From the NCBI GenBank assembly GCA_039000515.1, contig JBCFYV010000100.1, forward strand, positions 27,028,818 to 27,092,817: a stretch of DNA of 64,000 nucleotides, written 5' to 3'. Shown here in pieces: positions 1 through 64,000 of this stretch (position 1 is the stretch's first letter; every line of letters starts with the position of its first letter). A program made the translations under genes and the position numbers. The DNA is from Timema cristinae (Eukaryota; Arthropoda; Insecta; Phasmatodea; Timematidae). The notes beneath the pieces are model-generated. The model was not told where the DNA came from and did no database searches. It saw only the letters and a program-made list of their open reading frames with translations.

Positions 1-240
1 AGCACCACGTCTTACCACCCGTTCGGGTTATACGCTTTAAGTACTAATTACGTTAATGGATTTAGGAATTTGGAAGGTTGAATTAGAGGAAGTGAACCTG
101 CATTTGTGTGGGAGAGTGGAAAACCATTCAGGAAAAACCACCCCCAGTTCACCCGACCGAGATTCGAACCTCGATCTCCCCGTCCTCAGCGGTCGTGCTC
201 AACACGACAAGCGCGTTAGCCAACTACGCCACCGAGGCGG
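1..240 (-). mobile_element. SINE type B, near-complete
   Basis: This copy reads head-to-tail on the minus strand. The common 3' tail lies at 1-36, and the tRNA-like head lies at about 150-240. The head has an A-box-like TGGCGTAGTTGG and a B-box-like GGTTCGAATCT on the minus strand. The body between them (TTTTCCACTCTCC...CACAAATGCAGG style) is shared with the other B copies. The (TAA)n tract, if present, is cut off by the window edge. Being tRNA-derived is inferred from the internal promoter boxes. Confidence 0.85.
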
Positions 241-361
241 GTCTTTTGTTTATTACTTTGGTCTTCCCATCTTCCCTCACGCTAATATGGTTGCACTTCA
301 TCTTATACTCCCTGCTCATCCCTTTACTCTAGATTAAGTTTCTAATATACATGAGATCCGT

Positions 362-592
362 ATGGGTGATAACACATCTAACAACGTATCACTCTGGAGT
401 GTAATTGGATTGCCTAAAACAGGGATATCGGGGTTCGAACCCAGTGAAGGTTTAAACCGAAGAGGTTTTTAGCTAAATGGCTTCCCACTCTCCCTTCACG
501 CAAATGCGGGGTAATTTCTTCTTCATCCCTATCATAAGCGTGATTAATGTATCCGTGAATCCTGGACGGGTACTAGGATGCGGTGAGATAAA
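362..592 (+). mobile_element. SINE type C, diverged
   Basis: A degenerate copy with a B-box-like GGGGTTCGAACCC at about 430. The shared SINE body follows (CCCACTCTCCCTTCACGCAA near 484), and then a mutated tail (GGACGGGTACTAGGATGCGGTG). The head is too decayed to score an A box. It is older than the type B copy next to it, judging by its divergence from the tail consensus. Confidence 0.65.
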
Positions 593-780
593 AAGAAATA
601 TTAAAAGAGTTATTTGTTATAAAAACTTACCTTGAGTAATGTTTCCTTACATCTTACTTTAAAAGGCGAGTAACTCAATTGGGGGTAACACTTGGGTGGC
701 ATGCTTTTTATAGTGAGATCCGAATCATTAGTTCCCAACTTTCTTCAAATCCACGCGATTACCTCATCATAGCAAATTTG

Positions 781-1314
781 ATGACCTGGTGGTCCAGAGG
801 TAAGGTGTCACGACTTCTGTACTGAGGGTCCGGAGTTCAATCCTCGGTCCCGACACAGATCTATCTGATTACCAAACCCTTCCTTCACCTCTGATAAGAC
901 GTGTATTTTATTATTATTAGCACCACGTCTTACTACCCGTTCGGTTTATACGCACTTACCCTAATGTGTAATGGTAGGGTGATTGTGAGATGAAATGAAG
1001 GACCTACAGTTTAACGTGGAATCCGAACCACGGAGGCGACCTGGCATTCCACACATTCACAAGATGTCTTGTCAGAGGTGAAGGAAGGGTTTGGAAATCA
1101 GATAAATCTGTGCCGGGACCGAGGATTGAACCCCGGCCGGCAAGACGTGTATTAATCACAACTTGTGAATGTGGGGAATGCCAGGCCTCCACCGTGGTTC
1201 GGATTCCACGTTAAACTGTAGTTCCTTCATTTCATCTCACAATCACCCTACCATTACACATTAGCGTAAGTGCGTGTAACCCGAACGGGTAGTAAGACGC
1301 GGTGCTAATAATAG
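781..1314 (+). mobile_element. SINE type A, interrupted by a second SINE A
   Basis: The outer type A copy has its tRNA-like head at 781-855 (A box TGGTGGTCCAGAGGTAAGG, B box AGTTCAATCC). It is interrupted at 895 and resumes at 1154, running to the common tail and a short TAA tract at 1314. It is flanked by a 12-bp direct repeat ATAGCAAATTTG at 769-780 and 1315-1326, which is a target-site duplication from target-primed reverse transcription. This copy gives a reference structure for type A once the nested copy is removed. Confidence 0.9.
908..1141 (-). mobile_element. SINE type A, 5'-truncated, nested in another SINE A
   Basis: It is inserted in the opposite orientation inside the SINE at 781-1314. 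The 12-bp duplication AAGACGTGTATT is present at 896-907 and 1142-1153. The tail with TAATAATAA starts at 908. The head stops inside the tRNA-like part, so roughly the first 50 bases of the element are missing. That is the expected result of incomplete reverse transcription. Confidence 0.9.
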
Positions 1315-1340
1315 ATAGCAAATTTGTATTTTTAATTTAT

Positions 1341-1565
1341 TTAGCATCGCATCTTACTACCCGTTCAGGCTATGCGCATATGCATTAATAATGCTAATGT
1401 ATTAGGGATGAGGAAGGAAAAATTTCAGAGGCTATCTACCCATATTTGCGTAGAAGGAAAGTGGGAAAACAATTGAGGAAAATCCACCCTCATAAGACCA
1501 GATTGGGATTCGAGTCCTTATAACCTCGAGTGACGCCTTCTAGATCATTCTATCACTGAATCGGG
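1341..1565 (-). mobile_element. SINE type C, diverged
   Basis: Minus-strand copy. A tail variant (CTTACTACCCGTTCAGGCTA) is at about 1350. A TTTGCGTAGAAGGAAAGTGGG body lies at 1445-1470. A B-box complement (GGGATTCGAGTCC) is at about 1505. No target-site duplication could be read. Confidence 0.65.
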
Positions 1566-1927
1566 TACATTTTCTTTAAAAGACTAGTTTTTATTTACCT
1601 GAAGCTCCTGAACACTTTTTATACCCATTTTGATAAATTTACTGCTCTTAATTGAAGGAATGTTTTGCTTTAACGAGGTTTTTAACGCACAATTTCTGAA
1701 TCGACTTACTATTTTAACGGACGGCTTACAAACAAACCAAATATTAAAATATATAGTACACAACATAGAGTCCCCAAGCCAACCGGTTATACCTTTTTTG
1801 GGGCATTTCAGAAATTGAATCTAAAACCCCTAATAAAGTAGATAGACTCATTGTAGCTCACAATATTCAATATTAGAGCATTATTATTTCGTTCAAAATT
1901 ATTGTAATTTTTTAACTGTTCTCTCAA

Positions 1928-2150
1928 CGCAAGGGCTACCCACTTCAGTGTCTCGCAATACACTGGACTACTAATGACGGGGAGATCAGGGTTCAAATCC
2001 CAGTCTTGTGTACTGAGGATGGATTTTCCTAGATGTGTTTCCACTCTCCCTCCAAGCAAATGTGGGTACACTTTCTCTAGATTTAATCACACAAATCCCT
2101 AACACATAAGCGTACGACCCGAATGGATACTATGACGTGGTATTAAAAAA
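1928..2150 (+). mobile_element. SINE type C
   Basis: Plus-strand copy. A B-box-like GGGTTCAAATCCC lies near 1988, followed by the body motif TTTCCACTCTCCCTCCAAGC. A degenerate tail (GACCCGAATGGATACTATGA) follows at about 2116, then an A-rich end. The head lacks a clean A box. Confidence 0.65.
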
Positions 2151-2337
2151 AACCAAAGGTTATTTGCGTTTTGATTTAAGGAACAGGAGTGAGGAGGGCA
2201 TCTTAGATAAAATGTGTCACATCAGGCGTAGAGAGAGAGTATGTACAGTAATAAAACTGCCAGTTAGTAAAGCCAACCAACCTCAATGAATACTGACCCA
2301 GATCTCATTTTTAATATTGACCCAGTTCAATGTGAGT

Positions 2338-2545
2338 CTAACGCCTTAGACCATCTAGCTGCAACTGCGAGTGCTAATCGGACAAAGGCGTCTGACCATC
2401 TGGTCTGATTTGCTGGTGACGCGAGAGGTCCTGGTCTTGAATCCCGGCTTAGTGTACTGAGGTGAGTTTTTTAAAAATTATTTCCCATTCTTTCTCCACG
2501 CAAATTCTGGCTATATTTCCTCTAAATCCTATATCTCGTCCTTAT
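2338..2545 (+). mobile_element. SINE type C-like fragment lacking the tail
   Basis: A tRNA-like head with a B-box-like GGTCTTGAATCCCGG near 2430 is followed by the type C body (TTTCCCATTCTTTCTCCACG). The common tail is not recognisable downstream. It is probably an old copy. Its boundaries are uncertain. Confidence 0.45.
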
Positions 2546-4837
2546 TAATTGTTAATGACAGCTGGATGGAGTAAGCGCGCACAACACACCAAACCAAACT
2601 AGACGTACATATGGGCACCATTCAAATTTGAAACATAAAGATTACGATTTCGACCAGTATCTTTTTTTTTCTCTCTGGGACGTTTGGTTTAAAGCTCTTT
2701 TCAATTCCAAGCCATGTCAAAGAGAGCCACACTTAACTACCTGAAGAACCCACAATACAGTATAAACAGATCACGTGGCAAAAAGACGCAACGCAAGCTG
2801 CGCTGGTTTGTCTCTCACATTCTACTGCAGACAATGTCACTCTCTAGCTACGTTGGGTCTGAGCTACACGCTGAATAAGATAGTAACCTAACGGTTTACA
2901 TACCTAACTGACTTGTTCACAGTTATATACACACGACATGAAGAACTATAGTGCATCGACAAACATATTAGAACAGATTATGAACAGTAAAAGGAGTTTG
3001 AATATACATTTCAAACATATTCTTTACTTTTCGGGTATTAAAATAATCACACGGAAACATACATTTTTCACAAAACTAGTAAATAATAGGCCTGTTTAAA
3101 AAAAAAACATTCAAGTTATCTTTAAAGCTATTGCTTGTAAATCGATTTCTAGTTCTATCGTATATTCTCTTATAACGGTCCTTAGAAGAAAGGGGAGGTG
3201 TTTACAAGTTCCCAAACTCGCCGCGGGACATTCCCGTTTGGGATACGACCTCTGTTGAACTTTCTGGGGTGGTTGCGGACCTTAGCACTGGTTGTGACCC
3301 TTGTTCTTCTGACACAGTGAAAACATCATTCTAATGTAACGTTCCCATAGACGTAGAAAAGTGAGCACCGGTAACGTCTTCTGTCGAATAAATCCAATTC
3401 AGGACTTGTCCGGCAATTGTTGAGTTGTTTTGATCTCATTATCTGGACTCCAGTCGTACTTATTTCCGAAGAAAGAGGTGGCTCTTACCAAAAGACATAA
3501 AGGACAGCAGTTGAGCGTCTTTTGAAAAAAAAAACCAATAAAATATGTAACGGAAATTGTTAGTCCTGTTTGATTAGTGGTTTCAATGAAGAGACCAATA
3601 GGACGTGTTTCACGATTCATAACCGTCATCTTTTATTGATTTGGTCCGAAAAAAAAATTGGTTATTGGATTTAAAGACACTTTAAACTAAAAAATGTGTG
3701 ATGTATGTTTTATAATAAAATACGCAAGTAGCTAAATGATAAATGAAACCTCAAAATAATAAATTTGTTTGCGTTATTAATTTATTGATCTTGAAAACGA
3801 GTGGCTTTTGCGTTGTTTATAATAACAATACAAGCAAATTTTTTCTTCAAAAAGTAACGGAATAAAAACTTCAAAATTATATTTGTGAACATGTTTGTGG
3901 GCAGCTATCGTTAATTCTAGAAGGAGTTTTAAAAACAAGTAGTTTAATGATATTTTAAATTTAGGTTAAGCCTAGTGTGACTACAAAAATGTAACGAAAT
4001 CTTAATAGAAAAGTTATTATTTGTAGACTTTTTAACGCAAGTGTTTTATGTTTCCTTTTTTAAAGGATTAAAAAAAATGATTTATACAAATTTGGAAAAT
4101 CGGTGGTAGCGTGAATTTACAAAAAAAAAAAAAATTAAAAAAAAGGATAAATCAAATCAACTTTGAAAACAGTTTTTGATGTTTTCTTTTTTTCTAGAAG
4201 GATTTCACTAATTACCGGTAGGTCTTACTATAAATTATTTTAGTGAATCTTCTTGTGTGATCCCATTCTACAGGCTTAGTGCTAACAATATATTAGGATT
4301 AATAGTCATTTATGCAATTAATCTATTACAGTGACTATGTTCCAAGGCTTTATGGGATGATATTAGCTTAGGGCTTACTCTAAAGTGGTCTCAGATAATT
4401 AACCTATGGATAATCACATACATGTGATCCGTAAGGGTGAATGGTGACTTGTGGCTGTGGCGTCTGAAAGGAATCAGGAGTCAAGTTGAATCATCGCACG
4501 TGAGAGAAGTTTCAATCGCAAGAAAGAACAAGAGGAAATAAGACGCATCTGAATTGAGGTATGATTACCCCATTAAAACATATTTAAAAAAATTATTTGG
4601 CTATAGTACGCTTGTTGTATGTTAGAAACGTGTATTTTCTTTACTATTCAATATTGCCAAAATGCACTCTTTTAAACTACGTATTGACACATCAAAAATA
4701 CGGACGTACAAATATAAACGCTCATTTTCTCTCCAATACTGAACTAGATTTTGCTTTGCACCGAAATACTGTATTCGTTATTCCGCCATCTTGATCTTGG
4801 TCCTTCTCGATTATATCGTGTTCCTACACATTATATT
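2546..4837. other. AT-rich stretch with no recognised gene
   Basis: Mostly AT-rich unique-looking DNA. The somewhat more GC-rich part at 3180-3500 contains short open frames on the minus strand, but none shows a known domain or convincing splice context. Nothing else was recognised. Confidence 0.4.
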
Positions 4838-5085
4838 TTTCATGTATTTATTTAATTGAAGTGTTTAACGTGCACTTTCTGACCTGACTGATTATATCAG
4901 CACAAGACTTATAAACTAACTTAAATCTATAACAGATAAGTCATCCCTCAGCCATTAATTCATCACTGTGAAAGGAAAAACACACATTTCAACAATGATA
5001 ATTTGTTTGGCCATACCAGGAATAGAACCCAGTACCTCTAGCTCAGTAGACAAACGCACTGCCGACTGAGCTAGGGCCGGACTTA
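4838..5085 (-). mobile_element. SINE type D
   Basis: Read on the minus strand, the tRNA-like head at 5020-5085 has A box TAGCTCAGTCGGCAGTGCG and B-box-like GGGTTCTATTCC. A body with CTTTCACAGTGATGAATTAA follows. The tail is (TGCTGATATAATCAGTC...GAAAGTGCACGTTAAA) followed by AATTAAATAAATA. This tail differs from that of types A, B and C but is shared with type E. The head looks like an ordinary type I tRNA. Confidence 0.8.
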
Positions 5086-5255
5086 CACATCAAAAATATT
5101 TACGAAAACATTAAATAGCTTATGTTCTCAATATTAACCATCCCAACGAAGCTTTTATTTGTTGACGAAAAGGCAATGTTTTGTTAGGTTGGGATAGCTT
5201 GTAATTATAAACATGCTCACAAAAATTCTTTGACGCCATCTTGGCACTGTTTTAT

Positions 5256-5566
5256 TTTTTATTTATTTGTGGTATTTAATGAGTACTTTCTGAACCGATT
5301 GATTATATCAGCTCATGAGAATGTCTATGAGCTATAGTTAAGGTATCCACACATTTTGCAAGGAAAGGTATTTTCACATACCTTCCAGAGATGTTTTACA
5401 TGCCACAATCAACACGTGACTGACGGCTTTACTTTCTTTCCGAAGGAAATTGTGTTACGGATTTTTGTCGCTCAAGAAAAATCGGTCAACCTCGACTTGT
5501 TTAGGCCCACGAACATCGGGTCATGAGGCGATTAATTTACCCCAAGGTCACAGAGGAATAATAAAA
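5256..5566 (-). mobile_element. SINE type E
   Basis: On the minus strand a tRNA-like head at about 5500-5566 is followed by a body with GATACAAATCCGTAACACAA-like sequence and a CGGAAGGAAAGTAAAGCCGTC-like segment. The tail TGATATAATCAATCGGTTCA is shared with type D. The head has GACCTTGGGGTAAA in the A-box position. The copy is fairly diverged. Confidence 0.75.
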
Positions 5567-6640
5567 TAAAATCTTATAAATGTTGGCCACAAAATGTTTG
5601 TATTTTCTAAGAGGCCCTTCTATGCAAATTGACTTTATTGACTGCATTGTATTCAGTCCATTGAATTACTCCGGTCAGATATTACAAATATAACACTTTA
5701 GGTGAGGGGAGGGAGAAACAAGAGGGGAGAGGGGAATATTGTGTCATTTGCCTCCACGCGCTGACCAGCGAGTAATAATAATAATAAACGCAAAACAAAC
5801 ATATGTGTTTACAACTGGTTTTATAATCATTCAATAATTCATTTTATTCCCTCTGGAAAGTGAGACAGATGATTATGAAATGAACTTCAAGCTCAAACAC
5901 TTTTGAAAAAAGAAGTGGAATAAAACTAAGCTTAGAGACACGTGTCTTTGATATACTGAGAATAAATATTCTCTCAACTATTCCTAAAACAAACCACTGT
6001 CGTATAGTCAGTCGTGGTGACAAACATAACAAAACTGCAAATTTATAAATAATTTTGTTAAGTGTAGACTGACTAAATCTTATGTAAATTTTATTAGTAT
6101 GAGTTATAGAATATTATTGAATAGTTATATAATATTGCTACAGTAGTTGGTGTTAACATAATATAAATAAATTAGTAGAATGACGAAGAATATTATCTTT
6201 CCATTATAGCAATTAAAATTCACTTTAAATGCCCAATAGATAAATAAGCTAAAATTTTACGTAATGAAGTTTAGTTAAGACGACCTAGTGCCCCAATTAA
6301 TACTGAAATGTATACTTATTTTATAGATATTATATACATACATTATATTTATATATATATTTTGCAAATAATGTAAATGTGTATATATGTATAAATACTA
6401 TTTGCAGATTTATATTGTAAAAATAAAAGGATCTTTCCCTAAACTAATTGTTCCCAATGCCCGCGACCGGTGATAATGAAAGTATATTTTTATTTTTAAA
6501 CTGTCCTTGATTCAATTTCATGTGTTGCCCTAAAATAATTAAGTATTATTGTGTCATTAATAAACGATTTAAATCATAATTATGCCTATATTGTATATAT
6601 ATATAATATTTATATAATATATAATATATATATATATATA
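5567..6640. other. AT-rich stretch, ends in TA microsatellite
   Basis: No gene or element was recognised. Short TA tracts occur at about 6335-6360. A longer imperfect (TA)n tract at about 6588-6640 abuts the left inverted repeat of the next element. A (TAA)n run occurs near 5773. Confidence 0.4.
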
Positions 6641-8029
6641 TGTAAACTGATATGTTAAAATACTTCAATATTATAATCAAAGTAGGCCTTTCAAATAGAA
6701 TCATCATTAGCTAGTCTTGAAACTAGTACGAAATAGTGCTGTTCTATCTTCACAACTAGTATGGTAGTCATACAGTGCAGAACAAGTATACTTTTTCTGA
6801 TTCACACGATGCTATAGATGACGTACTAGCTAGTGTAGCATACTGGTTTCAGTAGAGCTATGTCGTGTGATACAGTTTAGAGCCTAGTACGCACTAGGAA
6901 ACATTTACCCGGAAATATTGTTTCCATGTTCCAGCTGTTTCCCAACTGTTGGCCAACATTACTGAAATCACCTTTGGTCATATCGTGGTCAGCCGAAAAA
7001 AACTCTGGAACTGATTGAAATATTTCAAACAAATACATTGTTGTGGGATGTGACAATTAGGACTGTAAAAATCTTGTGAAAACAGTATGATTGACAGTTT
7101 TCTGTTAGTGTAAATAAACACGAACCCACCACCGTTTTCTTCTTCTCTGTCTTCTTGAACAGCTCATAGCTGTATACAAAGAAAGCACAAACCATAGCAG
7201 CAGCATCCTTTTCAACAGACAGCTTTCACTCAACTGAACTCTGTACGGGAAACAATGTTTCATCATTGTAGTCTGGACGTGACACAAAGTTTCTTTAATG
7301 TTTGCCAACAATTTGTTTCCTATGTTGGCCAACAGTTGGGGAACAGTTGGAGAAGAGTTGGGTAACAGTTGGAGAAGAGTTGGGTAACAGTTGGGGAATA
7401 GTTGGAGAAGAGTTGGAGAAGAGTTGGGGAACAGCTAGCCAACAGTTGGAGGACAGTTGGGGAACAGCTAGCCATCAGTTGGGTAACAGTTGGGTAACAG
7501 TTGGGTGACAGTTGGGCAACAGTTGGGTGACAGTTGGGCAACAGTTGGGTGACAGTTGGGTGACAGTTGGGGAACAGCTAGCCATCAGTTGGGCGACAGT
7601 TGGGGAACAGCTAGCCATCAGTTGGGTAACAGTTGGGGAACAGCTAGCCATCAGTTGGGCGACAGTTGGGGAACAGCTAGCCATCAGTTGGGCAACAGTT
7701 GGGGAACAGCTAGCCATCAGTTGGGCGACAGTTGGGGAACAGCTAGCCATCAGTTGGGCAACAGTTGGGTAACAGTTGGGTGACAGTTGGGCGACAGTTG
7801 GGCAACAGTTAGCCAACAATGTTTCCAAGTGCGTACTAAGCTTAAGGGTTTAGTCAGACTGTTGTTGACGAGGAGGCTCCGAATCTTTGCTCAGTTAAGT
7901 GAGGGTGGTTTTTGGCAAGTGTCTTATTGTTGTGATTTTCTTATCCTCTCTCCACGCTAGTGCTGATTCTTATTTGTAAAGGCCTACTTTGATTATAATA
8001 TTTAAGTATTTTAACATATCAGTTTTACA
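6641..8029. mobile_element. Inverted-repeat element carrying a minisatellite
   Basis: Two inverted repeats of about 70 bp bound this unit. The left one is 6641-6710 and the right one is 7957-8029; both contain AAGTAGGCCT and a TGATATGTTAAAATACTT core in opposite orientation. A second internal inverted pair (TAGTACGCACTAGGAAACAT at about 6885 against its complement at 7820-7840) closely brackets the tandem array. No transposase frame is present. The structure fits a non-autonomous DNA transposon, but the family is unknown and no clear target duplication was read. Confidence 0.7.
7325..7822. repeat. 11-bp minisatellite with 33-bp higher-order unit
   Basis: The basic unit is CAGTTGGGTAA with single-base variants. 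In the right part, three units form a 33-bp repeat containing CAGTTGGGGAACAGCTAGCC followed by ATCAGTTGGGCGA. Because 33 is a multiple of three, long frames stay open on both strands, such as an 11-residue WATVGEQLAIS repeat on the plus strand. These frames are an effect of the repeat, not evidence of a gene. Confidence 0.95.
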
Positions 8030-8067
8030 TTGTACTACTATAAAGCCACAGATACACACACAAATGT

Positions 8068-8450
8068 ATATTTATAAAGATAGAACTGGTTTTATTTTTC
8101 AATCGCGTGCGCTCGACCCGGTACAGTCTAGTTTACAGGCGCTATACAATATTGTTGTATGTTGGTTCATTGAGTGCTGGAAAAACTTCTTATTTAGACA
8201 TTTTTATTACTATCGATAGGTTTAGTTAGTAGCAAGTGTGCTAAACCTATCGATGATAATAAAAGTGTAAAAATGAGAAGTTTTCCTAGCACTTATATAA
8301 CCAACATACAATAATATTGTCTAGCGCCTGTAAACTAGTCAGCGTATAACCCGAACGGGTAGTAAGACGCGGTGCTAAATATTATTATTATTATTGTAAA
8401 CTATTCTGTACCGGGTCGAGCGCGCGCGCTTGAAAAATAGAACCTGTTCC
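8068..8450. mobile_element. Long palindromic element interrupted by a SINE tail
   Basis: The left arm is 8072-8222. The right arm, 8238-8449, is its reverse complement with scattered mismatches, around a short central loop (about 8223-8237). Shared blocks include CGACCCGGTACAG, TACAGGCGCTA and AACCTATCGAT. The right arm is longer only because a SINE fragment lies inside it. It has no coding capacity, so it is best called a foldback MITE of unknown family. Confidence 0.85.
8341..8394 (+). mobile_element. SINE 3' tail only, strongly 5'-truncated
   Basis: Only the last 54 bases of the A/B/C tail family are present (GTATAACCCGAACGGGTAGT through an ATT tract). It is flanked by TGTAAACTAGTC (8329-8340) and TGTAAACTATTC (8395-8406), a 12-bp duplication with one mismatch. 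Since the uninterrupted palindrome arm shows what the empty site looked like, this is a well-documented insertion. It shows that the tail alone is enough to be left behind by reverse transcription. Confidence 0.92.
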
Positions 8451-8539
8451 ATCTTTCAAGCGCGCTCGCTCGCTCCAGTCTGGCAACCTCGCATTACAAC
8501 CGATGTGTTCTATTTTATTTTTAGTCGCTCGCCCATTCT

Positions 8540-8766
8540 GACCGTCCCCTAACGCGCTACTCTCGCAGTAGACTAGACTTCCGAAGACGGGGAGATTGAG
8601 GTTCGAATCTCGATCGGGTGTACTGAGGGTAATTTTTTACAGAATTGTTTTCTACTCTCCACTCACGCAAATGCGGGTGTACTTCCTATAAATATAATCC
8701 CTATAACCATGATCGTAATTAGTACATAGGCATTTAACTCGAACGTGTAGTAAAACGCGATGCTAA
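8540..8766 (+). mobile_element. SINE type B/C
   Basis: The head at 8540-8620 has B-box-like GGTTCGAATCTCG. The body TTTTCTACTCTCCACTCACG follows, and then a mutated tail (AACTCGAACGTGTAGTAAAA). The copy is older than the neighbouring insertions by divergence. Confidence 0.7.
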
Positions 8767-8994
8767 GTTTTTTAATTAAATTAACGTGTTTGATGGATTG
8801 GTTATAAATAAGTCAATATTAGCATTAATTTTTATTAAAAATTATTCCTACAAGATTTTAAAAACTTTAAGTTGCATGTGTTATTTTTGTTCTTGTTGCA
8901 CAGCGTATTTATGTATTCGTTCGGATTATCCACTTGATATTTTAATTAATTGAATACATTATTTTGTTGAATTATTTTTTCTATATATAGAACA

Positions 8995-9232
8995 GTGTTT
9001 TACTACCCGTTCAGGGTATACGCTTAAGTACTAATTACGCTAGTGGATTATGAATTGAGAAGGTTTAACTTAGAGCAAAAGATCCCGCATTTGCGTGGAA
9101 GGAGAGTGGAAAACTGTTTAGGAAAACCACTCCCGGTTGACCCAACCAAGATTCGAACCTCGATCTCCACGTCCTCGGTAGTTTAGCTCAACACGTCTAA
9201 CGCGTTAGCTAACTAAGCCACCGAGGTGGGTT
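8995..9232 (-). mobile_element. SINE type B
   Basis: Minus-strand copy. The tail (TTTTACTACCCGTTCAGGGT) starts near 9000. The body TTTGCGTGGAAGGAGAGTGG is at about 9090. The tRNA-like head at 9150-9230 carries the complement of GGTTCGAATCT and TGGCTTAGTTAG. No clear target duplication was seen. Confidence 0.8.
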
Positions 9233-9778
9233 GGTTGAATTAATTAACACTAAATGTCATAGGAACTGTTGAGAAGTCCTGCGATTTTAAAATAAATACA
9301 ACAAATTTTTTTAGTGAAACATTACTTGTAATGTGTGACTGTTTTTTGAGATGCCATAGAGACTTGTCACGCTTATCTTTGCTATTCTCGACTATATTTT
9401 TAATTTTAAAATTAATGGGAATAATAAAAATTTGAACACATTTAACTCAGGTTAAATTTTAAAAAAAATCTGACCTTTTTGATTTATAAAAAGAAATTAC
9501 ACTCAAAATCAAAGGGTAAGGAACAATGATGGTATTTAAAACTCTTCCTAATATAACAATATGGCGGCCAACTCATTTTCTTCATAATTATCCTTTATAA
9601 AAGTATGTTGCCAAATTAAAATTTGAGCTTTTTAGAAACCAAGTGATTAAACCATTTTTATTCAATTCACATCGATTTCAAATTGTATTAATTTATCTTT
9701 AAAAATAACTGGGGACGAAATCATTGGCAGACACCAAGTATTATTTCGAGCACTTTTCCCAATTTTGGTCATAATAAT

Positions 9779-10421
9779 AAGGTACGCGAGAAAAAAGTGG
9801 TGTTTTTAAATATTTTACAGCAAAACTTTTTTGGACAAAATAAATCAAATAATTCCTTAGTAGAAACAAAGAATTTAATTTTCTTCACGTGGTGATATCA
9901 ATAATTCTTGAATATCTGTAAAAGATGTCCTGGAATGTAATGACCACTTTTTTCTTCATTTAAAAGGTTTCTCATATGTCACATATGCTCATCACGGATA
10001 GTGAGCAACTGTTGATATCACCATGTGAAGAAAATTAAACTTTATGTTTCTACTTGAGCAATATTTTTATTTATTCTGACCAAACCAAACCTGTTTACTA
10101 TGAAAACTGCCAAAATATTGCCTTTTTCTCGAGTCCTCTTTCATCCCACCCGCCTCGGTGGCGTAGTTGGCTAACGCGCTAGTTTCGTGTTGAGACCGAC
10201 TGCTGAGGACGGGGAGATCGAGGTTAGAATCTCAGTCGGGTGAACTGGGAGTGATTTTTCCTAAATGGTTTTCCACTCTCCCTCCACGCAAATGCGGGTT
10301 CACTTACTCTAAATTCAACCTTCCCAATTCCTAATCCATTAGCGTAATTAGTACTTAACCCGAACGGGTAGTAAGACGCGGTGCTAAATAATAATAATCA
10401 TCTTTCATCCCTACCTTAACC
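9779..10421. mobile_element. Foldback TTAA MITE copy, with SINE B inserted
   Basis: The two halves of the palindromic family are at 9779-9960 and 9961-10147. They share GTGATATCAA and its complement TTGATATCACCATGTGAAG, and AATAAATCAAATA-type inner blocks. The right terminus CCCTACCTTAA lies at 10409-10419, beyond a SINE at 10148-10401. The left end is decayed. The element has no coding capacity. Confidence 0.75.
10148..10401 (+). mobile_element. SINE type B, full length
   Basis: Complete copy. The tRNA-like head at 10151-10245 has A box TGGCGTAGTTGGCTAACGCG and a B-box variant GAGGTTAGAATCTC. The body TTTTCCACTCTCCCTCCACG follows, and then the intact tail AACCCGAACGGGTAGTAAGA with AATAATAAT. 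The 10-bp duplication CTTTCATCCC is at 10138-10147 and 10402-10411. It sits in the right terminus of a foldback MITE. It is a good reference copy for type B. Confidence 0.92.
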
Positions 10422-11008
10422 TTTTATGATACCATCAGTCCACTCTAGTGTTGGCTAACAAAATAAAAACTGAGTTGATTTTTTAATTTTATTTTGTATG
10501 TTCGTACATCCCCTCAAACGTTTTAAGAATACGTCATCCTAATTACTTCACATGTATCCGCCTTGAGTAAGACAGACACAAATAGCTTGTCCGAGTAAAG
10601 TAAGTAATATAGCTGTAATGAGCTCAGTGTCTTGACCAGGGCGTTTATCACTAATGACTCGCAACTAGCCGGTAATTTAAGAAGCGTGCCGTGTGCCTTC
10701 ACCCTAATTACAACTGATCTCCTCGCTATTCCGCCTCAGATAGGGGGGATCTGGCAAGGAAACAGGTTCCTTTCCTCGCCGTTACTTACCGCGTGGAGCC
10801 ACTTGAGTGACTGACGAGACGATAAACCACATTCACTGATTACTTACTACCTCAAAACTACTTTATTTACACTCGTTGTACGATCAGATTTGTCTTTTTT
10901 TTTTTCTTATTTTTAAATAGTCCCGATTCAAACTTTTACTTCTAACTATGCTCTGAATCCTAAATTTGTAATTGAGGGTCAAAATATACAAAGATATAGC
11001 TTTACCGG

Positions 11009-11570
11009 TTGTTCACCATGGGGTCTCTTATCTTAAATGACGAAAAAAATTTTAGGATGTTCAAAAACAAGGGGCTCAGGAAGATATTTGGTCCAAAAGA
11101 GGATGAGGTTATGGGGAGTGGAGAAGGCTACATAATGATGAGTTACATAATTAGGATAATAAAATCTCTAGATTACGGTGGGCTGGATATGCAGTGTGAA
11201 TGGGAGAATCTAGAACCTTGTTCAGGATACTGACTGGGGCAAAACCCATTGGGAAGAGACCATTGAGGGACTTAGACGCAGATGGGAAGGTTATAACATT
11301 AGATATGGACATAGAAATAATAATAGGCTGTAATGAGGTGTACTGGATAAACAAGCTCAAAATAGGGATAGGGTGTATTGAGGTGTACTGGTTAGAACTA
11401 GTTCAAGATAGGGATAGGGTGTGATGAGGTAGACAGGATAGAACTTGCTCAAGATAGGGATAAGGATGTAATGAGTTTGACTAGATATAACTCCTCATGA
11501 TAGAGATAGGCGGCGTTCTTTTGTAAGTGCGGCAGTGAACTTTTTAGTTCCTAGTGCCATAGCGTAAGTA
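11009..11570 (+). pseudogene. Non-LTR retrotransposon reverse-transcriptase tail, broken
   Basis: This is the C-terminal end of an endonuclease/reverse-transcriptase polyprotein of the kind common in arthropod non-LTR elements. Visible pieces, in order, are LRKIFGPKEDEV (about 11071), IIRIIKS (about 11150), SRLRWAGYAV with a stop after it, and then SRTLFRILTG and GKRPL (about 11210-11265). A frameshift separates the first two blocks from the rest, and stops follow. The last part (11340-11510) holds about four copies of a 46-bp repeat built from the ELAQDRDR codons. No catalytic domain remains. Confidence 0.75.
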
Positions 11571-11833
11571 AGAACATACGTTTGGTTTAAATATAATATA
11601 CTGCAACATAAATGCCCAAAAATAACGCAAACCAAGAAGAAAATATTACCTAAACATAAAAAATTGATTTTAAAAAATTAGAAAAAAATTGATCAAACTC
11701 TAAAAAAAAGTCTCCATAACCAAGGGGTCATGGACATAATTTATGTGAACGTGAACATTGTCTGTAATGAAAGAAAAAAAGATGAAAAAAGTACCATGAT
11801 ATGACGTATTGGATAGAGCTGTATTACCTATTA

Positions 11834-12142
11834 TTATTATTATTATAATTATTACTACACCCGTCTTACTACCCGTTCGGGTTATACGCACTACGCTAAT
11901 GTGTAATGGTAGGGTGATTGTGAGATGAAATGGGAAGGACCTACAGTTTAACGTGGAATCTGAACCACGGTGGAGGCCTGGCACTCCACACATTCACAAG
12001 TTGTGATTAATACACGTCTTGTCAGAGGTGAAGGAAGGGTTTGGTAATCAGATAAATCTGTGCCTGGACCGAGGATTGAACCCCGGACCCCATCACAGAA
12101 GTCCGACACCTTACCCCTAGACCCGCCAGGTCACCGACCACC
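11834..12142 (-). mobile_element. SINE type A, full length
   Basis: On the minus strand the head has TGGCGGGTCTAGGGGTAAGG (A-box region, about 12112-12132) and GGGGTTCAATCCTCGGTCC (B-box region). It is followed by the type A body and a tail ending in an ATTATT tract at 11834. The 9-bp duplication TACCTATTA is at 11825-11833 and 12143-12151. Confidence 0.9.
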
Positions 12143-12197
12143 TACCTATTAAGTTAGGTGTTATCGTGGGGGGAGATGGGTTCTTGAGGTCAGATCC

Positions 12198-12627
12198 GGA
12201 CAACTGGGCACCACCAAACGGACGTGGCCAACTGGGTGCTTGTGAACTGGGCGCCGAGACAACTGGGTGCCAGAGTCCATCTTTTAAAATGATATAGTTG
12301 TAAAAGATTAAAACAAACAACTAGGCCCCAGTTAGGTTAGGTAAGGTTAGTTTAGTTTAATTCATCTATAAGTGGTTTATTTTAAGCAGAGTTTTTATTT
12401 TTAGTGGTATTTTGTCTTATAAATTTTTTCAAAATTGTATAATATCAACTAGTCTAACTTTATAAATATACACAAATTTAGTTTCTTCTGTTAATAATTT
12501 TTTCATAAAACAACTCCAAAAATGAATATTTAATAAAAACCAATTACTACGTTACTACACTGACGCCCAGTTGTCTTGGCACCCATCTTTCAGGCCTGTT
12601 GGCCGCTCGTAGCGACCCCAGTTGTCC
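12198..12627. mobile_element. Short DNA element with GGACAACTGGG termini
   Basis: An 11-bp perfect inverted repeat (GGACAACTGGG at 12198-12208, complement at 12617-12627) bounds 430 bp. More copies of the same word occur inside each end: CCAACTGGGTGC near 12229, GACAACTGGGTGCC near 12259, and GCCCAGTTGTC near 12568 in the opposite sense. Clustered subterminal repeats are typical of transposase binding sites. No target duplication is clear and no frame is coding. The superfamily is not assigned. Confidence 0.6.
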
Positions 12628-14529
12628 TAGACCATCTTGAGGTGGCCCTCTTCTGAAACATAAAAACGCATTGCAGATGTTCATTTGTCTCGCAATATTT
12701 CAATCATGGTTTTGATATTTAAAACTATGGTTCACATAAAATTTAAGTTAAAAAAAACCAACATAATTTTACACTACGAACAACCTTACAACTTAAACGA
12801 AATAAACGGAGAAATATATGAGAAAACTTAAGCTTGGCTAATGTTAAATATTACTATTATTATTATTGTTGTTATTATTATAACTACTACTATTATTATT
12901 GTCTTTATTTACATGGCAAAATTAAGGCACAAGCTTTCTTCTTACATTTAACCATGTCTTAAGTTAACATTACACTGAATTTATCAATTATTATCATTAA
13001 ATAACACACAGGGGACAAGTATTTGAGGAAAACATACACATGAACATAAAACATTGCAATGAGAGAAACGCGTACATATCCAGCAGTCAAAACAGTATTC
13101 AACTTGAACAAAATATCTCTAGATCAGTAGTGGAAACAGAGAGATAAAATAAAATAAAATTAGTAAACATTCTTACACCAAACACGCACGCACACACACG
13201 CACACACACACGCCCACTCGCACACATTTTTAACGACATTTTATTCAAATTCTCACACTTCTATGATTCAAAATTATTTATTTCAAATTAAACTTTTAGG
13301 TAGGTACCCCTATAATTTAAAAATAGCTTTGTATTAATATTTCGAATATTCAAAAGCCACTGCGTTCTCTTTTCAACGACAAACATTCGCAGCTATTTGT
13401 AAGGAAAGGGGTCGGGGGCCGATATTTGTGCACCTAACTTTTTTTTTTTGCCAAAATAAAAAATATTACTTCAATATATTCATTTAGGTAGATTCTTTAC
13501 AAATAAAATGCAGTTTTGGAAAATTTATCATAGATATTCTTAAATTTGATGATAGCGTTTTCTCGTAATTTAAAATTCTGCTTATCTAATTCCATCAACC
13601 ATCAGATTCAGTATCAAGATATGTCGATATGACTATGGTGTTGAAAATAAATTAAATCCATTTATTGAAGCAATATTTTATTTTATTTGGTCATGAATTT
13701 TCTTTGTCAAAACTTGCTTTCTTGAAATATAAGTCCAGTAGTTCCAATACCAATCGCTAAATCGCAGCAATAGCCATTTCTAAAGTCTACAAACTTGACT
13801 TAAATGACTTAAATGATGAAAAACAATCAAACATTAATTATTGCTAGGGGACGGTGTTAGAGTGTTGTGTACTTATTGTATACACAGTGATCGAAAAGGT
13901 TAACCAAATAATTTTTTTGCCATTAAAGGAAAATGCAAAAAATACTGGCATGCCCTTCCGGCCCGAATTAAGTTTGAGGGACAAAGCTCTTCGCCGCCTT
14001 TTTTGTCAATAATAACGTTGTGCTAGGTAATGTTCCGTATACTTCCCCTTCCACCTCTTCTTTCCCCTCATAGAGCCGTCAACATTGAATGAATCCAAGA
14101 ATGGCTCCACCAGAATACGACAGACCCACGTCAAGTCATGGAGAGAGGTTGGTTTCTATCATTCTTTGGAGAACAAGCCCATGGAAACGTCTCAAAACGA
14201 CACAGAGTCTCACAAGGAGGATATAATGTTGGAGAAGAACGAAACCAATATATTTTGAAGCTCTTTTATAAATATAGATGAAAATTGTTCGTCCGGATAT
14301 GTCCAAACACCGGCGGCTTGTTGTGTTCTACCAAGTACGGTAAGGGGCTGATTTGGGTGAGTTGGTACATAGAGCCATGACATATTATGCACATAACGTC
14401 AAAATACGGGGTTTTAGGGGATAAGTAGGAGAATGGGTGGAGGGTCAGAAGTTATTTGCAAATACTTAAGACAACATTAAGATTATGTTAATTATCTTAT
14501 TGATGATCGGCGTGAAAAAATCTGACTGG
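12628..14529. other. AT-rich stretch with microsatellites
   Basis: An (ATT)n-like tract lies at about 12843-12900, and a CACACA/CGCACA tract at about 13182-13226. No gene was recognised. A less AT-rich patch at 14040-14230 has no frame with recognisable domains. Confidence 0.4.
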
Positions 14530-14830
14530 ATGAGAAATGAGAGACTAAAAGGAATAGTAAAGGAAGATCCAGTTTAGGACTGGATAGAGAAGGTACGACT
14601 AAGGTGGTATGGAGAAGAATGGAGAGGGGGTAAGGATTCCCAGGAGTATGTGGGATATGGATATGTGGTTAGGATACCGAGAGGAAGACCAAGAGACAGA
14701 TGGCTGAAGGGAATAAGGAGGAATGTGGAGGAGAGAAGACAAGGTGGTGGGAGGAAAGAAGGTTGTGGAGAGGCTTATGTTCCAAACAGACCCAGCCAGT
14801 GGTTGGAAGCTGTTCATGATGATGATGATC
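14530..14830 (+). pseudogene. Non-LTR reverse-transcriptase tail fragment, second family
   Basis: Reading on the plus strand, short conserved pieces appear in order: RMRNERLKGI, VRLRWYGEEW and IPRGRPRDRWLKGIRRNVEE. They are followed by SQWLEAVHDDDD near 14800. The WYG...RGRPR.RW pattern is the usual end of RTE-like or related non-LTR polyproteins. A stop (after KEDPV) and small frameshifts break it. It differs from the RWAGHAARM family at 11009 and 21420. Confidence 0.6.
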
Positions 14831-16224
14831 TCATTGATGATGTGCTGAAACTTATATCCAAACAATTAATGTCAATTAGATATGAAAATATTTCGATGAA
14901 GATGTTTATTGAATCCCAAGAGAAGTGGTGCGTGATAAAAATATATTTAGAAAAACCTTATCCACGAATAGACTTAAAGACAATAACTTAATCAAAACTC
15001 TGCCCTTTCACCACAGAAAGACTACTTTACCAACAAAGGACCTAAACCAAAGTATTTCAAAGGAGGTTAGTTGTCCTCATGGTATTTGGTTTTAAAACAT
15101 GATATCTTAACTATTGAGAAACCTATTTCTTAAATCCAAGATATTGATGGCGGTTTCCATTTATCTTTCCTCTTCAGTTCATGCTGTCGTCCTCGCTATA
15201 TCTCCCTCTCTTCATACCCTCCGAAGGGTTTCGTCCTCGCTATATCTCCCTCTCCTCATACCTCCAAGGGTTCGTCCTTTTTTTTCCCGAATCTGGGGGG
15301 TGGCAAGAGGGGGTAGAGAGGAACCTTAGGCCTTGTAACCGTTGAGTTTTGACGGTCGTCGCCAATATGTGTGTTGAACTAACCTACCCTACACAGCTAT
15401 ACCTTAGATGGAGCATAGCAAGCACTATGGGGCTGGCCTGGCAGCTGCGTCCAATCAGCGCACGCACATAGCACCGGCCGGAAACAATCGAAACTCTGGT
15501 AACAATACTTTATTTAAATGGTTATTGTGTTTAGGTGGCTAAGTTTCATTTTAGATGACGTGCCGCATTTATCTAACACCTATTATTGACTGTGCACAGT
15601 ACGTAATTACATATGTTTAATTACTTTTGCCTTGCATTCGTTCGATAAGTCTAGAACAAATGATACTTTGAGGATGAAGTTTGATAAATGGTTTCCAGTA
15701 GAAAGTTTTTTTTTTATTTTCATCGAATTTGGAGATAAAAATAGGGTGTTTATATTATAAATACGGGTAGTTTCTTTTCAAAGCGTGATTCCTTAAAACA
15801 AAACTAAGTCGAAAATGAACCAGAACAAACGTCTGATGATTAGTTTTTGAAATAGGTGATATCAGAGAGTGGTTAGGCAGTGCATTTATGTGTGTGTATA
15901 TATATATATATTATATATATAAATTATATATATATATGTGTATATATTATATATATTATATATATATATGTATATATATTTTTTCTCGCCAAATAATCTA
16001 AACCCTTTGGTATCCTCCAGGAAATGTGACATCACTAACAAGTGCAATTTCCATTAGAAAGTATCTTTTAGAAAATACAGACTTTTCTTTCTGTCAACAA
16101 TGATAAAGTTTTACTATTATATTAGTATTGTTTAGTAGGTGTTGATAATGTCCATCAAAAGTAACAGCTGCAGATCACATTACCTGACGTATTGATATGT
16201 GAAAGTAGATCCAGTAGTTTGTTT
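14831..16224. other. Unassigned stretch with a local duplication and TA tract
   Basis: A tandem duplication of about 43 bp (TCGTCCTCGCTATATCTCCC begins both copies, at about 15188 and 15231) lies in a pyrimidine-rich patch. A long imperfect TA tract is at 15897-15980. A GC-richer patch at 15400-15490 was not recognised. No gene was seen. Confidence 0.45.
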
Positions 16225-16436
16225 AGATGTCTGATAAGGCAGGGCATGTCACGGGGATTAACGCCTATCAGTGGCCCGTAAAGCAACTGGATTTTGTTTT
16301 TTGTGGAAGCAGACCACCGGGTAGACCCGGTAAAAGTTGGAACGATGGTCTCCGCGAAGACCTGGCGCATATCGGCACAAGGGGCGATAAGAGGCAAAGA
16401 ACAAAATACAGGATCGAGCAAGGCCTAAGCCACTAG
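16225..16436 (+). pseudogene. Reverse-transcriptase C-terminal fragment
   Basis: An open frame from 16227 contains RPPGRPGKSWNDGLREDLAH at about 16311-16370. This resembles the G-R-P-x-x-x-W-x-D segment near the end of many non-LTR polyproteins. There is no catalytic domain and no neighbouring ORF to extend it. The call rests on this one motif. Confidence 0.45.
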
Positions 16437-17220
16437 CCACCCAATAATTTTTTTTTTTTTGGGTGGGGCGGGGGGAGGGGTGTTGGTGGCCACATCCCTC
16501 AATAATTTCCTGAGGCTAGAAAAAAAATTCTAAATGATAAATATTTCTAGAAGCTATCCGAAGTGATTTTTTTAAGGAAAAATAGCTCCCTAATTGACGA
16601 AAGATAGGAAAAATCCAAATATTTAAACATCTCTAGAAGCTATCTGAAGTACTTTTGATGGTAACACAGCCCCCTAATTTTTAATTTTATCTTAATTTTG
16701 AAATCATTTGAACAATAAATAAAGCCATATATATTTTGTTGATAAAAGTTTGGAGGGGGTTTTAACCCTCAAAACCCTCACCACCGTGACTACGGCCTTG
16801 GGGCAGAGTGAAGAAGACTAAAAGCACTTGGTCTCTCTGAGCCTGATCGCGTAAAACTAAAGTAAATATAAGGTCCTTCTTATGAAAATTGGACTCTATA
16901 ATCATAATTTAAAGTTACCTTTGAAACTAAATAAAATAGTTACTAGTCTTACACTTAAAAGAGGCCATCCACTAGAGAGCCGAGACGTGTTGCGTACGTC
17001 CAGAGTTATTTATGAAGCCTTGGACAGTAACCGAATTGAGACCAGTGAAACAATTTCTACCAACATTTTTAAACAAAGAAAATAATTGAAAAATAATTAT
17101 TTCAAAGGAAAAAGAACATTTAATGTTCAAAATTTCACTGTAATCACGTGAAGAATTCACAAAAAAAAAAAGTTGATTTTACAGGAAACTAATTTCCAGT
17201 ATTAGAAATTAGTAATGAAC
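16437..17220. other. Unassigned stretch
   Basis: It begins with T-run and G-rich sequence (16449-16482). A CCACCGTGACTACGGCC string at about 16781 looks like the right end of a hAT-type element, but no matching left end was found. The rest is AT-rich with no recognised feature. Confidence 0.35.
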
Positions 17221-17238
17221 TGTACATTATTATTACTA

Positions 17239-17271
<33 letters not shown>

Positions 17272-17312
17272 TTATTAGCACCGCGTCTTACTACCCGTTC
17301 GGGTTATACGCA
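17221..17312 (-). mobile_element. SINE tail fragment with long ATT tract
   Basis: An ATT tract at about 17227-17270 is followed by the complement of the common tail (CTTACTACCCGTTCGGGTTA at 17286). The element stops there, so it is a strongly 5'-truncated copy. It directly abuts a type D SINE. Confidence 0.8.
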
Positions 17313-17500
17313 ATGAACAGTACAGTCGGTAGCGTGTTTGTCTACCGGTCTACTGAGTTAAGGGTCACGGGTTCGATTACCGAAAATGCCGAAATATATA
17401 TAATTGATTGAATGTGGGTTTACCCTTTCACAGTGATTAATTAACGGCTGGGGACTGGTTGTTGTGCCTGTCCTAATCTTAAGTTAGATTATAAATCATA
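17313..17500 (+). mobile_element. SINE type D, tail missing
   Basis: The tRNA-like head at 17325-17390 has ACAGTCGGTAGCGTGTTTGT in the A-box region and CGGGTTCGATTACC as B box. The D body (TTTCACAGTGATTAATTAA) follows. The D/E tail is not present; sequence leaves the family near 17500. Confidence 0.7.
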
Positions 17501-17745
17501 TGAAACGACGACCGGCCTAGACAGCCGGTAGTGGAAAATACATGGCTTGAATAAAAAACTTCTACAGGCTGGAAACAGTAAAGGTTGTAAAAAAATGGAC
17601 TGTACAGTTTAAAACCAACTCGAATGGTAATTCTCCCGAAAACTCATCTCAAACCAGTGAACGACTGTTTTACAAGCTGTAGCTCAGGAACGATTGAAAT
17701 ATTGAGCTAGATACATGACCTGTTCATTTCAGTGAACGGAAAGTC

Positions 17746-18570
17746 CAGTGGCGGCTCGTGTATAGGCACTGCGGAACTGCAGCACCCCCTATTTCCACTT
17801 GATATTATCGATAATATTTAATATAATGAGTAATTTTTTCTTTAATTCTTTCTTTATTTTTTTAGTACAACATATATTCCTTAAGCTTAATGTCATTACT
17901 TCAGTATCCATCTCCTAGTTTATGAAAAATATACAAAAATCTTTTTATGGAACTGTGCGCTTCGCAGTGCCAGAGACGTGGCGTTTTACTGTTGTGCGCA
18001 TGCACACATAGGAGTGGGGTGGGGATGAAGGCGGGACTGCCAGGTAGAGAGAGAGCACTGTTGCTCTCGCAATGCCGGCTCTAGCATGATGGTGGAAGAA
18101 AGTTTTTGTTTACTCAGCGTGTGTTGTGCTTAAAAACAGTGTACATATTCTTGAATGTGATAAAGTGTAAAAGAGTGAAGAGTTAAATTAATATTCGGCT
18201 TCCAGCTATTCTATTTGATTTTTTTTCAGTTCTTTTTTTAACAGAAAGACTAAATGTGCTTGCAGTACTTTCAACGGAGAAAAATGTGCTCAATTGTCAT
18301 CCAGAGATCAAGGAGAAAATTATTGAACTTTTTGCGCAAATTAAAACAAGAAAAATGGATTTCATTTTTAAATGAATAGATCAAGCTTGAACTGTAACAA
18401 TTTAAGTTAAAGTCAGTAAAAAAGGTTTGGGTTATTTTTGTTAAGATTTTATCAAGTTCCTGAATAAAAATTCTTTCTATACATTTTTTTCCTTTTACAC
18501 AATTTTAAAACAAAAGCTAACAATTTTCTAGAGCAGCACCCTCACTAATTCTAGCTCCGAGCCACCACTG
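17746..18570. mobile_element. hAT-like non-autonomous element
   Basis: The left end is CAGTGGCGGCTCG and the right end is CGAGCCACCACTG, matching at 12 of 13 positions as inverted repeats. CAGTGGCG starts are typical of hAT elements. The flanks carry ACGGAAAG and ACGGAAAC, shifted by two bases on the left, so the 8-bp duplication is probable rather than exact. The 825-bp interior has no transposase frame. GCAGCACCC occurs near both ends as an inner repeat. Confidence 0.7.
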
Positions 18571-19020
18571 ACGGAAACCCTTGTGAACTATTAAAAACAG
18601 GGGACAGTTCTGGTCATCTTCATGGAATACAAGCTCGCCTCGCCACTGGGAGTGTACGAGGGTTGTAATGTTACTATGTTTCCTTCTAGAAGGTACTATT
18701 TCAAGTTAATGCAACATTGGGCTGTCTCTCTGACTACAAACAGTTACGTTCAAAGAAAAGGATGACGTTGTAACCTACTGTAAAAAGAAACTTCTAGAAG
18801 GAACATTACTGCTTAGGGTTCGTTACAAACAACTCTACCTATATGGCTGACTCACCTCACAAACATTATACTGTGAGAATGTGTCGCTATGTCCATGACG
18901 AATCTTATTTTAATTAGATAATATCAACACACTCCTCCAAAATCTCATACGGGCCAGAAGTGTGTCATGTCGGTGAAGAATTCTATTTTTAAACGCAGTA
19001 ATCGTTGACCTCAGTGATCA
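18571..19020. other. Unassigned stretch
   Basis: It contains an inverted pair, TTTCCTTCTAGAAGGTACTA near 18680 and AAGAAACTTCTAGAAGGAAC near 18785, about 100 bp apart. This could be a small hairpin element. No gene was seen. Confidence 0.35.
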
Positions 19021-19330
19021 TAGGGTGAAGTGACTTGTGCCTTAGTACCCAATATTTGTGGGCTCAAATCCTGTCGGGGTTGACGGATTTTTCTAGAGTG
19101 ATACAAATCCGTAACACAACGTCCTTCGGAGGGAAAGTAAAGCTATCGGTCCCATGTAGATTGTGGCATGTTAAAGATCCCTGTAAAATATGTGAAAATA
19201 TCGTTCCAAGTAAAATTAATAGAGCCTTTCACACTCGCTCTTAGAAATTCTTGTCTGCTAATATAATCAGTCGGTTTAGAAAGTACATGTTAAATACCTC
19301 AAATAAATAAAATTTAAATAAAACAAAAAC
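19021..19330 (+). mobile_element. SINE type E, full length
   Basis: The tRNA-like head at 19021-19085 has a B-box-like GGGCTCAAATCC. The E body follows (GATACAAATCCGTAACACAA, CTTCGGAGGGAAAGTAAAGC). The tail is CTAATATAATCAGTCGGTTT, then AGAAAGTACATGTTAAATAC, then CAAATAAATAAAA. It is the most complete plus-strand E copy. Confidence 0.8.
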
Positions 19331-20382
19331 TTAATAATCAATATTATTTTCTCCCAAACTTTCAGAATAAACGTGTTCTTAAAGTGATAGTGATATTTTA
19401 TAGGACAATTTCAACAAAATGAGTACTTTAAATAAAGAAATCATTCTTATTCATTGATTAATCTTTAATTCATTTAAGCATAATCAACAACACCCTTTAA
19501 AGTGAATTTAGCAACAAATCATCTAACGTAAGTGGTGACACATAAGCTCACCCCCCCCCCTCCAAATCCATCGCTATAGGGTATTCTGAGTTTTGTCTGC
19601 TCAAGGTTTTTTTTTTTTTTTTTTTTGGAAATGTTAACAAAACCAAGAGAAGCAATGACAGTCGAATGAGAAGCGTGCCACTCGGATGTAATTCTGTGTT
19701 TCGTGTCCTCTAACGTATCATTATCACCATCACAAGGTGTATTATTTGTCCTGTAGGCCACCACTTTATGTAAATACTGGTGTGAAGATAGGAAAGGGGG
19801 AGGACACCAGATGCCGCCGCCGGGGCTGGAGCTTATTCGCTCATACACGTCCAGGTGGCAGCACCAACGATATGGCGTGGATCCGTCTAAACGCACCAAT
19901 GCAAAACTACGGTCTGCTTAGTAGAATAGTAGTATCTAGATTGCGTCATGGGGCTACCGGAGTGAGGGCGGGCTTCTGCATTATCTACAGCTGCTGCGGC
20001 CCCGTTTGAATGAACCAATTTGATCCGATGTATAAGTAAAAGTAGCCAGTGATTGTGATCACGCGTCAGCCACTAAAAGTAGCCCCGTGTAAATACGCTC
20101 TTAGGGTAGACTATGAAACAAAGTACCCCAACCCCTCCCCTTTAACCCCTCTCTCCGCAAACCTTCTATTTTGAGTTTAAAAAACACTCCAAAAGCTATA
20201 AAACTGACATATATGCTTCTTGCACGGAGAAAATATATATTGTTACTTTGTAGCGATTTCGATTTTTTTTTTCAAGTCACTTCTAGTCACTTATTCCCCT
20301 CTGACCACACTAAATTACCACCCCTAGCCTAGAGGAAAAGCTAGAAACATATTATTATTTTTTGTCACTCATTCACTCATTG
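19331..20382. other. Unassigned stretch including a GC-richer patch
   Basis: A C run (19549-19560) and a T run (19606-19626) flank a short frame. A GC-richer patch at 19790-20010 has open frames on both strands but no recognisable domain. CCCCTCCCCTTT-rich sequence follows at 20130-20150. No gene is claimed. Confidence 0.35.
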
Positions 20383-20845
20383 TCTACCCATTCGGATTAT
20401 ATTTATTAATTACGCTAATGTGTTTGGGAAAATAAATTTAAATCTATAAAAGATGTAACCCGCCTCGGTGGCGTAGTTGGCTAACGCGCTAGTCGTGTTG
20501 AGCTCGACTGCTGAGGATGGGTAGATCGAGCTTCGAATCTCGGTTGGGTGAACTGGGGGGGGGGGGTGTGTGTTTCTAAATGGTTTTCCACTCTCCTTCC
20601 ACGCAAATGCGGGTTCAATTCCTCTAATTCAACCTTCCCATTTCCTAATACATTAGCGTAATTAGTACTTATAGCGTATAACCCGAACGGGTAGTAAGAC
20701 GTAGTGCTAATATTATTATTATTATTATTATAAAAGATGTACCCACATTAGCGCGGAGGGAGAGCAGAAAACCATTTAGGATAAAAAACTACTCTTAGCA
20801 TACCCGACAGAGAACCCCGATCACCCCGTTATCGACAATACAATT
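20383..20845 (-). mobile_element. SINE type C, split by a SINE B
   Basis: The tail part lies at 20383-20444 (CTACCCATTCGGATTATA), and the body and head resume at 20742-20845 (CACATTAGCGCGGAGGGAGA, then AGAGAACCCCGATC at the B-box position). The B copy inside it is flanked by an exact 13-bp duplication. This fixes the order: the C copy inserted first. Confidence 0.85.
20458..20728 (+). mobile_element. SINE type B, full length, nested
   Basis: Complete head (TGGCGTAGTTGGCTAACGCG; B-box variant GAGCTTCGAATCTCGG), a G-run after GTGAACTGG, the B body, and the intact tail with an ATTATT tract. The 13-bp duplication TATAAAAGATGTA is at 20445-20457 and 20729-20741. It is inserted in opposite orientation to the host C copy. 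Confidence 0.92.
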
Positions 20846-21419
20846 TATTGGAAAAATGACGTCTTCGTATTTATGATATATGAATACTTTTTTTTGCTAT
20901 GGATGTAAACAAAAACAAAACCATTTAATTTCAACTTATAAATGTTAGTTAGTCTATTATATTTATTCCTATTATAGTGTGAATGTTGTGAATATTTTCT
21001 ATTTGTTTTTATGTTTGTCAAAATCACAATTTTAACATTTTAAATGCTTAACTTTTATTATTTTATTTGTAAATATAATCTTAATTTAAACCTTCCATCC
21101 AAACGTACCGATATTACCATTCTTTGATTTAAAAAAAAAATTACGTGAGTTTTTGAACAAAACTAAAATATGATCATCCATCTGTTATACACTGCCTTAT
21201 ATTACTCTTACAAACCATCCGCATATTATGAAATTGAAAGAAAGTAACATCTGTCTTAGGATTCAAACCCCAACCTCCTACGTCACCAACAAACCAGATG
21301 AGAGTGACTTCTCTGTCCACTTGCTCACCAGCACGGGTACTATACACATCATTTAATAGCGAGACCGAATAATTGCATTTTATAAAGATACTGTGGAGTG
21401 GAAGAGTTAATATAATGTT
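20846..21419. other. AT-rich stretch
   Basis: A possible diverged tRNA-like unit is at 21240-21340 on the minus strand (complement GGTTTGAATCC near 21262, with GACGTAGGAGG beside it). Nothing else was recognised. Confidence 0.35.
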
Positions 21420-22711
21420 GAGTTACATGCCCTATACTTATCACATGACATTGTTAGGATAGTCAAGTCGCGTAGATTACGGTGGGCAGGACATGCAGCA
21501 CGAATGAGAGATTCTAGAACCTTGTTCAGGGTATTGAATGGCCAACCCAATGGGAAGAGACCATTAGGAAGACGCAGATAGGATGATAACATTAGAATGG
21601 ACCTGAAAGAGATAGGGTATGATTAGGTGGCCTGTATAGAACTAGCTCAATATAGGGATATGGTGTAGTGAGGTGGACTGGATAGAACTAGCTCAAGATA
21701 GAGATAGGATGTAATGAGGGGGACTGGATAGAGCTGGCTCAAGATAGGGATAGAGGTGTAATGAGGTGGACTGGATAGGACTAGCTCAAGATAGAGATAG
21801 GATGTAATGAGGGGGACTGGATATAACTAACTCAAGAGAGGGATAGGGTGTAATGAGGGGGACTGGATATAACTAACTCAAGAGAGGGATAGAGTGTAAT
21901 GAGGGGGACTGGATAGGACTAGCTAGAGATAGGGATATGATATAATGAGGTGGACTGGATAGAACTAGCTCAAGATAGAGATAGGATGTAATGAGGGGAC
22001 TGGATAGAGCTGGCTCAAGATAGGGATAGAGGTGTAATGAGGTGGATTGGATAGGACTAGCTCAAGATAGGGATAGAGTGTAATGAGGGGGACTGGATAG
22101 GACTAGCTAGAGATAGGGATATGGTATAATGAGGTGGACTGGATAGAACTAGCTCAAGATAGAGATAGGATGTAATGAGGGGGACTGGATAGAACTAGCT
22201 CAAGATAGAAATAGGGTGTAATGAGATGGACTGGATATAGCTAGCTTAAGATAGGAATATGGTGTAATGAGGTGGACTGGATAGAGCTGGCTCAAGATAG
22301 AGATAGAGTGTAATGAGGTTTACTGGACAGGACTAGCTCAAGATAGGGATAGGGTGTAATGATGTGGACTGGATAGGACTAGCTCAAGATAGGGATAGAG
22401 TATAATGAGATGGACTGGATATAGCTAGCTTAAGATAGGAATATGGTGTAATGAGGTGGACTGGATAGAGCTGGCTCAAGATAGAGATAGAGATAGAGTG
22501 TAATGAGGTTGACTGGATAGGACTATCTCAAGATAGGGATAGGGTGTAATGAGATGGACTGGATATAGCTAGCTCAAGATAAAGATAGGGTGTAATGAGG
22601 GGGACTGGATAGGACTAGCTCAAGATAGGGATAGTGTGTGATGAGATAGATTATATAGAACTAGTTCAAGATAGAGATAGGTGGCGTACTTTTGTAACTT
22701 TATTGAGTAAG
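21420..22711 (+). pseudogene. Non-LTR reverse-transcriptase tail split by a 46-bp array
   Basis: Reading from 21420, ELHALY, IVRIVKSRRLRWAGHAARMR, SRTLFRVLNG and GKRPLGRR appear in one frame. A TAG then stands where tryptophan is usual. DDNIRMDLKEIGYD follows. The next codons, ELAQDRDR-like, are repeated in the tandem array at 21600-22690. The final unit runs into IELVQDRDRWRTFV near 22657-22695, the normal end of the polyprotein. It is a remnant: no catalytic domain, and the 46-bp unit destroys the frame. Confidence 0.75.
21600..22690 (+). repeat. 46-bp minisatellite, about 23 copies
   Basis: The unit reads ATAGGGTGTAATGAGGTGGA then CTGGATAGAACTAGCTCAAG then ATAGGG, with GAGCTGG, GGACTAG and ATATAACTAA variants. 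Variants are interspersed in a partly repeated order, as in arrays that grow by copying blocks. The unit corresponds to the codons of the D-W-I-E-L-A-Q-D-R-D-R segment of the surrounding reverse-transcriptase gene. Shorter arrays of the same unit are at 11340-11510 and 38270-38370. Confidence 0.95.
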
Positions 22712-23459
22712 TTATTAAATTGTGTTGGGGGACCTTGGAATATTCTGGTATGCGTTCGTCCATAGGCGAGGATATGAACCAATAGGAGGAGAGGTAGGGA
22801 AAGTGACAATATATCTGTTAATGATTTGCACTATGGGGGGTAGGAACCAGTTTTATTCCAGTCACAGGAGCAACCAATCTCTTTTGACTCTCTTGGTCAA
22901 CCAACACCTGCGAGTTGATACCTTCCTGTTTCTCTGCGAGGAAATATGAAATTAGCCATACCACTGGCGGACAGACGGCGAGCCGCCCAAAACCAGTTAG
23001 TCAATTTATCAACTCTGTATTTATCTCAATGGTGTTAGTTAACCACGGGCGATAGAAAACCACTAACTAATTATCTTTTTTTTTTAATTGATGATGTAGC
23101 GAAATTGTAAGCTTGCATAGTTGTCTTTCTTAGTTACTACAACTTGTACAAATTAATATGAAGAACTTCATGAATCGTTTGATTTATATATTTTTAATTA
23201 ATTACATTGAACAATCAGTGGATTCTCTCTAACCATTAATAATTAAAAATGTCTTCACCTATTAAGTTTAAACTTGGTCCACGAGAAGCAATATTTTATT
23301 GATGCAGATTAATAACTTTAATAAAAGGGAAAGAAATGAGTAATGTAGCCTACTTTAAAAGCCCACTAACTTGAGCTTTGAGACGTCTAGAAATTGTGCG
23401 TTATTCAAGAAGTGGTTTGTTATTTTTAAATATCAGGTTCTTTGAATTAAAAAATGACA
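22712..23459. other. Unassigned stretch
   Basis: A short frame at 22722-22949 follows the reverse-transcriptase remnant but has no recognised domain. AT-rich sequence follows. Nothing is claimed. Confidence 0.35.
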
Positions 23460-23580
23460 CCTGGACACGGGACGGGAATCGAGCCCGGGACCTTTGACTA
23501 AGTACGCCAATGATCTTCTGCCCACTGAGTTGTTCCCAAGCTCATTCTTCACTGCGTTATCTGATAGATCGTGATTCTTA
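23455..23580 (-). mobile_element. tRNA-like SINE fragment, other family
   Basis: On the minus strand, AACTCAGTGGGCAGAAGATC resembles an A box. CCCGGGCTCGATTCCCGTCC gives a B box with a good T-arm. A short AT-rich tail follows. It resembles the tRNA-like unit split at 53881-54757. A type B SINE is inserted at its left edge. Confidence 0.55.
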
Positions 23581-23831
23581 TACTTAGCACCGCGTCTTAC
23601 TACCCGTTCGGGTTATATGCTTAAGTACTAATTACGCTAATGGGTTAGGAATTGGGAAGGTTGAATATAGAGGAAGTGAACCCGCATTTTAGTAGGGGAG
23701 GGTGGAAAACCACTTAAGAAAAAAACACCCCCAGTTCACTCGAGTGAGATTCGAACCTTGATCTCCCCGACCTCGGTAGTCTAGCTCAATACGAAACTAG
23801 TTCGTTAGCTAACTATTCCACCGAGGCTGGT
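23581..23831 (-). mobile_element. SINE type B
   Basis: Minus-strand full-length copy. The tail CTTACTACCCGTTCGGGTTA is at about 23596, and the tRNA-like head ends near 23828. It is flanked by GTGATTCTTA (23571-23580) and GTGATTATTA (23832-23841), a 10-bp duplication with one mismatch. Confidence 0.88.
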
Positions 23832-24099
23832 GTGATTATTAATTGATCACACATTTGTAGCCGATGATGTCCACACGTCCATCACAGACTCTGCCTTAAA
23901 ATATTAGTGAAGAATGACCTTGATCACGGGATGATTCCTATATACGGCTAGAACCGTAAATAACAAAAATAATGGCATTGCTATTTAAAGCATCCATCAT
24001 GCATTTTAAATATGTTTCACTCCGAAACAGATGATGAAGGTCCCTTTAGGGTTAAAAACCTTACATGTTAAATTTAATATTATTTTTGTAAGAGTTATA

Positions 24100-24145
24100 G
24101 TACGTTTAGTCCGACCAGATAATAAGATGCGGTGCTTTAAAAAAA
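24100..24145 (+). mobile_element. SINE tail remnant
   Basis: A degenerate tail (GTCCGACCAGATAATAAGAT, then GCGGTGC) without a body. It is recognisable only by comparison with the tail family. Confidence 0.45.
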
Positions 24146-24322
24146 TGTTATGAAAGGGTGAAATGATCATATTTCCAACAACGTTTCACGCGATATGTCG
24201 CAGCGGATTACAACTTCCTTAAGCTGGAGATGAAAGGAGAGGCGAGAAAAGATCGGTGTTTTGGCAGTTTTCGAATCAAAACATCTTTTGGTATAAATAA
24301 ATGAAATCTTTCTCTCCAGTAG

Positions 24323-24610
24323 ATTATTATTTTTATAATTATTAGCACCACGTCTTACTACCCGTTCGGGCTATACGCATTTAGGCTAATGTGTAATGGT
24401 AGGGTGATACGAGATAAAATAGAGGACCTACAGTTTAACGTGGAATCCGAACCACGGTGGAGGCCTGGCATTCCCCACACTCACAAGATGTCTTGTCAGA
24501 GGTGAAGGAAGGGTTTGGAAATTCAGATAAATCTGTGCTGGGACCGAGGATTGAACCCCGGACCCCGGCACAGAAGTCCGACACTATACCCCTAGAACAC
24601 CGGGTCACCC
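24323..24610 (-). mobile_element. SINE type A, full length
   Basis: The minus-strand head at 24540-24607 has the A and B boxes and is followed by the full type A body and tail. It is flanked by CTCTCCAGTAG (24312-24322) and CTCTTCAGTAG (24611-24621). It forms an inverted pair with the A copy 61 bp to the right. Confidence 0.88.
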
Positions 24611-24671
24611 CTCTTCAGTAGTAAAGGAGAGTTTAGTTTTGTTCACATTGACATTTCATTAATTCTTGAAT

Positions 24672-24965
24672 TGGTGACCTGGTGGTCTAGGGGTAAGGTG
24701 TCAGACTTCTGTGCTGGCGGCCGGGGTTCAATCCTCGGTCCCGGCACAGATTTATCTGAATGCCAAACCCTTCTTCAACTCTGACAAGACGTGTATTAAT
24801 CACAACTTGTGAATGTGGGGAATGCTAGGCCTCCACCGTGGTTCGGATCCCACGTTAAACTGTAGGTCCTTCATTTCATCTCACAATCACCCTACCATTA
24901 CACATTAGCGTAAGTGCGTATAACCCGAATGGGTAGTAAGACGCGGTGCTAATAATAATAATATA
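24672..24965 (+). mobile_element. SINE type A, full length
   Basis: A very clean copy: A box TGGTGGTCTAGGGGTAAGG, B box GGGGTTCAATCCTCGGTCC, complete body, tail AACCCGAATGGGTAGTAAGA and a TAA tract. The exact 14-bp duplication ATTAATTCTTGAAT is at 24658-24671 and 24966-24979. It is a reference copy for type A. Confidence 0.93.
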
Positions 24966-24979
24966 ATTAATTCTTGAAT

Positions 24980-26029
24980 ATCTGTCTTAAGGTGATTGGC
25001 CCTTTTCATATGCGTGGAAATGCAGATCGGGAATTTTCTAAACACGTAAAAACCGGAAAGGTCACTGCAAATAATTCTAGACATACCGTCGAGCATATAG
25101 TTACACAAATGAGTCACGATTGATCTTATTTTAGTGCCTTACACAATTTAACATAGGCCTACGTTCTGTTTTTCTGCTTAAAGAACAAAACAAATTTTTT
25201 CAAAACATATAAACGTATGGCAAATGAAAAACAAGAATTTGAAAAATATACGTCTACTAGAGGGTGTTCAATTATTGCATATACGGAAGCTCCTTAGGGG
25301 GGGGGGAGGTTCTGAACAATGCTTACGTAAAACAGAAAGAGACATGCAAGAATAATGCAGTGATCCAGCCACTTCAATGACCTTGTCATCAGTTTAAAAG
25401 TGGCTTGGAGTTTTTTAATACTATATTAATTCATGTATTAAAAAAAAGACAATACTTTTTTATAATTTTAATCAAGTGTGAGTTAATTTTAAAAAATATT
25501 AAACTTTTTTAATTTTACCAGTTTAGTACAGTAATACTTAAATTAAGTTTACAACAGGATTTATTTACTGTTAATTATTTCACACCATTAATTTACACCT
25601 CTTCGATAATAATTAGCAGCAATTTATAAATCTCATAAAAAATAATGGTTATTCCTGTGAACAAATTGAAAACAAAAAATCGACAAATACAACGTAAGCA
25701 AGACGCGAGGTTGAGCGGAGGACGTTTGCTTAATTTTGCTTTCAAAATGTCCAAAAATGTTTTATGAAGTACTTTAATACCCCCCTACGGAAACTATTGT
25801 TTTTTTTGTAATAAACGAACAGTTAAACATCAAATTAATGTATCAAGACTAGAACGACGATGGTCCATGTTATTGAATGATCTATCCAAAAATTCCAGTG
25901 ACAAAAATTAAAACATTCTCTAACAAAATAAAGTATGGCCCAAAGTTGGCAGCAAAAAACAACAATAAATATATCCATAGGTATACAAAGTTTGAAAACT
26001 GCTGCCATAAATGGTCATGTCTTTGTTTA
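24980..26029. other. AT-rich stretch
   Basis: The first bases (TTGAATATCTGTCTTAAGG spans the SINE boundary) resemble the foldback MITE arm, but no full copy is seen. Otherwise it is AT-rich with a G-run near 25300. No gene was recognised. Confidence 0.35.
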
Positions 26030-26500
26030 GCACCACGTCTTTCTACCCGTCCGGATTATAAACCTACATACTAATTGCTCTAATATTTAGGGATGAGAAA
26101 GGTTTATTATATATTATTAGCACCACGTCTTACTAGCCGTTCGGGTTAGCACTCACGCTAATGTGTAATGGTAGGGTGATTTGAGATGAAATGGAGGACC
26201 TACAGTTTAACGTGGAATCCGAACCACGGTGGTGGCCTGGCATTCCCCACATTCACAAGATGTCTTGTCAGAGGTGAAGGAAGGGTTTGATAATTAGATA
26301 AATCCTTGCTGGGACCAAGGGGTGAGAAAGGTTAAATTTAGAAGAAATAAACCTTTATTTGTGTGGATGGAGAGTGGGAAAACCATTTAGTAAAAACCTT
26401 AAGTGCACCCAACCAGAATTGAACCTCGATCTCCCCGTCTTTGGCAGTCCAACACGAGAGTAGCGCGTTAGACCATGCAGCCATCATGGCGGGTTGTCAT
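26030..26500 (-). mobile_element. SINE type C, split by a SINE A
   Basis: The tail part lies at 26030-26093. The body and head resume at 26334-26500, with TTGTGTGGATGGAGAGTGGG and the B-box complement GAATTGAACCTCGATC. The A insertion inside it is marked by an 11-bp duplication. Confidence 0.85.
26105..26322 (-). mobile_element. SINE type A, 5'-truncated, nested
   Basis: It has an ATTATATATTATTAG tail tract, the type A tail and body, and stops at GGGACCAAGG before reaching the B box. The duplication TGAGAAAGGTT is at 26094-26104 and 26323-26333. It inserted in the same orientation as its host C copy. Confidence 0.9.
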
Positions 26501-27412
26501 GTGTTGAAGCAGGGTAGGATCCGGTAGATGGATCCTTATTATAAAGGAGCCCCAGGGTATGCTGGTGTTAGCATCGTTACTTCTCGTTGCATTTCTCTGT
26601 TCAACACTCACAAGTCTTTCTAACATAAAGGACTCGACACAGGTACTTTAAGGGCAAAATCGGGTAGTACTAGGACAAAGACTTGCTTGGTATATAAAAG
26701 GTTTGAAAGGATGACGAGAATGGTTGCGGGGCAAGGGGGGGGGGGGGGGGGAAGTACAAGATTCATTATTGGTATTTGGTTGGTGGGGTACATATAGTTG
26801 TTTTATTTTGGGATTAGAGGAGAAGATGAGGTTGAACAACAGTTATTCTTTTGACCTAGGTCGGGATAAATATATCAGAGATTTAAAATACGCATAGTTG
26901 TTTTTTAATCTTAAAGCGCAGGGTGAGGGGTCTCAAATTCAAATACTTACTGGAGTTGGGCAGATAACATAAATGAGTGAAGCTGGTTGAGTTAAAAAAA
27001 AATTAGCAAATCTAATAGACATTCATTATTTTTACTTAACTATGGCAAAAGCACAAAACATAATACAGAGATATCGAATGAGAATGGAGCTTAAGCTTTT
27101 AATTATAAATTGAAAAATATAATTAATAAGCTAGACCTTCTTACTTTCTCTTAACACCTCAGAATGTATTGTGATCGTAAATTTTTTTTTATCAAACCTG
27201 AAATTTTGATAACGGTAGACGTTACATGACCCCCTAAAACCCAAACTATTTGATCGATTTATATAAAACTTGTTATCTGGGGTTTTCATAAGGTCCCCTT
27301 AAGAGATTTTTGGAATTAGATGTTCAACCATAAATGTGAGGGTAGTTTACTGACGATCAAAATGAGAAAAAAATCATTTTTCTCAAAATTCACTCTAACG
27401 ATGTTGATTAAA
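26501..27412. other. Unassigned stretch
   Basis: A G-run is at about 26734-26753. ATTTTTCTCAAAATTCACTC-type AT-rich sequence precedes the Helitron-like unit. Nothing was recognised. Confidence 0.35.
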
Positions 27413-27996
27413 TCTTACTAATATTATAAATGCGAAAGTTTGTGTGTTTGGATGTTTGTTACTCAATCACGCCAAGACTGTGGAACGGATTCGAATAAAA
27501 CTTTGTACGTTGGTAGAGTATGTCCTCGAATAACATATAGGGCTATTCCCAACCTTTGATTTTACATTAATAATAAATATATGATTATAATGTGATTGAA
27601 ATGATGTTATTTAAGAATTTGTGATTTAATATTTTGTAATTAAAGTAAATAGTAATTAATGTGACGTAGTTTCATACTAATAAATAATAAATGTGATTTT
27701 TTTAGCTATATAGTTCGAAAAAAATATTATTTCATTTATTTATTTATCTTACTAATTATGAAGGTAAAAATTTAAAAAAATATATAATTGATAACTTAAA
27801 TAATATATATTTCTTTTATTACAAAATATTTAAAAGTGAAAATTAAAATACGGCAAAATTATTTACAGCTAGAACTGAGAAAAACACATAGATATTTGAA
27901 AAAAATAAATTTTGATTTATGACCAAACCAGTTTAGCTAAAAATTAAAAGATGTTATCAATTATTGCGGGCGAAGCCGAGACGGGTAAAAGCTAGT
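27413..27996 (+). mobile_element. Helitron-like non-autonomous element
   Basis: It begins TCTTACTAATATTATAAATG and continues with GCGAAAGTTTGTGTGTTTGG, CACGCCAAGACTG and ACGGATTCGAATAAAACTTT. It ends GGGCGAAGCCGAGACGGG-TAAAAGCTAGT. A 5' TC, a 3' CTAGT and an A/T insertion point fit Helitrons. This exact style of short repeat is widespread in insects. The GC-rich block near the 3' end would be the usual hairpin but is imperfect. It has no coding frame. Confidence 0.7.
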
Positions 27997-29738
27997 TGTA
28001 TATATAAACACTGTTTATCATTATAAACAAAATGGCAACCCTCATTTTCGCATGAAAATGAATTTTAAAATTTCCATCATTTCTCCGAAACTATTTGAGA
28101 TATGTAATGACTTATCATTGTAAAGTTGTAGTAATAATAAGGATAACAATCTTTTATTTGAAATATATTATTATAAAACTAATAATTTCTTAGCTATAAG
28201 CAAATAGACTATATATACTTATTAATTCTGGTGAATTTGTCTCTTATGCTCTTTGATGGACCATTATGTTTATCTTTTCTCACTTTTTTTGTAATAATGT
28301 TTCTAGTTATTAAGGGTATAGAGTAAGTCACGGTGTATATTATTTAATTTATGATCTTAGATCTAGTGTTTCTACAACACTGTATAGACCAATTATTTCG
28401 TTTCACAAATCTTTCGAGGCGAAAATCTGTGCGATGCACCGTACGATTTATTTAATTTATAATTGGAACACATGCAATGTCTTACGCTTCTTATTTTAGG
28501 TAGATGATATGAGTATTCAAGATATGGACGGATACGGAATTTTATGTGTGAAATATTCCGATTTTTAAATATTTGCTAGTAGCTAATTAATATTTTTGAA
28601 AAACAATGTGCAGCTCAAACAAAACACTTACCAACTACTTCAATTATGAAGATCCAGAGAGCCAGATCTTATGTAGGATTGTAATGATCCTGATTTGACC
28701 CCTAAAGAATATTTGAAAGCATTGAAAATATTCTCCTCTTAATTTTATATATTAAACATATTTTGTTTTTATTTAAATGTTATATTCTATTATTCATGCC
28801 TAAAATACGACTTATTCTATATTATTAATTTATAGTAGTCACCAGATTCTAGCTAAGAAGGTACTAGTTGTTTTTTGTTGTTAAGTTAACACCCTGAAGT
28901 TAGAAGTTGTTAGTTGTAACTAACTTCAGTGTGTTGACGCAGTTGGTTGATACTTTGGAGTGTTTTAAAGGCGGCATCCGGTTCTAGAACCTCTTAGAGC
29001 TTTGTTCTAATGATCTATTGGACTGGGAAGTTTGCATCCTCTATGGTACTCTATGATACAAGCCTTCAGTCTGATAGGACGTGTTTTGAAATGTGCGAGT
29101 GTTAGGTGCACAACACGTTCACAAAAGAACATGAAGATTTATTATAGAAATAATCCAATGTAATCCTGCGTTTAAATATATTAAACATTAAATATATACA
29201 TAATTCAAGTAGGTGCGGGTGTGTTGAATAATATATTTTTACAAAAGTGCGACATTTGGCAAAGTAATCATGATCATTTTTCTAACCACGTAGCAAGTCT
29301 AGAATTGAATAAATCATTTATAAACTTATTTCTGACAAAAACATTAATCATATAGATTCCAAACTCAACCTTAATTATAATAATGATAAAAATGGGAAGA
29401 AGGACACGCCGCAAACAACGCCGCCACGAGTACCACTAATCATGGGACATAACATTCGGCCTCCAATACAAAGTGCTATAATACGAGATGTAACCTATAT
29501 CTCCACAACAAGGGCCAATATTGGTAGTATAGCATAGGACGTATCAAGTTAGGCCAGAGTCGGACTATTTCATATGGCTACCACGTGTGGCAAGATACAC
29601 AGTATAACAGGATGTTAGACGAAAAAGTCCAGCATTGGCTGTTGGTGACCTAAAATATCTAACCTAAAATAAAGTGACCCTTTTTTTCTTGACATTTTTT
29701 AGGAACAGCTACTCTAAAACCATTGCTGGGAACTGGAG
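27997..29738. other. AT-rich stretch
   Basis: No element or gene was recognised. A tRNA-like unit is not apparent. The sequence is AT-rich with only short frames. Confidence 0.35.
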
Positions 29739-29744
29739 AGGTTG

Positions 29745-30014
29745 GTTGTCATTTAAATGGTAGGCTACATTTTACATCCTATATATTATATTCGTGTTAC
29801 TAGAAAGTGTCATTAAATTGGGTGTATGAAATGTATCTGGATGTATAAAATGACAGGAAATGTTACATATCTCTATATCTATATACATAAAATGACAGAA
29901 ATATTACATTAATATAGATACATTTCATACACCTAATTTACTGACAGTGTCTAATACACGAATATAAATGATTATAGAATGTATGATGCAGACTACCATT
30001 TAAATGGCAGCTAA
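29745..30014. mobile_element. Palindromic MITE
   Basis: The arms 29745-29862 and 29890-30005 are imperfect reverse complements. Both ends carry CATTTAAATGG. Inner matches include TTCGTGT, GGTGTATGAAATGTATCT, and ATAAAATGACAG on both sides of the centre. It shares the ATGACAGGAAA...TACAT core with the neighbouring element at 30034-30945. It has no coding capacity. Confidence 0.75.
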
Positions 30015-30092
30015 CTTTTCCAAATAGAATAGTTTCAGTAATTAGGTTCGTTCATTACTTTCATGTACCATTTACTGTCATTGTATATAATT

Positions 30093-30857
30093 TAGGTGTG
30101 TACCGATGCAGATACCGATGAATCGTTACCGGGCGATTATTATTGCATCGGCACTTAATCGTTATCGCCGATTATTATGTCAATTAATCGTTTTTTAAAG
30201 TAGAATATTAATCAAAATTTTCTGGGTAGGAGCTTAGTGATTAAAATCGCAAAAAAAAAAACACTAATAATTTAAACACACTGTATCTGGGTTGCAGGTT
30301 ATGTAAAGATTACATAAACAGATAAACAAATCTAAGCTTAGACCGTTGATAAAACTAACAATCTAGTTGCGCTAGTCATGTTGAGCTCGACTGCTGAGGA
30401 CGGGGAGATCGAGGTTCGAATCTCAGTCGGGTGAACTGGGGGTGATTTTTCTAAACGGTTTTCCACTCTCCCTTCACGCAAATGCGGGTTCACTTCCTCT
30501 AATTCAACCTTCCCAATTCCTGATCCATTAGCGTAATTAGTACTTAAAGCGTATAACCCGAACGGGTAGTAAGACGGGTGCTAAATAATAATAATAATAA
30601 TAATAATAATATTAATAATAATAATAAAAACAATCTAGTTCCAACATTCACCGCTTAGGCATAAAATATATTTTTGTATACAAACAATCTTTTTGTATTA
30701 ATAACATTAACTGTTATCATTATCTTAAGAATATTTCCCAATAGTTATTAACAAATAATTGATCATCGGGATTAATCGATGTAAATAACCGTAGCATGAA
30801 CAATTATTTTAAACAATTGGTATCAGCAATCGATTTTACTGAATCGGTATGCCTCTA
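30093..30857. mobile_element. hAT-like element with TACCGAT termini
   Basis: The left end is TAGGTGTGTACCGATGC, and the right end read inward is TAGAGGCATACCGATTC. ATCGG/CCGAT words repeat inside both ends. The pattern of GTACCGAT subterminal repeats is common in hAT elements. No convincing 8-bp duplication could be read. The interior is non-coding and contains the SINE at 30369-30628. Confidence 0.55.
30369..30628 (+). mobile_element. SINE type B, 5'-truncated before the A box
   Basis: It starts inside the tRNA-like head (GCGCTAGTCATGTTGAGCTC), so the A box is lost. The B box GAGGTTCGAATCTCAG, body, tail and a long AAT tract are intact. The exact 12-bp duplication AACAATCTAGTT is at 30357-30368 and 30629-30640. 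Confidence 0.92.
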
Positions 30858-30945
30858 TAAACATACCGTTTCCTAATATTGTATATACATACACATACAA
30901 TGACAGGAAACGGTACATGAAAGTAATGGACGAGCCTAATTACTA

Positions 30946-33512
30946 GAACTACAAATGTAATAATGTAAAATGTAAGACATAATTATTTTGACTGTACAAA
31001 ACATTTTTTTTTTCAAGAGAAACTTGCTATGCCATAGTATTTATCTGGATAATGTAGGCCTGTATCTTCTTTCAAATTGCACTAATTTATGTATCATAAA
31101 TAGGGGACAAAATCACGGACAAGGTCTAAAAGTCTTATTCCATGGATGAATTGTCACCTAAAACAACATAATGACGAGGCTGAATATTCAAGAATCCCAA
31201 CTATTTTTCATTACCGCTACATCCTGGAACGCGTAGTTTCGATAATGGGGTGATATTGATAACCACTGAGGTTATTTATTGACGACTGACGATTAATGAA
31301 CAAACATAGCAATACCATTGAAAATGTGCTCTTAGAAATCGTAAACATAATATTACGGATGCAAGCCTAAATTCTCAGCGTGATTTAAAAATTGGTTCCG
31401 TATCTCACCTTCCAATCCCCAATTTTTTCCCTTGGAGTGCAGGAATTTATAATTAATATACGAACTGGTTGTATTCATATGTTGTACTTGTACATGTCTC
31501 TAAAATTGACTGATACCCTATTATCTAGTAATTTATTCTAAATCCAACAAGTTTATATTTTTGAGACCATAATTGACAATTTTAAAAAGCCACTAGAACT
31601 ACTTTTGTGCAAACATTTCGCCTGGTAATGCCACTTTTGATTTTTTAGCAGCTTTAGACAAAATTCTATATGTAATAATATTTCGCGTTCAATCGTGAAT
31701 AAACTAAAAGTAGATATATACATTTTTAAAACTCTCAGATAAAGATAAATATGTCCGAAACGGACTTAAAATAACACTTTTCATTTCAAAACAATTTGAG
31801 TTTAAATTATCTAATACACAGAACGTTATACTCAACAAATATTTTGTTTGTAAGAACATAATTTATTGAATAAACTTTCTTGGCACCCGAACGTATTTAT
31901 GAAACCTTTACGCACATTTATTTAGAACGTGATGTGTACTACAAGGGTAGTATTTTTTATCCTCTTGTACGTAGAGGATAGATAAAAAAGAACGAAAAAG
32001 AAAAAAACAAACGAAAAGGAAGAATTTAAAAAGGAGATGCGAATTTTTAAAAGTCCGACCTATCAGAATGGTCCAAAATAAATGCAAAAAGAAAGCTTAG
32101 AAATTTATTTCTCTTTCATTTTATAAATAGTGCAAAAGTATGACAAAGTTTTGATCAGCACACTTGCCCAGTATCGATGCATTTCTTTTACTCCATCCAC
32201 AAGCTTGTGAGCTAACGCCATTGAGTTTTTTTTTTAGCAAAGTAGTTATTAACAGTCGATAAAAGGTGTGAGAATCACACTTAATATACCCAGCTGGTAA
32301 TTAAATCATTCTAATGATGGCTGACCTACCGGGTCAGTAGCAAGTCGCTAAGCCATTTAGTATAGACACCCAGTACCAGTGAACATGTAGACTAAACTTC
32401 AAGCTTTTCTAGTGTAAAGTTCGAGGTTATAACCCAGGCAGGGATGGCTCTAGGCGGGGAGGGGGGAAAGGGAGGTGGCACAGGGTAGAGATGGTTGTAC
32501 TAAAGCAGCAGATTTGGAAAGGTTGCAAAATTGAGATGAAGTAATTTTATTTTAAAAAAATCTATTTAGTAACTGTGAAGTAAGTAATGTAAGGTATGTC
32601 AAAAGGAGGTAATTCTTCAAAAGAGATTTATTTTAGAATCGCAATCATGTTTCTTAAAAATATGCTATACTTAATAAATATTCAATTTTTTATTTTAATG
32701 TGACCATGTAGACTTTATTGTAGGTTTGAATTTTATAAAATTTCCTTAAAATGTTTTCTTTATAAGAATACTACATATGGGAGATATACTTTGGATCATT
32801 ATTAGAAAAATACATGATTCAAGGAACGCGGTTGTCCATGCGAAGTTTTAAATACGTTTAGTAAGTATATAATTATAAGCCATAAATAGTGATTCACCTA
32901 TTTCAAATTATTACAGTTCACGAGCTATAAGGGGTCAGACTGGCTATTCTATGATTTTATGCAGCCTACCATTGTTAAGATAGAGTAATTAATTTATGGG
33001 GCTAAGATTTAGTATAACTAGACATTAACATGAGATGCAAGCAACACGGTATATGTAGAGGAAAATTAATCTTTTTAATGTAAAAGCAGTCTAATCGTGG
33101 TAAGATATGATTAATTTTAATCATTTTATGTAATTATTGTTATTTATATGCTCCGATAACTTGATTTTATCTCATTAGGCTTACACAATATAATTATCTA
33201 TTTTTTTTAAACTTAGCTCCACTCGTTAATTTAATTAATCTGTTCGAATAGATCATCCCAATTATAGATTTGAAATGTATATTTAATCAAATTTATTGTT
33301 TTGACTTTGCGGATTGAGCAGAAAACACTATAAGAACATAATATAACCGGCTGAGGCTGAGGGTCAGATAAATCCAAATAATGACACACACAACCAGATA
33401 AAGTGGATACCGGCTTCTTTTTCTAGTCAATGTCGCAGGAATGGGCTGTGACATTTCAATTCGATAACTTTTCCAAGAAAACCCCCTACATTATCTCCTC
33501 ATATGTAAAATT
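30946..33512. other. Unassigned AT-rich stretch
   Basis: A short inverted repeat (TATCCTCTTGTACGTAGAGG) occurs at about 31959. A G-rich patch is at 32440-32480. There are no recognised genes. A short frame at 33430-33642 runs into the hAT-like element and has no domain. Confidence 0.35.
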
Positions 33513-34284
33513 TGGGGCTGGGCCGATGCCCATAACCGATACGATTTATCGGCCTATATTGGCACAATCGGTTAAGGATAGTTCGTTTTTCATCATGCAG
33601 ATATTATACGCCGATAATTCAAAATATATAGATATATTTTAAATTCTCAAGTCAAGAAAATATAATTCATAGTTCAAACAAAAATATTTAAATACAGTCT
33701 CTTGCATGTAAACACAAATTCTTTAACTATGTGCTAGATATTTTATTGTATAATAAACATCAAAACCAACATTCTAAACAAAATAAACAATTCAATTTTA
33801 TTACCTTAAGGCTTATTTCAACTTATGAAATACTTGATAATTATATTAGAGATAAGAATTTTCTCAAGTAACAAAGTTAAACACTATCAAAAACCATATT
33901 AGGTGGGCCAGTATGAGTTTATTTGTTGTAGCTTTATAAAATATTAAAAATATATCATATTTTGCTGCGTAAGGTCGGCTGCGTGCCGATTACTGAGCGC
34001 CCCAAGATCCGCTCGATCGATCGCTCACTGAGCACTCCCCGAGATCCGTTCTATCGATCACTCACTGAGCACTCCCCGAGATCCGCTCTATCGATCACTC
34101 ACTGAGCACTCCCTGAGATCAGTTCTTAGAGTGCGTTCAAGCGCAGTGTCAAAGTACAAATTTACCGCTGTTGTAAATAGTTTAGTTATTTTGTCATTTA
34201 ACTGTGAGCTAATATATTTATCATTAAAAAAAAACTAAATTGGCATCGGCAATATCTACAAAAGGGCGTATCGGCCCAGCCCTA
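33513..34284. mobile_element. hAT-like non-autonomous element
   Basis: The terminal inverted repeats are TGGGGCTGGGCCGATG at the left and, read inward, TAGGGCTGGGCCGATACG at the right. CCGATAC and ATCGG words repeat inside. The flanking 8-mers GTAAAATT (33505-33512) and CTTAAATT (34285-34292) match at 6 of 8. The interior holds a small tandem repeat at 33995-34125. No transposase frame was seen. Confidence 0.72.
33995..34125 (+). repeat. 37-bp tandem repeat, three to four copies
   Basis: The unit is GAGCACTCCCCGAGATCCGC followed by TCTATCGATCACTCACT. The first copy is the most diverged (CCAAGATCCGCTCGATCGAT). It lies inside the hAT-like element and is noticeably more GC-rich than its surroundings. 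Confidence 0.85.
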
Positions 34285-34451
34285 CTTAAATTCATTTCCA
34301 AAATATTATTAACTCAAAAAAATCTTAGTAATTTTTTATTGATGAATGACTAATCACTAACGAATGACCTTAATCACTGTTTCTGTCCACAAATGCGTAA
34401 ATATTTTCTTTTAAATTTCACCTACCTTTGCCTACTAGATCAGCGTTATTC

Positions 34452-34735
34452 AAATGCGTTTAGCGAGAACGGGTAGTAGGATACCGTAGTTTGAAACCGT
34501 ATCCTTGTTCATAACTTTACTAACCATCTGGTAAATCTTCATAATGTATGTGTACAGTACACTAAAAGAGTAGTGACAAGATAGATTTAATAGTAATTAT
34601 ACCCGAATTTAATGTAGGTAAACAAAAATAAACTATTTAGGAAAAACTACACCCAGTACATCTAACCTTGATTCGAACCCCAATCCACTTGACTCCGTAA
34701 AACCCATACAAGAGGAGTTTAACTCCTTTGGTGCG
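34452..34735. mobile_element. Two decayed SINE remnants
   Basis: At 34452-34490 a tail remnant reads GCGAGAACGGGTAGTAGGAT on the plus strand. At 34600-34700 a minus-strand type C body and head remnant shows CTATTTAGGAAAAACTACAC and GATTCGAACCCCAATC. Neither has readable target duplications. Confidence 0.5.
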
Positions 34736-35055
34736 TGATGCAAACTTCAGTAAGCGAACCTAAATAATCGCTTTCGCTAACTTTTTTTTTACTCTAGTAC
34801 ACCATTCCCCTTCCCTTCCCCGTTCCCCTCCATCATCCCTTTTTTCCGCCCTTCTATGTGTGAGTAGACTGTAGAATGCTTATATATAGTTGAGCGTAAC
34901 AAGGGCGGGGGATTGCAACCCTCCACCGGCGACAGTCAGACCGACTCCATCTTGTCCCACCCTTTTATCTCTGTCTCAACCAGTTCCTCTCTTCCTCTCT
35001 TTTCCTTTCCCTTTTTATCTTATTTAAAACAGGGGTTGACAAATATACCAAATAG

Positions 35056-35724
35056 CTTAAGGTGAGTTGGAAGGAAGGGACGCATTCTGAGGATGTTTTT
35101 AAAGTATTTATAACATTTTTTTATGGAATGAATAAAATAATTATCCAGTAGAAACATAGAGTTAAATTATCTTCACGTGGTGATATCAACAGTTCTTGAA
35201 TATCTATCAAGGGTCTCCTGAAATTTAATTACAACATTTTCTCTTCATTTAAAAAGTTTCTCATCAAATGCTAATATGTTAATGACAAATATTCAAAAAT
35301 TAAACTTTAATGTTTCTAATGAAGTGGTGTTTTATTTATTTTGATAAAAAAAATCTTGCTATAAATTGTTATTATTAACACCACGTCTTGCTACCCATTC
35401 GGGTTATACGCACTTACGCTAATGTGTAATGGTAGGGTGATTGTGAGATGAAATGGAGGACCTACAGTTTAACGTGGGATCCAAACCACGGTGGAGGCCT
35501 AGCATTCCACACATTCACAAGTTGTTATTAATACACGTCTTGTCAGAGGGGAAGGAAGGGTTTGGCAATCAGATAAATCTGTGCCGGGACCGAGGATTGA
35601 ACCCTGGACCCCAACATAGAAGTCTGACACCTTACCCCTAGACCGACAGGTCACTTTCTTGCTATAAAAACTGCAAAAACCCTGATGTTAACTCGCGTTC
35701 CATACACTCCTACCTTCTCGTGTA
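35056..35724. mobile_element. Foldback TTAA MITE copy, split by a SINE A
   Basis: The left end CTTAAGGTGAG is at 35056. The arm blocks GTGGTGATATCAACAGTTCT and TTGAATATCTATCAAGGG are at 35178-35215, and a decayed right arm runs to 35724 (CTCCTACCTT). A SINE inserted within TCTTGCTATAAA of the right arm. Confidence 0.75.
35366..35656 (-). mobile_element. SINE type A, full length
   Basis: Minus-strand copy with an intact head, body and tail (CTTGCTACCCATTCGGGTTA). The exact 12-bp duplication TCTTGCTATAAA is at 35354-35365 and 35657-35668. The continuing MITE sequence TATAAAAACTGCAAAAACC after the insertion confirms the empty site. Confidence 0.93.
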
Positions 35725-36434
35725 CAAAAAAATAAAGTCTTTAAAACTTTTTTACTTTCTGTTAAAACAGTTTGTACTTTTTTTAAACCAACAAACTTAT
35801 ATGTTAAGAAAGAAAGGTTAAATATTTAATTCATGCACTAAAACATATTTTTTTTACTATTAAAAATACTATTAATAATTTGTTTGAAAACATTTATTCA
35901 GAAACTTTCATTCATAAGGAATATCGTCAAATCTTCTCCTGCGATACATTTTTATGAAACACGAAAACAAAAGACATAAATGAGTAAATAAAAGCAAGAA
36001 GTCTTACCACTAAAAAATGATGTTCTAGTAAAAGTTATAAAAGAGAAATATCGTAGAAAGGTTGTTCTAAGATAATAATTATTATTTGTTTGTGATAAAA
36101 CATGACTGTATTATTATATTGCAGGAGTTGTTACTATCTGTCCAAAAAAAACAGCTGAATATATCATGATGAGACGCAGGAATAAGGCCCGAAAAGTTGT
36201 TTTATAACTTATGTAACTGTTAGATGCCTAACTCCATACAGTGTGCCTAATATATTATTTATTATCATTAGAATAATTGTGTACTACTAATATATCTAGT
36301 ATTTCCATTTCGTTACGTTTCGCACCATTCCTCCTTGTCAACCTGCCTACATCTCTCTCTTTTAGCAGTTTTATTTTTCTCTTTTTATTTGCACCCTTTT
36401 TTTTAGGTTTTTCCAGTCTGTCTTTCCATCCTGT

Positions 36435-36473
<39 letters not shown>

Positions 36474-37197
36474 CGCTGTTCTCCGTCCCTTTCTCATTTA
36501 TTTATTTTCTTCTCTTTATTTTATCTCCCTCCCTTATTTCTCAGGGGTAAACAAACATGAATGATCTCAGCCATTGATGACGTCAGGTTTGTAAGGGAAA
36601 GAGACCACCGTTTGAGTCAAACAATCAGCGGAGAGTATTTTCTTTTATTGAGGGTTTTTAAGGAATTGCCTACTTGTGTCGTCACAACTAGTAATGATCT
36701 CATATTAATGTATTTACGTTTTATTTGGCGAATTTAAAAAATATAACATTGAAATCAAACCCATACACTCTTAAAAATAATCCTAAAAATATACTCTTAT
36801 ACTGTAATACAATTAAGGTTTTTGATCTTGAAGTAGATTTTTTTTTGTAAACGCAATAAAAAAATCGTTTACAAATTAGGTTGATTGATTTATTCACGAA
36901 AATGGACAGTAGGAATTTTTCTTTCAGAATGTAGAATAGGATCTAGATTAGGAAACAATAAAAAGGTAATTTTGAAATGTAAGTCAATGCTATCCAGGCA
37001 CAACAAGTAGAGTTAGTGCTTGTACTCCTAAACGGAAGAGGGGAAGTGTTATCAGCAGGTAAATTAGAATAAACTAGCCTATTCATTTTATTTCCTTTCT
37101 TTCTATTTCTTATAGTGACGTCAAAGTGTGACAGTGAGTCAAGTCAAGAGACAACCCGCTTTGCAAAATAGCTTTGAAATCTCCAAGTAGGCAATGT
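35725..37197. other. AT-rich stretch with a CT microsatellite
   Basis: A (TC)n tract is at about 36439-36467, within a pyrimidine-rich patch (36350-36540) that yields open frames on both strands by composition. No gene was recognised. Confidence 0.4.
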
Positions 37198-37585
37198 CTT
37201 TAAGGTGGTAGTGTAGATAACATGAGTTAAGGGCAGTAATTTTGATGTTTTTATATCAGAACATTGTTTGGGCCAAAATAAATAAAATATTACTCTAGAT
37301 GAAATATATAGTTTAATTTTCTTCACATGGTGACATCAACAGTTCTTAAATATTTGTCTAGGGTGTCTTGAAATTTAATGACAACGTTTTCTATTCATAT
37401 AAAAAGTTTGTCATCTAATGCCGCTATGATCATGACAGATATTCAACAAATGTTGATATCACCATGTGAAGAAAATTAAACTATGTTTCTACTAGAGCAA
37501 TTATTTATTTACTTTGGACAAAAAATGTTTTACCATAAAAACTGCAAAAACCGTTAGCTTTTCTCACATTCCTCCCACCTTTGGG
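37198..37585. mobile_element. Foldback TTAA MITE copy
   Basis: The left end CTTTAAGGTGG and right end CCCACCTTTGG bracket two arms: CTTCACATGGTGACATCAAC at 37320 and TTGATATCACCATGTGAAGA at 37453. Internal blocks AATAAATAAAATATT and its counterpart also pair. The length is about 388 bp. Confidence 0.8.
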
Positions 37586-37589
37586 ATGG

Positions 37590-38176
37590 ACAGCCTTTTG
37601 GTCAAGTGAACAGCAATCCTGGTTATGTACTCATCTAGAGGTTCCGAATTTGGTTCCCATTGGTGCCGTATATATTTTTTCCCGAAGAGGAATCGTTCCT
37701 CTGGTTACCAGGTCTGTTTAATTAGGCCTAAGCTGGGTTTAATAATTATACTGGCATCACATCGTCTTATCGCACCTTCATGATGCCCCAAACTCGGAAG
37801 ACTTACATATCCACCACTGGTATTAAAAGACCAGGAATGTCTAATACTAAAAATCTGGTGGCGTACGTTAAGAAAAAAACAATCTTACGGGTACCACCTA
37901 ATTGAAAGTAAATATCTTCACATTGTAGTTGCAGACGTCTAGATATCTCGCGTCGTTGAAGTGATTTGATATTTCAAAAGATGGCTTAGTCAAAGAGTGA
38001 AATGAAACCTATTGTAAAGCCTATTTCTCTGATGAACAGCTTTACGTTTTAAGTTTTATGATAAATTAATGGAGTGGGGAAATCAGCTATCTTTCCACAA
38101 CGTTTCACGTTAAATTCGCTACTCTTAGAACAAGGTAGATACATAGAACATACATATAGGCTTTCTCAAAAAATAC
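37590..38176. other. Unassigned stretch
   Basis: The part at 37590-37830 (GAGGTTCCGAATTTGGTTCC near 37641) may be a diverged tRNA-derived unit. Nothing else was recognised. Confidence 0.3.
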
Positions 38177-38410
38177 TCACTCACTGGCAAACCCAATGGG
38201 GAGAGATCATTGGAAAGTCCTAGACGCAGATGATAGGATAACGTTACAATGGATTCGAAAAAGATAGGGTGTATTGGGGTGAATTGGATAGAGCTAGCTC
38301 CAAATAGGGATAGGGTGTTTCAGGATAGACTGGATAGAATTAACTCAAACATGGGATAGGTGGCGTACTTTTTAAATGTGGCAATGAAATTTTGAGCTCG
38401 TTATGCCATA
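38177..38410 (+). pseudogene. Reverse-transcriptase tail fragment with two repeat units
   Basis: It shows GGCAAACCCAATGGGGAGAG (GKPNGE-like), then a broken D-N-V-T-M-D-S segment. Two 46-bp units containing TGGATAGAGCTAGCTC follow, then GGGATAGGTGGCGTACTTTT, the end of the polyprotein. It is the same family as 21420-22711, and close to the unexpanded state. Confidence 0.7.
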
Positions 38411-38564
38411 GAGTAAGTAAGTAAACTCATAAATGAGTACAAAATGTGTGCATTTAATTGTTTTAACTCAGTTAAAGCCGATGCCTATTTGTTCATACTT
38501 TTTGTGCACCATATATTATTTCCCATTGGAGCTATTCACATATTTACACTATAGAAGTGGGTGT

Positions 38565-38727
38565 GAGTAAAGTATAATTGAGAGAAAGTGTACCTGTATT
38601 TGCTGGAAGGAGAGTGTGAAACATTTTAAGAAAAGCTGCCCTCAATTCATCCAAATAGTAGTCGAACCTGTATCTCCTCGTCATCGGCAACTAATTATTT
38701 AGCGAGATTCTAATTTATGTAACCAAT
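38565..38727 (-). mobile_element. SINE type C, decayed
   Basis: Minus-strand body (GTATTTGCTGGAAGGAGAGT) and a head with GTAGTCGAACCTGTATCTCC. The tail is missing or unrecognisable. Confidence 0.55.
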
Positions 38728-39050
38728 TAAGTGAATAATGACTCTTGATTATAACAAGTTGATTGAACCATCGTTTCGTTATGTCGAGGTCGGTGAATTT
38801 TGTCCGCAGGGCCAGTTCTCATCTCAGAGGTCTATGTTGGTCGGTCCCTGGCCGAGTATTGGAGCTGTCCAATAATCAATAAATGAGCGGGATCACAGCG
38901 TAGCTTAGAATACTTCCCACCACACACACAGATCGTGTTCTCTCTCTGATCAAACGCTCTCGAAGAGTAGATAATCCCTTGCCTGCCTGTGTTTCTGGAC
39001 TCGAGGTGTGGTCACGATGAATTGCTTCACTTTCTATAGGCCTAGTCCAT

Positions 39051-39917
39051 AGACAAGGTATACACCAGATCCAGGGCTGGCAACCTTTTCGCCAATCGCC
39101 ACACGTGTTGAATTGCCCATAAAAGTGTGCCGAATTTTAGTTTGCCAGCTCTGACAGTAAAATAAAAAAATTCCTGGTGGTTTGGGCTGATTGTAACGTG
39201 ATATTTCCTGCATATCGTGGAAGCATTCCGCTTTTTGAATGAATCATTGACACAACACTGCCATCCAATACCCCCGTCCACTGCCTTTCCCGACAATTCG
39301 TTTCCTCTATGCATTTAGAAAAAAAATATGTAAAATTTCACACTAAATTGTCCTACAATTTAAATACAAACAATTTTCATCATTTGCGTCTTAGGCAGTT
39401 GTAACTGAGTATCTAAAGTGCACGTCTTGAATAAACTTGCTCTAACATTCGTTTGAGAATTACATTTTCTCAATTTTCAAATCGTGTGGTAAATTTCACT
39501 TATCATTCGTCACACCTGTGGCTTCATTGAGAAATATGTTGCCCTGCTCTGCATTAAATCCTCAGCCATACCGAAGATTCGATTCACTTCTTGAGCCAGG
39601 TTGAGTCCATCAACACTGGGTTCGCTAGTGTCAATGAACAGTGATAAAAGCACTACCAAATGATCAGTTGTTAAACGACTCACTTTTAACATATTCATCA
39701 TAAAGGGACCGTTGTAATCGTAATTTGCAAAATAAGTAATCTCTTTGTGAGGTAGAATAATGTGAAGAGGGGGTTGGGAGTGAAACCATGATTAAAATGA
39801 GTTTTTTAAGTGCCCCTTTATGGCACGTGGCAATCCCTGTGTTGAAGGGCTCAAGCTTTCCCAATGAACGCAGCCATTTTTAATCTAGAGGTTGTGGTTC
39901 TGGTGTATACCTTGTCT
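39051..39917. mobile_element. DNA element with 19-bp perfect terminal inverted repeats
   Basis: AGACAAGGTATACACCAGA at 39051-39069 is exactly the reverse complement of 39899-39917. The inner ends also share CAACCT-type words. The minus strand carries interrupted frames (39510-39701, 39664-39864, 39042-39314) that may be a decayed transposase reading right to left. No catalytic motif was recognised. No target duplication was obvious, so the superfamily is open. Confidence 0.75.
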
Positions 39918-40030
39918 GCGCTGTGGCTTAATCGCTGTTGATGGTCGAAGTCAAGATTTGAATCCCGGCCAGTTACTCTAGGGTCTAGGAACTGTTTTCC
40001 AAAGGTGATATGTCACTAAGATCAGAGATT
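39918..40030 (+). mobile_element. tRNA-like unit, decayed
   Basis: TGTGGCTTAATCGCTGTTGA is A-box-like, and AGATTTGAATCCCGGCC is a B box with T-arm. It is adjacent to the right end of the 867-bp element. The body is not assigned to types A to E. Confidence 0.4.
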
Positions 40031-40044
40031 ATAAATTTAATTCA

Positions 40045-40250
40045 GCCAACCCTAGTGGTCTTGGGGTAAAGTTCTCGCTTCAGGATCCGGTATTTGTGGG
40101 TTCAAACCTAGGAGGGGTTGATGGATTTTTATTGAGTGATACAAATCCGTAGCACAACTTCCTTCGGAGGAGAAGTAAAGCCGTCGGTCCCGTGTCGATT
40201 GGGGCATTTAAAATAACCCCGGAACTTAAGTGAAAATAACTTTCCCGGAA
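40045..40250 (+). mobile_element. SINE type E, 3'-incomplete
   Basis: The head has TAGTGGTCTTGGGGTAAAGT (A-box region) and GGGTTCAAACCTAGG (B box). The body carries GATACAAATCCGTAGCACAA and TTCGGAGGAGAAGTAAAGCC. Sequence departs from type E near 40250 before the tail. Confidence 0.75.
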
Positions 40251-40709
40251 AATGGATTGACCCTTTCACTTTCACCCATGGACAAATTCTTTGGCCAATT
40301 TTTTTTTTTTGTATCTGTAAAATTGTATGTTAGAATTCTGCTTACTCAAGATGTGTTTTTTTTTGCTCCGGACGTCTTATTATCAGTTTGGGTCCATCAT
40401 TATGTTCGGTAGAAGCAAACGGGGTTGTTAAACGTTTTGCGAGCAATTATAATAGCAGATTCGAATTTGTTGTAAAACTAAAATTTTGCAAAAATTAGAT
40501 TACTATCTTTAGTATGATAACCTAGTATTTGTATTAAACTAAATTATTTTTCTATTAAAACAATTTAAGGATGTAGTTATTTATTACTTTTAATGTGATG
40601 GTAAATATTTGTTTTATCTTTTCTTTTATTAAAACTACAAATTTGCTAATAAAAATTGTGTTTTTTTTCTTCCAACAAGTCATCTTTATACTAACATATA
40701 TTTATATTT

Positions 40710-40935
40710 TAGCACAATGTCCTATTATCCGTTCATGCTATACACATATGTGACCTACAAAGTACGTTCATGTGTTAAGGATGAGGAAGACTAAATTTAG
40801 AGGAGGTGTACCCGCATTTGCGTGGCGTATGAGGGAAAAATCATTTATGGGGGAAAATCTCGGTACATTTGACCAGGATACAAACCCTGATATCCCCGTC
40901 ATCGGCAGTCTAATCTATTGCAAGATACTTAAATC
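40710..40935 (-). mobile_element. SINE type C
   Basis: Minus-strand copy: mutated tail (CCTATTATCCGTTCATGCTA), body CGCATTTGCGTGGCGTATGA, head complement ATACAAACCCTGATATCCCC. No target duplication was read. Confidence 0.65.
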
Positions 40936-40980
40936 ACCGAAAAGGGTTATAATTAATTAAAATTATATTTATAAACTAGA

Positions 40981-41218
40981 AATAAACCACTTCGGTGGCC
41001 ACGTGGTCCAGTGCGCTAATCTCGTGTTGGATTAGACTGCGGAAGACTGGGAGATCGTAGTTTGATCTTACTCGGGTGCACTGAAAGGTTTTATCTTAAA
41101 AAAAAAACGCAAATTCAGGTACACTTCCTCTAAATTAAGCCTTCTTAATCCCTAGCTCATTAGTGTAATTAATACATACGCATATAACCTGAACGGGTAG
41201 TAAGACATGATGATAAAA
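40981..41218 (+). mobile_element. SINE type C
   Basis: The head has TGGCCACGTGGTCCAGTGCG (A-box region). The B-box area is mutated (GTAGTTTGATCTTAC). The body is shortened by an A run, and the tail is AACCTGAACGGGTAGTAAGA. This copy shows the type C A-box best. Confidence 0.75.
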
Positions 41219-41284
41219 AAACTAGTAGTATCATTATTATTAAATTATTATTAATTAAAATGTCTTTTTTATACTTGAATCAGC

Positions 41285-41560
41285 CTGAAATGCAATCCCC
41301 CACGAACACAGCCCCTCGATCCATCCTTGTCCCGGGATAACAGTCAAATTTGGAAACCACCAGAAGCTCTGTCGGGTAAACCAGTTTATTCAATTAATAC
41401 TACTATAGATGGTACATAATCCACGTTGTGAGTCCACAAGAAAGCTATACCGACCGAGCGGCCGCCACCGTTAGCGATGATAGTTCCAACATATGGGGAT
41501 AGAAGGTGTCATGTGATCAGCAAAACGAACCCTCCAGTCTTTACTCTCAGTTTTTTAAAT
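41285..41560 (-). mobile_element. SINE-like family G copy
   Basis: The minus strand contains GATCACATGACACC, CGGTCGGTATAGC and TTGTGGACTCACAACGTGG blocks, in the same order as two other copies at 51885-52180 and 61865-62140. The family has a tRNA-like start in the 61865 copy. This copy's head is not recognisable. Confidence 0.55.
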
Positions 41561-41592
41561 CAAGTAGCTCCTCATTTATCCTCATGAGGCTG

Positions 41593-41725
41593 AGTTATTA
41601 CCCCGTTCTGGATTCACTGATTCACAGAAAAAAAAAATTTAAGTGAAGGGGATTGTACCCGGGACTTTTGGATCTACATCCAGGAACTCTCACCACTAAG
41701 CTACTAAGCTACAGAGGTGTTACTA
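41593..41725 (-). mobile_element. tRNA-like unit, decayed
   Basis: On the minus strand CTGTAGCTTAGTAGCTTAGT and GTGGTGAGAG give an A-box region, and AGTCCCGGGTACAATCCCC gives a B box and T-arm. The anticodon-arm region reads GGATGTAGATCC. It is most likely a SINE head or tRNA pseudogene. Confidence 0.5.
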
Positions 41726-41790
41726 ACATACTCCACAACAATGAGACTCCATATATTATATATATGAGCATTACTTCCTTTCGTTAATAT

Positions 41791-42084
41791 GCGGCAGAAG
41801 GGAGCGTGAGTATTTTTACAGTTTTATAGAATATAAATTTTGTGGCAAAAATAAATCAAATATATTTCCAGTAGCAACATAAATTTTAGTTTTCTCTTTA
41901 TTTAAAAAGTTTTGACAATATTCCACGACACTCTTGACATATATTCAAGATCTGTTGATATTAGCACGTGCAGGAAACTAAACTCTACGTTGCTACTGGA
42001 GAAATATTTTATCTATTTTGGCCGAAAAAATGTAATGCAATAAAAACTAAAATTAATCGCGCTCCCTTCTGCCACAGCTTAAGA
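41791..42084. mobile_element. Foldback TTAA MITE copy, short
   Basis: The arms GGCAGAAGGGAGCGTGAG and CGCTCCCTTCTGCCACAGC pair at the ends. CCAGTAGCAACATAAATTTT and CTACGTTGCTACTGGAGAAA pair inside. The 3' end is CTTAAG. It is closest to the copy at 55258-55632 but lacks part of the left inner arm. Confidence 0.75.
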
Positions 42085-42229
42085 TCATGTTTCTGAAACT
42101 TCGGTCTTTTCAAACAGATTTTTTGTCACTACTGTAAATTTACATTTGGGGAAGATGACCTTTTCGAAATGAACGCTTAATTTTGACTTATTAGCCTCTC
42201 TGGCTATCCGCATTTTATTGCTCTATTAG

Positions 42230-42545
42230 GGTAGGTTTAAGGAAGGTATGATATGGAGAAGTTGTATCCGCATTTGAGTGAGGAGGGGAGCCAGAATGGG
42301 AAATATTGATTGAAAATACACTCTCAGTAAGCCAAGCCGGGATTCAAACCCCAACTTCCTCGTCACTTATAAATATCAACAAATCAGACGAACTTAAACG
42401 TTTAGTCCGAGTGCCCACCGATGTGGGTTAAAAAAAAGTAGATTTTAAGGAAATTACTCAGAATTCATTTGTAGAGGTGCTGGAAAACAACTGGGTGGGG
42501 TAAAATGTCTGATACCCTAGTCTGGAATCGAACACCAGCCTCTTG
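42230..42545 (-). mobile_element. SINE type C remnant plus second tRNA-like remnant
   Basis: At 42235-42425 a minus-strand type C body and head appear (GGGATTCAAACCCCAACTTC). At 42440-42545 another tRNA-like unit shows TGGAATCGAACACCAGCC. Both are strongly diverged and their boundaries are approximate. Confidence 0.5.
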
Positions 42546-42856
42546 AGTCTAATCAGGCTTGTTAATCGTGTTCGATAAACATGTAGGTAACGTCCTTGTT
42601 GCATAGAAATTGATCTAAGCGATGAAAATGCAGGTGAATCATGGGATATCAGATTATTTACATGTAGAATAGGAATGCGGAAGTTTATGTTTTGACATTC
42701 CTCGCTTGTTCATTTGCGTAAACATCCAACACAGAACTACGATTAACCAGTTATGAGCAAATTCCAGCTTGTTTCCAAGAACAAGTGGTTAGTAAGTCTG
42801 ACTATAAGTTTCCTAGCTCTGACATAAGATGGGTGAGACCGACTTAGTGCTATGGA

Positions 42857-43590
42857 GACTCTGGTTTGGTTATTTCTTTCTCCATAGCAGAGTGGTAAAG
42901 GAGACCAACTTTGTCTTTTGGGGACTCTGGTTTGAATATTTCTTTCTCATGGCAGAGTGGTAAAGGAGACCAACTCTGTGTCTTGGAGACTCTGGTTTGA
43001 ATATTTCTTTCTCCATGGCAGAGTGGTAAAGGAGACCAACTTTGTGTTTTGGGGACTCTGGTTTGAATATTTCTTTCTCATGGCAGAGTGGTAAAGGAGA
43101 CCAACTTTGTCTTTTGGGGACTCTGGTTTGAATATTTCTTTCTTCATGACAGAGTGGTAAAGGAGACCAACTTTGTGTTTTGGGGACTCTGGTTTGAATA
43201 TTTCTTTCTCCATGGCAGAGTGGTAAAGGAGACCAACTCTGTGTCTTGGAGACTCTGGTTTGAATATTTCTTTCTCCATGGCAGAGTGGTAAAGGAGACC
43301 AACTTTGTGTTTTGGGGACTCTGGTTTGAATATTTCTTTTTCCATGGCAGAGTGGTAAAGGAGACCAACTCTGTGTCTTGGAGACTCTGGTTTGAATATT
43401 TCTTTCTCCATGGCAGAGTGGTAAAGGAGACCAACTTTGTGTTTTGGGGACTCTGGTTTGAATATTTCTTTTCTCCATGGCAGAGTGGTAAAGGAGAACA
43501 ACTTTGTGTTTTGGGGACTCTGGTTTGAATATTTCTTTCTCCATGGCAGAGTGGTAAAGGAGACCAACTTTTTGCTTTGGGACTCTGCTT
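42857..43590 (+). repeat. 66-bp tandem array of tRNA-like units, about 11 copies
   Basis: Each 66-bp unit holds TGGCAGAGTGG, a full match to the pol III A-box pattern. After a 33-bp gap comes GGTTTGAATAT, an 8-of-11 match to the B box. Between them CCAA and TTGG can pair around a 9-base loop, and CAGAGT can pair with ACTCTG. Two monomer versions (CTTTGTGTTTTGGGG and CTCTGTGTCTTGGAG) alternate over part of the array, giving a 132-bp higher-order repeat. Because 66 is divisible by three, long frames stay open on both strands; these are not taken as genes. Confidence 0.9.
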
Positions 43591-43977
43591 TCATTCTTCT
43601 CTGTCAAATTCAATTCAAAGGTTCAGTCATATCCATAAATGGCAGCATTTGTTTGTTTTCTTTGGCGGAGAACTTCAATTGAGTATTTGGGAACAGAGAG
43701 AGGTGGGAGTGTCAGTGGGTCCTACAATGGCAGTGGCAAGAAGTTCACTGGAGTGCTTGATTAACTTGGAAGGTCAGAGTTCATATCCCATCCTGGAATT
43801 CTATGTTGCTTTCCATGGTTTCTCCATGGAAATGCTGGCCCACTTCCTCATATCCTACCTTCTCATCAGCCAGACCAGGGGAATACTGTACAAGGCGTTA
43901 AGCCAGCAAAATAATATATTGCTGGTTACCGTGAAGTCATGATTCAGATCTCAACCAGGTTTATTGGGGTTGGTTCT
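43591..43977 (+). other. Region next to the 66-bp array with a diverged tRNA-like unit
   Basis: At about 43728-43800 AATGGCAGTGGCAAGAAGTT and GTCAGAGTTCATATCCCATC stand at A- and B-box spacing. A TCCATGGTTTCTCCATGGAA palindrome follows. A frame at 43577-43942 remains open but shows no domain. It could be the source element of the array. Confidence 0.4.
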
Positions 43978-43987
43978 ACACGTACCA

Positions 43988-44272
43988 GGTAGGTGACCTG
44001 GCGGTATAGGGATAAGGCATCGGAATTCTGTGCTGGGGTCCAGGTTCAATCCCTGGTCCCAGCACATATTTAACTGATTGCCAAACCCTTCCTTCGCCTC
44101 TGACAAGACGTGTGTATTAGTCTCAACTTGTGAATGTGTGGAATACCAGGCCTCCACCGTGGTTCGGATTCCACGTTAAACTCTAGGTCCTCCATTTCAT
44201 CTCACAATCACCCTACCATTACACATTAGCGTAAGTGCGTATAACCAGAACGGGTAGTAGGACACGGTGCTG

Positions 44273-44307
<35 letters not shown>
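43988..44307 (+). mobile_element. SINE type A, full length with long AAT tract
   Basis: The head GACCTGGCGGTATAGGGATA and B box AGGTTCAATCCCTGGTCC lead into the type A body, tail and about 30 bases of AAT repeats. The exact 10-bp duplication ACACGTACCA is at 43978-43987 and 44308-44317. Confidence 0.92.
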
Positions 44308-44309
<2 letters not shown>

Positions 44310-44449
44310 ACGTACCATTACTAACTTCCCATATCCCTGTTTGTTCAAACCGGGATAATTCCCGTCTAGGATACCCTATAGACTATCTTAAGTTAAGTAA
44401 TTGATAACCTCAGTTATGAAGTACTACTGCTGATAATAAGAATAATGTG

Positions 44450-44851
44450 TTAAGGTGGGGACGTGAGAAGCCTGATTTAAGGTCAGTGTTTTTGTTGTTT
44501 TTATAGCATAACACTTTTTTTTTTTTGACCAAACTAATTAAAATATTTCTCCAGTACAAATATAGAGTTTAATTTTCTTCACATGATGATGTCAACAGTT
44601 GTTGAATATCTGTCATGAGCATGGTGGAATTTGATGAGAAACTTTTTTAAATGAAGAGAACAAGTTTTCATTAAATTCCAGGACATCCATAAAATATATT
44701 TATGAAAGGTTGGTATCACCAAGTGAAGAAAGTTAAACTTTATGTTTCTAAAGGAGAAGGATTTGAATTAGTTTTGTTAAAACAACTGTTTTGATATAAA
44801 AACTGCAAACTCTCTTCTCTTAACTCACGTTCCCTACGATCTCACCTTAAG
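44450..44851. mobile_element. Foldback TTAA MITE copy
   Basis: The left end GTTAAGGTGGGGACGTGAG and right end CTCACCTTAAG bracket the copy. The arm blocks CTTCACATGATGATGTCAAC (44578) and TGGTATCACCAAGTGAAGAA (44710) pair. TTAA is present at both ends. Confidence 0.8.
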
Positions 44852-45147
44852 CGCATCACTAAAAAAAATCCAAAACATCCACTTATTTTAATTAGAGAAT
44901 ATATTGTAGTTAAAGCGTTCCCAGTTGTTTTGTTCTTAAAATAATTTGTAATTCCAAATAAAATATGGAAAACCAACTAAACAGAAACGATTGAAACTAT
45001 TTTGCCGAAAAGCCAATCAATTCTGAAGGCTACCTAAATTAAAAAGCAGGCACAAAAAAAGAGTTTGACTGAAAGTAAATATTATATATCATCAAATGTT
45101 CTAACATGTAAAACGAGGAAAATAACCTTTAATAAACGTTTGGTTTA

Positions 45148-45372
45148 CGCGTCTTACTACCTTTTAGAATAATTTCATTAATTGGGTAGAGAAAAGAAAG
45201 GTAGAATGTAGAGAGAATACACCCACATTTGTGTGAAGTAAGGGTGGGAAACTATTCAGAAGATACATATTAAAGTACACTCAGCCAGGATTCGAATCCC
45301 TACCTATACATCCCCAGAAATCTAGTATATTACAAGAACAATGCCTTAGACCATATGACCACTGATGCGGGA
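45148..45372 (-). mobile_element. SINE type C
   Basis: The tail is partly deleted (GCGTCTTACTACCTTTTAG). The body CCCACATTTGTGTGAAGTAA and head complement AGGATTCGAATCCCTACC are present. Confidence 0.65.
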
Positions 45373-45869
45373 CATCCCCTTTAAGCCATTTTGCATTGTA
45401 CTTCTTAATTTTTTTACCCCAATATTGTATTAACCTTGTTGTGTAGTTTTAGTAAATTGATAATGACATATTTATGGAAATCTGACATGTCTAAATTAAT
45501 TTTAATTCTTTATTTTTCATCTGAGCAGAGTATTCCTGCAGAATCCACCCTCTACAAGTTTGCGGGGGAGAATCCTTGTACAATGACGGGAGATGGGGTG
45601 GATTACCGGTCTGGTAAGGGTTGATATACTCGGCCCTAAACAGGGTTTCAAGACTTTTTACGTTTTTCTCAACTTAAAGACCTAGCAATTATTTAAAATG
45701 AGACCGCATACCTAAAGTTCAATTTTCATGGGAAGGACCTTATCTGACATCTATAAAAGTTGCTAGATCTACTTTCACGTATTCATACATCAAGTCATCT
45801 GATCTTCAGCTGCCACTTTTAATAGATATTACCGATATCTATAAGCTAACACTAATATTATAGTATCAG

Positions 45870-46180
45870 TTTTTTTATTTGCGGTATTTAACGTGCACTT
45901 TCTGAACAGACTGATTGAATCAGCACATAAGAAATTCTATGAGCGAGAGCGATAGGGCCTACCAATTTTAACAGTGAAGATATTTTTCCATACCTTCCAG
46001 GGTTATTTTACGTGTCACAATCGACATGGGGACAGACGGCTTTACTTCCCCTCCGAAAGAAGTTATGCTATGGATTTTCATCGCTCGAATAAATCCGTCA
46101 ATCCAGGCTGGGTTTGAACCAATGATCATTGGATCCTGAGGTGAACACTCTACCCCAAGATCTCTGAGGTCGACCCGAAT
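45870..46180 (-). mobile_element. SINE type E, full length
   Basis: The minus-strand tail at 45880-45930 (complement AACGTGCACTTTCTGAACAG) is shared with type D. The body complement CGGCTTTACTTCCCCTCCGA is at 46029, and the head at 46105-46180 has the B-box complement GGGTTTGAACCAATG. Confidence 0.78.
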
Positions 46181-46473
46181 AAAATAGTAAAATGTCATTA
46201 AAGTTAACACAAAAAAGTTTGTGGTTTTTATTTCCTAAAAGGACCTTTCTATGAAAATTGTATTGTAACAATAATCACATAGCCTTGGTGCCAGTAATTT
46301 ATCCAGATACGATTAATATTTATTTTATACACCCCTTGAGGACTCCTAATAAACCTCCCCCTTACCACTCAGTCATAAGAATATATTCACGCTGCTCTTT
46401 TAGGAATGTATACCTTTATTTTTTTAAAGGGTATTTTTATCACTAGAGTTATTAAAAAATAACTACTAATTAT

Positions 46474-46687
46474 CACTGGGGCCAACTCCGTGGGGCTGGG
46501 GGCTGCCCCCCAATGTTCTTGGATGTAACGAAGCAAAAAGGCACAATACTTAAGTTCTGAAGCTTTTTTTAAAAAAAAAAATATCTGGGAGAGAACCCCC
46601 GCACCGCAGGTCCGCCTGTGGGTATCCCCTAACGCCAGATCCCAGTCTCCCCCCCCCCTCAATAATTTTCCCAATTTGGCGCCCCTG
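46474..46687. mobile_element. Short hAT-type MITE
   Basis: The exact 8-bp duplication CTAATTAT is at 46466-46473 and 46688-46695. The ends are CACTGGGGCCAA and TTGGCGCCCCTG, inverted repeats with 10 of 12 matches. The 214-bp interior has G- and C-rich runs and no coding frame. The 8-bp duplication and the C-A-x-x-G-G-G-G start assign it to hAT. Confidence 0.85.
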
Positions 46688-46695
46688 CTAATTAT

Positions 46696-47070
46696 AAAGG
46701 ATACGAATGAGGAGGATAAATTAGCTCATTAGGTGTGGAGCGCGGATGATAAAATCCAACACAGAATACACCAAACGGGGGATTCAAGCTCCGTCCATCC
46801 AACAGCGGTGACCAAGTGCAATGTGTGATGCCAAAGACCACTCGACCATCTTCACGGTTACGGATAGTGTTACGAACACCTATGGATCTTAAGAAAGTAG
46901 TATGAATATCATGTTTTAATAGTGCGCCACATATTACTCAATACGTCCAGTTTTCCCGCAAATGTATACTTATGGGATAAGGTTCGGTAGAAATCACATT
47001 TTCCTTGAACGCAGAAGGCGAAACCATTTTTAGGAAAACACATCCACCTCACCGAGATTCGAAACCAAAT
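46696..47070 (-). mobile_element. Two decayed tRNA-like remnants
   Basis: At 46735-46860 the minus strand shows GATGGTCGAGTGGTCTTTGG (A-box region) and GAGCTTGAATCCCCCG (B box), with a long variable arm like tRNA-Leu or -Ser. At 46935-47070 a type C body/head remnant shows CCGAGATTCGAAACC. Boundaries are approximate. Confidence 0.5.
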
Positions 47071-47411
47071 AAGGCCAGATGATACTGATTACTTTGTCCA
47101 TATGTCCAACTTTGTGAGTTATGAACAAATCCAAAACATGTATTCCAAGGTTTGATTTGGTTATCATTGAGTTTAGTTTCAAGAAACACTGGCCAGGAGG
47201 AACAAGTTTTAGGGGAAACCTGACATTCCTTGACGGTCATCAACCTTGTAGATAGGTTTGTTGACGATGTTCTGAGAGAATATTCTTGACTCTTGTACTT
47301 TGATTGAGATAAACAAACCAAATTACTTAAAACAGGGGTTAGAAATCCACCACTCTAAGGGCTTTAGTGGTCTATACACGCAGTTATAGTAATAACTCCA
47401 CAAGCATATCT

Positions 47412-47724
47412 CTTTAAGGTAGGGAATGTAAGAAATGGTCAGTGTTTTTGCAAAATATTATTTTGGTCAAAATAAATCAAATATTATTTCTATACAAACA
47501 TAAAGTTTAATTAGGTTCACATCAACATTTCTTGACCATCTGTTAAGGACCTTCTGGACTATGCTCATGACAGATCATCAAGAACTGTTGATATCACCAA
47601 GTGAAGAAAGTAAAATTCTATATTTCTACTGAAGAAATATTTGATTTATTTTGACCAAAGAAATGTTTTGCTATATAAAAAAAAACCTGACTTATTTTCA
47701 CGTCCCCTACACCTTCACCTTAAA
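47412..47724. mobile_element. Foldback TTAA MITE copy
   Basis: The left end TTTAAGGTAGGG and right end CTTCACCTTAAAA give TTAA on both sides. The arm block TTGATATCACCAAGTGAAGA is at 47587, with a more decayed partner at 47516. Confidence 0.75.
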
Positions 47725-47749
47725 ATATATCAAAACCAAATGAAAATCA

Positions 47750-48000
47750 CCCGCTCCGGTGACTACATGGTTTAAGGCTTCACTCTCGAAATAGATTTTA
47801 CAGTCGATGACGGGGAGGTTAGAGTTTGAATTTAGGTAATGTATAATGAGGGTGGTTTTTCCAAAATGGTGTTCCATTCTATCTCCACACTAGTGCGGGT
47901 ACACTTCCCCTAAATTGAACCTTACTTATCCTTAACACATTAGAATAATTAATAGATTGGCGCACAGCCCGAATGGGTAGTAAGACGTGGTGCTAGAAAA
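47750..48000 (+). mobile_element. SINE type C
   Basis: The head CGGTGACTACATGGTTTAAG and B-box variant GTTAGAGTTTGAATTTAGG are followed by the body TTCCATTCTATCTCCACACT and the tail AGCCCGAATGGGTAGTAAGA. Confidence 0.75.
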
Positions 48001-48358
48001 AAATAAATGCTGGTCTGACAAAATTGACAATAGGTCGTTCTAGTTTTAGATGACCATTTTCCCTGATTTTTTGGGATAGTCTCCTAAATAAGATTTATAT
48101 TATATCTTGATCTGATTTGATCCCAAATTCTTTAAATACATCAATTCAATTCGATTTGTATATTATATATATACAAAATGTTTTGTCATATCAGTTTGTA
48201 GAAAGTTTAAATGTAAAATCTGGCAACAATATTCATAACATCAGCGGCGAATATTTCTCAATTATTATTTTTTCTTAACAATTGGCTCTAACTGTGCGTT
48301 GACTATTTTACTACGATAATGTATCGTTTCCCATCAATCTCATTATTATAATTTAGCC

Positions 48359-48476
48359 GGATTTTCTTACATATACCCATCTAAAAGGCCCTTTTTCCTA
48401 CCAGAATCTTATATCAATAAAAGGATTCTTGCTGTACAAAAGGCCTTTAAAGAAGGTTATTTGTAAGAAAATCGAG
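48359..48476. repeat. Hairpin-forming inverted repeat
   Basis: CGGATTTTCTTACA and TGTAAGAAAATCGAG form the outer stem. AAAAGGCC and GGCCTTT, and GAATC and GATTC, form the inner stems. It ends at the TA where the pogo-like element begins. Its inner CTTTTTCCTACCA resembles the hairpin at 50370-50490. Confidence 0.6.
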
Positions 48477-48481
48477 CTATA

Positions 48482-50314
48482 AGGTAAACGTCCTAGTAAT
48501 GGACCGTGTTCCAGTGATGGACATATTTGTTAGTTTTATACAAACCTCAAACTGCACACATACGCTATCTATTAATGTTATGTGTCACTTTGAAGTATTA
48601 TGAAATAGTTCACAAATTGACCACCACTGTGGTTGGTATTGTCATTTTCTGTGCTGGGTATTTCACTGGTGTGCAGAGTTTCTTGTGGTAAACGTTAAGC
48701 TACCTTGGACTATGTTAATCACGATTTAAACCTTTTTTACCCAATAAGTCATTTTATACTGAGGTAGGTGAAATAGAATATATTTTTTGTAGGAAAAAAG
48801 TATAATTAATTGTTTGTTAGTAAAATAGCATACAATTATCTCCATGCCCTTTACTGGTACACGAAATTTTACAACTCTGACCGGTAATGAACACTTGTAT
48901 GCATAACTGAGACATTGCAGTTAAAACCTCATAGTTGAATTTGACTTAAAGAAAGAAAGCAATATTAGTCACAATGAAGAATTGGCTTTGTTAATTTTCT
49001 ATATATTTTTGGAGCAGTGATGGACATCTGCTTAGTTAAACACAAAAAATAAAATAATTTGTTAAAATTGTGTCGATTAGTGATAATTGTACTTGTCCAT
49101 AGTTGGTATACTAATATTTACTACACATCCGGAGTAATTAAGGGAATTAAAACCTAAAACTTAAAAATTAAAGACTTATTATCATTTTAAATATTTACTT
49201 AAATATTTCGTGCATGAATAGTTTCATTTTTTACGTTACAGACGTGAAATGGCTCCTGTTCTCAACTACATGGAGCGAGCTATGCAAAATTCGTACAGAT
49301 GAATCTGAGGAAAATCTCGAAGACAAAAGAGAAGAAATGTGTAGAGATGAAACTGAGGTAAATTTTGAAGAAAATATAGGAGAAAATTATAAAGAGGTTA
49401 CTGGCAAATCATATGGTCCAATCACCAAAGAAGTAGACACTGAAAATGAAAGTAATTTGCAAATATAGAATTGTGAGATCTCAGGAACAGATATTACATC
49501 AAAAACATTGGCCAGAAGCGAAATTAACAATAAAACGCCTCCTCCATCAAATTCTCAAATAGTTACGCCACAACCGTAAACATCACCTTCATGTGACAGT
49601 TTAAAAAGTATTCCAAGTCCATTTAAAAGTATAATTTTTTGGCCGGAAACGCCAAAACAGGCTTCTTTAAAATCAAATAAAAGAGTTAAAGTACCTTATT
49701 ATCACAACAATGGTATGATTATCATAAAAAAACTTATTGAAAAAAAAAGAGGAATAAGAGCTTCAAGAAGGAACCCGAAAAAGAGAATATAAGAGTAAGG
49801 AAAAGAGAAAAAATGAACACCAAGAAAATTAAGAAAACCATCAACAATGAAAGCGAATTCTACAATATATGTCAAGAATCAATTGAAAATAGTATGATTA
49901 AGTGCTTTTCATGTAAATCATGACTACATGAAGATTGTGCAAATGTAACACCTAGTTTGAAAAAGTATTACTGTGCAGAATGTATTGATTAATATGATTT
50001 AATTCTTTGCAATAAGTGATCAAGATTAACTGTACATTGTTGGCCCATCGATATGACGATTACTAGTACAATCTGTTTTTTTCAACGTGTTCATTATCAG
50101 AATGTTATGTAGTTATTATAAAAATTTATATTATATAACAAGTGGTTATAAATATTTAAGACTTTTCAAATTTTATAGTAAAAATAAATTGTATGTTGAA
50201 GTGCATTATATTAATAACAAGTCGAGTAAAACTGTGTAACTTTTTATTTAAGACAATTAAACTCAGATATTGTCGTTGCATCGCTTAATATGTCCATGAA
50301 TCGGACGTTTACCT
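48482..50314 (+). mobile_element. pogo/Tigger-type DNA transposon, inactive
   Basis: The 12-bp perfect terminal inverted repeats AGGTAAACGTCC (48482-48493; complement 50303-50314) are flanked by TA on both sides (48480-48481, 50315-50316). That is the signature of the Tc1/mariner superfamily. ATGGACATAT is repeated inside each end, and TCCAGTGATGGACAT with GCAGTGATGGACAT form subterminal repeats. The coding part at 49209-49992 keeps only the C-terminal region. The DDE catalytic core was not seen, so the 1.8-kb element is probably internally deleted. Confidence 0.82.
49209..49992 (+). pseudogene. pogo-type transposase C-terminal region with broken PHD-like finger
   Basis: An acidic stretch (EENLEDKREE, ETEVNFEEN) at 49214-49468 comes first. 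After a stop and frameshifts, SPFKSIIFWPETPK (about 49618-49660), VKVPYYHN and a lysine-rich segment follow. The end is a Cys-rich finger: CQES, MIKCFSCKS, HEDCANV and YYCAEC, finishing at the TAA 49990-49992. SPFK-x-x-FWPE followed by a PHD-like finger is characteristic of the C-terminus of many Tigger/jerky-like transposases. A TGA at 49921-49923 stands where a tryptophan is usual before L-H-E-D-C. Upstream, TTTTTTACGTTACAG at 49241 looks like a splice acceptor but may be chance. Confidence 0.7.
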
Positions 50315-50369
50315 TAAACCCCTTATACATTAGACGAGTCGAGCTTGTAGTGTAGGATGTAATGTAATG

Positions 50370-50490
50370 TCTGTTCACGGTAGGAATTGACTTCTGAAAG
50401 GCCTTTTTCCCTACCATAAATCTATTAAATAGTAGGATATTGGTAGGAAAAAAGACCTTTCAGAGAGTAATTCCTACCGTGAATGGAATT
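50370..50490. repeat. Hairpin-forming inverted repeat
   Basis: The arms TTCACGGTAGGAATTGACTT plus CTGAAAGGCCTTTTTCCCTA at 50373 and their reverse complement at 50450-50488 pair almost throughout, around a short AT-rich loop. It may be a very short MITE. It lies between the pogo-like element and the 11-bp array. Confidence 0.75.
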
Positions 50491-50519
50491 TAGCCTAACA
50501 GATTTGGCTAATTGGGACG

Positions 50520-50708
50520 GGCCTGCGAGCACGCTACGAGTATGCTATGAGCACGCTATGAGCACGCTACAAGCACGTTACGAGCACGCTACGAGCACGC
50601 TACAAGCACGTTACGAGCACGTTACGAGCACGCTACGAGCACGTTACGAGCACGCTACAAACACGCTACGAGCGCACTACGAGCACGCTTAGAGCACGCT
50701 ATCAACCA
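50520..50708 (+). repeat. 11-bp minisatellite, about 17 copies
   Basis: The unit is GAGCACGCTAC, with GAGCACGTTAC, AAGCACGTTAC and AAACACGCTAC variants. It gives an artificial open frame (YEHATSTLQAR). The unit is unrelated in sequence to the 11-bp array at 7325. Confidence 0.95.
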
Positions 50709-51389
50709 TTCGCAGTGATCCGCCGGCTGTTGGCTGTCAGTCTAGTTGGGACGTATTTGTTGCATGCTCGCAGGCATGGCGAACTGGTCTTTGATATTTG
50801 TATTTCAGTTGATAAAATCTTATAAAAACCATAATGTTTTATGGGACCCTAAGGACAAAAATTATTATAAAAAGAATTTGAAGGAAGATGCCTGTAAGGA
50901 TTAACAGGACAAGCAGAATATGTTTACAAACGAAAAATATTTTGTTTTTGTCCTATTTTATTCAGCAAATTTTCAAAGTCTGTGGGAGACATTCTGGTAA
51001 AGCTTTTGTACTGTCCAATAATGTTCTGGAACTTTAAATCTCGCAGTAGTTCCGAACCAGCCCGTTCTTTATACAATCATACGCTACCATCACCGAGGCT
51101 TTCGTTATTAAAAAAAAATATTTGCCGTAATTAGCATAGCACCGCTGCATAATCAAGGCTAATGCTTCTTCGTTAACATACATTTAGTAGAGTTAAGATA
51201 GCTAATTAAATTGAAGTATATTGAGTGCACCCTCGTAAATACTGAATTGAACTGAGATAATTAGTACGTCGATTGCTCGTGGCGTGATCGTTCCACGTCC
51301 AAATCGATGAGCAATACATTACATGTTACAGTACAAACTCAGCTCAACTGATGTAAACGCACCTTTATATACATTTCGTATACTTTTTT
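50709..51389. other. Unassigned stretch
   Basis: No gene or repeat was recognised. The sequence is moderately AT-rich. Only short frames are present. Confidence 0.3.
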
Positions 51390-51880
51390 TTAATCGCCGC
51401 GTTTTACTACCCATTCGGCTTATACGCTTATATACTAATTACGACAATTGTTTAGGGATGACAAATTGATTTTAGAGGAAGTGTACCAGCATTTACACGA
51501 AGCGAGAGTGGGAAACCATTTAGGAAAAATAACCCTCATTACAACCAACCGGGATCAAACAATGTTCTCCCCGTCATCGTCATTGGCAGTATAGTCCATT
51601 GCGAGAGTAACGCCCTAATTTATTGTAACCATCCAGTAGAACGAATTTAAAAACATTACTATATGGGGTTGAAATGAGGTAGGTACAATTTAGAGAATAT
51701 ATAGCCCACATACATGTGAAAGGAGCATGGGAAACCATATAACAAAAAAAAAAAAAATCTCAGTACACTCAACTTGGATTCGAACACCAGTCTCTCCGTC
51801 ACCTGCAGTCCAGTTTATTTCAAGAGTGACGCCTTAAAGCATACGAACACTGTTGTACTGACCCGATACCCAATAACTGC
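51390..51880 (-). mobile_element. Two SINE type C copies in tandem
   Basis: The first, at 51390-51645, has the tail TTTTACTACCCATTCGGCTT, the body and a head complement (CGGGATCAAACAATG). The second, at 51660-51870, has a body (ACATGTGAAAGGAGCATGGG) and the clean B-box complement TGGATTCGAACACCAG but no tail. Both read on the minus strand. Confidence 0.65.
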
Positions 51881-51884
51881 TGTC

Positions 51885-52180
51885 TCTATCCCCATCCGGT
51901 TGCACTAACTGTATTTCTAGGTCAGCCCCAAAGGGTAGTGAGCCACACAGTGCATAAAAAACAACAACAAACTATCGGGTCAAAGTAGATTAAACTCTTC
52001 TTTGAACCAACCTTTCTTTCGAACAGGGATGGACTGAAAGGTTCCAATCCACCCCTGAGGACAAACATAATGGGCCTATCATAATCCATGGTGTGAGCCT
52101 ACAAGTGAGCTATACCGACTGAGCGGCCCCCGCCATTAATGATGACAATGCCAACATTTGTGGTCACACACAGTGAGCCC
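51885..52180 (-). mobile_element. SINE-like family G copy
   Basis: The minus strand has GCCGCTCAGTCGGTATAGCT, CACTTGTAGGCTCACACCAT and GGATTATG, matching blocks at 41285-41560. GAACCTTTCAGTCCATCCCT follows. It is a moderately diverged copy whose boundaries are approximate. Confidence 0.55.
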
Positions 52181-52269
52181 TACAGCCGTTAATATCTGTT
52201 TTCTAAACCGGAGCTACTACTCCTTTATTCATATAAAACCACTGAAACTGTCCTGTCTTTTTATATATT

Positions 52270-52425
52270 TATTATTTATGTTTTCATTTATTTGTGCTAT
52301 TAAACGTGTACTTTATGAACCGACTTATTATATCAGCACATTAATTATAAACTAACTTAAATCTACAACAGACTCATCATACAGCCTCCGGCCATTAATT
52401 CATCACTGTGAAAGTTTATTTTTAT
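52270..52425 (-). mobile_element. SINE type D, 5'-truncated
   Basis: The complement of the D/E tail (AACGTGTACTTTATGAACCG, ATATCAGCAC) and the D body (GCCATTAATTCATCACTGTG) are present. The tRNA-like head is absent. Confidence 0.75.
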
Positions 52426-52718
52426 TAAATGTAATTCCGGGTTCATTTCAGCTTTATCATCGATGTTTACTTCCTTATTCAGTCCACTTAAAACATCTTA
52501 TATTTTCTACTACAATAGCAACATTGATTTTAAATTGTTAAACAATAACTGAGGGTTTTATTTCGAAGATACAACTTTGTAAAATGATCCTCCCCTCCCC
52601 CCCTGCTAATTGTGTAATTTAAAAAGTTAGTTATTGTATTTTATTTTGTTCACCTCATGTAAATGTCTAGCTATACTAAATCTCAACCCCATACATTAAT
52701 TACAGATTGGGAATCACT

Positions 52719-52942
52719 GATTTAAAATGTTTATGGTCAAATATGCCCATGACAAATATTAAAGAACTGTTGACATTACGAAATGAAAAAATAAACAAAA
52801 ACAATTAAATGTATCTACTGGGGAAATATTTTATTTATTTTGCCCAAAAATGTTTTTGCTAAACAAACTAAAAAGTTCAAAATTTCTTACACTTAATTCC
52901 CGCTCCCCCCCCCCCAACCCCCCTCTTCACCCTCGTCTTAAA
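52719..52942. mobile_element. Foldback TTAA MITE, right half only
   Basis: It has TATGCCCATGACAAATATT, GAACTGTTGACATTACGAAA and TTTTATTTATTTTGCCC, then a C-run and the end CTCGTCTTAAA. The left half is missing. Confidence 0.6.
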
Positions 52943-53870
52943 TTTATTTTGCTTGCAGCCGAGTCCAGCCTAATCTAACCCTGCCTAATCCATCTTAACA
53001 TAATATAAGTTAGTATAATTCAACCTAACCTAATCTAGCTGACTACAAAACTGCGTTGTTGTCATGTTGACTCAAAACCCTGTCAAACAATCCAAATAGT
53101 TTACAAAAGTCACATACCATAAGGGCGAATTGGGTTCGAATCTCTTTGGGACGTTCTCTACATTTGTTTTAGTAGTAAAACAGAAACCAATCATACGAAT
53201 AAACATAATAGTCTGATTTTTTGTCTTAAGAGCTCATCTCAAGGACAATTAAACAGAAAAATTAGATACAAGATCTATCTTCGAAGCATAAAAAAGATTC
53301 AAAGTATGATTTACTGCTCTCTTCTCAACAGTGAAATCGGGATCATTGTAGTAATTTATTTATTTTAAAATAATAATAATACTATTAAAATTGCAAATCT
53401 GGGTTACATCATGTGGAAAGATTAGCCAGTACTAATGTACCGTTGCTCAAGGGAGGTCCGAACCGAATGCACTATACTGTGATTTAACTGCTTTTTAGGA
53501 TCCGGCCTCCGGGTGGTGGGTAGGCTAGGAGCGTAGTTGCTACATCGCGGGAGTGTGTGCGTTACTACTATGCAAGCATACTCAGTGACTCAAGAAATCT
53601 GGCAACGTGCATCGGTTGCTATGACAACTACTCTTCCCGGATTGGTCGAGCATGTGACGAGCCTCCACTTCCCACTCTGGCTGCGTTGACCTCAATCCTA
53701 AAGCATCTTAAAACGCAGTATAATCGTACATCCTTTCCGTGAAGGCTCTTTCCATGTCTCGATGAGATGTTGTTAGTATGAGGTTTTATAACCAGTCTAA
53801 AAACTTAGACCCAACTTAAGCCTAATCAACCAAGTCCTGGGGACCATTGGGGCAGTTCCCCTTTCGGAAA
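52943..53870. other. Unassigned stretch with insect-type CCTAA words
   Basis: CCTAATCTAACC, CAACCTAACCTAATCTAG and similar words occur at about 52970-53040. A GC-richer patch at 53490-53740 has a short frame without recognised domains. No gene is claimed. Confidence 0.4.
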
Positions 53871-53938
53871 AAATACCCAAGGTACCAGCCGGGAATCGAG
53901 CCCGGAACCCTTGGGCTTGTAGCCAGGTGCACTGACCT

Positions 53939-54732
53939 TAGGCTTGCCAACCCTCCCGGACTGGGCGGGAGTTTCCCGGAATCATGACTATCCTCCCGTC
54001 TCCCAGGAGTCCCTATCTTGAGAGTTAGATATCTTCCGGATTTCACAAGAAATACCAAAAACCTTTTTGTAACGTTGGATATGTTATTTGATTTTGAAGG
54101 CTCTACTTTCAAAGACGTGTCTATTTTGTCTTTAAAGAACCCTATTTTATGGGATGATCTTCAAAAACTTACCGAAACCCTTGACCTAGAAGTTGAGGAC
54201 CACGAGCAACTGTTTATCCTTAGAGAAGTTCAGAATACTCTCACTGCCATTGAATGAATGGTTATGAGGTGGGTTGCTTACTTTAAACGACTTTTAGAGA
54301 AGATCTGTGGCATCGAGTTAAAAAAATATTGTTTCATTCTCGTTATCAATTCCAGTTTCAAATGCTATTTGTGAACGAACATTCAATGTGATGAGTATAT
54401 TGTGGACCAAAGGAAGCAGTAAGCTAAGCCATTAACTTTTGAAAAACGAACTTCAAGTTTGACATAACTATCAGATATAATGTTCTGAATTCCACAAGTT
54501 TATTTTGTCAAATAATTTTTTTTGGCATCTGCTCGTAAGGTTCAGAAATATAAATTTAAAAAGTAAAGTTTGATATAAATCTACTTTTGATAAGCTTGTA
54601 CCTTGTAATTCATTAAGTTGTATTTCCGTTGATATTTAAACTAAAGTTCAAGTTGTATTAGAAGATTGTTAACTCTCTTGGACCCGTATTTTTGATCTCC
54701 CGGAATTGCATATTATAGAGCTGGTAAGCCTA
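53939..54732 (+). mobile_element. hAT element with transposase remnant
   Basis: The 8-bp duplications ACTGACCT (53931-53938) and ACTGACCC (54733-54740) differ at one base. The ends TAGGCTTGCCAAC and, read inward, TAGGCTTACCAGC match at 11 of 13. CTCCCGGA words repeat near both ends. The 794-bp unit is much shorter than an autonomous hAT, so it is an internally deleted or decayed copy. Confidence 0.88.
54018..54530 (+). pseudogene. hAT transposase C-terminal (dimerisation) fragment
   Basis: A frame from 54018 (RYLPDFTRNTKNLFV...EVQNTLTAIE) runs to a stop at 54257. In another frame the segment starting at 54349 reads IPVSNAICERTFNVMSILWT, then KGSSKLS. This is the characteristic C-terminal hAT dimerisation motif. 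A TAA follows at 54430, and the following LKNELQV is still recognisable. At least one frameshift and several stops are present. The zinc-finger and catalytic parts are absent. Confidence 0.78.
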
Positions 54733-54846
54733 ACTGACCCCTACACCACGAGGCCGGTCAATGCTTGCGTGCTTCGGTTCGTCAAGCTACGATGCAACCC
54801 ACTTCGCAAAAACAAATAAAGCTTCGAAATCTCCAAATAGGCAACA

Positions 54847-55102
54847 CCAGCCTCGGAGGCGTAGTTGGCTATCACGCTAGTTTTGTGTTGAGCTAGACCG
54901 CCGAGGACGGGGAGATTGAGGCTCGAATATCACTCAGGTCCACTGGGGATGGTTTTTCCTGAATGTTTTTCCACTTTACCTCTACGCAAATGCGGGCTTA
55001 CTTCTTTTATACTCAACCTTCCCAATTCTTAGCCCATTAGCGTAATTAGTACTTAAGCGTAAAGACCGAACGGGTAGTAAGACGCGGTGCTATATATCCT
55101 AG
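54847..55102 (+). mobile_element. SINE type B, full length
   Basis: The head has GGAGGCGTAGTTGGCTATCA and a B box with a mutation (GAGGCTCGAATATC). The body and a slightly mutated tail (AGACCGAACGGGTAGTAAGA) follow. The exact 9-bp duplication TAGGCAACA is at 54838-54846 and 55103-55111. Confidence 0.88.
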
Positions 55103-55257
55103 TAGGCAACATCGTAAAGTAGATATTTTGCTCCATTATTTCTGACACATGTGTGAATAAAGCTTTAAATAGCACACCGATGAAGCCCCACCAAAACACG
55201 ATTGAATCTCAACAGATTTTCTTATGTTTCACGCTGGTCCTGAATTAAGTAGGTAAG

Positions 55258-55632
55258 CCTTAAGGTGAGGCAGAAGGGTGCGCGAGTAATTTTACAGTTT
55301 TTATAGAATTGAAAGTTTTTGGCCAAAATAAATCAAATATTTCTCCAGTAGCAACATATAGTTTAGTTTTCTGCACATGCTAATATCAACAGATCTTGAA
55401 TATCTGTCAAGAGTGTCCTGGAATTTTGTCAAAACTTTTTCTCTTTATTTCAAAAGTTTTGACAAAATTCCAGGACACCCTTGACAGATATTCAAGATCT
55501 GTCGATATTAGCATGTGCAGAAAACTAAACTTTATGTTGCTACTGGAGAAATATTCGATTTATTTTGGCCAAAAACTTTCAATTCTATAAAAACTGTAAA
55601 AACACTTGCTATCCCTTCTACCTCACCTTAAG
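55258..55632. mobile_element. Foldback TTAA MITE, near-perfect reference copy
   Basis: CCTTAAGGTGAGGCAGAAGG at the left pairs with the end CCTCACCTTAAG at the right, and pairing continues through almost the whole 375 bp. The centre is AAAACTTTTTCTC. TTAA flanks both ends. Arm blocks such as TCTTGAATATCTGTCAAGAG and TTTTGTCAAAACTTTT and their complements are nearly unmutated, so this is the youngest copy in the window. Confidence 0.9.
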
Positions 55633-56239
55633 TTTTAATTCATAAAAGTTAAATGAAATCTCAGAGGGGTCAGTACCCTTCCAACAACTCAGTGTTATGT
55701 GCCTGCCACCCTCTCCCTAATTCTTCCTTCGTTTCAAGAAACCCGCCCAGAAGGTTCAAATTACATTATATGCCTTTTGACTTCCGAGACCAGTCCCGCT
55801 TTCCCTAACAGAGTTACGCCATAAGGAAGAGATTCATGGATGGTCGGGAGAAAGGGATTGGGGAGTACGAGGTTGATGGTGTGGGGGGCTATACTTCCAA
55901 ACACACCTCTTATCAAGATAAGCTTTGCACACCTCAGTATTTCTTAACACAAGGGCCGTGATCTCTTTAAGCTAGTTCCTTACTTGGATGGGTTGGTTTA
56001 GTATCTTCATGCTTCATAGAAAAGGAATGGGGAGAGCGAGGGGGTTTTAAGGTTGAGGTCTGAGGATTAAAAGAACACTGAATCACCCATTTTCTCCCTC
56101 TGCTCTATTTGTAGCAAGGACTCAAACAAGAGACCCACAAATAAAGAAAAACCTACGATTTATCAGAGTCCTCCAACTATCTTAATATTTCTTCCTAGAA
56201 ATCTTGAACTTTAATTCTTATATTACTTTACTAAGAACG
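55633..56239. other. Unassigned stretch
   Basis: Moderately GC-rich, with frames too short to assign. No repeat family was recognised. Confidence 0.3.
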
Positions 56240-56618
56240 GTTTTTTCATCTTCTGAGGTGTTTTTGCAGTTTTTATATAAAAACTGTTTTTTTTTTTGGC
56301 CAAAATAAATCAAATACTGCTCCAATACAAACAGAGAGTTTAATTTTCTTCACATGTTGATATCAACAATATTATTGAATATCTGCCATGAGCATAGCGG
56401 TATTAGATGATAAACTTCTTAAACGAAGATAAAGAGTTGTAATTAAATTCCAAGACGCCCTTGACAGATTCAACAACTGTTGAGGTCATCATGTGAAGAG
56501 ATTTAAACTCTATGTTTCTACTGAAAAATATTTGATTTATTTTGACAAAAAAGAAGTTTTGCTATAAAACGGCAAAAACATTTACCTTTTCTTGTGGCCA
56601 CTTCCTCCCCACCTTAAT
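56240..56618. mobile_element. Foldback TTAA MITE copy
   Basis: The arm blocks CTTCACATGTTGATATCAAC (56348) and GAGGTCATCATGTGAAGAGA (56483) pair. GGCCAAAATAAATCAAATAC (56298) and its partner near 56530 pair. The right end is CCCCACCTTAAT. Confidence 0.75.
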
Positions 56619-56621
56619 TGG

Positions 56622-56815
56622 GTAGGAATGAGGGAGCTATCATTAAACATAAATGTACACGCATCTGAGTGAATGAGATTAAACTGTAATTCCATTTGAG
56701 GGGGGAAAAAACTCAATACACCCGAACGGCAATTGAACTCTTGACCTCCATAGTAACCGGCAAACCACATTGGACGAGCCTAACATTTATTCCACGCACC
56801 CATCGAAGAGCGTCC
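56622..56815 (-). mobile_element. Decayed tRNA-like SINE remnant
   Basis: The B-box complement GGCAATTGAACTCTTGACC is near 56728, with a type C-like body (CGCATCTGAGTGAATGAGAT). The tail is not seen. Confidence 0.4.
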
Positions 56816-57470
56816 CAAATTATTAAAAGGTATGTTAACCATCGTTTATTTAAATTTAGTCAACCCCAAATCCAGGAGCCCTGCTCATCTCCGGTTGGTA
56901 CTGATGATGAAGAATAGTTGTTAAAAATTCTATAAAATCTATATTGTGCTCTTAAAAAAAATTAGTTGAACCACTATTAAATCTATTATTTGTTATCATA
57001 AATATATAATTATCAAAACTAGATTAGGGCTCAACAAATAGCGGGTGCCAGATCACCATTAAGCTTAGTAAAAAAAAGTATATATATATATATATATTCT
57101 TCTTTCATGTTTGTATTTGTTTTTTTACTATTACTATTTTGAGAATATAAGCTTAACAATAATTATTCCTTCAAATTCTTATTTCCGGCAGCAAATTCTA
57201 AACACCAGTTTCTTTATTGATCAGAGGTCATGGCTTAACCAAAGTGCCTCTCTATTTTTTATCTGTTCCGCTCCTCCTCTCCAATTTCTTTTTATCTCTT
57301 TCTGCCCTCACCCCTCACAAAACAAAGCAATGAAAAATTTAAAAAAATTAAATAGCTAATATGTTGTGGTTTCAAAATCATTAAATCCTCCAGCCATAAA
57401 CTTGACCTAATCTGTGCCCTGGCAGTGAAGTAACTCTGAAATCTCAAAGAGGTATCGCATTTAAATGTTT
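56816..57470. other. AT-rich stretch with a TA tract
   Basis: A (TA)n tract is at 57077-57097. CTCCTCTCCAATTTC pyrimidine-rich sequence is at 57270-57320. No gene was recognised. Confidence 0.35.
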
Positions 57471-57473
57471 GTT

Positions 57474-57758
57474 TGGTGGACGCATGGCTTAAGGCGGTAC
57501 TCTTGCGATAAAATAGACTTCCAATGACGAGGAGAACGTGGTTTGACCCCAGTTAAGTGTACAGAGGGTGGTTTTTCCCTAGATCATTTCCCACTCACTC
57601 TCTCTCTCTCTTTCTCCATCCACGCAAATGGGGTACACTTAGTCTAAATTCAACCTTCCCACGTTAAACTGTAGGTCCTCCATTTCATCTCACAATCACC
57701 CTACCACTACACATTAGCGTAAGTGCATATAACCCGAACGGGTAGTAAGACGTGGTGC

Positions 57759-57811
<53 letters not shown>

Positions 57812-57812
57812 T
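57474..57812 (+). mobile_element. Chimeric SINE: type C head and body with type A 3' half
   Basis: The 5' part (CGCATGGCTTAAGGCGGTAC, ACGTGGTTTGACCCC, CTCTCTCTCT insertion, CCACGCAAATGGGG) is type C up to CAACCTTCCC at about 57660. It continues directly as the type A 3' half: ACGTTAAACTGTAGGTCCTC, then CACATTAGCGTAAGTGCATA. The common tail and a long AAT tract follow. No C remainder follows, so this is not a simple insertion of an A copy into a C copy. Confidence 0.85.
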
Positions 57813-59035
57813 AAATATAAAATTAATCTATAATTATAAGTTTTAATAAATCATGGTTCTAGATATATTACTTAACAACAAGTTAATTCTCACTTTATTT
57901 TCTTTCTTAGCAATAATAACATATTATTTTGAATATATTATTGGTATTAACAAGATGATGTGTTTGTTTTTCTGAGGAAAACATACTTAAGGGTAGTTTA
58001 CTCAAAAGATATTTTTGAAAATTATCTTCAAAGTCATAATACACAATATGAAAAAGTGTGTACAATTGTGTCGTACAATTTATTTTAAATACTACTAGCC
58101 TATACTTTGTCTTTGCAGCATCGACCAATAAATTTGGCTGCAATCTGGTTCAATTTAATTCTCTTAAGAGTTTGGATTTTTGTTGTAAGGTGCCAAAACC
58201 ACAATAAAACAATTGAAAAGTATTTGTGTATTTTTGGGTTAGCTAGACTTGTATTGTTTTTAAATAGGCACAGGTAATGGAAGGTAATGTTGGCTCATTG
58301 AATAAATACTTTTTTTAATAATCTATGCACTCCAAAGGATATTATTTTATCTCTTTTATTTTCGCAATTAATCTGGGTGTACACTAAATAATTAAAATAA
58401 TAAACTTTATATATATTCAAATCATTAATTTAAATTAAATTTTGTATGGATACAAGAGGTTTCAATTCCAGATTTTAACTTTTTTTGTAGTATTTAATCA
58501 TATTAGCTCTGAAAATTAATATAAAAGAAGTAAATTGCCATAAAATAAAAAATTCTAAATAAAGCTTAGTTTGCCATTCTATCTATCGCTCAACAAAAAG
58601 CTATTTCACAAAAACTATATTTTCTACCTTTATTATTTTTTCGATAGAGTTTTTTTTTTGTGAAGTCCTAATATTACTTGGTCCCCCATTTTGCTAGCTT
58701 ACCTTATACCTGTTGAATTTTAAGGAAAAAAATTCCTTTTCCAACAAATGTCTGTCTTAGAATAAAGGAATCATTCTTACAAGATACTTTCTCTAAAGGG
58801 TTCCAAGGAAACCTCTTTTAGAAATCTAAGAATAGACTCTTCTTTTCGATCTAGGATCCTTATTTTAAAGACATATTACACAGTTTTGTTAGCGGAATAT
58901 TTTTTTCTTTCACAGTTGGTAAATGTGGAAAATCCATATCAGACTAAACCAAATAAACTACAGAGGAAGAAGATCAGCATGAAGGACACCATTTGTTATT
59001 TTCCCCCCCCTTTTTTTTTTTTTTTTTTTGCTGTA
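57813..59035. other. AT-rich stretch ending in a T run
   Basis: No element was recognised. A C-run and a long T-run at 59003-59029 end in TTGCTGTAG, which could serve as a splice acceptor for the candidate exon that follows. Confidence 0.35.
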
Positions 59036-61430
59036 GTTGCTAATGTTTGAGTTTTAGGAGCCTGTCAGGGTTGTTTTTGTTGAGCTAAGGGTAGTTTTCA
59101 GGTAAAGAACCTTTATGGGGGTGAACACAACATGTTGCCACTGCTTTTTGTCAGCTGCAGAATGTGTGCCTTTCTACGAGTTTCTTCTTTCAGTTGTCGA
59201 AAAGCAGCCGTTTCCTAGCGGGTCAAAAATGGAGAGAATTCACAGCCGCCCAGAGCAACCTGTTTGGAGGGAAATAACAGGTATGTTTTTATTTCATATC
59301 TTTCATATCGTCACTAATTACTTATTGTTTTATCCTCGGATACATACTTTGATAAGAGTTGCCGGTAATTTGGAATTAAATAACATCTGCTGGTATCACG
59401 TTTTTTTTTATTAGCTACCAACAACATTTTGGTGTTTTTTCAGAGGAAGAATTTTCTAAGTAATGAATGATAATGTGCTTTGTCTTATTTTTAATGAAAA
59501 CTAAATTTATCAAGGTGTCGTATATCAAAGGTTATGTCAAATCCTGTAAGGTTTTTAAAAAACGTATAACCCGAACGGATAAATAAGACGCGATACTGAA
59601 AAAAAAAGATTTTTGAATTTACGGAGGAAGCATTAATGTGTATGAATATTTTTAATTTAAAACCACGTAAATTAGAAAATGTAACACTGTTTACAACTTT
59701 CATTAGTTATGGTAAATAATATCGATGCGTCGTAACTTTGTATAGGTTACGTGAAAGTTGTAACACTTAAAAAAAAAAATTGCTGTTGTCGAAAGCTTCC
59801 AGAAGCGTTAATTTATCCTAGGAACTAGTTGGGTTCATATTTATATTTTAGAATGTTCCCTAGGGGATTCATTAACTACGAAGTCCTTATAAAGCTTAAG
59901 TTCACATAAGGAGTAGATAATTAAGCAATTCTTACAATAGTTAAGTTAAAATGAGGAGTTGATAATTATATACGAAGTTATTATAAAGCCAAATTAACCT
60001 CTGGAATAGCTACGAGGCTAAACTAGGGATAAGTAACTTCAAAATATGTATAAAGCTGATTAGGGAAATAAAGGAATAATTACTACGAAGTTATTTTAAA
60101 GTTAAATTCACTTAGGGAGTTGTTATAAAGCTAGATTACCTTGAGTTAAAATATACGAAATCCTTATCAAGCTAAGTTCACTTAAGAAAATATTACGAAA
60201 TTCTTAAGAAACTTTCATCTAAGGCGTGCTATAGAAGTTATAGACCCAAGCTAAGCTAGGTAATAGATATATAAAGTATTGACTTGACAATTGTTCGCCT
60301 CTGATGCACTGTTTTCCTCGAAAATGACAATTGTTTTGAGCATATAATTTGTAAATCTGTTTTTGTTATTTAGTCTAAATGGAGTTTTATTACAAATGTT
60401 GATAAAAAAAATATGTGTAATCAACTACAGATAAATTATGGCATTAATCAGTTGATTGATTATTTATTTGAAAAGTATACTTTTATTTTACTTTCTCATA
60501 TATAGAGAATTAATGTAAGTGCGAAAAAAAATCGATCTAAAAATTATGTTGAATCTTGATGACCTGGTGGTCTAGGGGTAAGGTAAGGTGTCATGTCAGA
60601 CTTCTGTGCTGGGGGTTCGAGTTCAATTCAGTTCCGGCACAGATTTATCTGATTTCCAAACCCTTTCTTAACCTCTGACAAGACGTGTATTAATCACAAA
60701 CTTGTGAATGTGTGGAATGCCAGGCCTCCACCGTGGTTCGGATTCCACGTTAAACTGTAGGTCCTCTATTTCATCTCACAATCACCCTACCATTACTCTT
60801 TAGCGTACGTGCGTATAACCCGAATGGGTAGTAAGACGTGGTGATAATAAAAATAAATAATAATAATAAAACTTACTTTTCCTTTTATTATTACTATACC
60901 ACCATTTTTTTTTTACGAATGAACATACTGACAGCTAGAAAAAATCACTAGATATACTTTCACGTATTCGTTCATACGTCAAGTCCCCTCTCACTATTTA
61001 TAGATAGTATCAATAGTTATAAAATAACATTAATAGTTTAGTAACATCATAGCAATAATTAGCGCAAAAAAAAATGTTTGTATTTTATTTAAAAAAAGGT
61101 CCATTCGTAAGACAATCCCACTTTAGTAACAGGTAAGATGTTAAATGTAATTTATTATAACAAACCAGTGGCTTATATTTGTTTAGCCAAATAAAACATC
61201 ATATGGGTTGAGATGCCTCTGAGCCCCATTAAAAAAATTATCTTGTCCTATACAATCAACAAATATTTTAAATATTATATAAATATAATCAGGAAAAAAG
61301 TTAAGCCTATTATTTACATTAATGCTATTTTAAATTAATTTACTCTTTTTCAGGCCAAGACTACGTGTAAGAGCTCATCTTAGTGTTACCACCTTTCCTA
61401 AAATAAAATAAAGATTGACTTTGTATAGAA
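59036..61430 (+). CDS. Weak candidate for a small two-exon gene
   Basis: A polypyrimidine tract and TAG precede 59036. A frame starts at ATG 59115 with an in-frame stop just upstream and runs 55 codons to ATAACAG at 59280. There a strong donor (CAG followed by GTATGT) stands. An acceptor (CTCTTTTTCAG) ends at 61353; joining there adds four residues (QDYV) and a TAA. Tandem AATAAA-like poly(A) signals lie at about 61400-61412. The 2,073-bp intron would hold a SINE A. The protein (Cys and Pro containing, about 60 residues) matches nothing I recognise. It could equally be the last exons of a gene starting elsewhere, or chance. Confidence 0.25.
59560..59605 (+). mobile_element. SINE tail fragment
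   Basis: ACGTATAACCCGAACGGATA followed by AATAAGACGCGATACTGAAA, without any body. Strongly 5'-truncated. Confidence 0.7.
60558..60868 (+). mobile_element. SINE type A
   Basis: The head GACCTGGTGGTCTAGGGGTA contains a small internal duplication (AAGGTAAGGTGTCATGTCAG). The B box is mutated (GAGTTCAATTCAGTTCC). The body and tail AACCCGAATGGGTAGTAAGA with an AAATAATAATAA tract are intact. No clear target duplication was seen. Confidence 0.85.
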
Positions 61431-61864
61431 CGAAAAAAAACTTTTTAAAAATAAATAATCCTTTTCATGTTAATAAGCACTTGGGTTTTGTTTGTAAACC
61501 ACTTATAATATATATACAGTTGAACAAAGATAACACTTCCAGATGGTTATAAATTAAATTTGGCACATAAAAGAGATACATTAACATATTTGGATTTGAT
61601 TATAAAATAATTTGTGCTATGACTGAAAATACCATTATTTTACCATGTTCACATCATGTTGGCTACCATTTTTTTCCACTATTTACGCCGTGATAACTTC
61701 GTATTAAATAACTAAAGTATAAATAACATACCCAGCCCAATTTATTAACATTTAATTTTATCTGACTTTGAAGATAAGGGTCGAAGCGTTTCAGGAAATG
61801 TTGAGGAATTTGGCCGAACAATATTATATTAAATATATTTAAGATAAAACATTGTTTTATAAAT
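61431..61864. other. AT-rich stretch
   Basis: No recognised feature. Confidence 0.3.
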
Positions 61865-62140
61865 CTGGAGTGAAATCGTGTTAGCCTAATATTTTTTCCA
61901 GAGTTCCCGGGTTCGATTCCCGGCGCTTCCAGAATCTTTCTGTGAAGCAGTGGTCTGAAACGGGGTTGACCCAACCTCGTAAGGACAAATAGAGAGTCAC
62001 TTGAATAAAGAAGTAGTAGCTCTGAATTAGAAAAAGTGAGATTAATGGCTGGATGGCTCCTTGTGCTGACCACATGACACCCTCTATTCGTAAATTGTAT
62101 ATCGCTTGTGGGCTCATACCATGGAGTTTGTTTTGATGGT
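61865..62140 (+). mobile_element. tRNA-like SINE, family G
   Basis: 61865-61932 can fold with CTGGAG at the 5' end against CTTCCAG at the 3' end. It has a perfect T-arm, CCGGGTTCGATTCCCGG. The D-arm and A box are poor, so it would not be a working tRNA gene. The body continues with TTGTGCTGACCACATGACAC and ATCGCTTGTGGGCTCATACC. These blocks recur at 41285-41560 and 51885-52180. Confidence 0.6.
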
Positions 62141-63324
62141 CACTGAAGCTAATGATTGCTTGTCTGAACAAGTTAGACCATCTTAAAAGAGTTCAATTAT
62201 TTCTACACTTAAAGAACATCATCTTTGACCAACTCCATTTACATTACTACTATTTCACTTCATTCACTACGCTAAGATCATGGCGGAAGGTCCTAACGTG
62301 AATGACGGTCTCTAGAGAAACTTTTTATTGTTTGCACGCTATCATCTCCTCATCGCTGCAGTGGGTGATCTTTAACTTGTAAGGGTGCAATAAGGAAAAT
62401 GTCCCCCTCTCAAGCCACGTGGGGCGATACATCTTCATCCAAACTCCCAGCTGAGTATCGGCCCGGGGGCTGCTTGCGTAGACCAGTAGGTACCTACCTG
62501 TAAGAGAGATTGTCGCGAGAGGTAAACCTGTAACCTTTGACCTATTTCCTCCAAGCTTTGTAACAAGAGATCATAGCTTACAGATTGCACTGCGCTTTGA
62601 TGCGAACCCGGCCGAAGCATCGGAGTTTCAACGAATTCAAACTGTCTGACAAGGCGAAAATCTTTTTTCTCGCCCTATCGCTTATCCAATGGCACGATCT
62701 TATTTATAACTTCGCTAGAGGCTATGTATCAAAAATTGACATATAATACCTGTAAACCGTGTGTGTGTGTGTGTTTAATATAACAGTTTAACTGTGTGGT
62801 ATTAATTAACTTGAAGTGAACTGATATGAGAGATTCACTTCTCTAAATAACTGATAAGTGCTCAAAATTCTTTACCATAAACTACCCATTGAACTTAAAT
62901 AAGTTATCAATCTCCAATTATACCTATATTATCAAATATTACAGAGATAAAATTAATACATTAAACAGGAATTCATCTACCGTTACTGTTACGGAGATTA
63001 AAACTATTGTTACTCAGTTTGTATAATGTATTGTTACTAGTATGTCTACAAGAATGATTTACAAACATTTGTTGGAGACTTAACCTTCATACATCGCGTG
63101 TTCGTTCGATCAAGACTTACTGGTTGTTCTATGTTGGTCACATAAGGAGAACTCATATCCTTTTTGACGAAACTGATGGGACTATACTTCTAAATAATAT
63201 CAATATTCGAGGACTATTGGAGATATTCTTCATAAAGGAAGAAATGCAATACACCAAGGAAGATCTTTAAATCCACAAGTCCATGCTTGAAGTGACGAAC
63301 GCACAGAATAAATGGTTTCATTAA
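62141..63324. other. Unassigned stretch
   Basis: A GC-richer patch at 62420-62660 (with GGCCCGGGGGCTGC) was not recognised. A (TG)n tract is at about 62759-62775. No gene is called. Confidence 0.35.
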
Positions 63325-63775
63325 TTGAAGAACTACGCGAAGCCGGTTTCATTCTATAAAGTATCTATTCCATCCTCCTTTTTCACCATAATCATGAGTG
63401 TCAAGCAAGAGATTGCACGTGACCTATATTTTCCGGCAAGACGTCAATTTTCCAGAAGACACGTCAGTGTAGGAGGACTGAACGAACTACTACAGGCCGA
63501 TCTGGTTCATAAGACTAGTCTTCATACCGTTTACAGACGATTTAAAACGGAAGATCCTAACCTTAAAAGGTTGAAAATTGGCGATACGGTATAATTTATG
63601 TCAGCAAGCATAAGGATGTTTTCACTAAGGGAAATGGCAGAAAATTGGTCTACAGAACCGTTCAAAATACGCAAGATCGTCCTAATAAATCCTAGGACGT
63701 TCTTGCTAGAGGATATAATGGTAAACCTATCTTTTGGGAGGATTCTACACCCAAGATCTGAAAAAAAAAAAAAAA
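63325..63775 (+). pseudogene. Polinton-type integrase fragment, internally deleted
   Basis: The frame from 63325 shows ARRQFSRRHVSVGGLNELLQ followed by ADL at about 63418-63500. This is the start of the DDE integrase core in integrases of Polinton elements and related transposon-derived proteins. It then jumps to RRFKTEDPNLKRLKIGDTV at 63536-63591, which belongs to the C-terminal part. A stop and frame change follow, and the NWSTEPFKI...NPRTFLLED segment continues in the frame at 63598-63790. The middle of the core, with its acidic residues, is missing. No other genes of such an element are seen before the window ends. Confidence 0.6.
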
Positions 63776-63814
63776 TCATCCAGAAATATATATAAATAAA
63801 ACATCACATCCAGA

Positions 63815-63815
63815 C

Positions 63816-63867
<52 letters not shown>
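63815..63867. repeat. GT/TA microsatellite
   Basis: A GTGTGTGT run passes into (TA)n of about 45 bases. Copies of ACATCACATCCAGACGT and ACATCACATTCAGACGT flank it, so a short segment is duplicated around the microsatellite. Confidence 0.9.
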
Positions 63868-63871
<4 letters not shown>

Positions 63872-64000
63872 CATCACATTCAGACGTATATCTTGTGGAG
63901 ATATTCTAAGATAAAAGGGAGATAAAGCTTCAAGTGGCTGGGTTTCAATCCCTTGCAAAATTCATAGATTTATGTATCATATATCGTATAATTTTTTTTT

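What the first reader, a model, noticed from the sequence alone, without database searches (positions are those of the whole stretch)
781..60868. One 3' tail carried by at least three different tRNA-like SINE bodies
Types A (781, 24672, 43988), B (10148, 20458, 54847) and C (40981, 47750) have different heads and bodies but share the last 50 or so bases, centred on AACCCGAACGGGTAGTAAGA and ending in (TAA)n. About 30 copies lie in 64 kb. In known SINE biology a shared tail is the part recognised by a partner LINE's reverse transcriptase. This suggests repeated capture of one tail by unrelated tRNA-like heads. The LINE partner is not in this window.
Basis: partly seen in the sequence, partly recalled or inferred. 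Interest (0 to 1): 0.75.

Follow-up and report, generated by a model that had tools for sequence, protein, structure and literature searches.

The report
Two stick-insect SINE families, one tail
Two unrelated families of short jumping elements in a stick-insect genome end in the same short tail, a known kind of sharing; copies of little more than the tail also occur, and a partial search found no helper element carrying that tail.

Summary
The shared tail is real: 25 motifs in the window, 124,508 in the genome, which is a Timema stick insect by COX1. Types A and B are unrelated in body (z 1.3) but their consensus sequences are identical over the last 34 nt before the (TAA)n repeat. Type C is not a third family: its consensus aligns to B end to end (214 of 241). 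So two tRNA-headed SINE families share one tail. The LINE step is not supported as stated: in 46 fetched places with the tail but foreign bases beside it, and in the LINE 3' ends read, no LINE carries this tail; the search was partial. The one LINE seen ending in (TAA)n is I-like and otherwise different. Several SINEs sharing one tail is known from salmonids and moths, so this is a new member of a known kind.

The parts
24673..24949 (+). SINE A, full length (tRNA-Pro-like head, body, shared tail)
   Evidence: tail at 24922
11858..12135 (-). SINE A, full length
35379..35654 (-). SINE A, full length
43992..44270 (+). SINE A, full length
60560..60843 (+). SINE A, full length
24345..24609 (-). SINE A, full length
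782..1305 (.). Inverted, interleaved SINE A pieces (5' part on + from 782, tails at 928- and 1278+)
26119..26320 (-). 5'-truncated SINE A nested in an old C copy (26318-26483); a further tail motif, apparently of C, is at 26038
2..241 (-). SINE B, full length
10149..10384 (+). SINE B, full length
20459..20707 (+). SINE B, full length
8997..9230 (-). SINE B, full length
23587..23830 (-). SINE B, full length
54847..55090 (+). SINE B, full length
30369..30583 (+). SINE B, 5'-truncated, flanked by AACAATCTAGTT duplications
40987..41214 (+). SINE C = old subfamily of B
47750..47994 (+). SINE C = old subfamily of B
51393..51617 (-). SINE C = old subfamily of B
8549..8764 (+). SINE C = old subfamily of B
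1343..1492 (-). SINE C, partial
57472..57811 (+). Old C 5' part joined to a young A 3' part (100 nt); nested insertion or chimera unresolved
8338..8395 (+). Insertion of little more than the tail, flanked by GTAAACTA duplications
17227..17313 (-). Insertion of little more than the tail with long (TAA)n; imperfect duplication TGTACTGTTCA / TGTACAGTTCA read by eye
   Evidence: the exact-match test found only 5 nt

Best explanation
Two independent tRNA-derived SINE families live in this Timema genome: A (tRNA-Pro-like head) and B with its older subfamily C (tRNA-Leu-like head in C). Both end in one 3' module: a predicted hairpin of which the last 34 nt are identical, followed in A mostly by (TAA)n. 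The module was already present in old C copies, so family A probably acquired it later from the B/C lineage, or from the same source, by template switching. RNA of either family, and stretches of little more than the tail, are inserted by target-primed reverse transcription, giving direct target-site duplications. Shown: shared tail, unrelated A and B bodies, B/C homology, copy-identity order, and tail-only insertions with duplications. Inferred: that the module is what a LINE reverse transcriptase recognises, that A took it from B/C, and who the partner is. The LINE seen here that ends in (TAA)n, I-like, is the leading candidate, through the repeat and not through the tail sequence.
For: Motif count and shuffles; genome count 62,578 + 61,930 at up to 1 mismatch, reversed-pattern control 0; A and B identical over 34 nt, with CATTAGCGTAA also in both just upstream (read by eye in the consensus); A body against B body z 1.3; C on B end to end; median identity to consensus A 91.6% (n=10), B 88.2% (n=8), C 75.2% (n=13) for pieces of 100 nt or more in a body-only search; A head against tRNA-Pro z 7.1 and 8.9; flanking duplications in 14 of 28 loci against 1 of 756 swapped pairs; A and B tails fold better than shuffles (z -2.25 and -2.85; 4 and 1 of 200 shuffles as good); the I-like LINE ends in (TAA)n.
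Against: No LINE with this tail was found, though the search was partial. The minimal tail does not fold better than shuffles (z -0.76). C copies mostly lack (TAA)n: 1 of 14 have it and 7 of 14 have A-runs by automatic assignment, so a (TAA)n-reading partner may not have served C; B has it in only 3 of 11. Consensus sequences were built partly from window copies, so identities are slightly high. Head origin is not firm: ARAGORN at default finds no tRNA in either consensus and with relaxed settings names A's head Arg(tct); Rfam's tRNA model gives 18.7 bits, below its cut-off of 29, for an A copy and nothing for a B copy; A also scores z 2.3 to 4.6 against tRNA-Leu.
Confidence: 0.72

Rival explanations
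1. Stringent-type pair: a LINE of this genome has the same 3' tail, A and B each took the tail from it, and its reverse transcriptase reads the hairpin. The LINE is rare, diverged, extinct or was missed.
For: This is the established pattern for many SINE/LINE pairs (passages of PMC3747384 and PMC4176376). The A and B tails fold as a hairpin next to the repeat.
Against: 46 places with the tail core but foreign bases beside it were fetched; their upstream DNA (19,801 nt) gives no protein-level match to eight LINE frames in hand. The A-type junction with foreign upstream occurs 3 times and the B-type twice in the genome (these 5 were not fetched). Only part of the matches was fetched: 12 of 42, 20 of 1318, 14 of 24.
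Confidence: 0.35
2. Relaxed recognition: the I-like LINE mobilises any RNA ending in UAA repeats. The shared tail is inherited baggage or serves RNA stability, and is not itself recognised.
For: The I-like LINE ends in (TAA)n. A paper title seen only in a reference list says UAA repeats are essential for precise initiation in the Drosophila I factor.
Against: The 34 nt stay identical between A and B and 33 of 34 between B and C while heads differ. Unrelated RNAs with (TAA)n were not looked for. Many B and C copies do not end in (TAA)n.
Confidence: 0.3
3. A, B and C are one diverged family.
For: C and B align end to end.
Against: A body against B body z 1.3 and different best tRNA matches.
Confidence: 0.03
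4. The tail-only copies are simply extreme 5' truncations of SINE cDNA.
For: 5' truncation is usual for target-primed reverse transcription (recalled; also a passage). Other truncated copies exist (window 30369, 26119; L001, L004). Starts at the loop with duplications also occur (L111, L112, L114, L117), and L090 starts about 10 nt upstream by an imperfect repeat.
Against: In the set, which allowed starts up to 7 nt before GCGTATAACC, the 9 loci with 8 or more exact bases all start 0 to 3 nt before it. Foreign sequence at two junctions further upstream is rare (3 and 2 places). The patterns differ in length and strictness, so the excess is only rough; the loci were selected by a pattern that forces such a start.
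Confidence: 0.7

Closest known systems
Salmonid SINEs SlmI, HpaI and OS-SINE1 sharing the RSg-1 LINE tail (seen as a passage in PMC3272025, citing Matveev et al. 2007, itself not read)
   Same: Three SINE families share one tail of about 70 bp; the cited title says SINEs can take up tails of other SINEs.
   Different: There the tail matches a known LINE; here no LINE with the tail was found. Different host.
Helicoverpa HaSE1/HaSE3 with HaRTE1.1 (PMC3272025, passages)
   Same: Different heads (tRNA and 5S rRNA), shared 3' end, template switching proposed, 5'-truncated copies with duplications.
   Different: There body and tail are shared and the partner is an RTE LINE ending in TGA repeats; here only the tail is shared.
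Drosophila I factor and I-clade LINEs
   Same: 3' end of TAA repeats (passage in PMC3747384); the I-like LINE of this genome has an RNase H domain and (TAA)n.
   Different: The 3' UTR sequence and hairpin of the I-like LINE do not match the SINE tail (compared by eye).

Membership tests
tRNA-derived SINE | 5' head related to a tRNA | tested here: met
   A head against this genome's tRNA-Pro z 7.1 and 8.9; C head against tRNA-Leu exon 1 z 5.4 to 6.6. B alone is weaker (z 2.3 to 5.3) but is homologous to C. Against: Rfam 18.7 bits for an A copy, below cut-off, none for B; ARAGORN none at default, Arg for A when relaxed.
tRNA-derived SINE | Pol III transcription | not testable with these tools
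   No expression data
tRNA-derived SINE | Short, dispersed, high copy | tested here: met
   Consensus 277 and 241 nt; 124,508 tail motifs in 1.29 Gb
tRNA-derived SINE | Target-site duplications | tested here: met
   Controlled test only on loci without a SINE body at the tail: 14 of 28 against 1 of 756; examples for longer copies read by eye
SINE/LINE pair of the stringent type | A LINE in the genome with the same 3' tail | tested here: not met
   the search was partial, not exhaustive
SINE/LINE pair of the stringent type | 3' stem-loop | tested here: inconclusive
   Predicted; z -2.25 (A), -2.85 (B), -0.76 (minimal tail); compensatory change not tested
Partner in the I clade | (TAA)n end | tested here: inconclusive
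   A 15 of 20, B 3 of 11, C 1 of 14 copies with (TAA)n; the I-like LINE ends in (TAA)n

The most novel reading that the evidence does not exclude
The tail itself behaves as a mobile unit: a hairpin of about 34 nt plus (TAA)n is inserted on its own, from a discrete small RNA released at the hairpin base rather than by chance truncation. That would make it one of the smallest retroposed units, and the means by which new SINE bodies acquire the tail.
Probability: 0.12. Interest if true: 0.75.

Novelty: new member of a known kind. Interest (0 to 1): 0.42.

Why it matters
It gives two abundant SINE families of a stick-insect genome with a clear age order and one shared tail, a clean case for studying how tails pass between SINEs. 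The insertions of little more than the tail offer a natural readout of what a LINE reverse transcriptase needs at the 3' end. The partner that was not found asks whether a tail can outlive its LINE, or whether (TAA)n alone suffices.

Tried and rejected
A third head at 17286 ('type D') was considered and rejected: no SINE body lies upstream, and an imperfect duplication flanks the tail. A LINE 3' UTR joined to the tail was sought by five exclusion patterns. From three of them 46 places were fetched; the 3 and 2 places were not. Fetched sets: 12 of 42 (4 were SINEs); 20 of 1318, chosen by eye from the 100 listed because their upstream did not look like A or B, a few such being left out (2 of the 20 were SINEs; L087/L088 are one duplicated place); 14 of 24 (4 were A copies with altered hairpins, three of them one duplicated place; 5 had a flanking duplication; 5 were unresolved, L108/L109 being one duplicated place). 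Their upstream DNA was then compared with the held LINEs: tblastn with eight LINE frames gave none; the 40 blastn rows fall, by position, on SINE copies lying in L020, L021, L052, L054, L066 and L132, save two short ones (L090 with L038, 79 nt; L094 with L019, 46 nt). LINE 3' ends: 60 loci from the RVT_1 and RNase_H searches were scanned for the motif, and 4 hold it: L020 (a full B), L029 (an old C remnant), L054 (a tail-only copy shortly after an I-like LINE end, with its own duplication) and L068 (a tandem array directly after an I-like LINE end). The 3' ends of 19 of those loci were read in print, and 5 loci of a 929-aa family. The searches score only 150 of 17,343, 1,571 and 4,654 candidates, so other LINE families went unseen. 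The copy at 57731 as a template-switch chimera stays unresolved: no duplication was seen and the two parts differ in age. A 17-mer hit in a viral contig shows no likeness beyond about the word and is taken as chance. Default ARAGORN and window-wide Rfam found no tRNA. Four sequence strings searched in the paper library gave one unrelated influenza paper.
Full report
Organism. The window lies in a 1.29-Gb assembly of 7,605 contigs. Its mitochondrial COX1 is 97% identical to Timema and at most 89% to the other 119 listed hits, so the genome is a Timema stick insect; the species was not determined.

The observation. The tail motif occurs 25 times in the window at up to 3 mismatches and never in 100 shuffles. 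At up to 1 mismatch it occurs 62,578 + 61,930 times in the genome, with 0 for the reversed pattern. Using bodies only, so that the tail cannot bias the count, 35 pieces in the window match A, B or C; some are parts of one broken copy.

Two families, not three. Consensus sequences of A (277 nt, 10 full copies) and B (241 nt, 11 full copies) were made from held copies. Their last 34 nt are identical, and an 11-nt block (CATTAGCGTAA) stands just upstream in both (read by eye). Without the tail, A against B scores z 1.3 above shuffles; the heads alone score z 4.0, as two tRNA-like heads may. Five C copies match B's body at z 23 to 39 and A's at z -0.8 to 1.8. A C consensus from 9 copies aligns with B end to end: 214 of 241 identical, the first 55 nt at 42 of 55 and the last 34 at 33 of 34. 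C is therefore an older subfamily of B.

Ages. Median identity to the consensus for pieces of 100 nt or more in the window is 91.6% for A (n=10), 88.2% for B (n=8) and 75.2% for C (n=13). The consensus sequences include window copies, so the values are slightly high, but the order is clear. The tail was thus in use in C before A spread.

Heads. Five tRNA-Pro genes were located by a pattern recalled from general knowledge, fetched and all five confirmed by ARAGORN. A's head matches at z 7.1 and 8.9 for the two genes tested; B and C score 2.0 to 2.9. Fifteen places match a recalled tRNA-Leu pattern. Three were fetched; ARAGORN calls none in the 115-116 nt held, and they appear to hold an intron, so they are tRNA-Leu by recall. 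C's head matches their first part at z 5.4 to 6.6, B's at 2.3 to 5.3, A's at 2.3 to 4.6. Against the Pro reading, ARAGORN with relaxed settings folds A's head as Arg(tct).

Tail-only insertions. Copies with an exact tail core but foreign bases directly upstream are rare: 42 in the genome, of which 12 were fetched and 8 have no SINE body next to the tail. A looser pattern gave 1,318, many of the listed ones plainly SINEs with small gaps; from the 100 listed I fetched 20 that looked foreign, and 2 proved to be SINEs. In a test of 28 such loci, including the window's two and L054, 14 have an exact flanking repeat of 9 nt or more, 6 have 7 or 8, and 8 have only 3 to 6; swapped pairs reach 9 in 1 of 756. 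All 14 repeats end 0 to 4 nt from GCGTATAACC; for the loci the search pattern forces a start there. One imperfect case, L090, starts about 10 nt upstream. Some further insertions begin at the loop (L111, L112, L114, L117). These are real insertions of little more than the tail. Whether they are truncations or copies of a small RNA is open.

Structure. Folded with the repeat, A's and B's tails close on themselves next to (TAA)n (z -2.25 and -2.85), while the minimal 49-nt tail is not better than shuffles (z -0.76). C folds alike, without a shuffle control. Compensatory change was not tested, so the structure is a prediction.

The LINE partner. The RNase H search found an I-like LINE whose 3' end is a different hairpin followed by (TAA)n. 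Its product matches proteins, many with endonuclease, reverse transcriptase and RNase H domains, at 42 to 55% identity among the 120 listed; the clade name is my reading. Other LINEs read, Jockey-like by recall and a 929-aa family, end otherwise. Of the 60 LINE loci, four hold the motif: a full B, an old C remnant, a tail-only copy shortly after an I-like LINE end (L054), and a tandem array directly after one (L068). The last two could be read as a hint of a link, or as plain neighbours. The 46 fetched upstream stretches give no protein-level match to eight LINE frames, and their DNA matches are, by position, to SINE copies save two short ones. The A junction with foreign upstream occurs 3 times, the B junction twice, and the 3' half with a foreign 5' half 24 times. 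The search is partial: only the best 150 candidates per family are scored. So a tail-bearing LINE is rare, diverged, gone or missed, or (TAA)n alone is enough.

3' repeats. In one search, by automatic assignment of a non-random set, (TAA)n follows 15 of 20 A, 3 of 11 B and 1 of 14 C copies; C copies have A-runs in 7 of 14, and the one C with (TAA)n is the mixed copy at 57731. A change of partner between C and A would fit, but decay of old repeats was not excluded.

Comparison. In passages of PMC3272025, three salmonid SINE families share a 70-bp tail with a LINE, and two moth SINEs share a 3' end with template switching proposed. Passages of PMC3747384 and PMC4176376 describe stringent and relaxed recognition and stem-loops; PMC4176376 names pairs in the CR1, Tad1 and RTE clades, not I. 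Passages of PMC9191728 and PMC2881922 were also seen. This case belongs to the same kind. Four strings of these sequences were not found in the held library apart from one unrelated match (related searches); the library lacks most subscription journals, and repeat databases were not searched.

Noticed in passing
L068 2691-3363: A 42-bp unit repeated 16 times contains the SINE tail and directly follows the (TAA)n end of an I-like LINE: a satellite apparently made from the tail.
   Followed up: partly
L110, around 228-340: A tail-only copy appears to be inserted in the (TAA)n of a SINE A copy.
   Followed up: no
window 55380-55510: A long near-perfect palindrome gives 64 Rfam matches, nearly all microRNA families and on both strands, none at its family's cut-off.
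   Followed up: partly
L081, L104, window 8348, window 20680: Some copies end in (ATT)n in place of (TAA)n.
   Followed up: no
L016 and L129: Two different LINE families are both followed by the same sequence, GTGACCCACCCTGGGGAACC.
   Followed up: no
genome, e.g. C1:1653166-1654175: The COX1 search lists 55 matches, many of them fragments on other contigs and some with TAA or TAG stops, as expected of mitochondrial DNA copies.
   Followed up: no
window 42870-43622: A repetitive stretch keeps several frames open on both strands.
   Followed up: no
window 14578-14991: An open frame looks by recall like an RTE-type LINE C-terminus ending in GAT repeats; Pfam gives no match.
   Followed up: no
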